Positions 1-64,000 of a stretch of 64,000 nt of DNA are shown in pieces. The position numbers and the translations under genes were made by a program. Each line of letters starts with the position of its first letter. Position 1 is the stretch's first letter. Origin of the DNA: Membranipora membranacea (taxonomy: Eukaryota > Bryozoa > Gymnolaemata > Cheilostomatida > Membraniporidae). The stretch spans positions 1,240,001 through 1,304,000 of the forward strand of contig OU612069.1 in NCBI GenBank assembly GCA_914767715.1, in the 5' to 3' direction. The notes beneath the pieces were generated by a model. That model searched no databases and was not told the origin of the DNA. It worked only from the letters and a program-made list of their open reading frames with translations.

Positions 1-93
1 GAGACAGCAAAACATGTAGAAGATATCCGCAGAGGTGAGGTACTCGTGGAGGATACATACTGGACCGTCATACATTATACCACCATGAGGTAG
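1..93 (+). CDS. Possible C-terminal coding end of a plus-strand gene (partial)
   Basis: Frame 1 is open from the first base of the window to a TAG at 91-93 (30 codons). It ends in the residues DTYWTVIHYTTMR. The composition looks protein-like, and an AATAAA lies about 510 nt downstream at 605-610, so it could be the end of a gene entering from the left and converging on the CEP135-like gene. A GT-AG donor-like site (GTGAGG) at 35-40 could instead end an exon there. Thirty open codons are not statistically unusual. I recognise no family. Confidence 0.27.
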   Translation, partial: ETAKHVEDIRRGEVLVEDTYWTVIHYTTMR

Positions 94-1497
94 GGACTGT
101 CTGACTTGGGAAAATGTTAGGGGGCTCTAAATACCACAAGTCAATTATCACCAAATATAGCTGTGATGAGTTATCTTCTCACATATATTATTACCTCGGG
201 CATGGTGATAGCGAGGAGAGCTGACACTACCTTCAGTTGCTAGTGATGCGCAGTTTTATAAGAGGTTATGTTCTGTATGGTTAGTTTCGGTATATCTCAG
301 ATATCACCAGGTTGTTCAGCTCATCTGTAAATAATCAACATAGAGCTACTATATGATCAGCATATAAAAATGTAATATAGATATGTATATTACTTTGTCT
401 GTAACTGCTGAAATATCACTGTGAGTCTCTTTGTCATAAGTTTGGTATCAGTGATATAAAACTACACAAAATCAAGTGAGCTGTTACTTTAAGATATACT
501 GGAACATGCTGGGTTATTATTATGTGGTGATTGAGTGAGAGTTTTTTCTAATAATTTTTCTTTTTTTTGTATTTTGTTATAAAGAAACATTGTAAATTAA
601 GAGTAATAAATGTTCAAAGAAAGTATATAAAAACATGGGTCAGCTAGATCATCTGTCACTAGAGTGACGGCCAACCCTCCAACTAATTACAAAAACACCA
701 CACTTACATCATGAAAAGCGCAGACAAAATATGCCCACCATACCAGCTATCCACCAAACGACCAGACATTATATACCAAACATTATAGGCAAATGACTTT
801 CTTCACCAATTGTTGGGCGTTAGTGTGAACAGCTCACTATCTAGCTATGGTTTTTGCTTATCTAACATCATCGAATCAATCTGCAGTGCACTGAACCACC
901 AAGTGGTGCAGAAAGAGACCCAGACAAACCAGAGGAAAATATATAGGCCTACAAGGTTTGCTTTGGGACATGTCTTACAGCACTCAAAGTCTATAAACCA
1001 TTGTTGTTGGTGCGGTAGTGGTTGCATGAGTGCTGTAAGTCATGTCCCATCAACACCTACCACACGTCTCAGCACACCCGAGTGTTGGATTGGACCAATT
1101 AAATATTACCTAAAATATTAAATATGTCTTAGCAAGCACCATATATATATCCATGAGCTGCACTAACAAAGCCTCTACTATGAGTTTTATTCATAAAACT
1201 GGCTACTGCCCTTACAGTACTGGCTTTTTCTGTAATTGACTGGGATGTGAGCAAGGAGTCAGTAGTAGGCCTATTACTAACTAAACTTGGTGTAAATCAT
1301 GTATTCTATTAATCTAACAAAGTAAAACTCCCCACCTACTACTAGCTCAGATTAACAACACTCTCACTGGCCGGTCACACAAAGGGGGGGGGATGGAATG
1401 TGGCACATTATGGAGCCTTCAAACACTCCTCAGTCACACACCAACATAATAGGACTTACACTAAAGGACTAGCAGCAGGCCCTTAAGTAGGCCTACA
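94..1497. other. Non-coding flank, nothing recognised
   Basis: AT-rich sequence with no exon, RNA gene or element I can support. The only point of note is an AATAAA at 605-610 that could serve a plus-strand transcript. The open frames here (for example 810-1121) lack family features, and their codon use resembles the surrounding sequence. Confidence 0.5.
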
Positions 1498-1639
1498 CCA
1501 TGGGCCCCTGGGACTTGCATGTCTTTACTTTGCCAATGTCCACTATCAACCACCCAAAAAACACCAAGTTTGGTGTTTTTTGGGTGGTTGATAGTGGACA
1601 TTGGCAAAGTAAAGACATGCAAGTCCCAGGGGCCCATGG
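1498..1639. repeat. 142-bp near-perfect palindrome (snap-back repeat)
   Basis: Positions 1498-1567 and 1570-1639 are exact reverse complements apart from a two-base centre (GT at 1568-1569). This gives 70-bp arms with essentially no loop. The outer ends carry a CCATGGGCCC core, and the inner part contains ATCAACCACCC and its complement. A related ATTATCAACCACTTT motif recurs at about 1746-1765 and in the hairpin at 19182-19237, which suggests a dispersed small inverted-repeat (MITE-like) family. No coding content. Confidence 0.85.
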
Positions 1640-2864
1640 GCCCATGGCCTACACCCTTAGTTAGTAAGGGATTTGAGATGAAACTGAAAGATAAGGGTCA
1701 CCCTAGTTTAAGTGCTCAAACGGTGCAAGATGCTGGTAGAGGCATTTCATTATCAACCACTTTCTCCCCTCCGAGGGTCAGGTCAGGGATATGGAATTTT
1801 CTTTGATTTAATCAACAAGCCTCAAGGCTACCAATCCCTGCAACTGTGATAGGTAAAGAATATTTCCAACTCAAGCCGATCATTAAAACTTATATATAGC
1901 ACGGATTAACTTGTTTATAGTAAGTTACTAACCTTAGTTACTTACATCCCAGATGAGATGGAGATAACATACTTATTATTTCTACTGAAATATCAGCAAT
2001 AGCGACACAAGTTATATCATTTGTCAATATTATGATGTTGGTCAAAGCTTACGCTATATGCTGTACGCTTACGCTATACGCTGTTGGTCAAAGCTTATTG
2101 ATATTATTAGCTCTGATGTTGGTAGGGGTATTTTGATCAAGGCACTAATACTTACTTATCTGTAGTTGGTAACTATAATAGAAAAGTCCAAAACCATGTT
2201 TGTTCCCCAACTTGTACAAGAAAGTCTTACTAAAATAATTCAATGTATGAATATACTTAATTTAAGCCCCAAAAACTCTCATTGAGAACAATATCACCTC
2301 CGACTGTATGTCAGTACAATTCTTGTATTCATTTCGCAAACTACCAAACCTATACACGGCACATCGACAATAAAAATATGTAAATTTCAAAATAGCAAGC
2401 ACATCAAAGAGAAAACATATCTAGCTGATCATCTCAATACAGGATAGATGATGCCAAATATGGCAACAGATGATTACAGAAAAGAGGAAGCACACGTGGG
2501 TCGGTATTTAACAGAAAAGGGAAGAAAGAAGACTCACTAATTCTCATTCACTGCATAGTCAATATTGAAAACACTCGAGTTTATGGTATTACAAAAGATT
2601 TCAGCCGCTGAAAAGCTCAGCTAATATAATGGAAGTAAATAGCAATGGAATAAATAACATCAAAATAGAATAATTGAATCTTGGAAGCTTTGAGGATAAT
2701 GATAAAAAAACAGTTACAGCTCCGGACCATTCCTGAGATCCCTTCTCAGAAGCTTGGCGTACACTGCACCAGAACTACACATCAATACTTGATACTCATG
2801 TCGGTGCCTCATGATTGTCACAAGTTTATCACACATGTCACAGCTAGCACATTCACATCATACG
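1640..2864. other. Non-coding flank downstream of the CEP135-like gene
   Basis: No exon or RNA gene recognised. A short local duplication of TTGGTCAAAGCTTA around GCTATA/GCTGTACGCTTACG is visible at about 2038-2098. The rest is AT-rich and featureless. Part of it may be 3' untranslated or termination sequence for the minus-strand gene ending at 3383. Confidence 0.4.
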
Positions 2865-3382
2865 GTCAGACAGTATACAAGTCAGACAGTATACAAGTCA
2901 GACAGTATACAAGTCAGACAGTATACAAGTCAGACAGTATACAAGTCAGACAGTATACAAGTCAGACAGTATATAAGTCAGACAGTATTTAAGTCAGACA
3001 GTATATAAGTCAGACAGTATACAAGTCAGACAGTATATAAGTCAGACAGTATATAAGTCAGACAGTATATAAGTCAGACAGTATATATGTCAGACAGTAT
3101 ATAAGTCAGACAGTATATAAGACAGACAGTATATAAGTCAGACAGTATATAAGTCAGACAGTATATAAGTCAGACAGTATATAAGTCAGACAGTATATAA
3201 GTCAGACAGTATATAAGTCAGACAGTATACAAGTCAGACAGTATACAAGTCAGACAGTATACAAGTCAGACAGTATACAAGTCAGACAGTATATAAGTCA
3301 GACAGTATTTAAGTCAGACAGTATATAAGTCAGACAGTATACAAGTCAGACAGTATATAAGTCAGACAGTATATAGGTCAGA
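2865..3382. repeat. 16-bp minisatellite, about 32 copies, in the CEP135-like 3' UTR
   Basis: Tandem copies of GTCAGACAGTATAYAA run without interruption for about 520 bp. Variants cluster: TATACAA copies lie at both ends and TATATAA copies in the middle, with single TATTTAA and TATATGT variants. The TATTTAA variant occurs in two similar contexts (near 2990 and 3308), suggesting block duplication. On the minus strand the array begins directly after the stop codon (3383-3385) of the CEP135-like gene, so it would be transcribed as the start of its 3' UTR. There are no spacers, so this is not a CRISPR array. Confidence 0.92.
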
Positions 3383-6300
3383 CTAGTTGTGTTTGTTGAG
3401 CGGGGATCCAACTCTATTAGGATGGTCATCTACTCTACTCAGCTCCATCGGAGGCGGACCCTAAAAACAGAGATGAAACAGAGTGAATTATGTCAACTTA
3501 CCAGCATTCAATACCGAGCATAGAAGGAAAGCATGCTAGAGTTTTATGACGACTTGATTAAATTTAGATGTCTTATCACTCACCACATCCAAAAGCATGG
3601 GTGGCAAAATAGTAGTTGCCTTATTGGAGCGGCCGCAATATCTGCACTCTGTTTGTAGGTAGGTCGGAGAACACCTTGGGGCCAACCAAACCCCAGTAGT
3701 CGATGGACAGCAGTGGGATTTGAAACCATGCCCTTCAACATTTGCATGCTAAAGAAACGGGGCTTAGACCAACTGAGCCACCTCCTACTCTACTTATGAA
3801 GCCCACTGTGAGACATTCAGTTTTTTGAGTAAGGGTATTTGGGGACTGTTTTGATGACAAATACTTACTGAGATACTAGCTAGTGATGTGTTAGCTGCAG
3901 CTCCAGTGGTACTGTGTATAGATCTGATGGGGGTAGGTGAACGCCCCCTACTAGCGCTGGCAGCCGGTGAAAATATTCTACAAAATAGAAATTTATTATT
4001 ACTGTAGGATCTCACAAATTTTATCAGGTACACTAGGATATCTTTATTTCATATAAATGGCATAGCACGCTTTATACACTGCTCTAGTGAGAAAAGTCCG
4101 CTCCACAGTGAATTCGGGATTAAACCCAGAGTTGACTGATCTAAGGAAATAAGAACAAAACTCTTATTATATCATAATAATAGGCTATGAGCCAAGGCAC
4201 AAAAATGTTGCTAGTTTTTAACTGTCTTAGCCATTGCTCGTCTTTTCAATTCTTAGATGGTACTAGACTAGTTCTGACCTGCTGAATTCAAATCTGTTGT
4301 ATTAGGATGGATTTGCTTCCCACTTCTATAAGAAATTTAACTTTTAAATTTAAATTAAAAGGGAAAGTGATAAAAAAATGATGCAATGATTTCAAAACAT
4401 CCAAAATGTGAAAGAGCATGTCATAATTAGTGGATCTACAAGTTTACATGGGTCTCCTATCATAAATAGCCGAGATGCGGCCAACAACGGTTGAAATACC
4501 CCCTTATATCACCTATATATAACTATCGTTGAAAGGACCCTTCTTTTTCAATTTTGAAGTTGTCTTGAAAACTGACTTTGAATGTTCGTATCGGTCTGAT
4601 TTTTTATGGTGGTTTTGTGTTGACTCTATCAATGACCAAAAATTTTTTTTCCACATTACGCACCTTTTTGATGATACTAAAAGGAGTTAATGTTTGCTTT
4701 ATACGCTATATGAACTAAGAAAGACAATTTTTATTATACTATAAAGGAAACCTAAAAATACGCACTTTTTGAAAAACAACACACTCAGAGCATTGAGCAC
4801 TGGTGTTGTGCAATGGGAGGGTCAATACAAAATCACCATAAAAAAATCAGATCAGTACGAACATTTGAAGCCTGTTTTTTAGGCAGAAGCAAAATTGAAA
4901 AAGGGGGTTTCACTTTAGTGATAGTTATACACAAGTGATATGAGGGGTATTGCAATCGTTGTTGGCCGCATCTCGGCTATTTATGATAGGAGACCCATGT
5001 AAAGTTGTAGATCCACTAATTATGGCATGCTCTTTCAGATTTTGGATGTTTTGAAACCATATCATCATTTTTTGATCACTTTCCCTTTTAATTTAAATTT
5101 CAAAGTTAAATTTCTCATAGAAGTGGGAAGCGAATCCATCCTAACACAACAGATTTGGATTTTACTGTATCACTTAACCCTAAAGAGCTATTTATTTTGC
5201 CAAAGAATGACAATGGCTACCAAACTGCAAGATAAATTGCCTTGGCTCATAGCCTATAAGCAGAGAAACAAAGTTCACAACCAATCACATTACAGTAGAG
5301 TAGACTGATGATGATGTCTCGGTCACATACTTGCTCGGAGTTTGTTGAGGTATGGGAGTTGCCCTTCCTGAGAACATCTGAGAAGTGGGTGTGGCTTGTC
5401 CCGACCTAGATAAATGTGACCTAGATGAATCATTCGCTCTTCTAAGCTCTTGAGCTGTCTTCTCCCTCTCAAACCTTCAACAATATAATATATAATATAA
5501 ATTCAACCTGTGATCCATCTATCAAGACTCAGGCTACATATCGCTGTCCCTATTGAACAAAATGCTCGTATTCCTTCCAATGCATCATAGACAACATACA
5601 TAATTTAATACTCTTGCTAATATATAAATATCACCTCTCATTAGTGATCTGGTGTCTTGATCTCTCCAGATCCTGTTCTAAATCCATAATTCTATTCCTG
5701 AGCTGAGTTATCTCCCTCGTCTGACTGTCTCTGTAATCACAAAGATAATACAAATCTAAGCTCTGAGGGATAGAGGTAAATACATGATTGTAATCATGAA
5801 CACTGAGAAAATATGGCAAAGGTTATTAAATACTCTAAAATACACATTAGTCACTTAAAAAAGACAAACTCTACTGATTAGAGATACAAAGTGGATTTGA
5901 AACGAGAGTCGGACACTTGTGACGAGTGTAGTTTTTTTCCAATGTATATAACTCACATTTTACTATCATTGAGAGTTAGTCTATCCTTCATCAGCTGAAC
6001 TTCACTAGAAGTTTCCTGGACTGCCAGTTGAGCCTGAAATTCCTTCTCTCTGTTAGAAGCTAGAAGCTGCTCTAAGCTCACCAACTCCTGTCTGTCACTG
6101 AAATGATAAAATATAATTCAATATGTTATTACACAATTTAATAAAATATGTTACATAAATCTCGTCACTAAACTCTAGAACAATACATTTGAATAGATTG
6201 CGACACAGAACAACTTCAGATCCTGTGTAAAGACCGACTCAAATCTTGGCGGGCAAACATTTTGGAAAGAGATTTTCATATTCCCAACTGATCCTATGCA

Positions 6301-9300
6301 GTTGACTGTTAACTCAGACCAACATCATCACATAGAACTGATTACGGCGATATACCAGGCACAACGCTTATCAGTGTACATAAACACCAACCAACTGACC
6401 ATCGAACACCAAGATATAAATAAATGTCGTCTCAGAGTTGGACTCAAGTCACCCTACGGAAGGAGAGTGATTTTGTTTGGTTTGGTTTGCGTGCCTCATT
6501 CATTTTATCACCGCACTGATGCCTGAGGCTAGAACGCAAATGGACATGTATCTTATATGAGATGATGTCCGTTATGAGGACATATTGTAACTTACGTGTG
6601 ACTTCTATCCTTTAGAGCCTGTATTTCTCTCTCTAACTGCTCGATAGTATCGGCTGCTCTCTCACACTCTAATTCTCTCGCTGCTAACTTCCTCTGCAGA
6701 GTATCCTTACCTCCCTCCAGACGAGCAGATAAATCCCGAGTCACCGCCACATCCTGCTCCAGGTTATATCTATAAGGAGAAGAGTTATGTTTGAAAGAAA
6801 AAAAAAAAAAAAATATTATATCTTATTATAATTCTATTTAACAATTTGTGGTTGTCAACTCTCTGAACATAATGCCCAGAGAGTGGACAACTCCAAATTG
6901 TAAGTACTAATTGTAAATAATATATGGAATTGTACTTATTTAGTAATTGGTATGTATTAAAGTGAACTGCTTTATTCAATACCAGGTAGACAAATAGCTT
7001 GCTAGGCAATCCACATGCCTCGGTATCTATTTGTTATGAGGAGTCAAGCAAATTACTGAATGGCATTGACTCGCAACTTAATGTTTGAAAGCATGTAGCT
7101 ACAGAGTATTCTCTAAAATTGGTAACCCCAATACCAAAACCAAAGTATCCAACTGGTTGAGGCCACATCATCTCATAACCTTGATAAATTTTCTAAATTA
7201 TGACTCAGTTCCACTTTATTACAACTCGAGATTAACAATTAGGAAATACACCTAGCATCATAGCTCATAGCTCCAATCCATTTTGCATGAACAACAGAGT
7301 TTCTATAAATTCCATATCAAACCTGTATGTACTGTGAGTTGTACACATTGTTACTAACCTCTCACCCTCCAGCTCATGTATCTTCTCATCCATATTATCC
7401 ATAGCTCTCTTCTGATTGGCTATCTGACCCTCCAATGCCTGATGGGATACCTGAGTCTGATCAAAATAAAGAAGGTTTTAAAACGGTGAGCAACAACAGA
7501 CCAATGCTTTCATATCATTATCATATCATCTCTAATAATATCTTTATAATAAGTATTTGCTGAACGAATATTTCACCTTGTTGCACAGGCTTGAAATAAT
7601 GATACCCTTGAGGGGTCAAGTATTCGCACAAGGAGTAATTCGCCTTTATTACTATCAGACACTTACTATCCATCTTTATTTACTACGATCGCCCGTTTTA
7701 GCTAGCTAAAATTAGTGCTTGCTGGCGTTGAGTCAACATTAAGCTGGCTAGAGAAAACTCTAGGTAATATTCGCTCGCCAGCGAAGTTATTGTGACACGT
7801 TACTGTATTTCAGATTAATTTATCAACTCAAGGAAATCAATCAAATCTTATAATGAATCAATCCAGATATTGATGATTTCATCTGTCATCATGAAGGTTA
7901 CAGTATTGACGTAGGCCCACACTGACATTGAGATTACACCATTAACATGTGTATCTCTGATCGTTTGAGTCTATTTAGTACCTAGCAGTACCTAACATGT
8001 ACCCACCCCTAATTACTGAAATTCACTGCGGGTTTTCCCACCAAACTCCTCCTGATGGTACTCATACTAAGTGAATTAATTCACTCTCTATTGATCAGAG
8101 ATATACATGCGATAGTATATCACATTATCAGTATTGCCTTAGGGCCTACCTGTTGTAGTTCTCTATCCGTTGACTCGATCTGTTGTTGGAGTCGTCGGAG
8201 ATTCTGATCTTTACTTTGGAGTTCTCGCCTCATATTATGAGATTCAGATTCTAACTGACTTGTCTGCACATTATATCTCTCTGCTTCTAATGTTAAAGTT
8301 CTGTACTGTTCTAATAACTGTGTACGCTCTTCTCACTGTGTAGAAATGTATAAATATGAGACATGTGGTGCATTGTGGGATACTCATATACATGCCCTCT
8401 AACAATCACATAGGGGATGAGTGATGCATTGTGGGATACTCAAATACATACATCTTTAACACTGATGTCAAGATGATAATTGATACATGTAATGAAGGGG
8501 GCTATCTAGTTCATGTTTGTGCCTCGATATGCTTGCCAGACAAGCTAAATCTGATGAAGTGCCTACCTTCTGAGAGAGTACATCCTCAACCCGTCTGACC
8601 TCAGCGATATAATCCTGTACTTGATCTGATAGTTGTGTTCTCTCATCTATTAACTCTTTGATATCATTACTAAGTCTCTGTGTCTCAGCAGTCATATTAG
8701 TCAGATCATCCTCCAGTAATCTGTTCTCTCTGTTTAATGATAGGGAGCACATATTCAAAAAAAAATCAGATGTCTTATCACACGCCACATCCCAAAGCAT
8801 GGGCAGCGAAATTTTATTGTCTTAGTGGCGAGGCTGCAATATCTGCGCCAGGTTGCTCTCTGTTTGCAGGCAGGTCGGAACAAACCTGGGGGCCAACTAA
8901 ACCCCAGTAGCCAACTGAGCCACCTCCTACTCCTACTCCTATATATTATCTAAGGTTTGTGAAACTCTCAAAACATATTACACCAGTATCGCCGCCAACA
9001 CCAGTCGCACAGCCAACTCCAGTAGAGCCGTCGACAGGGTTTGCAGACCATAGCCAAACCAATACCAGGCCAAAATCAAAACTCCGCCAAAATCCCATCA
9101 AAGATCTGATACAAACTGTTGTAGACTGTTCATACAACATCATTGTAAGAGATAAGTTTGACTGGCCTGAGATAGATGAGAAGTTGTAATTCTAGCTCTC
9201 ACCTGATTTGATCATCTTTAGACTGAGTTACATCAGATAGTTCTATGTTCAGACTATCTATCTGTTTTCTCAGACTATTTACCTCTCTATCCTTCACTGT

Positions 9301-10088
9301 GCACCAGCTATAAAAGAGAAGAGATGTTTGATGTAATTCAAAGTCTACTAAGCGGAGACCAAACGCTTATAATTTATGTATCGGTTATATTTTGATAGAA
9401 ATGAGACATGTTGTTCAGATGTATGTCAGATCAAACTGATGACTACATGCATGTAAACAGCTAGTTTGAGACTAAACCTCCTGATGTAAACAATAGCGGC
9501 AGGTTCTCTCATCCCAACTGGGGTTGTCTGACCTTCTGATCCAAACTAGGCATTGATCTCACACATGTTTCTAGTTGTTGACACTTTTTGAAGGGGCTAA
9601 AGTATGTTGCAAACTGAATGATATGCGTATGGGTAGGAGGTAGCTCAGTTGGTTAGAGCGTCAGAGGTCTTGGGTTCAAATCCCACTGCAGTCTACCGCC
9701 TGCTGGGCTCAATTGGCGCCCCAAATGTACTCCGACCTGACTGCAAACTGTGAGCAACTTGGCGCCAAATATGGCGGCTGCGCCGTTAAGGCACTGTTAT
9801 TTCTCAGTCTTCGGACAGAGACAGACCCTTTTTTTATAAATTGGTAAGTAGATGCCTTGAAACAATCTATAACCAAACTATAGAATCATCAATTTAAATA
9901 ACCTCAATTAACATATCTACCTGTCTGGCTACATCTCTGTTGTTACGAACGAGCTGATTAGATCTATCCTCCTGATTGGCACACTCATCATCCAATCGGG
10001 CGCAGCGTTCTGTTTTATCATCAAGTAATGATTGTAGATTGTCTTTTTCTCTATCTAGAGAGCCTATTGTAGTTTTCAGCTGGGACAA
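3383..10088 (-). CDS. CEP135: CEP135-like centriolar coiled-coil protein, C-terminal exons
   Basis: CEP135 is a centriole scaffold protein of the cartwheel and centriole wall. The exons, in transcript order, are 10088-9903, 9291-9203, 8729-8567, 8335-8150, 7456-7359, 6769-6596, 6097-5957, 5730-5635, 5474-5331, 3977-3869 and 3460-3383 (TAG). Splice phases match across all of these junctions. Successive exons follow the C-terminal half of vertebrate CEP135 in order: TTIGSLDREKDNLQ, REVNSLRKQ, ENRLLEDDLTNM, DYIAEVRRVED, LEQLLASNREKEFQAQL, ITNERFEREKTAQELRR, then a Ser/Pro-rich tail. Nearly everything is heptad-like coiled coil. The start of exon 9291-9203 is chosen by phase; a better-looking acceptor 16 nt upstream would break the frame. 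The exon starting at 8335 begins with TGA. CEP135 and TSGA10 are related, but the length and tail fit CEP135 better. Confidence 0.8.
3571..3787 (-). mobile_element. tRNA-derived SINE, family 1, in last CEP135-like intron
   Basis: Read on the minus strand it starts GTAGGAGGTGGCTCAGTTGG (A-box-like) and has a GGTTTCAAATCCCACTG B-box. A non-tRNA body follows with CCCCAAGGTGTTCTCCGACC, CTACAAACAGAG and a GCAGATATTGCGGCC tail region. Related copies lie at 8768-8935, 9632-9800 and 12452-12535. It is inserted between the last two exons of the CEP135-like gene. It is not a functional tRNA gene, because the anticodon arm and acceptor pairing are not conserved. Confidence 0.75.
4285..5165. mobile_element. 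Long fold-back (inverted-repeat) element, about 880 bp
   Basis: The left arm (about 4287-4680) and right arm (about 4770-5162) are imperfect reverse complements for roughly 380-400 bp. The ends are CAAATCTGTTGTATTAGGAT and the complement of ATCCTAACACAACAGATTTG. Both arms hold GCCGAGATGCGGCCAACAACG or its complement and TAATTATGACATGCTCTTTC-type sequence. Only about 90 bp of AT-rich sequence separates the arms. It sits in the intron between CEP135-like exons 5474-5331 and 3977-3869. No transposase or clear target duplication is seen. It is probably a non-autonomous DNA element of fold-back type; the plus-strand open frame at 5027-5308 lies mostly within its right arm. Confidence 0.8.
6842..6900. 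repeat. Small hairpin in CEP135-like intron
   Basis: CAATTTGTGGTTGTCAACTC at the left pairs with the complement of GAGTGGACAACTCCAAATTG at the right. The arms are about 24 bp with about three mismatches and an 11-base loop. This is possibly a remnant of a small inverted-repeat element; nothing shows that it is processed as a small RNA. Confidence 0.6.
8768..8935 (-). mobile_element. tRNA-derived SINE, family 1, partial copy
   Basis: This shares the body of the copy at 3571-3787 on the same strand: GCTTTGGGATGTGGCGTG, CAGATATTGCAGCC, CTGCAAACAGAGAGCAACCT and CCCCAGGTTTGTTCCGACC. The tRNA head is shortened to GTAGGAGGTGGCTCAGTTGG next to a GTAGGA repeat. The B-box segment between head and body is missing, so it is an internally deleted copy. 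It lies about 40 bases from the acceptor of CEP135-like exon 8729-8567. Confidence 0.7.
9632..9800 (+). mobile_element. tRNA-derived SINE, family 1, plus-strand copy
   Basis: The head reads GTAGGAGGTAGCTCAGTTGG then TTAGAGCG, an A-box. It is followed by GGGTTCAAATCCCACTGCAG (B-box) and the family body (TACTCCGACCTGACTGCAAA, GAGCAACTTGGCGCC, ATGGCGGCTGCGCCGTTAAG). This is the only copy of the family in the window that opposes the host gene. It lies in the intron between CEP135-like exons 10088-9903 and 9291-9203. Confidence 0.75.
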
Positions 10089-10597
10089 CTATAAATAGAT
10101 AATAATATTGTATTAATGGCATTAAGTACATTATTACTTTATTGGTAAGGAGAAATTGAATGTTTTTCAGGCAGAACGTAAATAAAGTTGACGTGATCAT
10201 ACAGCAGCTGAGCATATACTACTGTGGTGAGTCTAGGGTTGGATTATCTGGAGATCATGGGTTTCATAACTGCAGAAGACCAAAGCGTGTTATAATCAGC
10301 CAGTTACTGATGATGAAGTGGATATTTCTTGTATTGCACTTCCGGGAGACTGTGACATCATAATGCAGAGAATGGGAGCTACTTTCCCTTATGGGAGGCA
10401 CTTTTCCACCATCAATAATTCATGCCCAGTAAAGCATTGAGTTTGTTTATCATGCAAATCTGAAACAACTTCATCATAAGAAACTGCGCGACCATATCAT
10501 GTATTGGTCTTTGGGTAGTTTTTAAGAACAGGCGAGCCACCACACATGCTGTGAAGTATTTCTACCACTTACCTCATTATGTAGACTTATGACTTAC

Positions 10598-12365
10598 CTC
10601 AGTATGTAGACCTGCGACTTGTTTCTCCGAGTCAGCGAGTCTGGAGTCTAAGTCAGCACATCGAGTCGTCATACATTGTAACTCATCCACCTTAATACTC
10701 AATCTCTGGTGATTATCTCTCTCATAATAACCTGTCAGAGGAAGGAGATAGTCACAGATATACAAACAAAGCACGAGTGTGCTACATAGACTAAGTATAC
10801 TATAAACTGTCTATGGTGTGCTCAGTGGGATGTAAGAAATGTCAATCTCTAAATAAGTTGATGATTATGAGTTTAACACAAGGGCATTGTGCCTAGTGAT
10901 CATTTGCGTCACTGTTGAGAAGTAGGGAGAGCAGTCTGGGAAATTTCATGAAGAGAATTTAGTTGCCTGCTCCTTGATGTTAAAAGGACAACGTTCCAAT
11001 CATGTGAAACCTAAACCCGATGCTAGCTTAAACCACGAATTTTGACCCGCTGTTTAAACCAAGCTTGATCAATCTGCTCCCAAGCATAGAGTTGGTATAT
11101 AATAACTCTATTCTCCCATCCCAAATCCAGGCCAATCAGATCGGGCTTGATCTAGTGCCAGAGAGTTTGTCTCAAACCCCTTACTGGAGCTACTTTGAGA
11201 ACTAACAGAATAGAAGTCTCAGCTTACCTAAGAAGAAGAAATTTGCATATCAGTTTCCAAAGTACTGAAAACTTTACAAAAGATATCCTAACCAAGTTAA
11301 AGCTGTGTCTTTCCCGCAGGTGAAGATTTATGCCTCTTGGCTTAGCCAGATTAAAATAACTCTTCACTGCTCACCAAGAAACTCCAACCTACCAACATTT
11401 CTATGTGTATACAATGAACTAACCTGAGCCTCGATTTCAGCCCTCTAATTGTTCATCTTTCTGATTCTTGTGTGAAGCGCTTCAATCTTATCATCATAAG
11501 TGACTCGTTCGTTTATCTGCGTCTCCGTAGCAACCTGTAGCCTCTCTCTCAGTGTATCTCTCTCTATAGTCATCTGTCTCAAGTCTGACATAGTCTCATC
11601 TCCCTCCTAGACATAGAACGCACAATGATACAGATATAACTAATAGAAATACATGTTGTCTATGTCCACACAAAGTACATCCTTCTATGGACTAGAATAC
11701 TCCTGCTTGAGAGGGAACAGTGGATCAACATGGTTTAAAAAAAAAAATTATCATTCTGAGATTTCTGCCTATAGAAGTCATTTATTCCTGATACTAACTG
11801 TAACTGTGACATATGTTGATAGTCAGATCAATGGTAACATCAGATCAAATTTGATGGATTCCCTTTATTGGAGTCACAATTGAGAGGAAATGCCTGCCGA
11901 TTACATTAAACTATGTCCATGCAATCATAGGGTCACCACAGTACAAACATATGGAACAAATTCGAAACAAACGGGAGCATAAAAAGACACATTGTTGGAG
12001 AACGTTTTTTTTGTATTAGGTCTCTGCAGTAACTAAATGATGATTGATAAATTTGTTTCACAACTGATAAAAAAAAATGCAGCAGGGTTGCCTGTTAGTC
12101 CATGCATAAGAGCCAAGACTAGAGTGGCAACCACCCGATTGAATAAAACTGAGACCACCCAGTTAGAATTAGAGACAGTCCAGAGTAGAGCTGTACTGAC
12201 CATCTCGATTTGGTTGAGTAGATGTTGAGCAGCGAGTGACAGACTCTTAGCTGGAGTAGACCTAGCTAGCTGTAACCTGACTCTCTGTAACTCATCCTTA
12301 GTATTAGAGTACATATCCTGTAGTCTGTCTCTATCGTTAGTCAGAGATCGCACATCGCTCTCTAT
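10598..12365 (-). pseudogene. CEP135: Upstream part of the CEP135-like gene, with frame-breaking lesions
   Basis: Three further exons continue the CEP135 alignment upstream. Exon 12365-12201 (55 codons) contains RSLTNDRDRLQDMYSNTKDE. Exon 11606-11424 contains SDLRQMTIERDTLRERLQ. Exon 10731-10598, or from 10720 to keep phase, contains HQRLSIKVDEL. The middle exon has an in-frame TAG at 11445-11447. It looks like a two-base gain in CACACAAG plus a one-base gain in GAGGGC, which together keep the length a multiple of three (183 nt). About 40 residues expected between the middle and last exon are missing, and the simplest splice there is out of phase. I find no exons for the N-terminal half of CEP135 between 12366 and 15611. 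I infer a 5'-truncated, decaying copy; sequence error is the alternative. Confidence 0.62.
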
Positions 12366-15300
12366 CTGTAAATGTGGGAGATAGAGGGACTATGTGGGTT
12401 AATGTGGGTTAAATTCGCAAGTCTGTCTCTGTCCAGAGAGGTCTGAGAAATATCAGGGCCTCAAGGGCGCACCAGCCGTATTCGGCGCCAAGTTGTTCTC
12501 AGTTTGCAGGCAGGTAGGAACACATGAGGTTGTTAGGTTTTGTGCTATTGGCAATTGGCAGGATGCTCTATGTCCAGTTTCTGACAATTGAACCCAACAG
12601 GCCAAAGTTTCTCACACTACTAGAACATCGCAGCATTGAATGACAACAAGATTACAAAATTTTACCACATTACTCGGATTCCAAAACAGTAGAAGAAGTA
12701 CTCACTGTCAGCATACATGTATGAATTACAGACACGTAAATGGGGAAGACAAACACAAGATTAAATAAAAGCAAAGTAGCCTAGCTAGTAGTATGCTCCT
12801 GATCCTGAATCGGCAGCATCTAGTCCAGGAGAAATATCCTTGTGCTGTGATCTACACAGGCTAGAGGTACCCAACTGCGCCTTCTAATAAAAATAATGAA
12901 TAAATTAAACATTTTTGAAGACAACCAGCTTGGTATTTTATGATGTTATAACTTGATAAATAATTGTGCCAGTATTGTTATCTCTTTTGGGTTAGCAAGG
13001 TAGTGTGACATTTGGGTTCATGACCTGAATCAAAAGCCAATCATATTCCACTTCAAATGGGTCAATATTGTATGCGTATTCTGATTGGGTAATTCACCAT
13101 AAAACAAAAACAACACTTGCGAATCCCTATAAATTGACATGTGAACACAACTCTTGTATTGGTACAAAAATTACCAGGACATCGCTATTGCCATTTAGGA
13201 ATCCTAAACTAGCCTGCCCAGGCCACCCAAATTCCCTGATGTTGCAATGTTACGGCATATGGTCCTAGCAATGTTAAAGGAGCCAGTACATTTCACTAAC
13301 AACATTAGGCTATCTTCGACTTTTACACTTCAGTTTACTTGTAAACCTGGCTAGGTGCAACAGCCAACAACTACTGTATCTAGAGGCAATTTAGCCTGGC
13401 GGTCAACAGATTACCTTTCAACAGCTACTGTTAGCTGAAGACTTTCCGATAACCTCATCTTTATTATATTATTACATTAACACTGAATGACATCAAGTGG
13501 ATGCGATGAGTGGCCATATTCTAATGCCAGAAAGAAATGTTATCTCAAGATCTTGGCTGAAATTATACACCCAGTGGCGAATGTCTCCACTGCTCAAGTG
13601 CAATGACTTTGGAAAGTTGCCGCACTTACAAAAGTTTCGTTATCACCCGTTTCTGTTCTGGACCATCCAATGTGTACTTTGTAGGGTTGTGCTAATTTGC
13701 AACATATACAACATCAGTATCAAGCATTGCTGGCAATTATATGAGTCAAGACTAATCTGATTCCTAATAACATCAAGCCCGCCAGAGCAGAGATTCTGTA
13801 GGTTTAATGGCAAGATAACAAAGATCCAATAAGGTAAATTGAGCTCCGAATAATAATAATGAAATAATAGTAACTTTGCTAATAAACATATCTTTTCAAT
13901 ATCATGATGTGTGTGAGCGTAGCTTCTTCATTGTTTTGTGCCGATGTCAAATAGTTTGTTTTAACACTTCAAATGAATGAGCATTGTTTACTTTTGCCTA
14001 TCTCCATCGAGGATAGTTGGTGAAATGTGGGTATTTATGGTGTTTATATGGTCATTTCAGTGTGATGACTTAGATGGGGAAGGTCAAGGGCTTCAACCTC
14101 CACATATCATCTTTAGATGATGTCACACCAGGTAAAGACCGCAAGGACGGGGACGGTCCTCAATTCAATATGATAATCAGACAATTTTCCAACATTACAT
14201 CAAGGAGTCCTTGGTTGTATGTGTTTCACTCGTTTAAATGAGACATCCTCCATAATACGCACTGTTATAATTACAATTTGATCAATAAAAGAAATTCATA
14301 CATTAAAATTCACCACATTTCCATGTGCATTTTGAGTTGGTTTTGGGTTGTCACCTCTTGGCTCAACCTATAAAATATGCATCCATTCCCATGGGTAGAG
14401 CTGTGCTGAAACTTGCCTCCACCGGGACTTGAACCCGGGCCATTTTAGACAAAAGAGCAATCCCGCTGTAGCTCGTACAAGCTCAGCACGAATGAACCTT
14501 CGAGCTCAGAGCGAAACTGGAGGTAATGTCTGTGTAATATCCAATGAATGAGATTTTGGTCATCCCACAATCAATTTGTAGAGGTAAGCTTTGTGATTTT
14601 GATAGTAGGATACATTTAGGGATTCTCAAATTCAGGAACGCTAGCTTGCTTGCTATAAATCTGGGAACTTTGGCTAGGTCGGACATTTTTTGCCATTTAC
14701 AACAGTGAAGCTAAATGAAAAAAATTGGTGGTATTCCTCTCCTGTGTTTTGAGATTGCAACTCCTATTCTTGTGCAAATAAAGGAGACCAATTAGCATGA
14801 TATCACAAATCAGTATAAATTATGAAGGAATAGAAAATAACAGGATGTTGGGAAATTTACAATCTTGGGATATCAAGCAGGGCTTGGCTTACTTTTTAAA
14901 GATGTTACCAAGCTTGGCATCAAGCACCCTGATATTGATGCTCTGATGACCTACCAAACTAAGACACTTGCACTCAGATACATACACGATGAATACCACT
15001 TTATAAATGAGTTCCTAAATAAATGCCCATCAGGACGTTACCGCACCATTAAGTACATAGGTACCTGGGATCTTTTGCCAGTGTATACACCAAATTTCCC
15101 GGCTTTTTTGTCAGTGATAGTAATAAACCCATCCATCCAATTGTGAGAATGAATGCATACAGCCTAGAAGAGGCAAAAAGTCTGTTTAAACAAAGCTACC
15201 AGCAAGGCATAGAAATATGTTGTTTATCAACTATGCTATGATTTTATTTTGTTCTAACTAACTAACTCTACAGACAAACAAATTGTAATTTGATTAATAT

Positions 15301-15611
15301 GGTAAAAATAATAATAAGTGAAAAATTGTAAGATTGTGATTGTTAGGTGGTTAGGTGGTTAAAAACAATTACAGTCTAATAGAATGCGGTGACCACAGTA
15401 TTTAGTTAATGTTACAGTCTAAGACTAAAATTCCAAACAAGGATTCATTCCAGAAAATATAATTAAATCTGTGACTTTGAATGACAGTAGCAGGTGCTCT
15501 ATCATCAAAATTCTCACAGGAATGATTTCTCAGGACAGGATAATATTATGAGAAACATCTATTGAGGTAACAATTTCCAGTCGATATATTCCTACAATGT
15601 TGTAGAAAAGT
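12366..15611. other. Mostly non-coding interval between the CEP135-like and LRR genes
   Basis: The SINE fragment 12452-12535 (family 1 body, minus orientation, GGCGCCAAGTTGTTCTCAGT) lies at the left. At about 14400-14470 a tRNA-like B-box on the minus strand (GGGTTCAAGTCCCGGTGG) may mark another SINE. No N-terminal CEP135 exon is found. A 33-codon minus-strand frame at 12786-12884 follows an acceptor-like TTTTTATTAG but ends in TAG with no usable donor, so I do not call it. TTTATT at 15243-15248 (AATAAA on the minus strand) is a plausible polyadenylation signal for the LRR gene ending at 15612. Confidence 0.45.
14865..15146 (+). other. Orphan open frame of unknown origin
   Basis: This is a 93-codon plus-strand frame with protein-like composition (LGIKHPDIDALMTYQTKTLA, CPSGRYRTIKYIGTWDLLP). 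Just past its stop, another frame continues with AYSLEEAKSLFKQSYQQGIE, as if a frameshift had split one reading frame. I recognise no family. It may be a broken mobile-element protein or an exon remnant; it has no initiation or splice context that I can defend. Confidence 0.2.
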
Positions 15612-18260
15612 CTATAACTCGAAATCATTGATGTGCATCGCAATTTCCTGAATCATTTCATCGGGAACTGGTAGATTGGCTGTTACCCCAACCTGATGAA
15701 AGGGCATATGAGCCTCATCTGCCGTGTGCATAACCAACTCTAAGGAATTTGAACCTATATTAGAGGGCGGGGCTATAGTTTGAATAGCAATCTGTGCTGT
15801 AGGGTACCTATATGACTGGGGAAGATTATCCTGAATATAGCGTTTAATATCAACACAGTTTTGGATATCGCTAAAGTTTTGGATCGCATAGCTTTTCAGA
15901 GACTTTGGTTTAACAGAGTGAGCCTCGAACAGGACTAAACTTTGATCAAGGAATTCCTTGCATGGTTTGTTAGACTCTGCGTTACATATGGTAGGCCTGT
16001 ATGGATGGATTGTTGGATTATGTTGAACATATGGTGCTACGCCTCTTACTTTAGCTTGTTCCTTCTCCTTCTTTGCGTCAAATTTATTCTTGTAGTTTGA
16101 TTTGAGTGCTTGGGCAAAGGTCTCAGAATCCGGGACCATCTCAGTAGTGAGATGAAGAGAGGTGAGGGCATCATTATATCTGACACTTCTAGGGAGTCCG
16201 ATAGTGTCCTGGTTACCTACAGCTAACAGAACTTGATGTGTGGTTCCAATCTCCGGCTCATCTCTATACTTAGTTATCCTCTTTGGTTGGCCACCGCTAG
16301 ACCCAACAACATTGTTGTCAGTACCCTTGCCTGCACTCTTCTGTTTAGGAACTTTCATTTTCATTCTTGATGTTACCTGAAACCTGCATATGAATACAGA
16401 TTCGCCGGATGCTTGGTTTGTTACTCCTGTAGTTTTAATGTAGCGATCCAGGTTAGAATCACTGCTAGGTTCTGGCACTATGGTATTACTTTGGATTCTA
16501 TCTAGCTGATCCTGAGAAAGCTGTAAATGAAATAATATAACAGTGACATGTAAGTGTATTTGTGTCAAAATACAATCAAAAGAAATGCTACCAACAATTT
16601 TAGTACTGGCTAATCTGAATCTTCAAGAGAAACGAGTTTGGCTGCTTTTAAGTGGTTGTATCTAGCTAAGTCAGTACTACTCTAGTCCAAAAAGAAGTAT
16701 CTGAGAGGCTAATTTTTATCATTATTCTTCGGCATGTTTTATCTCTAGTAACTCAATAGCAAATCCAAGGAAGCTTGATTTCCTATATGCAGTAAATCAA
16801 TTTGATGTTACAATTTCCTTAGAGGCAACTGACCTTATACACATCTCCTATGTTATTGTTGTTGTAAATGGTTAACGGGACGGTCTTTGATAGTTTTTTA
16901 GAAGCTACTGGATAAGAGTTCTCGAAATCAGCAGCAATAGATATATGTCGATTTGGGAGGAAGCTAATAGTAACACAAAGTGCTGCATTCCTAGGCATGT
17001 ACCAGGTTTTCTGACCTGTTGGATGTGAGCTATATAGATCTTTAACTTCGCACTCATCAATATTTAGGGTGTGTAGATCAGATAGCTTTTCAGGACACAT
17101 GTGGGTCAGTGAGATGAGCCATTGGCCTCCTTGGTTCGGTTCGCTGTACATATGCATTACACCACTCTTCAAATGCACCAGACCTTTACAAAGGATAACT
17201 AATGTATCAGTTTGGGGTTGGGATGATTTGTTTGTTCTGCTTAAAAAACCGCTGACAACCACAACAGCTGTGATGACATTATTTACAGTCCCTTTGTCAC
17301 TGTGGTGCGTTCTCAACAGTTGCGTCACCTCACTCTGTCTTTTGTACATCATGGCCTTGTTATAGGCTAACAAGTGGTCCTATAATCAAAAGGAAAATGT
17401 AAAAATAAATCTAATCTAGAATACACTGAAACACCCCAAAATATGTCTCAATCAAGGATGTTATCAACAGTAAAATTATCATCATTTATTCCAAATACAA
17501 ACTATGACTGTTGCTTATCAGCAGTATTGACTGCTAATAAATTGAGTGGAAATTATAAACTTAGAGATCAAATTGAAAAAATAAATAAATAACTTTTATG
17601 AGGTTGGAGAGAAAATTGACAGCTATGTAACTTATTGATGGTAGTCAGAGGGTGATAACTATTTAGTTAGGTTTGATTGGTAAATCTCACCGGAGTTGCA
17701 GTGTAGCTAAAAGGATTGGGCTCTAGAGGTCTGTTAATGGGTGGGGACTCTGGCTTGCCGACAATCAGCTGCAAATCTTCCTTCAGATAGAAGTAAGCAT
17801 CTTTCCCGGTCTCTTTGTCTTTTTTCACTTCAGGGTTGAGAACAGCAAACTGGTCACAGGTAAAGTGGCACGTCTCCTCCTCCTCCTCAGGATGGCTCTC
17901 ATCAGAAGAGAGAGGCTCAAATGCTGGTAAGCTTGTGGTTACAAGATACTTTGCATTATGTTTCAGAAGTTCCACTTTATCATCTTCCTGTAAACCCTTC
18001 AGGTAGTTCTCATTATGCTCCACAATAAATTCATGCAGGAGATTATTGAAAATGAGAAAGGTGCTTGCTAGTTTGCCCGCTACAGTCGTTTCATAGAACT
18101 GTTCACTGATGGACCCAGCTATGAGGTGAAATAATGACTCACAGCTGTGCTTTGATCTGATCCAGACTACAGAGACTACTGAGTAATCATCAGCGTTATC
18201 CAACTCTGCTATCTCCTTAGGTATACCAATTTCCATTGCTGCATATGTTAGTTCCTTCTG
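15612..18260 (-). CDS. C-terminal domain exons of the LRR gene (domain not recognised)
   Basis: Three phase-0 exons. Exon 18260-17691 (190 codons) begins QKELTYAAMEIGIP and has an acidic Glu run (HPEEEEETCHF). Exon 17379-16834 (182 codons) contains CKGLVHLKSGVMHMYSEP and TWYMPRNAALCVTISFLP. Exon 16520-15612 (302 codons plus TAG) has a basic stretch (RMKMKVPKQKSAGKG) and ends EMIQEIAMHINDFEL. Boundaries are clean: TTTCAG/CAGAAGG, CCG/GTGAGA, GATTATAG/GACCAC, AAG/GTCAGT and TTTACAG/CTTTCTC. Long open exons with good splice sites make this firmly coding. No enzymatic motif or membrane segment is evident. It is joined in phase to LRR exon d1 across a 2.3-kb intron full of mobile DNA. Confidence 0.8.
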
Positions 18261-21200
18261 CTGAAAGTATTCAATCAAATAAGTGTATTGGATTTTCGTT
18301 GACGGTAGTGTTGTATTAAGCCAGCATAAAAAAAAATGAAAATGAGCCGAGCCACTGAAATTTCCCTAAATTCGGGTACGAGCCGGGTCGAGTCAAAAAG
18401 AGCGGTGAATTGGATTTACATTACGACTTCATAAGTCGATGTCCTACACTGTCTTGGATTTACATCTAGGAAATTGCTTCTATGTCTACACTGAATTATT
18501 GAGTCATTGTTATTGAATTATTATTATTATGATATATAACAATATCAACCACAAAAATGATAAGCCCATTATCCAGACAGGACATTACTACATACATATA
18601 TGAAGTTGAGACTAGTGATGGCAAATTGTCAGATTTTGGCGACACGGGACAGCATGAAAATCCGAGAAGAGACCGGGACGAGACCGAGACATATCGATGC
18701 CGATAAAACATTCTTCAGATATCACAATTTAAAAGAATGATGGATATCCATCCACTAATCACTAGTGCAAATAGCTAATAGTACATTTTAAGTTTGATTC
18801 AGTTTGTAATATATCATCTAGACATAATGAACTATGTTGATACCAAGTTTCATCAAATTCTGTCAAGTATTTATCGAATTATAGATGTCTGAAGAAAGCT
18901 TTATGTAGTGTTGTAAGCCGTTCATAATAATCACAGCAAAAGCATGACTAATAGCTATATGTTTTATGATCGTATAGTCTCCCTTTCCAACATTGTCACA
19001 CAAAAACCATAGCGTAGTGGTTAATATCGAGGTTTGGGTCCATGTGCGAATTTTGACCATCACTAGTTGAGACCCGTTAAGATGCAGACCTCTGACACGA
19101 CTTGACCCTAACATGACCCGACCACAGAAACCCGAAACCGACCCTTTGACTCCACCCTGAATACAACACTAGTTGACTGTAGTGGCATTTCAATATCAAC
19201 CACTTTCCCACTCGTGTGGTTGATAATGAAATGACACACCATTAACCCTGGCACAGTTTGAGCTAGAACTATAAAGTTGATACACAAAATAGTTTCAAGT
19301 CATTATAGGATTTCGGGTCAAAGGCCACTGCCAAAAAGCCACAGGCCCTAAGGCCACTGGCCAAAAGACCACTGGTTATAAGGCCACTGGTCGAAAGGCC
19401 ACAACCCATAAGGCCACTGGCCGAAAAGCCACTGGTCATAAGGCCACTATGGTCATAAGGCCACTGGTCAAAAAGCCACTGCCCAAAAAGCCGTTGTTTA
19501 CATAATAGAAGTCTGATATCAACATTCCATTGACATGTTTTTTGGGCCCGTAAAACAAAATTCTAGCTCTTGATATGCCATTTATAAATGATTTTTTATT
19601 TCTACTCACTGATTCCAATTTTAGTAAAGTTAGAAAAGACCTCACCCACCGTTTGCAACTAATTATTTTAAATGACTCCACCCAGACATCTTCTCACACA
19701 TTTTTTCTGTACCGTAACCCCCAATAAATAGTTTAAAATGTATCTTGATGGACAAACGAGATGAATTCCACAACTGCAGAAAACTACTAGGCAAAAACAA
19801 GATAACAGTGCAGAAACTTGGCCTTGCGGGTGACAACATAATACACATCAACGAATCCCTGACAAAAGCTGCTAACACTCTATTCTTCAAGGCTAGACAA
19901 TACAAAAAAGATCTCAACTACCATTATGTCTGGACCTACCATGGCCAGATCTTCATGCGCAAAACCAAGGAGTCTGACAAGGTCAAGGTCACTGATGACA
20001 CAATCTCTGTCCTAGTTGCACATTCGTCTCAGTCATACAACCCTCTACCACGAGCAGTATTTGAACATGCACTAATATTCTGTGAATGGACGACAGACCA
20101 GAAATCGCCGACGATTTATTTGTCACTCATGCTGATAACCTAGCTCCAAAACTGTCCCGCTGAAACTGTGTCTCAGATATAACTATTGATGAATGGATGA
20201 AAATTCAACATTAATTTCTGATAAAAATAACTCAAATTGAGATATTTTGTTTGTTTTGCAAACTCTGGGCGTTCACATGTAAAACAGAAAAGATTTTTAT
20301 TGAAAAAACATGTGTTTTATGGCCAGTGGCTTTTTGGCCAGTTGCTTTATGGCCTGTGGCTTTTTGGCCAGTGGCTTTATGGCCAGAGGATTTTTGGCCA
20401 GTGGCTTAATGGCCAGTGGTCTTTTGGGTGATCACCCATTATAGTCCTCAAATGACCAATGTTCATGACAAGGGTATAATTATTTGTAATGGATTGAATA
20501 TAAATAGAAACAATTATGAGAGATTCAAAACCTACCGATGGATCACACAGAAGCTGCTTGATCTCTGGAAGTCTTAGTATCGACTTTGGAACATTTGTCA
20601 GCTTCTCATTGCCACGGATGTCTAGTATCTCTAAGCTTCTGAGTTTGTCCAAACTGTCAAATTGAGTGTAATAAAAGTAAAGGGTGACCAACAACATTGA
20701 TTGAGCAAACATATCAATTCTAAAATATTATATATCAACTCAAAAACATTTCCAAGACTAGGTTTTCCCTCAAAGATGGAGACTCGCAAGATAGACTAGA
20801 ATGAAAAATCGGCTAAGCAGTTTGCCATGAATTGTTATGGGATTATTTATCATGTCAACAGCAAGCATAGAAATGGACAAAATACGTGATAAAGAACATT
20901 GTCACAGACTTGAAAATTTACCAATCATGTAAATCAGTAAGTCCACAGTTGCTTATGTTCAGCCCTTTTAGTTGAGTAACTTTCTTGGAGAGATGATTGA
21001 AGAATGTTTCATCAGCCATATTCCCTGACACAGATAGATGTTCTAATATTCTGAGATTGTCAAGTCTGAAAAGTTAGAAATCAAATCATGATGACACTGC
21101 TGTAAGTTGAACACAAAAAATTATTTCAGATCAATTTTAGCTTTAACTGTAACATTTTTCGTGTTTAACATAACTTAGAGATGATTCATAATGCAATTAG

Positions 21201-24200
21201 AAGCTGATTTTAGCACCAGTGTAATACTATCACGGGACATGTTGGGTATCCTCAGCCTAAATTAGAACCGAGAAAATAATATTGTGTACTTATATTGTAT
21301 ATATGTATATTGTAAACTTGTGTACAGACATTATGTCACGAAAATGCAATAAAATTTGGAATATATATCATAATTTCAGTTGGTAATCCGCCTAAGTGTT
21401 TGTGATTTGAATAGACCCTAAGCACATAATATATAGTAACAATATGAATACAGTAACTTACTGTAACTCCTTCAGTTTGAGCTTACATTCATCGATAATC
21501 AGTGTGGTTAGGCTGCCCGGCAGCACATGAGACATATCTTGTACATCAAGACCCATATTCCGAGATAGGTCTAGAATCTTTAGTTTCTTCAGGGCTTCTA
21601 GAGCTGAGCTGTAATGATAGGGTAGAAAAATCTGTAATGGTAAGAGCGTTGCAAAGAGACATCATTCGTAGATCATGGAAATTCTCTACTGCAAAATTCA
21701 TCGTCCCATAGCCACGATTCTGCTCATCTTGATCAATACTGCTACAACGCATGCATATGCATTTATCTTTTATATAAACTTTTATTAGAAGCAACGGCTA
21801 ATCTGCGCTTTGTGACATTGACACACATGTTTTACATAGTCACAGAACACAGATTAGTTGTAGTAGTGAATTCGCAAGTAGCCTGCTCCCAAAAGCATTT
21901 AGCCGGTACTTTCATAATCTGGTACAATGCACGAGTGAGAGGGACAAAACATTTTCATGACAAAAAGTGTAATGAGAATTTGTGCCCGTCCTCTTAAATA
22001 CCAAATCACCAAAGGACAACTCCTGAGCCAATCGCCAAGATATAAGAGTGCCAAGAAATTTAAATGTTTTATTTGCAAATCTTTTGTAAAACTGATAATA
22101 CTCAAGGCATAGGCTCTAGGGGAAGATGTAGTTTTATGCAAAAAAGTAATAATGATGAGTTGGATGTGTAAAACCAAGGATTGAAATCCTTGGTAAAACT
22201 CCAGAACCTTTGTTCCTCACATTTTTGTCAACCCACAGCCTCTAGCATAGAGGCGCTCCAAACTTTGTAAATCAGCCAAAAACTTAGGCAGACTCCCTAG
22301 CTGATTATCTGATATATCCATCTCCTTCAAGTGTTCTGGAAGATGGAGCCTGTAAAGATAAGCATAAATAATAACATACAACGTCTCACGACAATTCAGT
22401 ACATATTGAATTGGTTGAAGCTTCAAGAAATTTCACTATTAGTCTTAGAGCACTGCCTGTCATTTTAAAGATAACACACTGAAACCATGCAAGGACTCTC
22501 AGGATCTTCAACTGAGGATTGAACATATTTTAACTTACTGATTAGTTGGAGCAGACTGTCGGACATTCCTCAGGTCTAATATCTCCAGATCTGGTACAAG
22601 GTCTCTAAGATTATGTGGAACATCACCCCATATTCTCATGTGTGTGACCGTTATATCTGCTGTGTCTTCTTCAAACTGCGACGTCGTCTGCGGCTTCCCT
22701 TCAAAATCATCAGGCGGCTCCACTTTATCACCACTGCCATCCGAATACCAGATACAGTACTCTGATGAATGCAGATAAGATTATATTAATATATTATATC
22801 GGTTATTTGTAAAAATATCATTTTGATATTCATTATATTATGGACATTTTATCGGTAGATATGGCTTCTTGTTTATCATATAAAATATAATGAGAGAGGT
22901 CATATAGATGCAAGGTCTGAAGGGAGTCAGTAGTAGTAAGGTGTTATTTCATAGTGACATCAACCACATCATTGGCCCATCCAACTATCATATCAATGTG
23001 TGACAATCACAGCTTTCTACGGTACAACAATTTTGATGCCAGTAATCATACGGAGTCAAATGTTCTTAGCTAAGCAGACTGTAGGGAAAACTGTAGTAAA
23101 AAATTTACTATTTGTAAGGGATAGTTAATGATAGGGGAGCTACACCAATTTTCTGGAGTTTAATCCTAGTTCGATTTAATGTTTGAGAAGGTCAAAGGTG
23201 AGTACAGAAGAAAGGATATGGAAGGTTCACTTCACATATGCCGACATACCTCCATAATCGCTGACCTCATCCATATCAGGACTCAGATCAAGATTAACCT
23301 TGTAAAACAAAATAACAGTAAACAGCAGTGATTTTTACCATTAAAGTCATAGTCTCTCTTTGCACTAGGTAACATATTGAAGGTTTTAGGTCAAATTAAG
23401 AAAACTGTTTTTTTTACTCAATTTGATTTTATTAATTATAATTTAGTTTGGCTGGCGAGGATTACATCCTGAAATAATTAGATTGGACTGATTTTAGAAC
23501 AAACTTTTATTTGCAAGAATTCATGCAAAGTTCCTCAAGTGTGTGACCTGGCCTCACCTTTACTCTTTGAGTTTTAAATGGCACAAGTTTTCTCTAACAA
23601 TCCAGCAGCCTTACAAGCACAAGAACAATCTACTTTATTATTGGAGTCAATGTACTTTGCAGCTACAGAAAACTCCCGCATCTAATTTTTGCAGAGTATG
23701 CAGATAGTCATACAGTCTAGATATACTAAGAATGATGTTTTTTTTTCTCTCTAATAAGCTCTGTACTAGACTGAACACGATGTTAGGGAAGCTATCTGAA
23801 AAGGGTGAAATGATTGTTAACCAAACCATTAGAGAAGTGTAAGGTTTTAGAAGCTTATAAGAATGAGTTGCACCAAAAGCAGTAAAAGAGGTGTCCGAGA
23901 ATGACCAGGCAAAGCTGTGCTGTTTGTTGGAAGCTCCATTTGCAGTTGAGGTAACCCTCTGCAGCTGAGTAATGGGTTGGAGTTAGCTCTACAAAGCCAT
24001 GTCTCACAATAACAATAAGGGCTTAGAGTTGTGGGAAGGCCCAAACGCAATGCTAGTAAGGGTAGCTAACAGAAAAATAGATATTCGACAAGAACCCTCA
24101 CATGACCAATGATAATGCAAGTATATTATATGATGTCACAAATGATGAAGAACCAATTAGCTTCAAACTATAACTGACTGAAAATCATGATCAGTATTCA

Positions 24201-27200
24201 TTATTTATTATTATGTTGTAATAAATTCAAAGCTTACCGATGAATCACGCAGAAGATGTTTCATCTCCGGAAGTCTGACTATTGACTCAGGAACATTTGT
24301 CAGCTTCTCATTGTCACGGATGTCTAGTCTCTCTAAGCTTCCGAGTTTGTTCAGACTGTCAAGAACAAGGATTTGGGTGTAATAAAAGTAAAGGGTGACC
24401 AACAACATTGATTGAGCATATATATCAACTCTAAAATATTTCCAAGACTAGGCTTTCCCTCAGAGACGGAGACTCACAAGATAGACTCGAATGAAAAAAT
24501 CGGCTAAGTTGTTTGCCATGAATTGTTATGGGATTATTTATAATCCTAAGATAACACATGTAATAATGTCAACATCAAGCATAGAAATGGACAAATACGT
24601 GATAAAGAACATTGTCACAGACTAAAAAACTTACCAATCAGGTAAATCAGAAAGTCCACAGTTGCTTATGTTCAGCTCTTTTAGTTGAGTAACTTTCTTG
24701 GAGAGATGATTGAAGAATGTTTTATCAGCCATATTTCCTGACACAGATAGATGTTCCAATATTCTGAGATTGTCCAGTCTGAAAAGTTAGAAATCAAATC
24801 ATGATGACACTGCTGTAAGTTGAACACAAAAAAATTATTTCAGATCAATCTTAACTTTAACTGTAACATCTTTCGTGTTTATCATAACTTAGAGATGATT
24901 CATAATGCAATTAGAAGCTGATTTTAGCACCAGTGTAATACTATCACAGGACATGTTGGGTATCCTCAGCCTAAATTACAACCGAGAAAATAATATCTCG
25001 TTCTACGCAATAAAAGATGCAATAACATTCAAATTATAACGTTCAAAATTGGTGAAACCAACTTGTGTACAGACATTATGTCACAAAAGTGCAAAAATTC
25101 TTGGAATATATCATAATGTCAGTAGGTAACCCGCATAAGTGTTTGTGATTTGAGTAGACGCATGGAGCTCATCCTGAAGTGTCTTCAACTCTTTATTTTA
25201 GCACCACATGCACCCTCTGTTCTCTTCCACCAGTCCCTATATCTTGTGCCCATTACATGACATTGGAAACTTTGAGAGCTTAGGCTATGCTGTGCCTCGT
25301 TAAGCCTGACATTTTGTTCTTGTACATATACATTTTGCCTAGCACATAAATAATATAAACTTACAATATGAATGCAGTAACTTACTGTAACTCCTTCAGA
25401 TCGAGCTTACATTCATCGATAATAAGTGTGGTTAGGCTGCCCGGCAGCACATGAGACATTTCTTGTACAGCAAGACCAATATTCCGAGATAGGTCCAGAA
25501 TTTTTAGTTTCTTCAGAGTTTCTAGAGCAGGGCTGTAATGATAGGGTAGAAAAATCTGTAACGGTAAGGGCGTTGAAATGGTACAATATTTGAATATTTC
25601 GTTGTATTTCATTGTTAATTTCGCATAAATAATTTCACGCAAAATTTTCTAAATCTCATCAAATTTTTCCATGATTCTGCTAACCTTAGATCATTACTGA
25701 TAGTTCACTTCACAATTATTGTTCATACTACAAATTAGTTAGAAAGATTTTTGTGAGAATCGGTGCCCTTCAACTAAAATACACAATAACAAAAGGACAA
25801 CTCACGTCAAATCATCAATATATTAGAGTGCCAAGTAAATCATTATTTTTATATACAGATTTTACAATATCATAATATGTGATATCACAGACTGGCCTAT
25901 ACTACCGTCATCTGCCAAAACAACAAAAGTTTGTTTAAGGTTTTAAAAAATCGATGCTTTACACAATTTTTGTTTGGGCACTCTTGTCCCTCATACGTAG
26001 CCATGTAAATTTTGACAACCCAAGTCCTTATACAAGTGGTACTTTTTCCATTTCTCCGAAGTGGCGTTACACCATATTTCAGTGCTGTGAGCATTATTTC
26101 ATCTGGTAAAACACAACAAGTCCTATATTACACAATAAAAGCCTGACTTTTTGTTAGCCTTTGTTAGTGGTATTATGTTAGATGACAACAGTAAAGCATT
26201 AGGAGTGCTGTCAAAATAATCTGATTATCAACATAAACACGCTTGTGCCGCAGATCTATAAATGCTCAGTTAGACCTGGACGTTGAAAACTTCAGAACCT
26301 TTGTCACTCACATGTTCGTCAAGCCACAGCCTCTAGCATAGAGGCGCTCCAATCTTTGTAAATCAGCCAAAAACTTGGGCAGACTCCCTAGCTGATTCTC
26401 TGATATATCTATCTCTTTCAAGTGTTCGGGTAGATGGATCCTGTAAGATAAGCATAATTTAATCAATTACCACAAAGTCACAGGTAATCCATACCTATAA
26501 CAATCTGGCTAGAGTGACAGAGCACACAATACAAACCCATCACAATAAAATAACATAGAATGCCCCATATGAAAATCTTTGGCCACAACTAAAGCACAAT
26601 ACCTGACTTAATTTCACATGGTCTGGATCCATGTGGCAAAAACAAGTTAATGTATACTAATGATATTCATTTTAAAATGGGTAATGTGTTCGTAACACTA
26701 TTTAGTTTCCGTTCCTTTCCTAAGACGACATAAATGGGCTACTCGTCAGCCCCCTAAATTATTTCAATGGAATTCAGAGTTTTAGAAAAACCTAATTTGT
26801 ACAACATATTATATTGTAATTCTTCTTCATTATTATTTTTTTCCTATGTTCATGACATAATTGGGAGTGTTTTCAATAATTTTATTCTTATAACCTGTTC
26901 AATTGGGCTGCGTTGTCTAGGGAATTAAAAAAAGACAAGATTTGTTGCCGCAGCAAACAATTTCATTATTGGTCTCTGAACACTGACCGTTATCTGGAAA
27001 CAATATTATTATTTATAAATATATATATATTACGGCTATGACACAGGCATGGAGCATCAACCTGTTATTTTTAGTTCAGTTCGGTTGAGGTGATCAAGCA
27101 TAGAAATGGACAAAATATGTGATAAAGAACATTGTCACAGACTAAAAAACTTACCAATCAGGTAAATCAGTAAGTCCACAGTTGCTTATGTTCAGCTCTT

Positions 27201-30200
27201 TTAGTTGAGTAACTTTCTTGGAGAGATGATCGAAGAATGTTTCATCAGCCATATTCCCTGACACAGATAGATGTTCCAATATTCTGAGATTGTCCAGTCT
27301 GAAAAGTTAGAAATCAAATCATGATGACACTGCTGTAAGTTGAACACAAAAAATTATTTCAGATCAATTTTAGCTTTAACTGTAACATCTTTCGTGTTTA
27401 TCATAATTTAGAGATGATTCATAATGCAATTAGAAGCTGATTTTAGCACCAGTGTAATACTACCACGGGACATGTTGGGTATCCTCAGCCTAAATTAGAA
27501 CCGAGAAAATAATATCTCTCGTTCTAAGCAATAAAAGTTGCAATAACATTCAAATTATTCCGTACAAAATTGGTGAAACCAACTTGTGTACGGACATTAT
27601 GTCACGAAAGTGCAAAAAAATTTTGGTATATATTATAATTTCAGTAGGTAACCAGCATAAGCGTTTGTGATTTGGATGGACGCATGGAGCTCATCCTGAA
27701 GTGTCTTCAACTCTTTATTTTAGCACCACATGTTCTCTTCCACCAGTTCCTATATCTTGTGTCCATTACATGACATTAGACACTTTGAGAGCTTAGGCTG
27801 TGCCTTGTTCAGTCTGAAATTTTGTTTTTGTACATAATAATACATTTTGCCTCGAACATAAATAATATACACTTATAATATGAATACAGTCACTTACTGT
27901 AACTCCTTCAGTTTGAGCTTACATTCATCGATATTCAGTGTGGTGAGGCTGCCCGGCAGCACATGAGACATTTCTTTTACATCAAGGCCCATATTCCGAG
28001 ATAGGTCTAGAATCTTTAGTTTCTTCAGAGTTTCTAGAGCAGAGCTGTAATAATAGGGTAGAAAAATCTGTAATGGTAATGGCGTTGAAATGGAACAAAA
28101 TTTGTATATTGCATTGTATTTCCTTGTTTATTTCACATAAATCATTTCCTGCAAAATTTCTAAGTCTCATCAAATTCTTCCATGATTCTGCTAACCTTAG
28201 ATCATTACTGATAGTTCACTTCAAAATTATTAAGCTGCATTTATACTGCAAATTAGTTAGACAGATTTTTGTGAGAAATTTTGCCCTCTAAAATACGCAA
28301 TAACAAAAGGACAACTCATGGTCAGATCATCAATATATAAGAGTGCCAAATAACTCATTAGTTTTGTTTACAGATTTTACAATAGCATGATACCCCGCCC
28401 GGGGGCTGTCGGTTAAAGGTTGTAAAAAATCATGGTTTCACGCATCTTTGGTTTGGGCACGCTCGTCATCAGACAAAATCATGAAAACTTTGACAGCCCC
28501 AATCCTTACACAAGGTTCAATGTAACACAACACCATAATTTAGTGCTGTGAGCATTATTTCATCTGGTAAGACACAATAGGTCCTTTATTACAAAATAGA
28601 AGCAAGACTTTTTTGTAAGCGTCTGTTTGTGGTGTTATGCCAGATGACAACTGTTACAATAAAGCATTAGGAGCGATCTCAAAATAATCAGAACATCAAA
28701 GTATACACTCTTGTGCCACAGATCTATAAGCACTCAGTTAAACCTGGACATGGATAACTTCAGAACCTTTGTCACTCACATGTTTGTCAACCCACAGCCT
28801 CTAGCATAGAGGCGCTCCAAACTTTGTAAATCAGCCAAAAACTCAGGCAGACTCCCTAGCTGATTCTCTGAGATATCTATCTCCTTCAAGTGTTCAGGTA
28901 GATGGAGCCTGTAAAGATAAGCATAATCTAAAACATACGATGTCTATCGACAATTCAGTACATATTAAATTTGTTGTGGCTTGAAGAAATTTCACCATTA
29001 GTCTTAGAGTACTGCCTGCCATTTCACAGAAAACACATTGAAACCATGCAAGGACTCTCAGGATCTTCCACAGAGGACTGAGCATAGATTAACTTACTGA
29101 TTAGTTGAAGCATACAGTGGGATTTAACAAAAGAATACAGTTGCCTCAACTAAAAATCATTGGCCTGACATGAGTATGGGCACCACACAAGTATCATCTA
29201 CAGTTAACCAATCCTAGCAAACATCGTGTAACAATATTTTCAACGCTTCGCTGGATATTTTTTCAGCAAGTGTATGTTTATTTCAGTTACTATGATAAAG
29301 AGTTGCTCTTTCTTTTTCATTACCAAGTGAAATAAATTTAGAGTGTTACACTAGGGCGAATTTATCCTTACCAAGAGAGGTCATCCAGCTGTAACCCACA
29401 GGCTCTGATAGAGAGGATCTTGAGTTTTCTAGGAAGGTGCGGAAGAGACTTTACATCAGTAACTTTGTTCTCTGATAAGTCCAGGAATTCCAGCTTATCT
29501 AACTTCGTGTAACCTACGAAATATCACATCATTATCTCACTATTGAGGATTTAACAAAAGAATACAGTTATATCAACTAAAAATTTTTGACCTGACATGA
29601 GTATGGGCACCACACAAGTATCATCTACAGTTAACCAATCCTAGCAAACATGGTGTAACAATATTTTCAACGCATCGTAGGTTTTTTTTTCAGCAAGTGA
29701 ATGTTTATTTGAGTTACTATGATAAAGAGTTGCCCTATCTTTCTCATTGCCCAGTGAACCAGCTTTATAGTGTTACACTAGGGCGAATTTATCCTTACCA
29801 AGAGAGGTCATCCAGCTGTAACCCACAGTCTCTGATATAGAGGCTCTTGAGTTTTCTAGGAAGGTGCTGAAGAGACTTTACATCAGTAACTTTGTTCTCT
29901 GATAAGTCCAGGATTTCTAGGTCATATAAGCAGTGTAACCTACGAAATATCACATCATTATCTCACTATTAAGGATTTAACAAAAGAATACAGTTGCATC
30001 AACTAAAAAATTATTGGCTTGACTGACATGAGTATGGGCACCACACAAGTATCATCTACAGTTAACCAATCCTAGCAAACATGCTGTACCAATATTTTCA
30101 ACACATTGTTGGTTTTTTTTCAGCAAGTGTATGTTTATTTCAGTTACTATGATAAAGAGTTGCTCATTCTGTTTCATTACCAAGTGAAACAACTTTATAG

Positions 30201-33200
30201 TGTTACACTAGGGCGAACTTATCCTTACCAAGAGAGGTCATCCAGCAGCAACCCACAGGCTCTGACAGAGAGGCTCTTGAGTTTTCTAGGAAGGAGCCGA
30301 AGAGACTTTACATCAGTAATTTTGTTCTCTGATAAGTCCAGGAATTCCAGCTTATCTAACTCGTGTAACCTACGAAATATCACATCATTGTCTCACTATT
30401 GAGGATTTAACAGAAGAATACGGTTACATCAACTAAAAATTTTTGACCTGACATGAGTATGGGCACCACACAAGTATCATCTACAAGTAACCAATCCTAG
30501 CAAACATGGTGTAACAATATTTTCAACGCATCGTAGGTTTCTTTTTCAGCAAGTGAATGTTTATTTGAGTTACTATGATAAAGAGTTGCCCTTTCTTTCT
30601 CATTACCAAGTGAACCAGCTTTATAGTGTTACACTAGGGCGAACTTATCCTTACCAAGAGTGGTCATCCAGCTGTAACCCACAGAGCTTTATAGTGTTAC
30701 ACTAGGGCGAATTTATCCTTACCAAGAGAGGTCATCCAGCTGTAACCCACAGTCTCTGATATAGAGGCTCTTGAGTTTTCTAGGAAGGTGCTGAAGAGAC
30801 TTTACATCAGTAACTTTGTTCTCTGATAAGTCCAGGATTTCTAGGTCATATAAGCAGTGTAACCTACGAAATATCACATCATTATCTCACTATTAAGGAT
30901 TTAACAAAAGAATACAGTTGCATCAACTAAAAAATTATTGGCTTGACTGACATGAGTATGGGCACCACACAAGTATCATCTACAGTTAACCAATCCTAGC
31001 AAACATGCTGTACCAATATTTTCAACACATTGTTGGTTTTTTTTCAGCAAGTGTATGTTTATTTCAGTTACTATGATAAAGAGTTGCTCATTCTGTTTCA
31101 TTACCAAGTGAAACAACTTTATAGTGTTACACTAGGGCGAACTTATCCTTACCAAGAGAGGTCATCCAGCAGCAACCCACAGGCTCTGACAGAGAGGCTC
31201 TTGAGTTTTCTAGGAAGGAGCCGAAGAGACTTTACATCAGTAATTTTGTTCTCTGATAAGTCCAGGAATTCCAGCTTATCTAACTCGTGTAACCTACGAA
31301 ATATCACATCATGGTCTCACTATTGAGGATTTAACAGAAGAATACGGTTACATCAACTAAAAATTTTTGACCTGACATGAGTATGGGCACCACACAAGTA
31401 TCATCTACAAGTAACCAATCCTAGCAAACATGGTGTAACAATATTTTCAACGCATCGTAGGTTTCTTTTTCAGCAAGTGAATGTTTATTTGAGTTACTAT
31501 GATAAAGAGTTGCCCTTTCTTTCTCATTACCAAGTGAACCAGCTTTATAGTGTTACACTAGGGCGAACTTATCCTTACCAAGAGTGGTCATCCAGCTGTA
31601 ACCCACATGCTCTGATAGAGAGGCTCTTGAGTTCTCTAGGAAGGTGCCGAAGAGACTTTACATCAGTAACTTTGTTCTCTGATAAGTCCAGGATTTCTAG
31701 GTCATATAACCAGCGTAACCTACGAAATATCACATCATAATCTCACTATTGAGGATTTAACAAAAGAATACAGTTGCATCAACTAAAAATAATTGGCCTG
31801 AAATGAGTATGGGCACCACACAAGTATCATCTACAGTTAACCAATCCTAGCAAACATGGTGTAACAATATTTTCAACGCATCGTAGGTTTCTTTTTCAGC
31901 AAGTGAATGTTTATTTGAGTTACTATGATAAAGAGTTGCCCTTTCTTTCTCATTACCAAGTGAACCAGCTTTATAGTGTTAAACTAGGACGAATTTATCC
32001 TTACCAAGAGAGGTCATCCAGCTGTAACCCACAGGCTCTGATAGAGAGGGTCTTGAGTTTTCTAGGAAGGTGCGGAAGAGACTTTACATCAGTAACTTTG
32101 TTCTCTGATAAGTCCAGGAATTCCAGCTTATCTAACTCGTGTAACCTACGAAATATCACATCATTATCTCACTATTGAGGATTTAACAAAAGAATACAGT
32201 TGCATCAACTAAAAACTTTTGGCCTGACATGAGTATGGGCACCACACAAGTATCATCAACAGTTAACCAATCCTAGCGAACATGGTGTAACAATATTTGC
32301 AACGCATCGTAGGTTTATTTTTCAGCAAGTGAATGTTTATTTGAGTTACTATGATAAAGAGTTGCCCTTTCTTTCTCCTTACCAAGTGAAACAACTTTAT
32401 AGTGTTACACTAGGGCGAACTTATCCTTACCAAGAGTGGTCATCCAGCTGTAACCCACAGGCTCTGATAGAGAGGCTCTTGAGTTTTCTAGGAAGGTGCG
32501 GAAGAGACTTTACATCAGTAACTTTGTTCTCTGATAAGTCCAGGAATTACAGCTTATCTAACTCGTGTAACCTACGAAAGATCACATCATTATCTCACTA
32601 TTGAGGATTTAACAAAAGAATACAGTTGCATCAACTAAAAATTTTAGGCCTGACATGAGTATGGGCACCACACAAGTATCATCTACAGTTAACCAATCCT
32701 AGCAAACATGGTGTAACAATATTTTCAACGCATCGTAGGTTTTTTTTTCAGCAAGTGAATGTTTATTTGAGTTACTATGATAAAGAGTTGCCCTTTCTTT
32801 CTCTTTACCAAGTGAAACAACTTTATAGTGTTACACTAGGGCGAACTTATCCTTACCAAGAGTGGTCATCCAGCTGTAACCCACATGCTCTGATAGAGAG
32901 GCTCTTGAGTTCTCTAGGAAGGTGCCGAAGAGACTTTACATCAGTAACTTTGTTCTCTGATAAGTCCAGGATTTCTAGGTCATATAACCAGCGTAACCTA
33001 CGAAATATCACATCATAATCTCACTATTGAGGATTTAACAAAAGAATACAGTTGCATCAACTAAAAATAATTGGCCTGAAATGAGTATGGGCACCACACA
33101 AGTATCATCTACAGTTAACCAATCCTAGCAAACATGGTGTAACAATATTTTCAACGCATCGTAGGTTTCTTTTTCAGCAAGTGAATGTTTATTTGAGTTA

Positions 33201-36200
33201 CTATGATAAAGAGTTGCCCTTTCTTTCTCATTACCAAGTGAACCAGCTTTATAGTGTTAAACTAGGACGAATTTATCCTTACCAAGAGAGGTCATCCAGC
33301 TGTAACCCACAGGCTCTGATAGAGAGGGTCTTGAGTTTTCTAGGAAGGTGCGGAAGAGACTTTACATCAGTAACTTTGTTCTCTGATAAGTCCAGGAATT
33401 CCAACTTATCTAACTCGTGTAACCTACGAAATATCACATCATTATCTCACTATTGAGGATTTAACAAGAGAATACAGTTGCATCAACTAAAAATTTTTGG
33501 CCTGACATGACTATGGGCACCACACAAGTATCATCTACAGTTAACCAATCCTAGCAAACATGGTGTAACAATATTTTCAACGCATCGTAGGTTTCTTTTT
33601 CAGCAAGTGAATGTTTATTTGAGTTACTATGATAAAGAGTTGCCCTTTCTTTCTCATTACCAAGTGAACCAGCTTTATAGTGTTAAATTAGGGCGAATTT
33701 ATCCTTACCAAGAGAGGTCATCCAGCTGTAACCCACAGGCTCTGATAGAGAGGGTCTTGAGTTTTCTAGGAAGGTGCGGAAGAGACTTTACATCAGTAAC
33801 TTTGTTCTCTGATAAGTCCAGGAATTCAAGCTTATCTAACTCGTGTAACCTACGAAATATCACATCATTATCTCACTATTGAGGATTTAACAAAAGAATA
33901 CAGTTGCATCAACTAAAAACTTTTGGCCTGACATGACTATGGGCACCACACAAGTATCATCTACAGTTAACCAATCCTAGCAAACATGGTGAGACAATAT
34001 TTTCAACGCATCGCTGGTTTTTTTTTTCAGCAAGTGTATGTTTATTTCAGTTACTATGATAAAGAGTTGCCCTTTCTTTCTCATTACCAAGTGAACCAGC
34101 TTTATAGTGTTAAACTAGGGCGAATTTATCCTTACCAAGAGAGGTCATCCAGCTGTAACCCACAGGCTCTGATAGAGAGGCTCTTGAGTTTTCTAGGAAG
34201 GTGCGGAAGAGACTTTACATCAGTAAATTTGTTCTCTGATAAGTCCAGGATTTCCAGCTTATCTAACTCGTGTAAGCTGCGAAATATCACATCATTATCT
34301 CGCTATTGAGGATTTAACAAAAGAATACAGTTACATCTACTAAAAATTATTGGCCTGACATGAGGATGGGCACCACACAAGTATCATCTACAGTTAACCA
34401 ATCCTAGCAAACATGGTGTAACAATATTTTCAACGCATCGTAGGTTTCTTTTTCAGCAAGTGAATGTTTATTTGAGTTACTATGATAAAGAGTTGCCCTT
34501 TCTTTCTCATTACCAAGTGAACCAGCTTTATAGTGTTAAACTAGGACGAATTTATCCTTACCAAGAGAGGTCATCCAGCTGTAACCCACAGGCTCTGATA
34601 GAGAGGGTCTTGAGTTTTCTAGGAAGGTGCGGAAGAGACTTTACATCAGTAACTTTGTTCTCTGATAAGTCCAGGAATTCCAGCTTATCTAACTCGTGTA
34701 ACCTACGAAATATCACATCATTATCTCACTATTGAGGATTTAACAAGAGAATACAGTTGCATCAACTAAAAATTTTTGGCCTGACATGAGTATGGGCACC
34801 ACACAAGTATCATCTACAGTTAACCAATCCTAGCAAACATGGTGTAACAATATTTTCAACGCATCGTAGGTTTCTTTTTCAGCAAGTGAATGTTTATTTG
34901 AGTTACTATGATAAAGAGTTGCCCTTTCTTTCTCATTACCAAGTGAACCAGCTTTATAGTGTTAAATTAGGGCGAATTTATCCTTACCAAGAGAGGTCAT
35001 CCAGCTGTAACCCACAGGCTCTGATAGAGAGGGTCTTGAGTTTTCTAGGAAGGTGCGGAAGAGACTTTACATCAGTAACTTTGTTCTCTGATAAGTCCAG
35101 GAATTCAAGCTTATCTAACTCGTGTAACCTACGAAATATCACATCATTATCTCACTATTGAGGATTTAACAAAAGAATACAGTTGCATCAACTAAAAACT
35201 TTTGGCCTGACATGACTATGGGCACCACACAAGTATCATCTACAGTTAACCAATCCTAGCAAACATGGTGAGACAATATTTTCAACGCATCGCTGGTTTT
35301 TTTTTTCAGCAAGTGTATGTTTATTTCAGTTACTATGATAAAGAGTTGCCCTTTCTTTCTCATTACCAAGTGAACCAGCTTTATAGTGTTAAACTAGGGC
35401 GAATTTATCCTTACCAAGAGAGGTCATCCAGCTGTAACCCACAGGCTCTGATAGAGAGGGTCTTGAGTTTTCTAGGAAGGTGCGGAAGAGACTTTACATC
35501 AGTAAATTTGTTCTCTGATAAGTCCAGGATTTCCAGCTTATCTAACTCGTGTAACCTGCGAAATATCACATCATTATCTCGCTATTGAGGATTTAACAAA
35601 AGAATACAGTTACATCTACTAAAAATTATTGGCCTGACATGAGGATGGGCACCACACAAGTATCATCTACAGTTAACCAATCCTAGCAAACATGGTGTAA
35701 CAATATTTTCAACGCATCGTAGGTTTTTTTTCAGCAAGTGAATGTTTATTTGAGTTACTATGATAAAGAGTTGCCCTTTCTTTCTCATTACCAAGTGAAA
35801 CAACTTTATAGTGTTACACTAGGGCGAACTTATCCTTACCAAGAGTGGTCATCCAGCTGTAACCCACACGCTCTGATAGAGAGGCTCTTGAGTTCTCTAG
35901 GAAGGTGCCGAAGAGACTTTACATCAGTAACTTTGTTCTCTGATAAGTCCAGGATTTCCAGCTTATCTAACTTGTGTAACCTGCGAAATATCACATCATT
36001 ATCTCGCTATTGAGGATTTAACAAAAGAATACAGTTACATCAACTAAAAATTATTGGCCTGACATGAGTATGGGCACCACACAAGTATCATCTACAGTTA
36101 ACCAATCCTAGCAAACATGGTGAGACAATATTTTCAACGCATCGCTGGTTTTTTTTTTCAGCAAGTGTATGTTTATTTCAGTTACTATGATAAAGAGTTG

Positions 36201-39200
36201 CCCTTTCTTTCTCATTACCAAGTGAACCAACTTTATAGTGTTACACTAGGGCGAATTTATCCTTACCGATTCTTAGAGAGGTGATCCAGCTGTAACCCAC
36301 ATGCTCTGATAAAGAGACTCTTGAGTTTTCTAGGTAGCTCCGGAAGAGACATTACATCAGTAACTTCATTCTCTGATAGGTCCAGGAATTCCAGCTTATC
36401 TAACTCTTGTAACCTGCGAAATATCACATCATTATCTCGCTATGGAGGATTTAACAAAAGAAAACAGTTGCATCAACTAAAAATTATTGGCCTGACATGA
36501 GTATGGGCACCACACAAGTATCATCTACAGATAACCAATCCTAGCAAACATGGTGTAACAATATTTTCAACACATCTCTGGTTTTTTTTCCAGCAAGTGT
36601 ATGTTTATTTCAGTTACTATGATAAAGAGTTGCGCTTTCTTTCTCATTACCAAGTGAAGCAACTTTATAGTGTTACACTAGAGCGGATTTATCCTTACAG
36701 ATACTTAGGGAGGTGGTCCAGCTGTAACCCACAGGCTCTGAGAGAGAGGCTCTTGAGATTTCTAGGAAGAGTCCAAATATTCCTTACATCAGTAACTTTG
36801 TTCTCTGATAAGTCCAGGAATTCCAGCTTATCTAACTCGTTTAACCTACGAAATATCACATCATTATCTCACTATTGAGGATTTAACAAAAGAATACAGT
36901 TGCATCAACTAAAAATGATTGGCCTGACATGACTATGGGCACCACACAAGTATCATCTACAGTTAACCAATCCTAGCAAACATGGTGTAACAATATTTTC
37001 AACACATCTCTGGTTTTTTTTCCAGCAAGTGTATGTTTATTTCAGTTACTATGATAAAGAGTTGCCCTTTCTTTCTCATTACCAAGTGAACCAACTTTAT
37101 AGTGTTACACTAGGGCGAACTTATCCTTACCAAGAGTGGTCATCCAGCTGTAACCCACAGGCTCTGATAGAGAGGCTCTTGAGTTTTCTAGGAAGGTGCG
37201 GAAGAGACTTTACATCAGTAACTTTGTTCTCTGATAAGTCCAGGAATTCCAGCTTATCTAACTCGTGTAACCTACGAAAGATCACATCATTATCTCACTA
37301 TTGAGGATTTAACAAAAGAATACAGTTGCATCAACTAAAAATTTTAGGCCTGACATGAGTATGGGCACCACACAAGTATCATCTACAGTTAACCAATCCT
37401 AGCAAACATGGTGTAACAATATTTTCAACGCATCGTAGGTTTCTTTTTCAGCAAGTGAATGTTTATTTGAGTTACTATGATAAAGAGTTGCCCTTTCTTT
37501 CTCATTACCAAGTGAACCAGCTTTATAGTGTTACACTAGGGCGAATTTATCCTTACCAAGAGAGGTCATCCAGGTGTAACCCACAGGCTCTGATAGAGAG
37601 GGTCTTGAGTTTTCTAGGAAGGTGCCGAAGAGACTTTACATCAGTAACTTTGTTCTCTGATAAGTCCAGGAATTCCAGCTTATCTAACTCGTATAACCTA
37701 CGAAATATCACATCATTATCTCACTATTGAGGATTTAACAAAAGAATACAGTTGCATCAACTATAAACTTTTGGCCTGACATGAGTATGGGCACCACACA
37801 AGTATCATCTACAGTTAACCAATCCTAGCAAACATGGTGTAACAATATTTGCAACGCATCGTAGGTTTATTTTTCAGCAAGTGAATGTTTATTTGAGTTA
37901 CTATGATAAAGAGTTGCCCTTTCTTTCTCCTTACCAAGTGAAACAACTTTATAGTGTTACACTAGGGCGAACTTATCCTTACCAAGAGTGGTCATCCAGC
38001 TGTAACCCACAGGCTCTGATAGAGAGGCTCTTGAGTTCTCTAGGAAGGTGCCGAAGATACTTTACATCAGTAACTTTGTTCTCTGATAAGTCCAGGAATT
38101 CCAGCTTATCTAACTCGTGTAACCTACGAAATATCACATCATTATCTCACTATTGAGGATTTAACAAGAGAATACAGTTGCATCAACTAAAAATTTTTGG
38201 CCTGACATGAGTATGGGCACCACACAAGTATCATCTACAGTTAACCAATCCTAGCTAACATGGTGTAACAATATTTTCAACGCATCGTAGGTTTCTTTTT
38301 CAGCAAGTGAATGTTTATTTGAGTTACTATGATAAAGAGTTGCCCTTTCTTTCTCATTACCAAGTGAACCAGCTTTATAGTGTTAAACTAGGGCGAATTT
38401 ATCCTTACCAAGAGAGGTCATCCAGCTGTAACCCACAGGCTCTGATAGAGAGGGTCTTGAGTTTTCTAGGAAGGTGCGGAAGAGACTTTACATCAGTAAC
38501 TTTGTTCTCTGATAAGTCCAGGAATTCAAGCTTATCTAACTCGTGTAACCTACGAAATATCACATCATTATCTCACTATTGAGGATTTAACAAAAGAATA
38601 CAGTTGCATCAACTAAAAACTTTTGGCCTGACATGACTATGGGCACCACACAAGTATCATCTACAGTTAACCAATCCTAGCAAACATGGTGAGACAATAT
38701 TTTCAACGCATCGCTGGTTTTTTTTTTCAGCAAGTGTATGTTTATTTCAGTTACTATGATAAAGAGTTGCCCTTTCTTTCTCATTACCAAGTGAACCAGC
38801 TTTATAGTGTTAAACTAGGGCGAATTTATCCTTACCAAGAGAGGTCATCCAGCTGTAACCCACAGGCTCTGATAGAGAGGGTCTTGAGTTTTCTAGGAAG
38901 GTGCGGAAGAGACTTTACATCAGTAAATTTGTTCTCTGATAAGTCCAGGATTTCCAGCTTATCTAACTCGTGTAACCTGCGAAATATCACATCATTATCT
39001 CGCTATTGAGGATTTAACAAAAGAATACAGTTGCATCAACTAAAAATGATTGGCCTGACATGAGTACGGGCACCACACAAGTATCATCTACAGTTAACAA
39101 ATCCTAGCAAACATGGTGTAACAATATTTTCAACACATCTCTGGTTTTTTTTCCAGCAAGTGTATGTTTATTTCAGTTACTATGATAAAGAGTTGCCCTT

Positions 39201-42200
39201 TCTTTCTCATTACCAAGTGAACCAACTTTATAGTGTTACACTAGGGCGAACTTATCCTTACCAAGAGTGGTCATCCAGCTGTAACCCACAGGCTCTGATA
39301 GAGAGGCTCTTGAGTTTTCTAGGAAGGTGCGGAAGAGACTTTACATCAGTAACTTTGTTCTCTGATAAGTCCAGGAATTCCAGCTTATCTAACTCGTGTA
39401 ACCTACGAAAGATCACATCATTATCTCACTATTGAAGATTTAACAAAAGAATACAGTTGCATCAACTAAAAATTTTAGGCCTGACATGAGTATGGGCACC
39501 ACACAAGTATCATCTACAGTTAACCAATCCTAGCAAACATGGTGTAACAATATTTTCAACGCATCGTAGGTTTCTTTTTCAGCAAGTGAATGTTTATTTG
39601 AGTTACTATGATAAAGAGTTGCCCTTTCTTTCTCATTACCAAGTGAACCAGCTTTATAGTGTTACACTAGGGCGAATTTATCCTTACCAAGAGAGGTCAT
39701 CCAGGTGTAACCCACAGGCTCTGATAGAGAGGGTCTTGAGTTTTCTAGGAAGGTGCCGAAGAGACTTTACATCAGTAACTTTGTTCTCTGATAAGTCCAG
39801 GAATTCCAGCTTATCTAACTCGTATAACCTACGAAATATCACATCATTATCTCACTATTGAGGATTTAACAAAAGAATACAGTTGCATCAACTATAAACT
39901 TTTGGCCTGACATGAGTATGGGCACCACACAAGTATCATCTACAGTTAACCAATCCTAGCGAACATGGTGTAACAATATTTTCAACGCATCGTAGGTTTT
40001 TTTTTCAGCAAGTGAATGTTTATTTGAGTTACTATGATAAAGAGTTGCCCTTTCTTTCTCTTTACCAAGTGAAACAACTTTATAGTGTTACACTAGGGCG
40101 AACTTATCCTTACCAAGAGTGGTCATCCAGCTGTAACCCACATGCTCTGATAGAGAGGCTCTTGAGTTCTCTAGGAAGGTGCCGAAGAGACTTTACATCA
40201 GTAACTTTGTTCTCTGATAAGTCCAGGATTTCTAGGTCATATAACCAGCGTAACCTACGAAATATCACATCATAATCTCACTATTGAGGATTTAACAAAA
40301 GAATACAGTTGCATTAACTAAAAATAATTGGCCTGAAATGAGTATGGGCACCACACAAGTATCATCTACAGTTAACCAATCCTAGCAAACATGGTGTAAC
40401 AATATTTTCAACGCATCGTAGGTTTCTTTTTCAGCAAGTGAATGTTTATTTGAGTTACTATGATAAAGAGTTGCCCTTTCTTTCTCATTACCAAGTGAAC
40501 CAGCTTTATAGTGTTAAACTAGGACGAATTTATCCTTACCAAGAGAGGTCATCCAGCTGTAACCCACAGGCTCTGATAGAGAGGGTCTTGAGTTTTCTAG
40601 GAAGGTGCGGAAGAGACTTTACATCAGTAACTTTGTTCTCTGATAAGTCCAGGAATTCCAGCTTATCTAACTCGTGTAACCTACGAAATATCACATCATT
40701 ATCTCACTATTGAGGATTTAACAAAAGAATACAGTTGCATCAACTAAAAACTTTTGGCCTGACATGAGTATGGGCACCACACAAGTATCATCTACAGTTA
40801 ACCAATCCTAGCGAACATGGTGTAACAATATTTGCAACGCATCGTAGGTTTATTTTTCAGCAAGTGAATGTTTATTTGAGTTACTATGATAAAGAGTTGC
40901 CCTTTCTTTCTCCTTACCAAGTGAAACAACTTTATAGTGTTACACTAGGGCGAACTTATCCTTACCAAGAGTGGTCATCCAGCTGTAACCCACAGGCTCT
41001 GATAGAGAGGCTCTTGAGTTTTCTAGGAAGGTGCGGAAGAGACTTTACATCAGTAACTTTGTTCTCTGATAAGTCCAGGAATTCCAGCTTATCTAACTCG
41101 TGTAACCTACGAAAGATCACATCATTATCTCACTATTGAGGATTTAACAAAAGAATACAGTTGCATCAACTAAAAATTTTAGGCCTGACATGAGTATGGG
41201 CACCACACAAGTATCATCTACAGTTAACCAATCCTAGCAAACATGGTGTAACAATATTTTCAACGCATCGTAGGTTTCTTTTTCAGCAAGTGAATGTTTA
41301 TTTGAGTTACTATGATAAAGAGTTGCCCTTTCTTTCTCATTACCAAGTGAACCAGCTTTATAGTGTTACACTAGGGCGAATTTATCCTTACCAAGAGAGG
41401 TCATCCAGGTGTAACCAGCGTAACCTACGAAATATCACATCATAATCTCACTATTGAGGATTTAACAAAAGAATACAGTTGCATTAACTAAAAATAATTG
41501 GCCTGAAATGAGTATGGGCACCACACAAGTATCATCTACAGTTAACCAATCCTAGCAAACATGGTGTAACAATATTTTCAACGCATCGTAGGTTTCTTTT
41601 TCAGCAAGTGAATGTTTATTTGAGTTACTATGATAAAGAGTTGCCCTTTCTTTCTCATTACCAAGTGAACCAGCTTTATAGTGTTAAACTAGGACGAATT
41701 TATCCTTACCAAGAGTGGTCATCCAGCTGTAACCCACATGCTCTGATAGAGAGGCTCTTGAGTTCTCTAGGAAGGTGCCGAAGAGACTTTACATCAGTAA
41801 CTTTGTTCTCTGATAAGTCCAGGATTTCTAGGTCATATAACCAGCGTAACCTACGAAATATCACATCATAATCTCACTATTGAGGATTTAACAAAAGAAT
41901 ACAGTTGCATCAACTAAAAATAATTGGCCTGAAATGAGTATGGGCACCACACAAGTATCATCTACAGTTAACCAATCCTAGCAAACATGGTGTAACAATA
42001 TTTTCAACGCATCGTAGGTTTCTTTTTCAGCAAGTGAATGTTTATTTGAGTTACTATGATAAAGAGTTGCCCTTTCTTTCTCATTACCAAGTGAACCAGC
42101 TTTATAGTGTTAAACTAGGACGAATTTATCCTTACCAAGAGAGGTCATCCAGCTGTAACCCACAGGCTCTGATAGAGAGGGTCTTGAGTTTTCTAGGAAG

Positions 42201-45200
42201 GTGCCGAAGAGACTTTACATCAGTAACTTTGTTCTCTGATAAGTCCAGGAATTCCAGCTTATCTAACTCGTATAACCTACGAAATATCACATCATTATCT
42301 CACTATTGAGGATTTAACAAAAGAATACAGTTGCATCAACTATAAACTTTTGGCCTGACATGAGTATGGGCACCACACAAGTATCATCTACAGTTAACCA
42401 ATCCTAGCGAACATGGTGTAACAATATTTTCAACGCATCGTAGGTTTTTTTTTCAGCAAGTGAATGTTTATTTGAGTTACTATGATAAAGAGTTGCCCTT
42501 TCTTTCTCCTTACCAAGTGAAACAACTTTATAGTGTTACACTAGGGCGAACTTATCCTTACCAAGAGTGGTCATCCAGCTGTAACCCACATGCTCTGATA
42601 GAGAGGCTCTTGAGTTCTCTAGGAAGGTGCCGAAGAGACTTTACATCAGTAACTTTGTTCTCTGATAAGTCCAGGATTTCTAGGTCATATAACCAGCGTA
42701 ACCTACGAAATATCACATCATAATCTCACTATTGAGGATTTAACAAAAGAATACAGTTGCATTAACTAAAAATAATTGGCCTGAAATGAGTATGGGCACC
42801 ACACAAGTATCATCTACAGTTAACCAATCCTAGCAAACATGGTGTAACAATATTTTCAACGCATCGTAGGTTTCTTTTTCAGCAAGTGAATGTTTATTTG
42901 AGTTACTATGATAAAGAGTTGCCCTTTCTTTCTCATTACCAAGTGAACCAGCTTTATAGTGTTAAACTAGGACGAATTTATCCTTACCAAGAGAGGTTAT
43001 CCAGCTGTAACCCACATGCTCTGATAGAGAGGCTCTTGAGTTCTCTAGGAAGGTGCCGAAGAGACTTTACATCAGTAACTTTGTTCTCTGATAAGTCCAG
43101 GATTTCTAGGTCATATAACCAGCGTAACCTACGAAATATCACATCATAATCTCACTATTGAGGATTTAACAAAAGAATACAGTTGCATCAACTAAAAATA
43201 ATTGGCCTGAAATGAGTATGGGCACCACACAAGTATCATCTACAGTTAACCAATCCTAGCAAACATGGTGTAACAATATTTTCAACGCATCGTAGGTTTC
43301 TTTTTCAGCAAGTGAATGTTTATTTGAGTTACTATGATAAAGAGTTGCCCTTTCTTTCTCATTACCAAGTGAACCAGCTTTATAGTGTTAAACTAGGACG
43401 AATTTATCCTTACCAAGAGAGGTCATCCAGCTGTAACCCACAGGCTCTGATAGAGAGGGTCTTGAGTTTTCTAGGAAGGTGCGGAAGAGACTTTACATCA
43501 GTAACTTTGTTCTCTGATAAGTCCAGGAATTCCAACTTATCTAACTCGTGTAACCTACGAAATATCACATCATTATCTCACTATTGAGGATTTAACAAGA
43601 GAATACAGTTGCATCAACTAAAAATTTTTGGCCTGACATGACTATGGGCACCACACAAGTATCATCTACAGTTAACCAATCCTAGCAAACATGGTGTAAC
43701 AATATTTTCAACGCATCGTAGGTTTCTTTTTCAGCAAGTGAATGTTTATTTGAGTTACTATGATAAAGAGTTGCCCTTTCTTTCTCATTACCAAGTGAAC
43801 CAGCTTTATAGTGTTAAATTAGGGCGAATTTATCCTTACCAAGAGAGGTCATCCAGCTGTAACCCACAGGCTCTGATAGAGAGGGTCTTGAGTTTTCTAG
43901 GAAGGTGCGGAAGAGACTTTACATCAGTAACTTTGTTCTCTGATAAGTCCAGGAATTCAAGCTTATCTAACTCGTGTAACCTACGAAATATCACATCATT
44001 ATCTCACTATTGAGGATTTAACAAAAGAATACAGTTGCATCAACTAAAAACTTTTGGCCTGACATGACTATGGGCACCACACAAGTATCATCTACAGTTA
44101 ACCAATCCTAGCAAACATGGTGAGACAATATTTTCAACGCATCGCTGGTTTTTTTTTTCAGCAAGTGTATGTTTATTTCAGTTACTATGATAAAGAGTTG
44201 CCCTTTCTTTCTCATTACCAAGTGAACCAGCTTTATAGTGTTAAACTAGGGCGAATTTATCCTTACCAAGAGAGGTCATCCAGCTGTAACCCACAGGCTC
44301 TGATAGAGAGGCTCTTGAGTTTTCTAGGAAGGTGCGGAAGAGACTTTACATCAGTAAATTTGTTCTCTGATAAGTCCAGGATTTCCAGCTTATCTAACTC
44401 GTGTAAGCTGCGAAATATCACATCATTATCTCGCTATTGAGGATTTAACAAAAGAATACAGTTACATCTACTAAAAATTATTGGCCTGACATGAGGATGG
44501 GCACCACACAAGTATCATCTACAGTTAACCAATCCTAGCAAACATGGTGTAACAATATTTTCAACGCATCGTAGGTTTCTTTTTCAGCAAGTGAATGTTT
44601 ATTTGAGTTACTATGATAAAGAGTTGCCCTTTCTTTCTCATTACCAAGTGAACCAGCTTTATAGTGTTAAACTAGGACGAATTTATCCTTACCAAGAGAG
44701 GTCATCCAGCTGTAACCCACAGGCTCTGATAGAGAGGGTCTTGAGTTTTCTAGGAAGGTGCGGAAGAGACTTTACATCAGTAACTTTGTTCTCTGATAAG
44801 TCCAGGAATTCCAGCTTATCTAACTCGTGTAACCTACGAAATATCACATCATTATCTCACTATTGAGGATTTAACAAGAGAATACAGTTGCATCAACTAA
44901 AAATTTTTGGCCTGACATGAGTATGGGCACCACACAAGTATCATCTACAGTTAACCAATCCTAGCAAACATGGTGTAACAATATTTTCAACGCATCGTAG
45001 GTTTCTTTTTCAGCAAGTGAATGTTTATTTGAGTTACTATGATAAAGAGTTGCCCTTTCTTTCTCATTACCAAGTGAACCAGCTTTATAGTGTTAAATTA
45101 GGGCGAATTTATCCTTACCAAGAGAGGTCATCCAGCTGTAACCCACAGGCTCTGATAGAGAGGGTCTTGAGTTTTCTAGGAAGGTGCGGAAGAGACTTTA

Positions 45201-48200
45201 CATCAGTAACTTTGTTCTCTGATAAGTCCAGGAATTCAAGCTTATCTAACTCGTGTAACCTACGAAATATCACATCATTATCTCACTATTGAGGATTTAA
45301 CAAAAGAATACAGTTGCATCAACTAAAAACTTTTGGCCTGACATGACTATGGGCACCACACAAGTATCATCTACAGTTAACCAATCCTAGCAAACATGGT
45401 GAGACAATATTTTCAACGCATCGCTGGTTTTTTTTTTCAGCAAGTGTATGTTTATTTCAGTTACTATGATAAAGAGTTGCCCTTTCTTTCTCATTACCAA
45501 GTGAACCAGCTTTATAGTGTTAAACTAGGGCGAATTTATCCTTACCAAGAGAGGTCATCCAGCTGTAACCCACAGGCTCTGATAGAGAGGGTCTTGAGTT
45601 TTCTAGGAAGGTGCGGAAGAGACTTTACATCAGTAAATTTGTTCTCTGATAAGTCCAGGATTTCCAGCTTATCTAACTCGTGTAACCTGCGAAATATCAC
45701 ATCATTATCTCGCTATTGAGGATTTAACAAAAGAATACAGTTACATCTACTAAAAATTATTGGCCTGACATGAGGATGGGCACCACACAAGTATCATCTA
45801 CAGTTAACCAATCCTAGCAAACATGGTGTAACAATATTTTCAACGCATCGTAGGTTTTTTTTCAGCAAGTGAATGTTTATTTGAGTTACTATGATAAAGA
45901 GTTGCCCTTTCTTTCTCATTACCAAGTGAAACAACTTTATAGTGTTACACTAGGGCGAACTTATCCTTACCAAGAGTGGTCATCCAGCTGTAACCCACAC
46001 GCTCTGATAGAGAGGCTCTTGAGTTCTCTAGGAAGGTGCCGAAGAGACTTTACATCAGTAACTTTGTTCTCTGATAAGTCCAGGATTTCCAGCTTATCTA
46101 ACTTGTGTAACCTGCGAAATATCACATCATTATCTCGCTATTGAGGATTTAACAAAAGAATACAGTTACATCAACTAAAAATTATTGGCCTGACATGAGT
46201 ATGGGCACCACACAAGTATCATCTACAGTTAACCAATCCTAGCAAACATGGTGAGACAATATTTTCAACGCATCGCTGGTTTTTTTTTTCAGCAAGTGTA
46301 TGTTTATTTCAGTTACTATGATAAAGAGTTGCCCTTTCTTTCTCATTACCAAGTGAACCAACTTTATAGTGTTACACTAGGGCGAATTTATCCTTACCGA
46401 TTCTTAGAGAGGTGATCCAGCTGTAACCCACATGCTCTGATAAAGAGACTCTTGAGTTTTCTAGGTAGCTCCGGAAGAGACATTACATCAGTAACTTCAT
46501 TCTCTGATAGGTCCAGGAATTCCAGCTTATCTAACTCTTGTAACCTGCGAAATATCACATCATTATCTCGCTATGGAGGATTTAACAAAAGAAAACAGTT
46601 GCATCAACTAAAAATTATTGGCCTGACATGAGTATGGGCACCACACAAGTATCATCTACAGATAACCAATCCTAGCAAACATGGTGTAACAATATTTTCA
46701 ACACATCTCTGGTTTTTTTTCCAGCAAGTGTATGTTTATTTCAGTTACTATGATAAAGAGTTGCGCTTTCTTTCTCATTACCAAGTGAAGCAACTTTATA
46801 GTGTTACACTAGAGCGGATTTATCCTTACAGATACTTAGGGAGGTGGTCCAGCTGTAACCCACAGGCTCTGAGAGAGAGGCTCTTGAGATTTCTAGGAAG
46901 AGTCCAAATATTCCTTACATCAGTAACTTTGTTCTCTGATAAGTCCAGGAATTCCAGCTTATCTAACTCGTTTAACCTACGAAATATCACATCATTATCT
47001 CACTATTGAGGATTTAACAAAAGAATACAGTTGCATCAACTAAAAATGATTGGCCTGACATGACTATGGGCACCACACAAGTATCATCTACAGTTAACCA
47101 ATCCTAGCAAACATGGTGTAACAATATTTTCAACACATCTCTGGTTTTTTTTCCAGCAAGTGTATGTTTATTTCAGTTACTATGATAAAGAGTTGCCCTT
47201 TCTTTCTCATTACCAAGTGAACCAACTTTATAGTGTTACACTAGGGCGAACTTATCCTTACCAAGAGTGGTCATCCAGCTGTAACCCACAGGCTCTGATA
47301 GAGAGGCTCTTGAGTTTTCTAGGAAGGTGCGGAAGAGACTTTACATCAGTAACTTTGTTCTCTGATAAGTCCAGGAATTCCAGCTTATCTAACTCGTGTA
47401 ACCTACGAAAGATCACATCATTATCTCACTATTGAGGATTTAACAAAAGAATACAGTTGCATCAACTAAAAATTTTAGGCCTGACATGAGTATGGGCACC
47501 ACACAAGTATCATCTACAGTTAACCAATCCTAGCAAACATGGTGTAACAATATTTTCAACGCATCGTAGGTTTCTTTTTCAGCAAGTGAATGTTTATTTG
47601 AGTTACTATGATAAAGAGTTGCCCTTTCTTTCTCATTACCAAGTGAACCAGCTTTATAGTGTTACACTAGGGCGAATTTATCCTTACCAAGAGAGGTCAT
47701 CCAGGTGTAACCCACAGGCTCTGATAGAGAGGGTCTTGAGTTTTCTAGGAAGGTGCCGAAGAGACTTTACATCAGTAACTTTGTTCTCTGATAAGTCCAG
47801 GAATTCCAGCTTATCTAACTCGTATAACCTACGAAATATCACATCATTATCTCACTATTGAGGATTTAACAAAAGAATACAGTTGCATCAACTATAAACT
47901 TTTGGCCTGACATGAGTATGGGCACCACACAAGTATCATCTACAGTTAACCAATCCTAGCAAACATGGTGTAACAATATTTGCAACGCATCGTAGGTTTA
48001 TTTTTCAGCAAGTGAATGTTTATTTGAGTTACTATGATAAAGAGTTGCCCTTTCTTTCTCCTTACCAAGTGAAACAACTTTATAGTGTTACACTAGGGCG
48101 AACTTATCCTTACCAAGAGTGGTCATCCAGCTGTAACCCACAGGCTCTGATAGAGAGGCTCTTGAGTTCTCTAGGAAGGTGCCGAAGATACTTTACATCA

Positions 48201-51200
48201 GTAACTTTGTTCTCTGATAAGTCCAGGAATTCCAGCTTATCTAACTCGTGTAACCTACGAAATATCACATCATTATCTCACTATTGAGGATTTAACAAGA
48301 GAATACAGTTGCATCAACTAAAAATTTTTGGCCTGACATGAGTATGGGCACCACACAAGTATCATCTACAGTTAACCAATCCTAGCTAACATGGTGTAAC
48401 AATATTTTCAACGCATCGTAGGTTTCTTTTTCAGCAAGTGAATGTTTATTTGAGTTACTATGATAAAGAGTTGCCCTTTCTTTCTCATTACCAAGTGAAC
48501 CAGCTTTATAGTGTTAAACTAGGGCGAATTTATCCTTACCAAGAGAGGTCATCCAGCTGTAACCCACAGGCTCTGATAGAGAGGGTCTTGAGTTTTCTAG
48601 GAAGGTGCGGAAGAGACTTTACATCAGTAACTTTGTTCTCTGATAAGTCCAGGAATTCAAGCTTATCTAACTCGTGTAACCTACGAAATATCACATCATT
48701 ATCTCACTATTGAGGATTTAACAAAAGAATACAGTTGCATCAACTAAAAACTTTTGGCCTGACATGACTATGGGCACCACACAAGTATCATCTACAGTTA
48801 ACCAATCCTAGCAAACATGGTGAGACAATATTTTCAACGCATCGCTGGTTTTTTTTTTCAGCAAGTGTATGTTTATTTCAGTTACTATGATAAAGAGTTG
48901 CCCTTTCTTTCTCATTACCAAGTGAACCAGCTTTATAGTGTTAAACTAGGGCGAATTTATCCTTACCAAGAGAGGTCATCCAGCTGTAACCCACAGGCTC
49001 TGATAGAGAGGGTCTTGAGTTTTCTAGGAAGGTGCGGAAGAGACTTTACATCAGTAAATTTGTTCTCTGATAAGTCCAGGATTTCCAGCTTATCTAACTC
49101 GTGTAACCTGCGAAATATCACATCATTATCTCGCTATTGAGGATTTAACAAAAGAATACAGTTGCATCAACTAAAAATGATTGGCCTGACATGAGTACGG
49201 GCACCACACAAGTATCATCTACAGTTAACAAATCCTAGCAAACATGGTGTAACAATATTTTCAACACATCTCTGGTTTTTTTTCCAGCAAGTGTATGTTT
49301 ATTTCAGTTACTATGATAAAGAGTTGCCCTTTCTTTCTCATTACCAAGTGAACCAACTTTATAGTGTTACACTAGGGCGAACTTATCCTTACCAAGAGTG
49401 GTCATCCAGCTGTAACCCACAGGCTCTGATAGAGAGGCTCTTGAGTTTTCTAGGAAGGTGCGGAAGAGACTTTACATCAGTAACTTTGTTCTCTGATAAG
49501 TCCAGGAATTCCAGCTTATCTAACTCGTGTAACCTACGAAAGATCACATCATTATCTCACTATTGAAGATTTAACAAAAGAATACAGTTGCATCAACTAA
49601 AAATTTTAGGCCTGACATGAGTATGGGCACCACACAAGTATCATCTACAGTTAACCAATCCTAGCAAACATGGTGTAACAATATTTTCAACGCATCGTAG
49701 GTTTCTTTTTCAGCAAGTGAATGTTTATTTGAGTTACTATGATAAAGAGTTGCCCTTTCTTTCTCATTACCAAGTGAACCAGCTTTATAGTGTTACACTA
49801 GGGCGAATTTATCCTTACCAAGAGAGGTCATCCAGGTGTAACCCACAGGCTCTGATAGAGAGGGTCTTGAGTTTTCTAGGAAGGTGCCGAAGAGACTTTA
49901 CATCAGTAACTTTGTTCTCTGATAAGTCCAGGAATTCCAGCTTATCTAACTCGTATAACCTACGAAATATCACATCATTATCTCACTATTGAGGATTTAA
50001 CAAAAGAATACAGTTGCATCAACTATAAACTTTTGGCCTGACATGAGTATGGGCACCACACAAGTATCATCTACAGTTAACCAATCCTAGCGAACATGGT
50101 GTAACAATATTTTCAACGCATCGTAGGTTTTTTTTTCAGCAAGTGAATGTTTATTTGAGTTACTATGATAAAGAGTTGCCCTTTCTTTCTCTTTACCAAG
50201 TGAAACAACTTTATAGTGTTACACTAGGGCGAACTTATCCTTACCAAGAGTGGTCATCCAGCTGTAACCCACATGCTCTGATAGAGAGGCTCTTGAGTTC
50301 TCTAGGAAGGTGCCGAAGAGACTTTACATCAGTAACTTTGTTCTCTGATAAGTCCAGGATTTCTAGGTCATATAACCAGCGTAACCTACGAAATATCACA
50401 TCATAATCTCACTATTGAGGATTTAACAAAAGAATACAGTTGCATTAACTAAAAATAATTGGCCTGAAATGAGTATGGGCACCACACAAGTATCATCTAC
50501 AGTTAACCAATCCTAGCAAACATGGTGTAACAATATTTTCAACGCATCGTAGGTTTCTTTTTCAGCAAGTGAATGTTTATTTGAGTTACTATGATAAAGA
50601 GTTGCCCTTTCTTTCTCATTACCAAGTGAACCAGCTTTATAGTGTTAAACTAGGACGAATTTATCCTTACCAAGAGAGGTCATCCAGCTGTAACCCACAG
50701 GCTCTGATAGAGAGGGTCTTGAGTTTTCTAGGAAGGTGCGGAAGAGACTTTACATCAGTAACTTTGTTCTCTGATAAGTCCAGGAATTCCAGCTTATCTA
50801 ACTCGTGTAACCTACGAAATATCACATCATTATCTCACTATTGAGGATTTAACAAAAGAATACAGTTGCATCAACTAAAAACTTTTGGCCTGACATGAGT
50901 ATGGGCACCACACAAGTATCATCTACAGTTAACCAATCCTAGCGAACATGGTGTAACAATATTTGCAACGCATCGTAGGTTTATTTTTCAGCAAGTGAAT
51001 GTTTATTTGAGTTACTATGATAAAGAGTTGCCCTTTCTTTCTCCTTACCAAGTGAAACAACTTTATAGTGTTACACTAGGGCGAACTTATCCTTACCAAG
51101 AGTGGTCATCCAGCTGTAACCCACAGGCTCTGATAGAGAGGCTCTTGAGTTTTCTAGGAAGGTGCGGAAGAGACTTTACATCAGTAACTTTGTTCTCTGA

Positions 51201-54200
51201 TAAGTCCAGGAATTCCAGCTTATCTAACTCGTGTAACCTACGAAAGATCACATCATTATCTCACTATTGAGGATTTAACAAAAGAATACAGTTGCATCAA
51301 CTAAAAATTTTAGGCCTGACATGAGTATGGGCACCACACAAGTATCATCTACAGTTAACCAATCCTAGCAAACATGGTGTAACAATATTTTCAACGCATC
51401 GTAGGTTTCTTTTTCAGCAAGTGAATGTTTATTTGAGTTACTATGATAAAGAGTTGCCCTTTCTTTCTCATTACCAAGTGAAACATCTTTATAGTGTTAC
51501 ACTAGGGCGAATTTATCCTTACCAAGAGAGGTCATCCAGGTGTAACCCACAGGCTCTGATAGAGAGGGTCTTGAGTTTTCTAGGAAGGTGCCGAAGAGAC
51601 TTTACATCAGTAACTTTGTTCTCTGATAAGTCCAGGAATTCCAGCTTATCTAACTCGTATAACCTACGAAATATCACATCATTATCTCACTATTGAGGAT
51701 TTAACAAAAGAATACAGTTGCATCAACTATAAACTTTTGGCCTGACATGAGTATGGGCACCACACAAGTATCATCTACAGTTAACCAATCCTAGCGAACA
51801 TGGTGTAACAATATTTTCAACGCATCGTAGGTTTTTTTTTCAGCAAGTGAATGTTTATTTGAGTTACTATGATAAAGAGTTGCCCTTTCTTTCTCTTTAC
51901 CAAGTGAAACAACTTTATAGTGTTACACTAGGGCGAACTTATCCTTACCAAGAGTGGTCATCCAGCTGTAACCCACATGCTCTGATAGAGAGGCTCTTGA
52001 GTTCTCTAGGAAGGTGCCGAAGAGACTTTACATCAGTAACTTTGTTCTCTGATAAGTCCAGGATTTCTAGGTCATATAACCAGCGTAACCTACGAAATAT
52101 CACATCATAATCTCACTATTGAGGATTTAACAAAAGAATACAGTTGCATTAACTAAAAATAATTGGCCTGAAATGAGTATGGGCACCACACAAGTATCAT
52201 CTACAGTTAACCAATCCTAGCAAACATGGTGTAACAATATTTTCAACGCATCGTAGGTTTCTTTTTCAGCAAGTGAATGTTTATTTGAGTTACTATGATA
52301 AAGAGTTGCCCTTTCTTTCTCATTACCAAGTGAACCAGCTTTATAGTGTTAAACTAGGACGAATTTATCCTTACCAAGAGAGGTTATCCAGCTGTAACCC
52401 ACAGGCTCTGATAGAGAGGGTCTTGAGTTTTCTAGGAAGGTGCGGAAGAGACTTTACATCAGTAACTTTGTTCTCTGATAAGTCCAGGAATTCCAGCTTA
52501 TCTAACTCGTGTAACCTACGAAATATCACATCATTATCTCACTATTGAGGATTTAACAAAAGAATACAGTTGCATCAACTAAAAACTTTTGGCCTGACAT
52601 GAGTATGGGCACCACACAAGTATCATCTACAGTTAACCAATCCTAGCAAACATGGTGTAACAATATTTTCAACGCATCGTAGGTTTCTTTTTCAGCAAGT
52701 GAATGTTTATTTGAGTTACTATGATAAAGAGTTGCCCTTTCTTTCTCATTACCAAGTGAACCAGCTTTATAGTGTTACACTAGGGCGAATTTATCCTTAC
52801 CAAGAGAGGTCATCCAGGTGTAACCCACAGGCTCTGATAGAGAGGGTCTTGAGTTTTCTAGGAAGGTGCCGAAGAGACTTTACATCAGTAACTTTGTTCT
52901 CTGATAAGTCCAGGAATTCCAGCTTATCTAACTCGTATAACCTACGAAATATCACATCATTATCTCACGATTGAGGATTTAACAAAAGAATACAGTTGCA
53001 TCAACTATAAACTTTTGGCCTGACATGAGTATGGGCACCACACAAGTATCATCTACAGTTAACCAATCCTAGCGAACATGGTGTAACAATATTTTCAACG
53101 CATCGTAGGTTTTTTTTTCAGCAAGTGAATGTTTATTTGAGTTACTATGATAAAGAGTTGCCCTTTCTTTCTCTTTACCAAGTGAAACAACTTTATAGTG
53201 TTACACTAGGGCGAACTTATCCTTACCAAGAGTGGTCATCCAGCTGTAACCCACATGCTCTGATAGAGAGGCTCTTGAGTTCTCTAGGAAGGTGCCGAAG
53301 AGACTTTACATCAGTAACTTTGTTCTCTGATAAGTCCAGGATTTCTAGGTCATATAACCAGCGTAACCTACGAAATATCACATCATAATCTCACTATTGA
53401 GGATTTAACAAAAGAATACAGTTGCATTAACTAAAAATAATTGGCCTGAAATGAGTATGGGCACCACACAAGTATCATCTACAGTTAACCAATCCTAGCA
53501 AACATGGTGTAACAATATTTTCAACGCATCGTAGGTTTCTTTTTCAGCAAGTGAATGTTTATTTGAGTTACTATGATAAAGAGTTGCCCTTTCTTTCTCA
53601 TTACCAAGTGAACCAGCTTTATAGTGTTAAACTAGGACGAATTTATCCTTACCAAGAGAGGTCATCCAGCTGTAACCCACAGGCTCTGATAGAGAGGGTC
53701 TTGAGTTTTCTAGGAAGGTGCGGAAGAGACTTTACATCAGTAACTTTGTTCTCTGATAAGTCCAGGAATTCCAGCTTATCTAACTCGTGTAACCTACGAA
53801 ATATCACATCATTATCTCACTATTGAGGATTTAACAAAAGAATACAGTTGCATCAACTAAAAACTTTTGGCCTGACATGAGTATGGGCACCACACAAGTA
53901 TCATCTACAGTTAACCAATCCTAGCGAACATGGTGTAACAATATTTGCAACGCATCGTAGGTTTATTTTTCAGCAAGTGAATGTTTATTTGAGTTACTAT
54001 GATAAAGAGTTGCCCTTTCTTTCTCCTTACCAAGTGAAACAACTTTATAGTGTTACACTAGGGCGAACTTATCCTTACCAAGAGTGGTCATCCAGCTGTA
54101 ACCCACAGGCTCTGATAGAGAGGCTCTTGAGTTCTCTAGGAAGGTGCCGAAGATACTTTACATCAGTAACTTTGTTCTCTGATAAGTCCAGGAATTCCAG

Positions 54201-57200
54201 CTTATCTAACTCGTGTAACCTACGAAATATCACATCATTATCTCACTATTGAGGATTTAACAAGAGAATACAGTTGCATCAACTAAAAATTTTTGGCCTG
54301 ACATGAGTATGGGCACCACACAAGTATCATCTACAGTTAACCAATCCTAGCAAACATGGTGTAACAATATTTTCAACGCATCGTAGGTTTCTTTTTCAGC
54401 AAGTGAATGTTTATTTGAGTTACTATGATAAAGAGTTGCCCTTTCTTTCTCATTACCAAGTGAACCAGCTTTATAGTGTTAAACTAGGGCGAATTTATCC
54501 TTACCAAGAGAGGTCATCCAGCTGTAACCCACAGGCTCTGATAGAGAGGGTCTTGAGTTTTCTAGGAAGGTGCGGAAGAGACTTTACATCAGTAACTTTG
54601 TTCTCTGATAAGTCCAGGAATTCCAGCTTATCTAACTCGTGTAACCTACGAAATATCACATCATTATCTCACTATTGAGGATTTAACAAAAGAATACAGT
54701 TGCATCAACTAAAAACTTTTGGCCTGACATGACTATGGGCACCACACAAGTATCATCTACAGTTAACCAATCCTAGCAAACATGGTGAGACAATATTTTC
54801 AACGCATCGCTGGTTTTTTTTTTCAGCAAGTGTATGTTTATTTCAGTTACTATGATAAAGAGTTGCCCTTTCTTTCTCATTACCAAGTGAACCAGCTTTA
54901 TAGTGTTAAACTAGGGCGAATTTATCCTTACCAAGAGAGGTCATCCAGCTGTAACCCACAGGCTCTGATAGAGAGGGTCTTGAGTTTTCTAGGAAGGTGC
55001 GGAAGAGACTTTACATCAGTAAATTTGTTCTCTGATAAGTCCAGGATTTCCAGCTTATCTAACTCGTGTAACCTGCGAAATATCACATCATTATCTCGCT
55101 ATTGAGGATTTAACAAAAGAATACAGTTACATCTACTAAAAATTATTGGCCTGACATGAGGATGGGCACCACACAAGTATCATCTACAGTTAACCAATCC
55201 TAGCAAACATGGTGTAACAATATTTTCAACGCATCGTAGGTTTTTTTTCAGCAAGTGAATGTTTATTTGAGTTACTATGATAAAGAGTTGCCCTTTCTTT
55301 CTCATTACCAAGTGAAACAACTTTATAGTGTTACACTAGGGCGAACTTATCCTTACCAAGAGTGGTCATCCAGCTGTAACCCACAGGCTCTGATAGAGAG
55401 GCTCTTAAGTTTTCTAGGAAAGTCTGGAGGAGACATTACATCAGTAACTTTGTTCTCTGACAAGTCCAGGATTTCCAGCTCATCTAACTCGTGTAACCTA
55501 CGAAATATCACATCATTATCACACTATTGAGGATTTAACAAAAGAATACAGTTGCATCAACCAAAAATAATTAGCCTGACATGAGTATGGGCACCACACA
55601 AGTATCATCTACAGTTAACCAATCCTAGCAAACATGGTGTCACAATATTTTCATGTAACTGGCGTAACCTACGAAATATCACATCATTATCTCACTATTG
55701 CGGATTTAACAAAAGAATAAAGTTATATAAACAAAACAAAGATTTCCCCATGCTGAAACATTGATTATAAAAATAACCCATAGACTAGTTGGCGAACACA
55801 TATTGAACCAGACTATAGGGCGCTCACGGTTTTGCCCTATGGATTGAACATATTTTCACTTACTGAGTAGTTCGAGCATACAGTTGGGCGTTCCCCAGGT
55901 CTAATATCTCCAGATCTGGTACCAGGTCTCTAAGATTATGTGGAACATCACCCCATATTCTCATATGTGTGACAGTCATATTTGCTGTCTCTTTTTGAAA
56001 CTGCGGTACTGTCCGCAGCTTCCCTTCGAAATCATCAGGCGGCTCCACTTTATCAGAGCCAGTGCTGGCATTTGAAAACATCGGTGAGTGAGTTGAAATG
56101 ACCAAATTCAGTGTAATTCTAACTGTAAATTGCGAAGTTACATCAACGGATGGGAACGCCCGGAGTTCACCTAGCCGGTTCTCCGATATATCTATAACCT
56201 CCAGCTGTTCTGGTAATTTGAGCCTGTGAATGAAAATAGCACTTTAACTTCCATTGCTTCAAATCCTAACTTCTAGTTTTAGTAATCCTAGTTTTTTTTA
56301 ACTAGTGCGATACCTATTTACCTGATACAGAGCCAGAGCCGGCATTTGAAAACATCGGTGAGCGAGTTGAAATGCAATAGAGAAGAATTTACTAACGCTT
56401 ACAGTGCCAGAGGCACCGTTCTCCATATCCCCCGGCGGGGGGCCGTCGGCAGGGGGAAAAAGTCTGGGGGGCCCAGACTACCTATCACCCTACTCCACAC
56501 CTTTAAATGCGCCCCATTCTTCGCATCTCATGGGCAGCACTCAAACAATGATTAAAACTGACTCAGAGACAGAAAATAAATCCCAAGAAATAATAGGTTT
56601 ATCCTCACTCTGTATGTGATATATCTCTAAGATCCAGTCTTTTGAGGCTTGGTGCCACACGCATCAGATCTGATGGCTTTGGTATATCTCCCCATATCGT
56701 CCTCTCTTTGCCTTTGAAGTATTTCGGTGGCGTAGCCTTTCCTATTTTGTACCAAATGCGGTATTCTACAAATAGCAAAATATTTTCCGGAAAGTACCCG
56801 TAAATAAAAGTGAGTTTCGCATTTACTACTATATCACTAAAGGTACTTTAGGAAAGTACCATACATTACATGTTAATACATTTTGACACCATTGCTCAAC
56901 TTCTTCTTTATGGAAACATAAAACCCTCACCTCAAATATTGAACTAAATTATTGTATTCTCGATCAAATCTTAACTTGAGTTTCTATTTACCAACATTGC
57001 GTTATTTAGCTAGCGCCCTCACAAACAGAACAGAAGCAAGGGCGTCGTGGTGAGGCTAATCTAAGAGGTAAATTACTGCTTACTTTTAGCTACAGAATGT
57101 GTCTCATCGCCACTCTAAAAAAATAGATGTACTGAAGATAAGAGTAAGGTGACAAAGAGGTCACAATTGCAAACGGAACAATTTTAACATTTTTGTGTCG

Positions 57201-57383
57201 GATAGACAAATTTTACAATATTACCAACTAAAATTTAGGCAGGTAAAGTACTCCAGGGTAAATAGCAGTGATACTAAATATTACACCTTCAATTAAGAAA
57301 ATGAGTTGGTAAAGTACCTCACTCTCTGTCACAGATAGGTTCTCAAACTCCTTCACCTCTGTGTCGGATCTCGCTTGTGCCAT
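15612..57383 (-). CDS. Giant LRR protein gene (single-gene model, about 80 exons)
   Basis: Transcript order: start exon 57383-57318 (MAQARSDTEV...), 57114-57084, IWGD exon 56765-56609, fused LRR/IWGD exon 56223-55864, 62 array exons (55497 down to 29372), LRR exons a3-b3-c3, a2-b2-c2-d2, 23298-23250, third IWGD exon 22761-22539, a1-b1-c1-d1, then 18260-17691, 17379-16834 and 16520-15612 (TAG). All LRR-LRR junctions are phase 2; d exons end in phase 0, matching both the C-terminal exon and exon 23298-23250. I prefer one gene because I find no C-terminal exons after d2 and no ATG exon before 23298. Two tandem genes remain possible. No signal peptide or membrane segment is seen, so the product is probably intracellular. 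Full use would give about 4,350 residues. The family is not recognised beyond LRR. Confidence 0.6.
18306..19171. mobile_element. hAT-like non-autonomous element in an LRR-gene intron
   Basis: The ends are TAGTGTTGTATTAAG and its inverted counterpart GAATACAACACTA. They are flanked by GTTGACGG (18298-18305) and GTTGACTG (19172-19179), an 8-bp near-identical target duplication as expected for hAT. The inside (866 bp) is non-coding, with repeated GACCGGGACGAGACCG- and GACCCGACC-type motifs. It lies in the intron between d1 and the C-terminal exons. Confidence 0.6.
19182..19237. repeat. Short hairpin with the ATCAACCAC motif
   Basis: GTGGCATTTCAATATCAACC at the left pairs with the complement of GGTTGATAATGAAATGACAC at the right, giving about 22-bp arms and a 12-base loop. 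The same motif appears near 1746 and, less well, twice at 57990-58110. This supports a dispersed small inverted-repeat family. Confidence 0.6.
19312..20440. mobile_element. Fold-back element with minisatellite inverted repeats around a retroelement fragment
   Basis: The left end (19312-19497) is a run of AAGGCCACTGGTC / AAAAGCCACTGGCC units. The right end (20319-20432) is the same repeat in the opposite orientation (TTTTTGGCCAGTGGC / TTTATGGCCAGTGGC). The two ends form an inverted repeat made of tandem repeats, as in Drosophila FB-type fold-back elements. Between them is about 800 bp with a plus-strand open frame (19745-20143). It sits in the intron between LRR exon d1 and the C-terminal exons. 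Translations of the repeat itself (GQWLFGQLLYGLWLFGQ) are spurious. Confidence 0.7.
19745..20143 (+). pseudogene. Non-LTR retroelement ORF1-like fragment (FP25-like C-terminal domain)
   Basis: The frame reads KITVQKLGLAGDNIIHINES, then LTKAANTLFFKARQYKKDLN and HYVWTYHGQIFMRKTKESDK. This order, an I-x-I-N-E-x-L-T element, a Leu/Phe-rich helix with RQYKK, Y-x-V-W-T, and an I-x-x-R-K-T strand, is typical of the C-terminal domain of ORF1-like proteins in animal non-LTR retrotransposons (the baculovirus-FP-like domain). The N-terminal coiled coil is missing, so it is a fragment carried between the inverted minisatellite arms. Confidence 0.55.
20536..22761 (-). CDS. LRR block 1: IWGD exon plus LRR exons a1-b1-c1-d1
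   Basis: The IWGD exon 22761-22539 (YCIWYSDGSG ... MRIWGDVPHNLRDL ... LEILDLR) ends in phase 2. It is followed by a1 22349-22221 (EHLKEMDISDNQLGSLPKFL), b1 21608-21462 (LKKLKILDLSRNMGL), c1 21065-20922 (LRILEHLSVSGNM ... LKGLNISNCGLTDLHD) and d1 20653-20536 (LEILDIRGNEKLTNVP). Exon lengths are 129, 147, 144 and 118 nt. Each of a-c encodes two LRRs. d1 ends in phase 0 and joins the C-terminal exon at 18260. Exon 23298-23250 (VNLDLSPDMDEVSDYG) precedes the block and supplies the phase-1 join into the IWGD exon. Confidence 0.75.
24238..26440 (-). CDS. LRR block 2: exons a2-b2-c2-d2
   Basis: This is a paralogous copy of block 1 without an IWGD exon: a2 26440-26312 (129 nt), b2 25532-25386 (147), c2 24778-24635 (144) and d2 24355-24238 (118, LERLDIRDNEKLTNVPESI). 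Lengths and phases equal those of block 1. The introns also align, for example GTTAGAAATCAAATCATGAT beside c exons, so whole genomic segments were duplicated. d2 ends in phase 0 and could splice to 23298 or, by skipping block 1, directly to the C-terminal exon at 18260 in frame. Confidence 0.72.
27155..28908 (-). CDS. LRR block 3: exons a3-b3-c3 (no d exon)
   Basis: The third copy of the block: a3 28908-28780 (129 nt), b3 28044-27898 (147) and c3 27298-27155 (144). There is no d exon; c3 ends in phase 2 and joins a2. Immediately 5' of a3 at 29097-29117 lies the 3' tip and donor of a lost IWGD exon, cut off where array intron sequence begins. Block 3 therefore once followed its own IWGD exon, and the array now occupies that place. 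Confidence 0.72.
29372..41424 (-). CDS. LRR array exons, 3' half (29 exons)
   Basis: A typical exon encodes 47 residues forming two LRRs: LDKLEFLDLSENKVTDVKSL then RKLKSLSIRACGLQLDDLSW. Low ends of exons (141 nt unless noted): 29372 (142), 29799, 30229, 30723, 31153, 31579, 32005, 32431, 32857, 33283, 33709, 34136, 34562, 34988, 35415, 35840, 36267 (147), 36699 (147), 37131, 37557, 37983, 38409, 38836, 39262, 39688, 40114, 40540, 40966, 41392 (33). Exon 29372 has an extra T that shifts frame to a TAA. Exon 32431 has TAA at 32547-32549. Exon 41392 is an in-frame 11-codon remnant. An orphan donor half-exon lies at 30655-30684. A second exon type reads LRWLYDLEILDLSEN at its start. Confidence 0.8.
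29760..31607. repeat. 924-bp tandem duplication inside the array
   Basis: Segment 29760-30683 is repeated at 30684-31607 with almost no change. The exon pairs 29799/30723 and 30229/31153 are exactly 924 bp apart. The join at about 30677-30690 (AACCCACAGAGCTTTATAG) cuts through a unit and leaves a donor half-exon without acceptor at 30655-30684. Confidence 0.85.
32879..51543. repeat. 8.5-kb segmental duplication within the array (offset 10,131 bp)
   Basis: Segment 32879-41412 recurs at 43010-51543. All exons and rare private variants in one copy recur in the other: TAGCTAACATGGTG at 38253/48384, GAGTACGGG near 39062/49193, TATTGAAGATT near 39430/49561, and the paired 147-nt exons. Near the far end, CCAG at about 41352 versus ACAT at 51483 differs. 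The two copies are separated by 1.6 kb of other array units. The end of the left copy coincides with the shrunken exon at 41392. Confidence 0.85.
41710..55497 (-). CDS. LRR array exons, 5' half (33 exons)
   Basis: Low ends (141 nt unless noted): 41710, 42136, 42562, 42988, 43414, 43840, 44267, 44693, 45119, 45546, 45971, 46398 (147), 46830 (147), 47262, 47688, 48114, 48540, 48967, 49393, 49819, 50245, 50671, 51097, 51523, 51949, 52375, 52801, 53227, 53653, 54079, 54505, 54932, 55357. I see no frameshift or stop in these. The two 147-nt exons end LSKNR or LPKYL instead of LSW, adding two residues. Most variation lies in the first ten residues (LHELDKL, LRWLYDL, LYELDKL) and in single positions such as GLQL/GLHL and KSL/KTL. 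It is low and not concentrated at likely ligand-facing sites. Confidence 0.8.
55864..57383 (-). CDS. 5' end of the LRR gene: start exon and two IWGD domains
   Basis: Exon 1, 57383-57318, encodes 22 residues from ATG (MAQARSDTEVKEFENLSVTE). Exon 2, 57114-57084, encodes SGDETHSVAK and ends in phase 1. Exon 3, 56765-56609, encodes YRIWYKIGKATPPKYFKGK and TIWGDIPKPSDLMRV, ending in phase 2. Exon 4, 56223-55864 (360 nt, one open frame), starts as an a-type LRR exon (EVIDISENRLGEL). It runs without a splice into a second IWGD domain (EPPDDFEGK ... MRIWGDVPHNLRDLVPDLEI). All junctions are phase-consistent. The N-terminus has no signal peptide. The start is chosen because it is the first ATG in the open exon with a matching donor (GAG/GTACTT). 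Repeats of part of exon 4 in the intron at about 56330-56385 show local duplication. Confidence 0.65.
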
Positions 57384-57933
57384 CTTTGAGCAACATAGAC
57401 TAGCTATTTGAGAAAAAGAAATAACACAAATAGGGATCAATTATGGAAAGTACTAAGCCTTATTTTTAAGCCTGCAAGCCAGTAGGTTGCACTGGATTGC
57501 TATTTACAAAATCTGCATGAGGGTTCAGTCCTGCACATCATGTCAGTACAATGTCTTTGCACACTTTACTAGCTGCCAAGGACACGGATATGCTTCGTAG
57601 ACCTGTTCTCAATGCAAGTAACCTGCTGTAAAAGTTTGCTAAAAATACAATCAGGAAATTCTTGACATCCTTTTTCATCAAAGTAGTTATAAGACAAATG
57701 CAAAAGCACATATCTGCATGTGAGGCAGGCTACGTCACTTGTCACAGAGATGAATAATTCACAACCAGATATTTCTACCATTTTTGTGAATTCATTCACC
57801 AACCAATGCATATACTTCATTAAATGACAAAGCAATACTTATTATGGCTGGCTTGAAAATACCATCACAGATAAAGGATATACAGGACTTAAATTTACTT
57901 TACTATTTCAGACAGTCTGGTGCTTTTGTATAC
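57384..57933. other. 5' flank of the LRR gene
   Basis: AT-rich upstream sequence that should hold the 5' UTR and promoter. I see no convincing TATA/initiator arrangement, CpG-rich stretch or other exon. Open frames here (for example 57569-57835 minus) have no recognisable features. Confidence 0.4.
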
Positions 57934-58115
57934 AAACTACTGTCAGTGGTGTTATCAGTCTCTTGTTAGTTTAAGCACTTGAAATGGTAGTAGCATTTCA
58001 TTATCAGCCGCATGGTTTATAATGTTGAAACTACTGTCAGTGGTGTTATCAGTCTCTTGTTAGTTTAAGCACTTGAAATGGTAGTAGCATTTCATTATCA
58101 GCCGCATGGTTTATA
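57934..58115. repeat. Two-copy tandem duplication, 94-bp period
   Basis: AAACTACTGTCAGTGGTGTT through CAGCCGCATGGTTTATAA occurs twice in direct succession (from 57934 and from 58028) with virtually no differences. Each copy includes GTAGCATTTCATTATCAGCC, related to the ATCAACCAC hairpin family. Confidence 0.85.
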
Positions 58116-60195
58116 AGGATGTCCTATCCCTACAATGATAAAGCTATCCCGACACAGCTCATGGCCTAAATTAGTCTCTTGCATACCAAAGGTCATTCCA
58201 AAGTGTACCCATCATAGGCTGTGACAGGTCAAGGTCCGAATTGCAAGGCCCCCTTAGCTGCTTACATTATATGATGCGAGACAGTTGCTATGAGGTCTTG
58301 CTCTCATTCCTGCTCCTATGCTAAGGCTCTAAATAAACCCACCTCATTGCCGATACTTTATCGATTGAGGCGATTGTGTCTCAAATCTATGTCTAAGCTT
58401 TCCCAAGCATCAGCAATGTTTTCTTGTAATTTCGAATATTCATATAAATTATGAAAAGCAATATTATATTTTCCAGACTTTTCATCTAGCTTGGACTCTA
58501 TGGTAGACACTTCAAAGCAGCTTCATATCATCAAATCACCTCCACATGATAACAACCAATCGCTTAGGACAACAGAGTAAGCATATCAGCTTTGTCTTTA
58601 AAAAATGCCAATTTCAATAGCGTTGAATAGGTCTTCAAAAATCTCAAAGGGAAAATTGAGACATATATAATAGGCATAAATGGTTAATCTCCATCCAAAA
58701 TGTCAGAATGAAGAAGCTGCCATTTTTGTTATGGTGTGGAGGAAGTGTGCTTTGTACATGTGCAGTAGCCTGGTATCAAATAAATCCCAGGCTATTGCGC
58801 CTGCTCAAAGCACTACTTCAGATCACATCAATACTACAGCCCTATTAGACCAATGAACTACAACTCAAGAATTACAATTTTGATCAAAGCTGGAAAGCTA
58901 AAAAAGCCACCGACTTCATTTTGGGTGGTTGGTCAACGTGAGTTTGAGGATTTGAAGCAGGCTTTTGGAGCATACATGACAGAACGACTCATATATAACA
59001 CAATGGGAAAATAAATAGAGGTGTTGTAAAATCGCTTTATGTAAATGGAGCATGAAAGAATCACTGGAATCACAGGACAACTACACACAACTACTGTCTC
59101 AACTGCCAAACTTCAGACCAATATCTTATAGCTGATCTATGTATACTAGATTCTGTTGAGAGTGAATGATCACAAAGTGACAGCGTGATAGCAGAATGTT
59201 GAGACTAGCTCCAAGTCACTTGCCTATTAAAACCTAGAACAAGTTTAATCCAATTGCCTGCATTCCTGTTGCTCCGTTCAACTGGTCACGCCGCAGCGGC
59301 GGCGGGACCAGTGGATCAGGAGCGACTTGGAATGCAGGCAAATGGATTAAACTTGTTCTAATCAAAACCTCATTAACTTGTTATACCTCACTTAGAGGAC
59401 ACGTAACTCTGCTTCAAAGGTTGCCTTTGGTTTTAAAGCACTGAACGCTGCACACCCTTTTTGAAATGGATATGGCTAGCTGATAGACACTTCTCCAGGT
59501 ATAGCCATTTTGACATTTTTTTTCCTATTCCGCTTGTGTTAAACAGTACCCAAAAAAAAGAAAATCCGAAAGACAACCTCAGATTTATGCTCAGGAATAC
59601 TGTCTATATGTGTATAAGATTGAGGTAAATCTTACATCATCAAGCTCGTCTATCCATCCTCTAGTCTGGGCTCTTATGTTTTGTACAGATAAGCAGCCTT
59701 TCGCTCTCGTCACTGATCCTAGACTGTTATTATATGTGAGAACCAGTCACTACAGGGCGCAATGAACACATAGTTGTTAGCAATCTTTGTTAGCAATGTC
59801 AATAAGTAACCATGGACTGTTAAAGAAGGGGTACGGGCCAGATTCATTTTCTCCCTTCCCTATCCAGGTTGATAGATCACCCAATTCCGATTATGTACAT
59901 GTGCTCCGATTTGGCGCCAAATACATCATAACAATTTGTTTACATTTATAAGCAAGAATATGATGTCATATGTAGGACTCTCATGAACAGTGCCCTATCA
60001 ATCAATAATGACCGATTTATATTACATTACATTTTTCTCAGTAAATATTTAGTATTATTGAAGATCATTATAGCTACACATTCCTCAACTATCTTTGACT
60101 CTGCTGATGTAGTTTTGAAACCTAATTTCATTTTTTTAGAAGAAAGTTAGATGTAAAAAAGTGTAGGAATACAATAATTTTCAGTTCAGTTTATA
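58116..60195. other. Intergenic, with one 126-bp hairpin
   Basis: No coding exon recognised. An inverted repeat at 59235-59360 has arms of about 60 bp (TAGAACAAGTTTAATCCAAT and its complement at the outer ends, a GC-rich CCGCAGCGGCGGCGGG centre). It looks like a MITE-type hairpin. Otherwise there are only scattered AT-rich sequences. Confidence 0.5.
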
Positions 60196-60202
60196 GTTAA
60201 AT

Positions 60203-61507
60203 CAGAGACTATAGATATAGAGACCTTCCACTTGCGCATAAAATGCGAATAGCAAATCAGAGTTATTTAACGGTCATGCCCACTTCTGGTTGTAAAGTAA
60301 GCGTTGCTGCCCTGGATAGCAATGGCTTTCTCAATAAAATTTCAGGTTTTTCACCTGAGTTATTTGAGGAAATTAACCACAATCTTGATGACAAAACCTG
60401 ATCAGACAGCAACAAAGTCACTATCAACTTGATATTGCATTCTTAGCCAGAGATCAATATTATACAGGCCTGCATATTTGTGAGAAAGTAAGGGGGGTTG
60501 GCAGTATAATCCATCATTGTTGCCCACTGCGATGTAATGATGGCCTGACATAGGTTAGCTGCTATGATGAGTTTCATAGACAAAGTTTATCATGTGTGAG
60601 GACAAGGGGATACTCTTAGCTAATGTTCATTAAGTCTAACAAAATAAATTCAAAAATTTCTTTTCACCTAAGGTCTGTCAACAAGAAGAAGATGCGTCCT
60701 TTTTGTTTGGATATCTTCGCTTCTTATTGTATGCGCTAAGATTTATATAAAAAATCATGGGGGCAGGTACCAACCATACAAAATTACAAACGCATTCAAA
60801 ACTGAAGTGAGAATGGCGGCATCAGAGTAGAGTGCATCGTCAGCAGATTCATGCTGTTTTCAAATCCCTTTTAAAACTCTTCTTCTATTCAGCTTACTGA
60901 CAAACGTAAAAAAATTACTTGCATAGAGGGATAGAAGACCTCCCTCTTTGCCTCAAAGTTTGGGGCTATGAAAAGCTTTTTCTAAAACTTGCTTTGAAAT
61001 TTTGTTTGGGCAGATATAAGATGACTTAGACTTTAGAGAGTTCAGAGATATCCCTGATTCAGAGCAGTTCAAAGCACATAACTTCAGGCGACAAACACCA
61101 ATATGCTAGAATAAACCGGAAAAAATTTAATTTTTTGAGGATGATATTTTTCTCAGGCCTATGCTATAGAAAACTTCTGTGCTGGCCGACTGATGAATTC
61201 AATTCAGTCACCAGAACTGGAGAAGATAACATCAGTGCTTGTCCACAATTAATTATTTTCACAATGAATTGAAATTCAGTTGTCTATGTCCCAGGTGATA
61301 TTATCGAAAGCTCTGTGTGAATGTACTTATAAAATAAACAATTAAAGCGTTCACCTTGACAATTTTTGATAGTAAATTCATTGCACTGGGTACGCTTACC
61401 TCCAAGCGATTACCACCAGAAAGGGGCGGAGCCTAATTTTCAATGTGTTCGCATCGGTTATATACATTATCATGGTAAGTGGAAGGTCTCATTATTTATA
61501 GTCTCTG
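60203..61507. mobile_element. hAT-like non-autonomous element, 1.3 kb
   Basis: The termini are CAGAGACTATAGATATAGAG and its inverted match, CTCATTATTTATAGTCTCTG. The similarity extends through GACCTTCCACTT to about 32 bp. The element is flanked by GTTAAAT at 60196-60202 and 61508-61514 (AGTTAAAT/GGTTAAAT, 7 of 8 matching). The CAG-x-G start and 8-bp-type duplication fit hAT. Subterminal regions also resemble each other in inverted orientation. No transposase frame is present inside, so it depends on another copy. Confidence 0.7.
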
Positions 61508-61514
61508 GTTAAAT

Positions 61515-62864
61515 TACAGTGTCACAATGTGTGTCACAGCAGGTGCACTGCATGATATTGATTTTCTAATGAATTATAAATCAATATATCATTATTCATC
61601 ATGCTTTACCCTATTAAATATGGCTCAATGTAGCCTGTCTTGACAAGACATGCTATCGTGTAATTACCGTGATCTCATAAGTCTTTAGGATTTAATTTTG
61701 AGCATAGCAAATTGGTAAAAGTAAGTCTCATAAAAAAAAATTTTGGTCCATATTATCACTCCCCGCACAAGTAAATCCATGTAGATAGACTACCAAGTGT
61801 CTACAATTAATGCTGGATCTGAATTACACTCCATCTTTAATGTGAATAAATAATAATCAATACAAAAAAGAGTTGAAGTACAGTTCTCTGCTATCAAAGC
61901 ATGAGCAAAACTATCTCACTTTTATTACTGCCAGGGGGATCTCTAGCTTTTAATTGTGACCCTGCCAACTTTTACTATCCTGTGCAGCACAGCTGCACTC
62001 CGAGGGCGTTTGCGCCCGAGCAAACCCAGCTGCTCCATGTACCTGGTCGAGCCAATGGTTTAACGACAGTGGAGAATAGTGCTGAGGTCAAGGAATGGGG
62101 TGCCTTTTTTTAACTCACACAGGCTTATAGATGAGGCACACTCAAGAATGGAATTCGGGGAATCGGGAAAACTCTGACTCCTACAACCAAACTGTTATTA
62201 AGGTGTTTATGACAAAGCCTGCTCCAGATATCTGATGCAATTGAAAAAGAAATCCTTGGCTGAGTTTAATTTGGTATGGCAACATTGGAATTAAAATAAA
62301 TTATCTACATTATTTAAACTGTACGGGCAAACAACTGGGTTCGGGGCCGAGCCCCGGCCGCCAAAGCCTAGAGAGCAATTTTGGGCCCTCAAAATTGAAT
62401 TGAATGGGATTTGGAGGAGTTTACAAGCAGATTACTAAAAGCATAAAGCAGTCAACCTAGATATGCCATCTTCGGCCGCGATCGTCATCTCGACTGCCAT
62501 TAAGGGCTGGATTTTGTTTGGTATGATTTATCTCATCATACATTCAAGGTGCATGTCGATTGTATCAGAGAGAATTATCTCTGATTGGATTAAGCATGAC
62601 ATAAATAGTCCAATTTTAATCCACATGACAACACCCTAATCAGATACCTATATATCAATGATGTGTTCTTTCTGCGAGAGATAAATTTATTAAACTTCAG
62701 CAGACACAGCTGGATTTCATGGTGAAAAAAACTATGGAGTTCTTGCTGACTTAGAACAAGGGAAAATCACAGATAACTAAGGGCTAATAAATTTTGTGTA
62801 AATTGTGGCCTCAGTTCAGTTGGTTTGTTGACACCCTTTGATTATTTTCAATAACACTTTCAAT
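61515..62864. other. Intergenic, nothing recognised
   Basis: No exon, RNA gene or element I can support. The open frame at 61901-62113 has no family features. A GC-rich patch near 62340-62365 (GGGGCCGAGCCCCGGCCGCC) stands out in composition but has no assigned role. Confidence 0.4.
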
Positions 62865-63070
62865 GGGATGGGGAGATGGCGCAATTGGTTAGCGCGCTTG
62901 CTATTCACTGCCAGGCGATTAGTGCCGCAGGAGTTTTGGGTTCGAGTCCCACTGGGGGAGCTTTCATTGTTGATTGTTCCAGCCCCCAGCACCCTCGGGT
63001 GTATACCTCTTCTATTATATAACTTGGAGTCAGATGAGTGGCCAGGCCAAACCGTATACTAGGATCCGGC
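62865..63070 (+). mobile_element. tRNA-derived SINE, family 2
   Basis: The head reads GGGGAGATGGCGCAATTGGT then TAGCGCGC (A-box) and, after an enlarged spacer, TTGGGTTCGAGTCCCACTGG (B-box). The unrelated body contains CCAGCCCCCAGCACCCTCGG and GGCCAGGCCAAACCG. The spacing between boxes (about 50 bases) and lack of cloverleaf pairing exclude a working tRNA gene. The body differs from the SINE family found in the CEP135-like introns. Confidence 0.65.
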
Positions 63071-63125
63071 AGTGCTTCTGTACCATGACTGTCAACAGTA
63101 CTGTACATGTCAGTACATATGTGGC

Positions 63126-63500
63126 AGTTTATTGGGCTTAATCAGTACAGTGAACACTATACCCCCATATTTACACACAATATAAAAACGTCTCCAGTAC
63201 AGAAGTGGTGATTTATTGGGCTTGATCAGTACAGTGAACACTATACCCACAGTCCGCTGTATCACTGTTAACCGTCCTGTACAAGTCAGTTAACTGCCAG
63301 CTCCATACACACTTGATTAGTGAAAAGATGAATATTTACACACAATATAAAAACGTCTCCACCACAGAAGTGGTGATTTATTGGGCTTAATCAGTACAGT
63401 GAACACTATACCCCCATATTTACACACAATATAAAAACGTCTCCAGTACAGAAGTGGTGATTTATTGGGCTTAATCAGTACAGTAAACACTATACCCTAT
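63126..63500. repeat. Complex tandem repeat, three to four partial units
   Basis: Units combine TTTATTGGGCTTAATCAGTA, CAGTGAACACTATACCC and TTTACACACAATATAAAAAC followed by GTCTCCAGTACAGAAGTGG. The full set occurs at 63126-63210, in a longer interrupted form to about 63370, and again at 63366-63500. Unequal exchange explains the mixed unit lengths (about 83 and 160 bp). Confidence 0.75.
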
Positions 63501-63792
63501 GTCTACATCATACATGAGCATTCCTGATTTTTCACAGAGGAGCTTTGAAATATTAATTTTCGAAAAAGTGCGTTACTACGGCAGTGCTAGCTATCTTAAT
63601 TCAAAAATAATTGCTCTGTTGGTTATCTTCCAAGGAACATTTTGAGCTTTATTGTTGCTAGTTTGCTTTCAAATACAAATTCATTCAAATCCTATCCAAT
63701 ATGTTATCACATCTATAAGATCATGTCGCCACACTAACTTGGAGGTTAAGCTGTTCAGCTTGTAGTGGTATAAGAGCAGCTTAGAAGAGCGG

Positions 63793-63843
63793 TCATGGCT
63801 CATCCTGACCAAGATTAATTTGTGAGATCAGCTCCTCACCAAC
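63793..63843 (-). CDS. Possible terminal exon of another minus-strand gene
   Basis: After an acceptor reading TATATTGCAG the frame gives VGEELISQINLGQDEP and then TGA (63793-63795). A good branch/pyrimidine context and a compact phase-0 exon suggest the last exon of a gene whose body lies to the right of the window. Sixteen residues are too few to name a family. Confidence 0.35.
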   Translation of the reverse strand, partial: VGEELISQINLGQDEP

Positions 63844-63923
63844 CTGCAATATAATATACGTCAGTATATAATTAATCCATCTATCAGCAAACATGACTCA
63901 CATTACAATCTCTTAGCAGTCAC

Positions 63924-64000
63924 AGAACTGTGTATCAGACACTGTGACACTGTGTATCAGACACTGTGACGCTGTGTATCAGACACTGTTACACTGTGTA
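63924..64000. repeat. 24-bp minisatellite at window edge
   Basis: TGTGTATCAGACACTGTGAC repeats in 24-bp steps (CACTG/CGCTG/TACACTG variants). At least three copies run off the right edge. If the exon at 63793-63843 is real, this lies in the intron before it. Confidence 0.8.

Follow-up and report, generated by a model that had tools for sequence, protein, structure and literature searches.

The tandem kringle IV-2 unit of LPA comprises exons and introns, in frame, and the repeat units of NBPF Olduvai likewise carry exons. Among leucine-rich repeat (LRR) genes, tandem arrays of 90-bp phase-2 exons are described in Tetrahymena, numbering 1 to 50 in most genes; exon number varies even between inparalogues, ectopic recombination is proposed, and RNA-Seq support is given in a supplementary legend (PMC6564038, available portion). 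Brown-algal ROCO genes contain 72-bp phase-2 LRR exons that are alternatively spliced and give one gene as many as 49 LRRs (excerpts of PMC11378527), and the LPA kringle IV-2 coding VNTR ranges from 1 to 40 units per allele (partial text of PMC11462820). The preliminary description of the present locus held that no comparable LRR exon array had been described, which the Tetrahymena and brown-algal arrays contradict, as far as the accessible parts of those two sources go. No similarly large array of LRR exons in an animal was found in the accessible parts of the open-licence literature. Here, the window (the whole 64,000-nt stretch of Membranipora membranacea DNA that was analyzed) contains such an array; all window features given below lie on the minus strand.

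Architecture of the array and its gene

The array (29372..55497) consists of 62 head-to-tail units of ~426 bp in one gene, with introns of ~285 nt, and its normal exon has phase 2 at both ends and encodes two leucine-rich repeats in 1 nt + 46 codons + 2 nt. TRF rows over the array (29120-41416, score 18,763; 41420-55653, score 25,303) and the exon list bear out the unit count and period first proposed. After removal of one spurious 312-nt row from the list, 56 exons measured 141 nt, four 147 nt (46830..46976, 46544-46398, 36845-36699, and 36413-36267), one 33 nt, and one 142 nt. As had also been claimed, acceptor and donor are intact throughout, with AG and GTAAGG in 62/62 exons, these motifs being the ones by which the units were located; the acceptor pyrimidine tract is not strong (10/20 in the five units examined). 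Because units are spaced 425–433 bp apart, plus single spacings of 318 and 494 bp, there is no room for a further, unlisted unit, and the 5′ edge of the array is formed by a partial unit (55498..55668) with an acceptor and exon start but without a donor of its own. The copies are indeed near-identical: the 62 units comprise 21 distinct exons and 38 distinct whole units, and 34 distinct window units differ from each other by 5.3% on average.

Full, intact modules are present in 59 of the 62 units, so that the description of every unit as a complete exon holds for all but three. Unit 34 (41392..41424) is a 33-nt remnant of a 108-nt in-frame loss, with most of the module gone, 41 bp from the edge of an identical block discussed below; unit 55 (32431..32571) carries an in-frame TAA at codon 8; and unit 62, the last (29372..29513), is a 142-nt exon out of frame. 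The defects of units 55 and 62 were overlooked in the preliminary description. The exon of unit 62 is also the departure from the earlier account of exon lengths and phase (all 141 nt except four of 147 and one of 33, all phase 2), which is otherwise mostly accurate. When all 62 exons are joined, the frame runs through 2,518 array residues and ends in unit 55; if unit 55 alone is skipped, the next stop falls near the array end, at unit 62; and with both skipped, the frame is open into the downstream module A. One protein that includes all 62 exons is thus unsupported, since the frame is broken in units 55 and 62, and an untruncated product of this allele would have to omit both. If the entire array is left out, 55864 meets 28908 in frame, and the frame is again open into module A. 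The earlier interpretation is supported insofar as the exons act like coding LRR exons throughout the gene cluster and agree in phase with one another and with the flanking modules, but not as regards a protein containing all 62 units.

The predicted flanking splice sites are both present and both phase 2: the donor after 55864 (CA/gtaagtg), in an upstream N1-type exon with an LRR-like cap (55864..56057; start not fixed), and the acceptor before 28908, in module A (28780..28908; phase 2 at either end). At 56225-55884, a module A fragment continues into the N1 exon, which points to rearrangement. Downstream follow module B (27898..28044), the module type that the array exons resemble, module C (27155..27298), a second module set (24235..26442: A 26442-26311, B 25528-25385, C 24780-24634, and D 24366-24235), and a third (20533..22735: N1-type 22735-22556, A 22351-22220, B 21604-21461, C 21067-20921, and D 20661-20533), the coordinates of these two sets being tblastn limits rather than exon limits. 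The LRR exons outside the array, estimated initially at about 14, comprise 11 A–D module exons downstream plus N1-type and cap-like exons, so the estimate was about right. The presumed C-terminal coding exon (17670..18272) holds a 201-aa frame with relatives P0001 and P0002; it has no match to Pfam, and its AlphaFold model (mean pLDDT 36.9) is not usable. The order is N1-[62]-A-B-C-A-B-C-D-N1-A-B-C-D-CTD. The gene ends, transcription of the gene, and splicing of most units are predicted.

The array exon is an LRR by its match to PF12799 LRR_4 (27.4 bits against a curated cut-off of 27). Four typed modules match the LRRs of internalin A at 8e-29, which shows motif geometry alone. A search with the spliced-array protein gave 178 matches, the best 120 of which are generic LRR proteins; among the matches listed, the best homologue has 32% identity over 92% of the query. 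Ten segments were scanned for ROC and COR without a match, and three downstream frames among those segments (232, 336, and 186 aa) had no Pfam match at all. Rfam gave 0 matches within the window at gathering scores.

Related arrays and selection on the exons

The gene belongs to a cluster of related genes located on one contig (C5), except for one piece elsewhere. Five further arrays in the cluster contain 3 to 14 intact exons each, such that array exons number 62 here and 14, 10, 7, 6, and 3 in the paralogues. The next paralogue has the nearly identical order N1-[14]-A-B-C-D-N1-A-B-C-D-CTD, and its 14 array exons are without a stop. The 46-aa exon matched at 104 places, all but one of them on C5 (103) and the other on C9 (all 120 candidates scored). 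Outside the window, in the five further arrays, 40 of 44 exon-like matches are bounded by AG and GT, stop-free, and 135, 138, 141, or 150 nt long. For the 426-bp unit there were at least 55 matches, at least 54 of them on C5 and one, a piece of 138 bp, on C9; these counts are lower bounds, since that search passes over common words and scores only a few candidates. With that caveat, a dispersed satellite was rejected, as unit and exon matches all lie on C5 bar one of each on C9. Two arrays in the cluster, Q2 and P15, are partly irregular, with spacings of 1109, 1104, 525, and 277 (Q2) and 631 (P15).

For analysis of selection, four of the 44 outside matches were excluded (three Q1 edge fragments and one frameshifted exon near C5:1135486), and the remaining 40 were combined with the 62 window units; omission of the 33-nt unit from these 102 left 75 distinct exons, and omission of unit 62 left 74. 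One of the 74 bears a stop, where neutral simulations averaged 28.8 on one tree and 65.1 on a second, and 0/1000 simulations on either tree had one or fewer; with the five excluded broken exons added (6 in all), six or fewer were seen in 2/1000 and 0/1000, although these simulations ignore recombination between units and their result depends strongly on the tree. Reconstruction on the tree gave 3–6 stop changes, passing ones included, versus 23 expected. For the 34 window exons, one or fewer stop-bearing exons occurred in 117/1000 and 24/1000 simulations, and stop scarcity within the window alone is weak evidence. Internal gaps are multiples of three in 5/6 cases in exons versus 10/41 in introns (Fisher p = 0.009; gaps at alignment ends omitted).

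Many core LRR positions are conserved across the family, and other positions are hypervariable. Fifteen core positions, chosen after inspection of the per-position change table, show 0–3 amino-acid changes versus 4.3–8.2 expected (one replicate); among the LRR leucines, aligned positions 7 (9 changes versus 5.0 expected) and 15 (6 versus 4.9) are not slow. The family-wide amino-acid change rate is 0.94–0.96 of the intron rate. Within the window, divergence is slightly higher in exons than in introns (0.059 versus 0.047), and pN/pS among exons is 1.46; change at the third codon position is no greater than at the first two. Random open frames were rejected on the basis of the stop simulations, the exon gap lengths, and the per-position change table. 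At the level of sequence comparison, the rarity of stops relative to neutral simulations and the conserved LRR core indicate that these are selected coding exons and show selection across the family, both on the reading frame and at many positions of the LRR core.

Origin of the array and alternative readings

We regard as probable that the array is a coding exon VNTR within one gene of a tandem LRR family. A symmetrical (phase 2-2) exon with two LRRs would have been multiplied together with its short intron. The most likely mechanism is unequal crossing-over, to which a recent block duplication of 10 kb inside the same gene would have added. Since copies of the exon agree in phase with each other and with the neighboring exons, gain of a unit would be frame-neutral, each extra unit lengthening the solenoid by 47 residues, and a defective unit could be skipped at no cost to frame. 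The product is most likely an extended LRR solenoid, variable in length, that is flanked by an N-terminal cap and an uncharacterized C-terminal domain; its function and allelic variation at the locus are inferred. We suggest more tentatively, as a possibility that may well fail, that the one gene encodes among the longest LRR solenoids known (>100 near-identical LRRs), with a length set by the germline number of 426-bp units and differing between individuals, broken units being skipped, as the phase symmetry of every exon allows.

The same defects could be read as decay, with the family coding elsewhere and the 62-copy array a satellite growth, most of its units outside the mRNA, in a decaying or array-skipping gene. 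The stop in unit 55, the frameshift in unit 62, the 33-nt remnant, and the partial first unit are as this reading predicts, as are the in-frame junction without the array, the weak stop test for the window, and the rearrangement at the N1 exon; however, 59/62 units are intact with all splice borders kept, and a neighbor of nearly the same module order has 14 stop-free array exons, and we judge this reading unlikely. Symmetric phases also permit any subset of exons to be joined, the family has hypervariable positions, and brown-algal ROCO LRR exons are alternatively spliced (available part of PMC11378527), consistent with a bank for variable inclusion or gene conversion that yields differing solenoids, by Dscam-like choice or as donor cassettes. 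Exon choice would yield little diversity, though: among 17 distinct 141-nt window exons, 35/141 columns vary, many in a single exon only, and by motif the exposed strand positions change little, with the exception of aligned position 12. This bank appears improbable; with near-identical copies adding little diversity, length would be the main variable even under variable inclusion.

The unit count itself must be read with the higher-order duplication in mind. A downstream copy (32868..41351) is identical over 8,484 bp to an upstream copy (42999..51482) within a duplication of 10,131-bp spacing, and the recurring unit order and exact block show a recent block duplication. Such an exact pair could instead represent a duplication in the assembly, in which case the true array would have ~40 units, an outcome compatible with either the coding VNTR or the decayed satellite. 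The match continues beyond the identical part with 76 mismatches (31250 to 41420), all but four at or below 32867, as expected of a real duplication, and further arrays are built from the same unit, both of which make assembly inflation distinctly unlikely. Exact block duplications within such arrays can nonetheless mask assembly error, and caution is warranted.

Comparison with described exon arrays

Like LPA kringle IV-2, the locus has a protein-coding unit in tandem within a gene, although the LPA unit is 5.6 kb, encodes a kringle domain, and has known allele differences (partial text of PMC11462820), whereas one assembly is considered here. The NBPF Olduvai repeats share tandem gene repeat units and higher-order repeats but differ in unit size (~1.6 kb) and domain (excerpt of PMC9584774). 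Dscam likewise has tandem exon arrays within one gene, subject to mutually exclusive alternative splicing (available portion of PMC1397879), in contrast to the near-identical copies here.

The brown-algal ROCO genes, as the accessible part of PMC11378527 describes them, also have tandem phase-2 LRR exons, with diversifying selection; their exons are 72 nt, with one LRR each, attached to ROC-COR, and the selected sites are concave, whereas the exons here are 141 nt and, by our own motif reading, the majority of fast-changing sites immediately precede the strands (position 12 excepted). Closest in build is the Tetrahymena type, which shares tandem LRR exons of fixed length in phase 2 and uniform short introns (~257 bp in T. 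thermophila), but in a ciliate, with 90-nt exons of about one 30-residue repeat each and in thousands of genes (PMC6564038, available portion). The present array likewise has at least three consecutive equal-length phase-2 LRR exons (56/62 at 141 nt), but its exons are 141 rather than 90 nt and carry two LRRs each, in 62 copies and one gene cluster; it shares the build of the Tetrahymena type but falls outside that gene family. Paralogues of one cluster with 3 to 62 copies capture an amplification process at work, and the way in which exon phase and unequal crossing-over are tied to solenoid length becomes directly testable in an array that has the same phase-2 design as those of ciliates and brown algae, built from a different exon.

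Anatomy and reading frame of the array

The preliminary description proposed 62 minus-strand leucine-rich repeat (LRR) exon units with acceptors and donors, and this was borne out by an AG before and GTAAGG after the exon in 62/62 units, spaced by ∼426 bp across 55497–29372. The lengths given there (141 nt, with four of 147 and one of 33) held for 61 exons (56, 4, and 1, respectively), but one exon measured 142 nt. A normal array exon comprises 1 base, 46 codons, and 2 bases and is thus in phase 2 at both ends, with TGG the split codon at most array-exon junctions. It encodes two leucine-rich repeats, scoring 27.4 bits against Pfam LRR_4 (“2 copies”; cut-off 27). The upstream exon, which ends at 55864 (CA/gtaagtg), and the exon that begins downstream at 28908 share the phase of the array exons.

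The normal exons are in phase, as proposed, but two frame-breaking units had been overlooked. Counted along the minus strand, these are unit 55 (32571–32431), whose eighth codon is TAA, and unit 62 (29513–29372), with one extra base. Joining all 62 exons produced a stop after 2518 array residues, and omission of unit 55 alone shifted the stop to the array end, at the site of unit 62. Omission of both left an open frame of ∼2900 codons from the N1 exon (an upstream LRR-like cap type) to module A, one of LRR module types A–D; the frame was open too when the whole array was omitted. A partial minus-strand unit lies at 55668, and a 68-bp tandem duplication lies within the array (30617–30752). At 55863–56243, a shortened A module reads through in a single open frame to an N1-type exon, and the two were apparently fused in a rearrangement.

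Other repeats in the window include a 16-bp minisatellite (2865–3383; 32 copies, 96% matches), two related 15/30-bp tracts in opposite orientation ∼0.8 kb apart (19316–19492 and 20316–20425), and a perfect 94-bp tandem duplication of 1.9 copies (57934–58116).

Relatives and growth of the array

A search with the 426-bp unit returned at least 55 matches, all outside the window's own array, 54 in a cluster at about 1.135–1.561 Mb of the same contig and one, a 138-bp piece, on another contig; the 46-residue exon returned 104 matches, 103 and one on these contigs, respectively. Elsewhere, five arrays and a single locus together held 44 exon-like matches, 40 intact and 4 degenerate or partial, the five arrays carrying 14, 3, 6, 7, and 10 intact exons with AG/GT and in-frame lengths. 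A neighboring gene beyond the window (130–113 kb in window coordinates) reads N1, 14 array exons, A-B-C-D, N1, A-B-C-D, and C-terminal frame, although its first B module matched only from residue 12 and so may be damaged. This order is shared by the window gene, which adds a further A-B-C set and has 62 array exons. The neighbor at 84–75 kb lacks an array; in it, A, B, and C each gave a single match, and a C-terminal frame of the related type is present. These paralog layouts, including the array-less one, suggest that the array exon is an amplified B module.

Also in this cluster, window positions 3009–17400 and 97801–112198 (beyond the window) share a 14.4-kb stretch at 98.1% identity; the two places are separated by ∼95 kb and belong to a larger tandem duplication that involves the gene cluster. 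A coding frame at 17670–18272, without a Pfam match, has several copies in the cluster and two relatives in public contigs (50% and 41% identity). One coiled-coil exon occurs four times around the LRR genes on the same strand and a second occurs twice (coiled-coil exons at 12368–12204, 8731–8567, and, beyond the window, 64963–64799); presumably they resemble pieces of a centrosomal coiled-coil gene, and in a Pfam scan one had sub-cut-off matches only and the other none.

Within the window array, 38/62 units and 21/62 exons are distinct. An 8484-bp block (32868–41351) recurs at 42999–51482 with no differences, and 41 bp separate the 33-nt exon from the edge of this block. The identical blocks contain neither the broken units 55 and 62 nor the partial unit, all of which are located toward the array ends. 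Unequal crossing-over together with duplication of blocks would leave such a pattern and is the probable mechanism; the second copy of the block may instead be an assembly duplication.

Selection on the exons and likely role of the array

Coding selection acts on these exons across the gene family. Neutral simulations that ignore recombination between units were calibrated by intron changes on a tree of the 74 distinct units. One of these 74 exons bore a stop, as compared to a neutral mean of 28.8 (65.1 on an intron-only tree), and one or fewer was reached in 0/1000 simulations. When the frameshifted unit 62 and the four degenerate or partial matches were counted as well (six in total), six or fewer was reached in 2 and 0 of 1000 simulations on the two trees. 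Internal gaps were multiples of three in 5/6 exon cases versus 10/41 in introns (p = 0.009). In a site-by-site count from one replicate, 0 to 3 amino acid changes versus 4.3 to 8.2 expected were seen at 15 positions of the LRR core (L, E, L, S, E, N, K, T, D, followed by L, K, L, R, C, G), and alignment positions 5, 6, 8, 9, 12, 25, 28, 29, 33, 48, and 50 showed 11 to 21 versus ∼6 to 8 expected; core leucines at positions 7 and 15 were not slow. The fast sites brought the total amino acid change rate to 0.94 to 0.96 of the intron rate, and codon positions 1 and 2 changed no less than position 3. By motif reading, the fast sites appear to lie mostly just before each strand, with position 12, on a strand, as the exception.

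For the window exons alone the stop test is weak, the observed value being reached in 117 and 24 of 1000 simulations. Window differences were slightly greater in exons (0.059) than in introns (0.047), and pN/pS among window exons was 1.46. The probable explanation is a coding exon VNTR, for which the anatomy, phase, defects, paralogs, and family-wide coding selection are shown: transcribed units would be spliced in frame into a long, presumably functional LRR solenoid whose length would vary with unit number, presumably also between alleles, and broken units would be left out by skipping. The main alternative, less likely, is that this array has expanded beyond any usefulness and is mostly skipped, or that the gene is decaying; the frame stays open without the array and two units are broken.

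Comparison with known systems

Tandem coding units have precedents in LPA (PMC11462820) and NBPF. In Teng et al. 2024 (PMC11378527), brown-algal ROCO genes are described as carrying 72-bp phase-2 LRR exons that are alternatively spliced, with as many as 49 LRRs. Xiong et al. 2019 (PMC6564038) describe Tetrahymena LRR genes built from 90-bp phase-2 exons in tandem, in most genes 1 to 50 of them. The window array, the Tetrahymena arrays, and the ROCO LRR exons have a design in common. The window array is set apart from both by the length of its exons, by the two repeats that each one carries, by the near identity of its units, and by its 62 copies, and by exon length it is outside both gene families.
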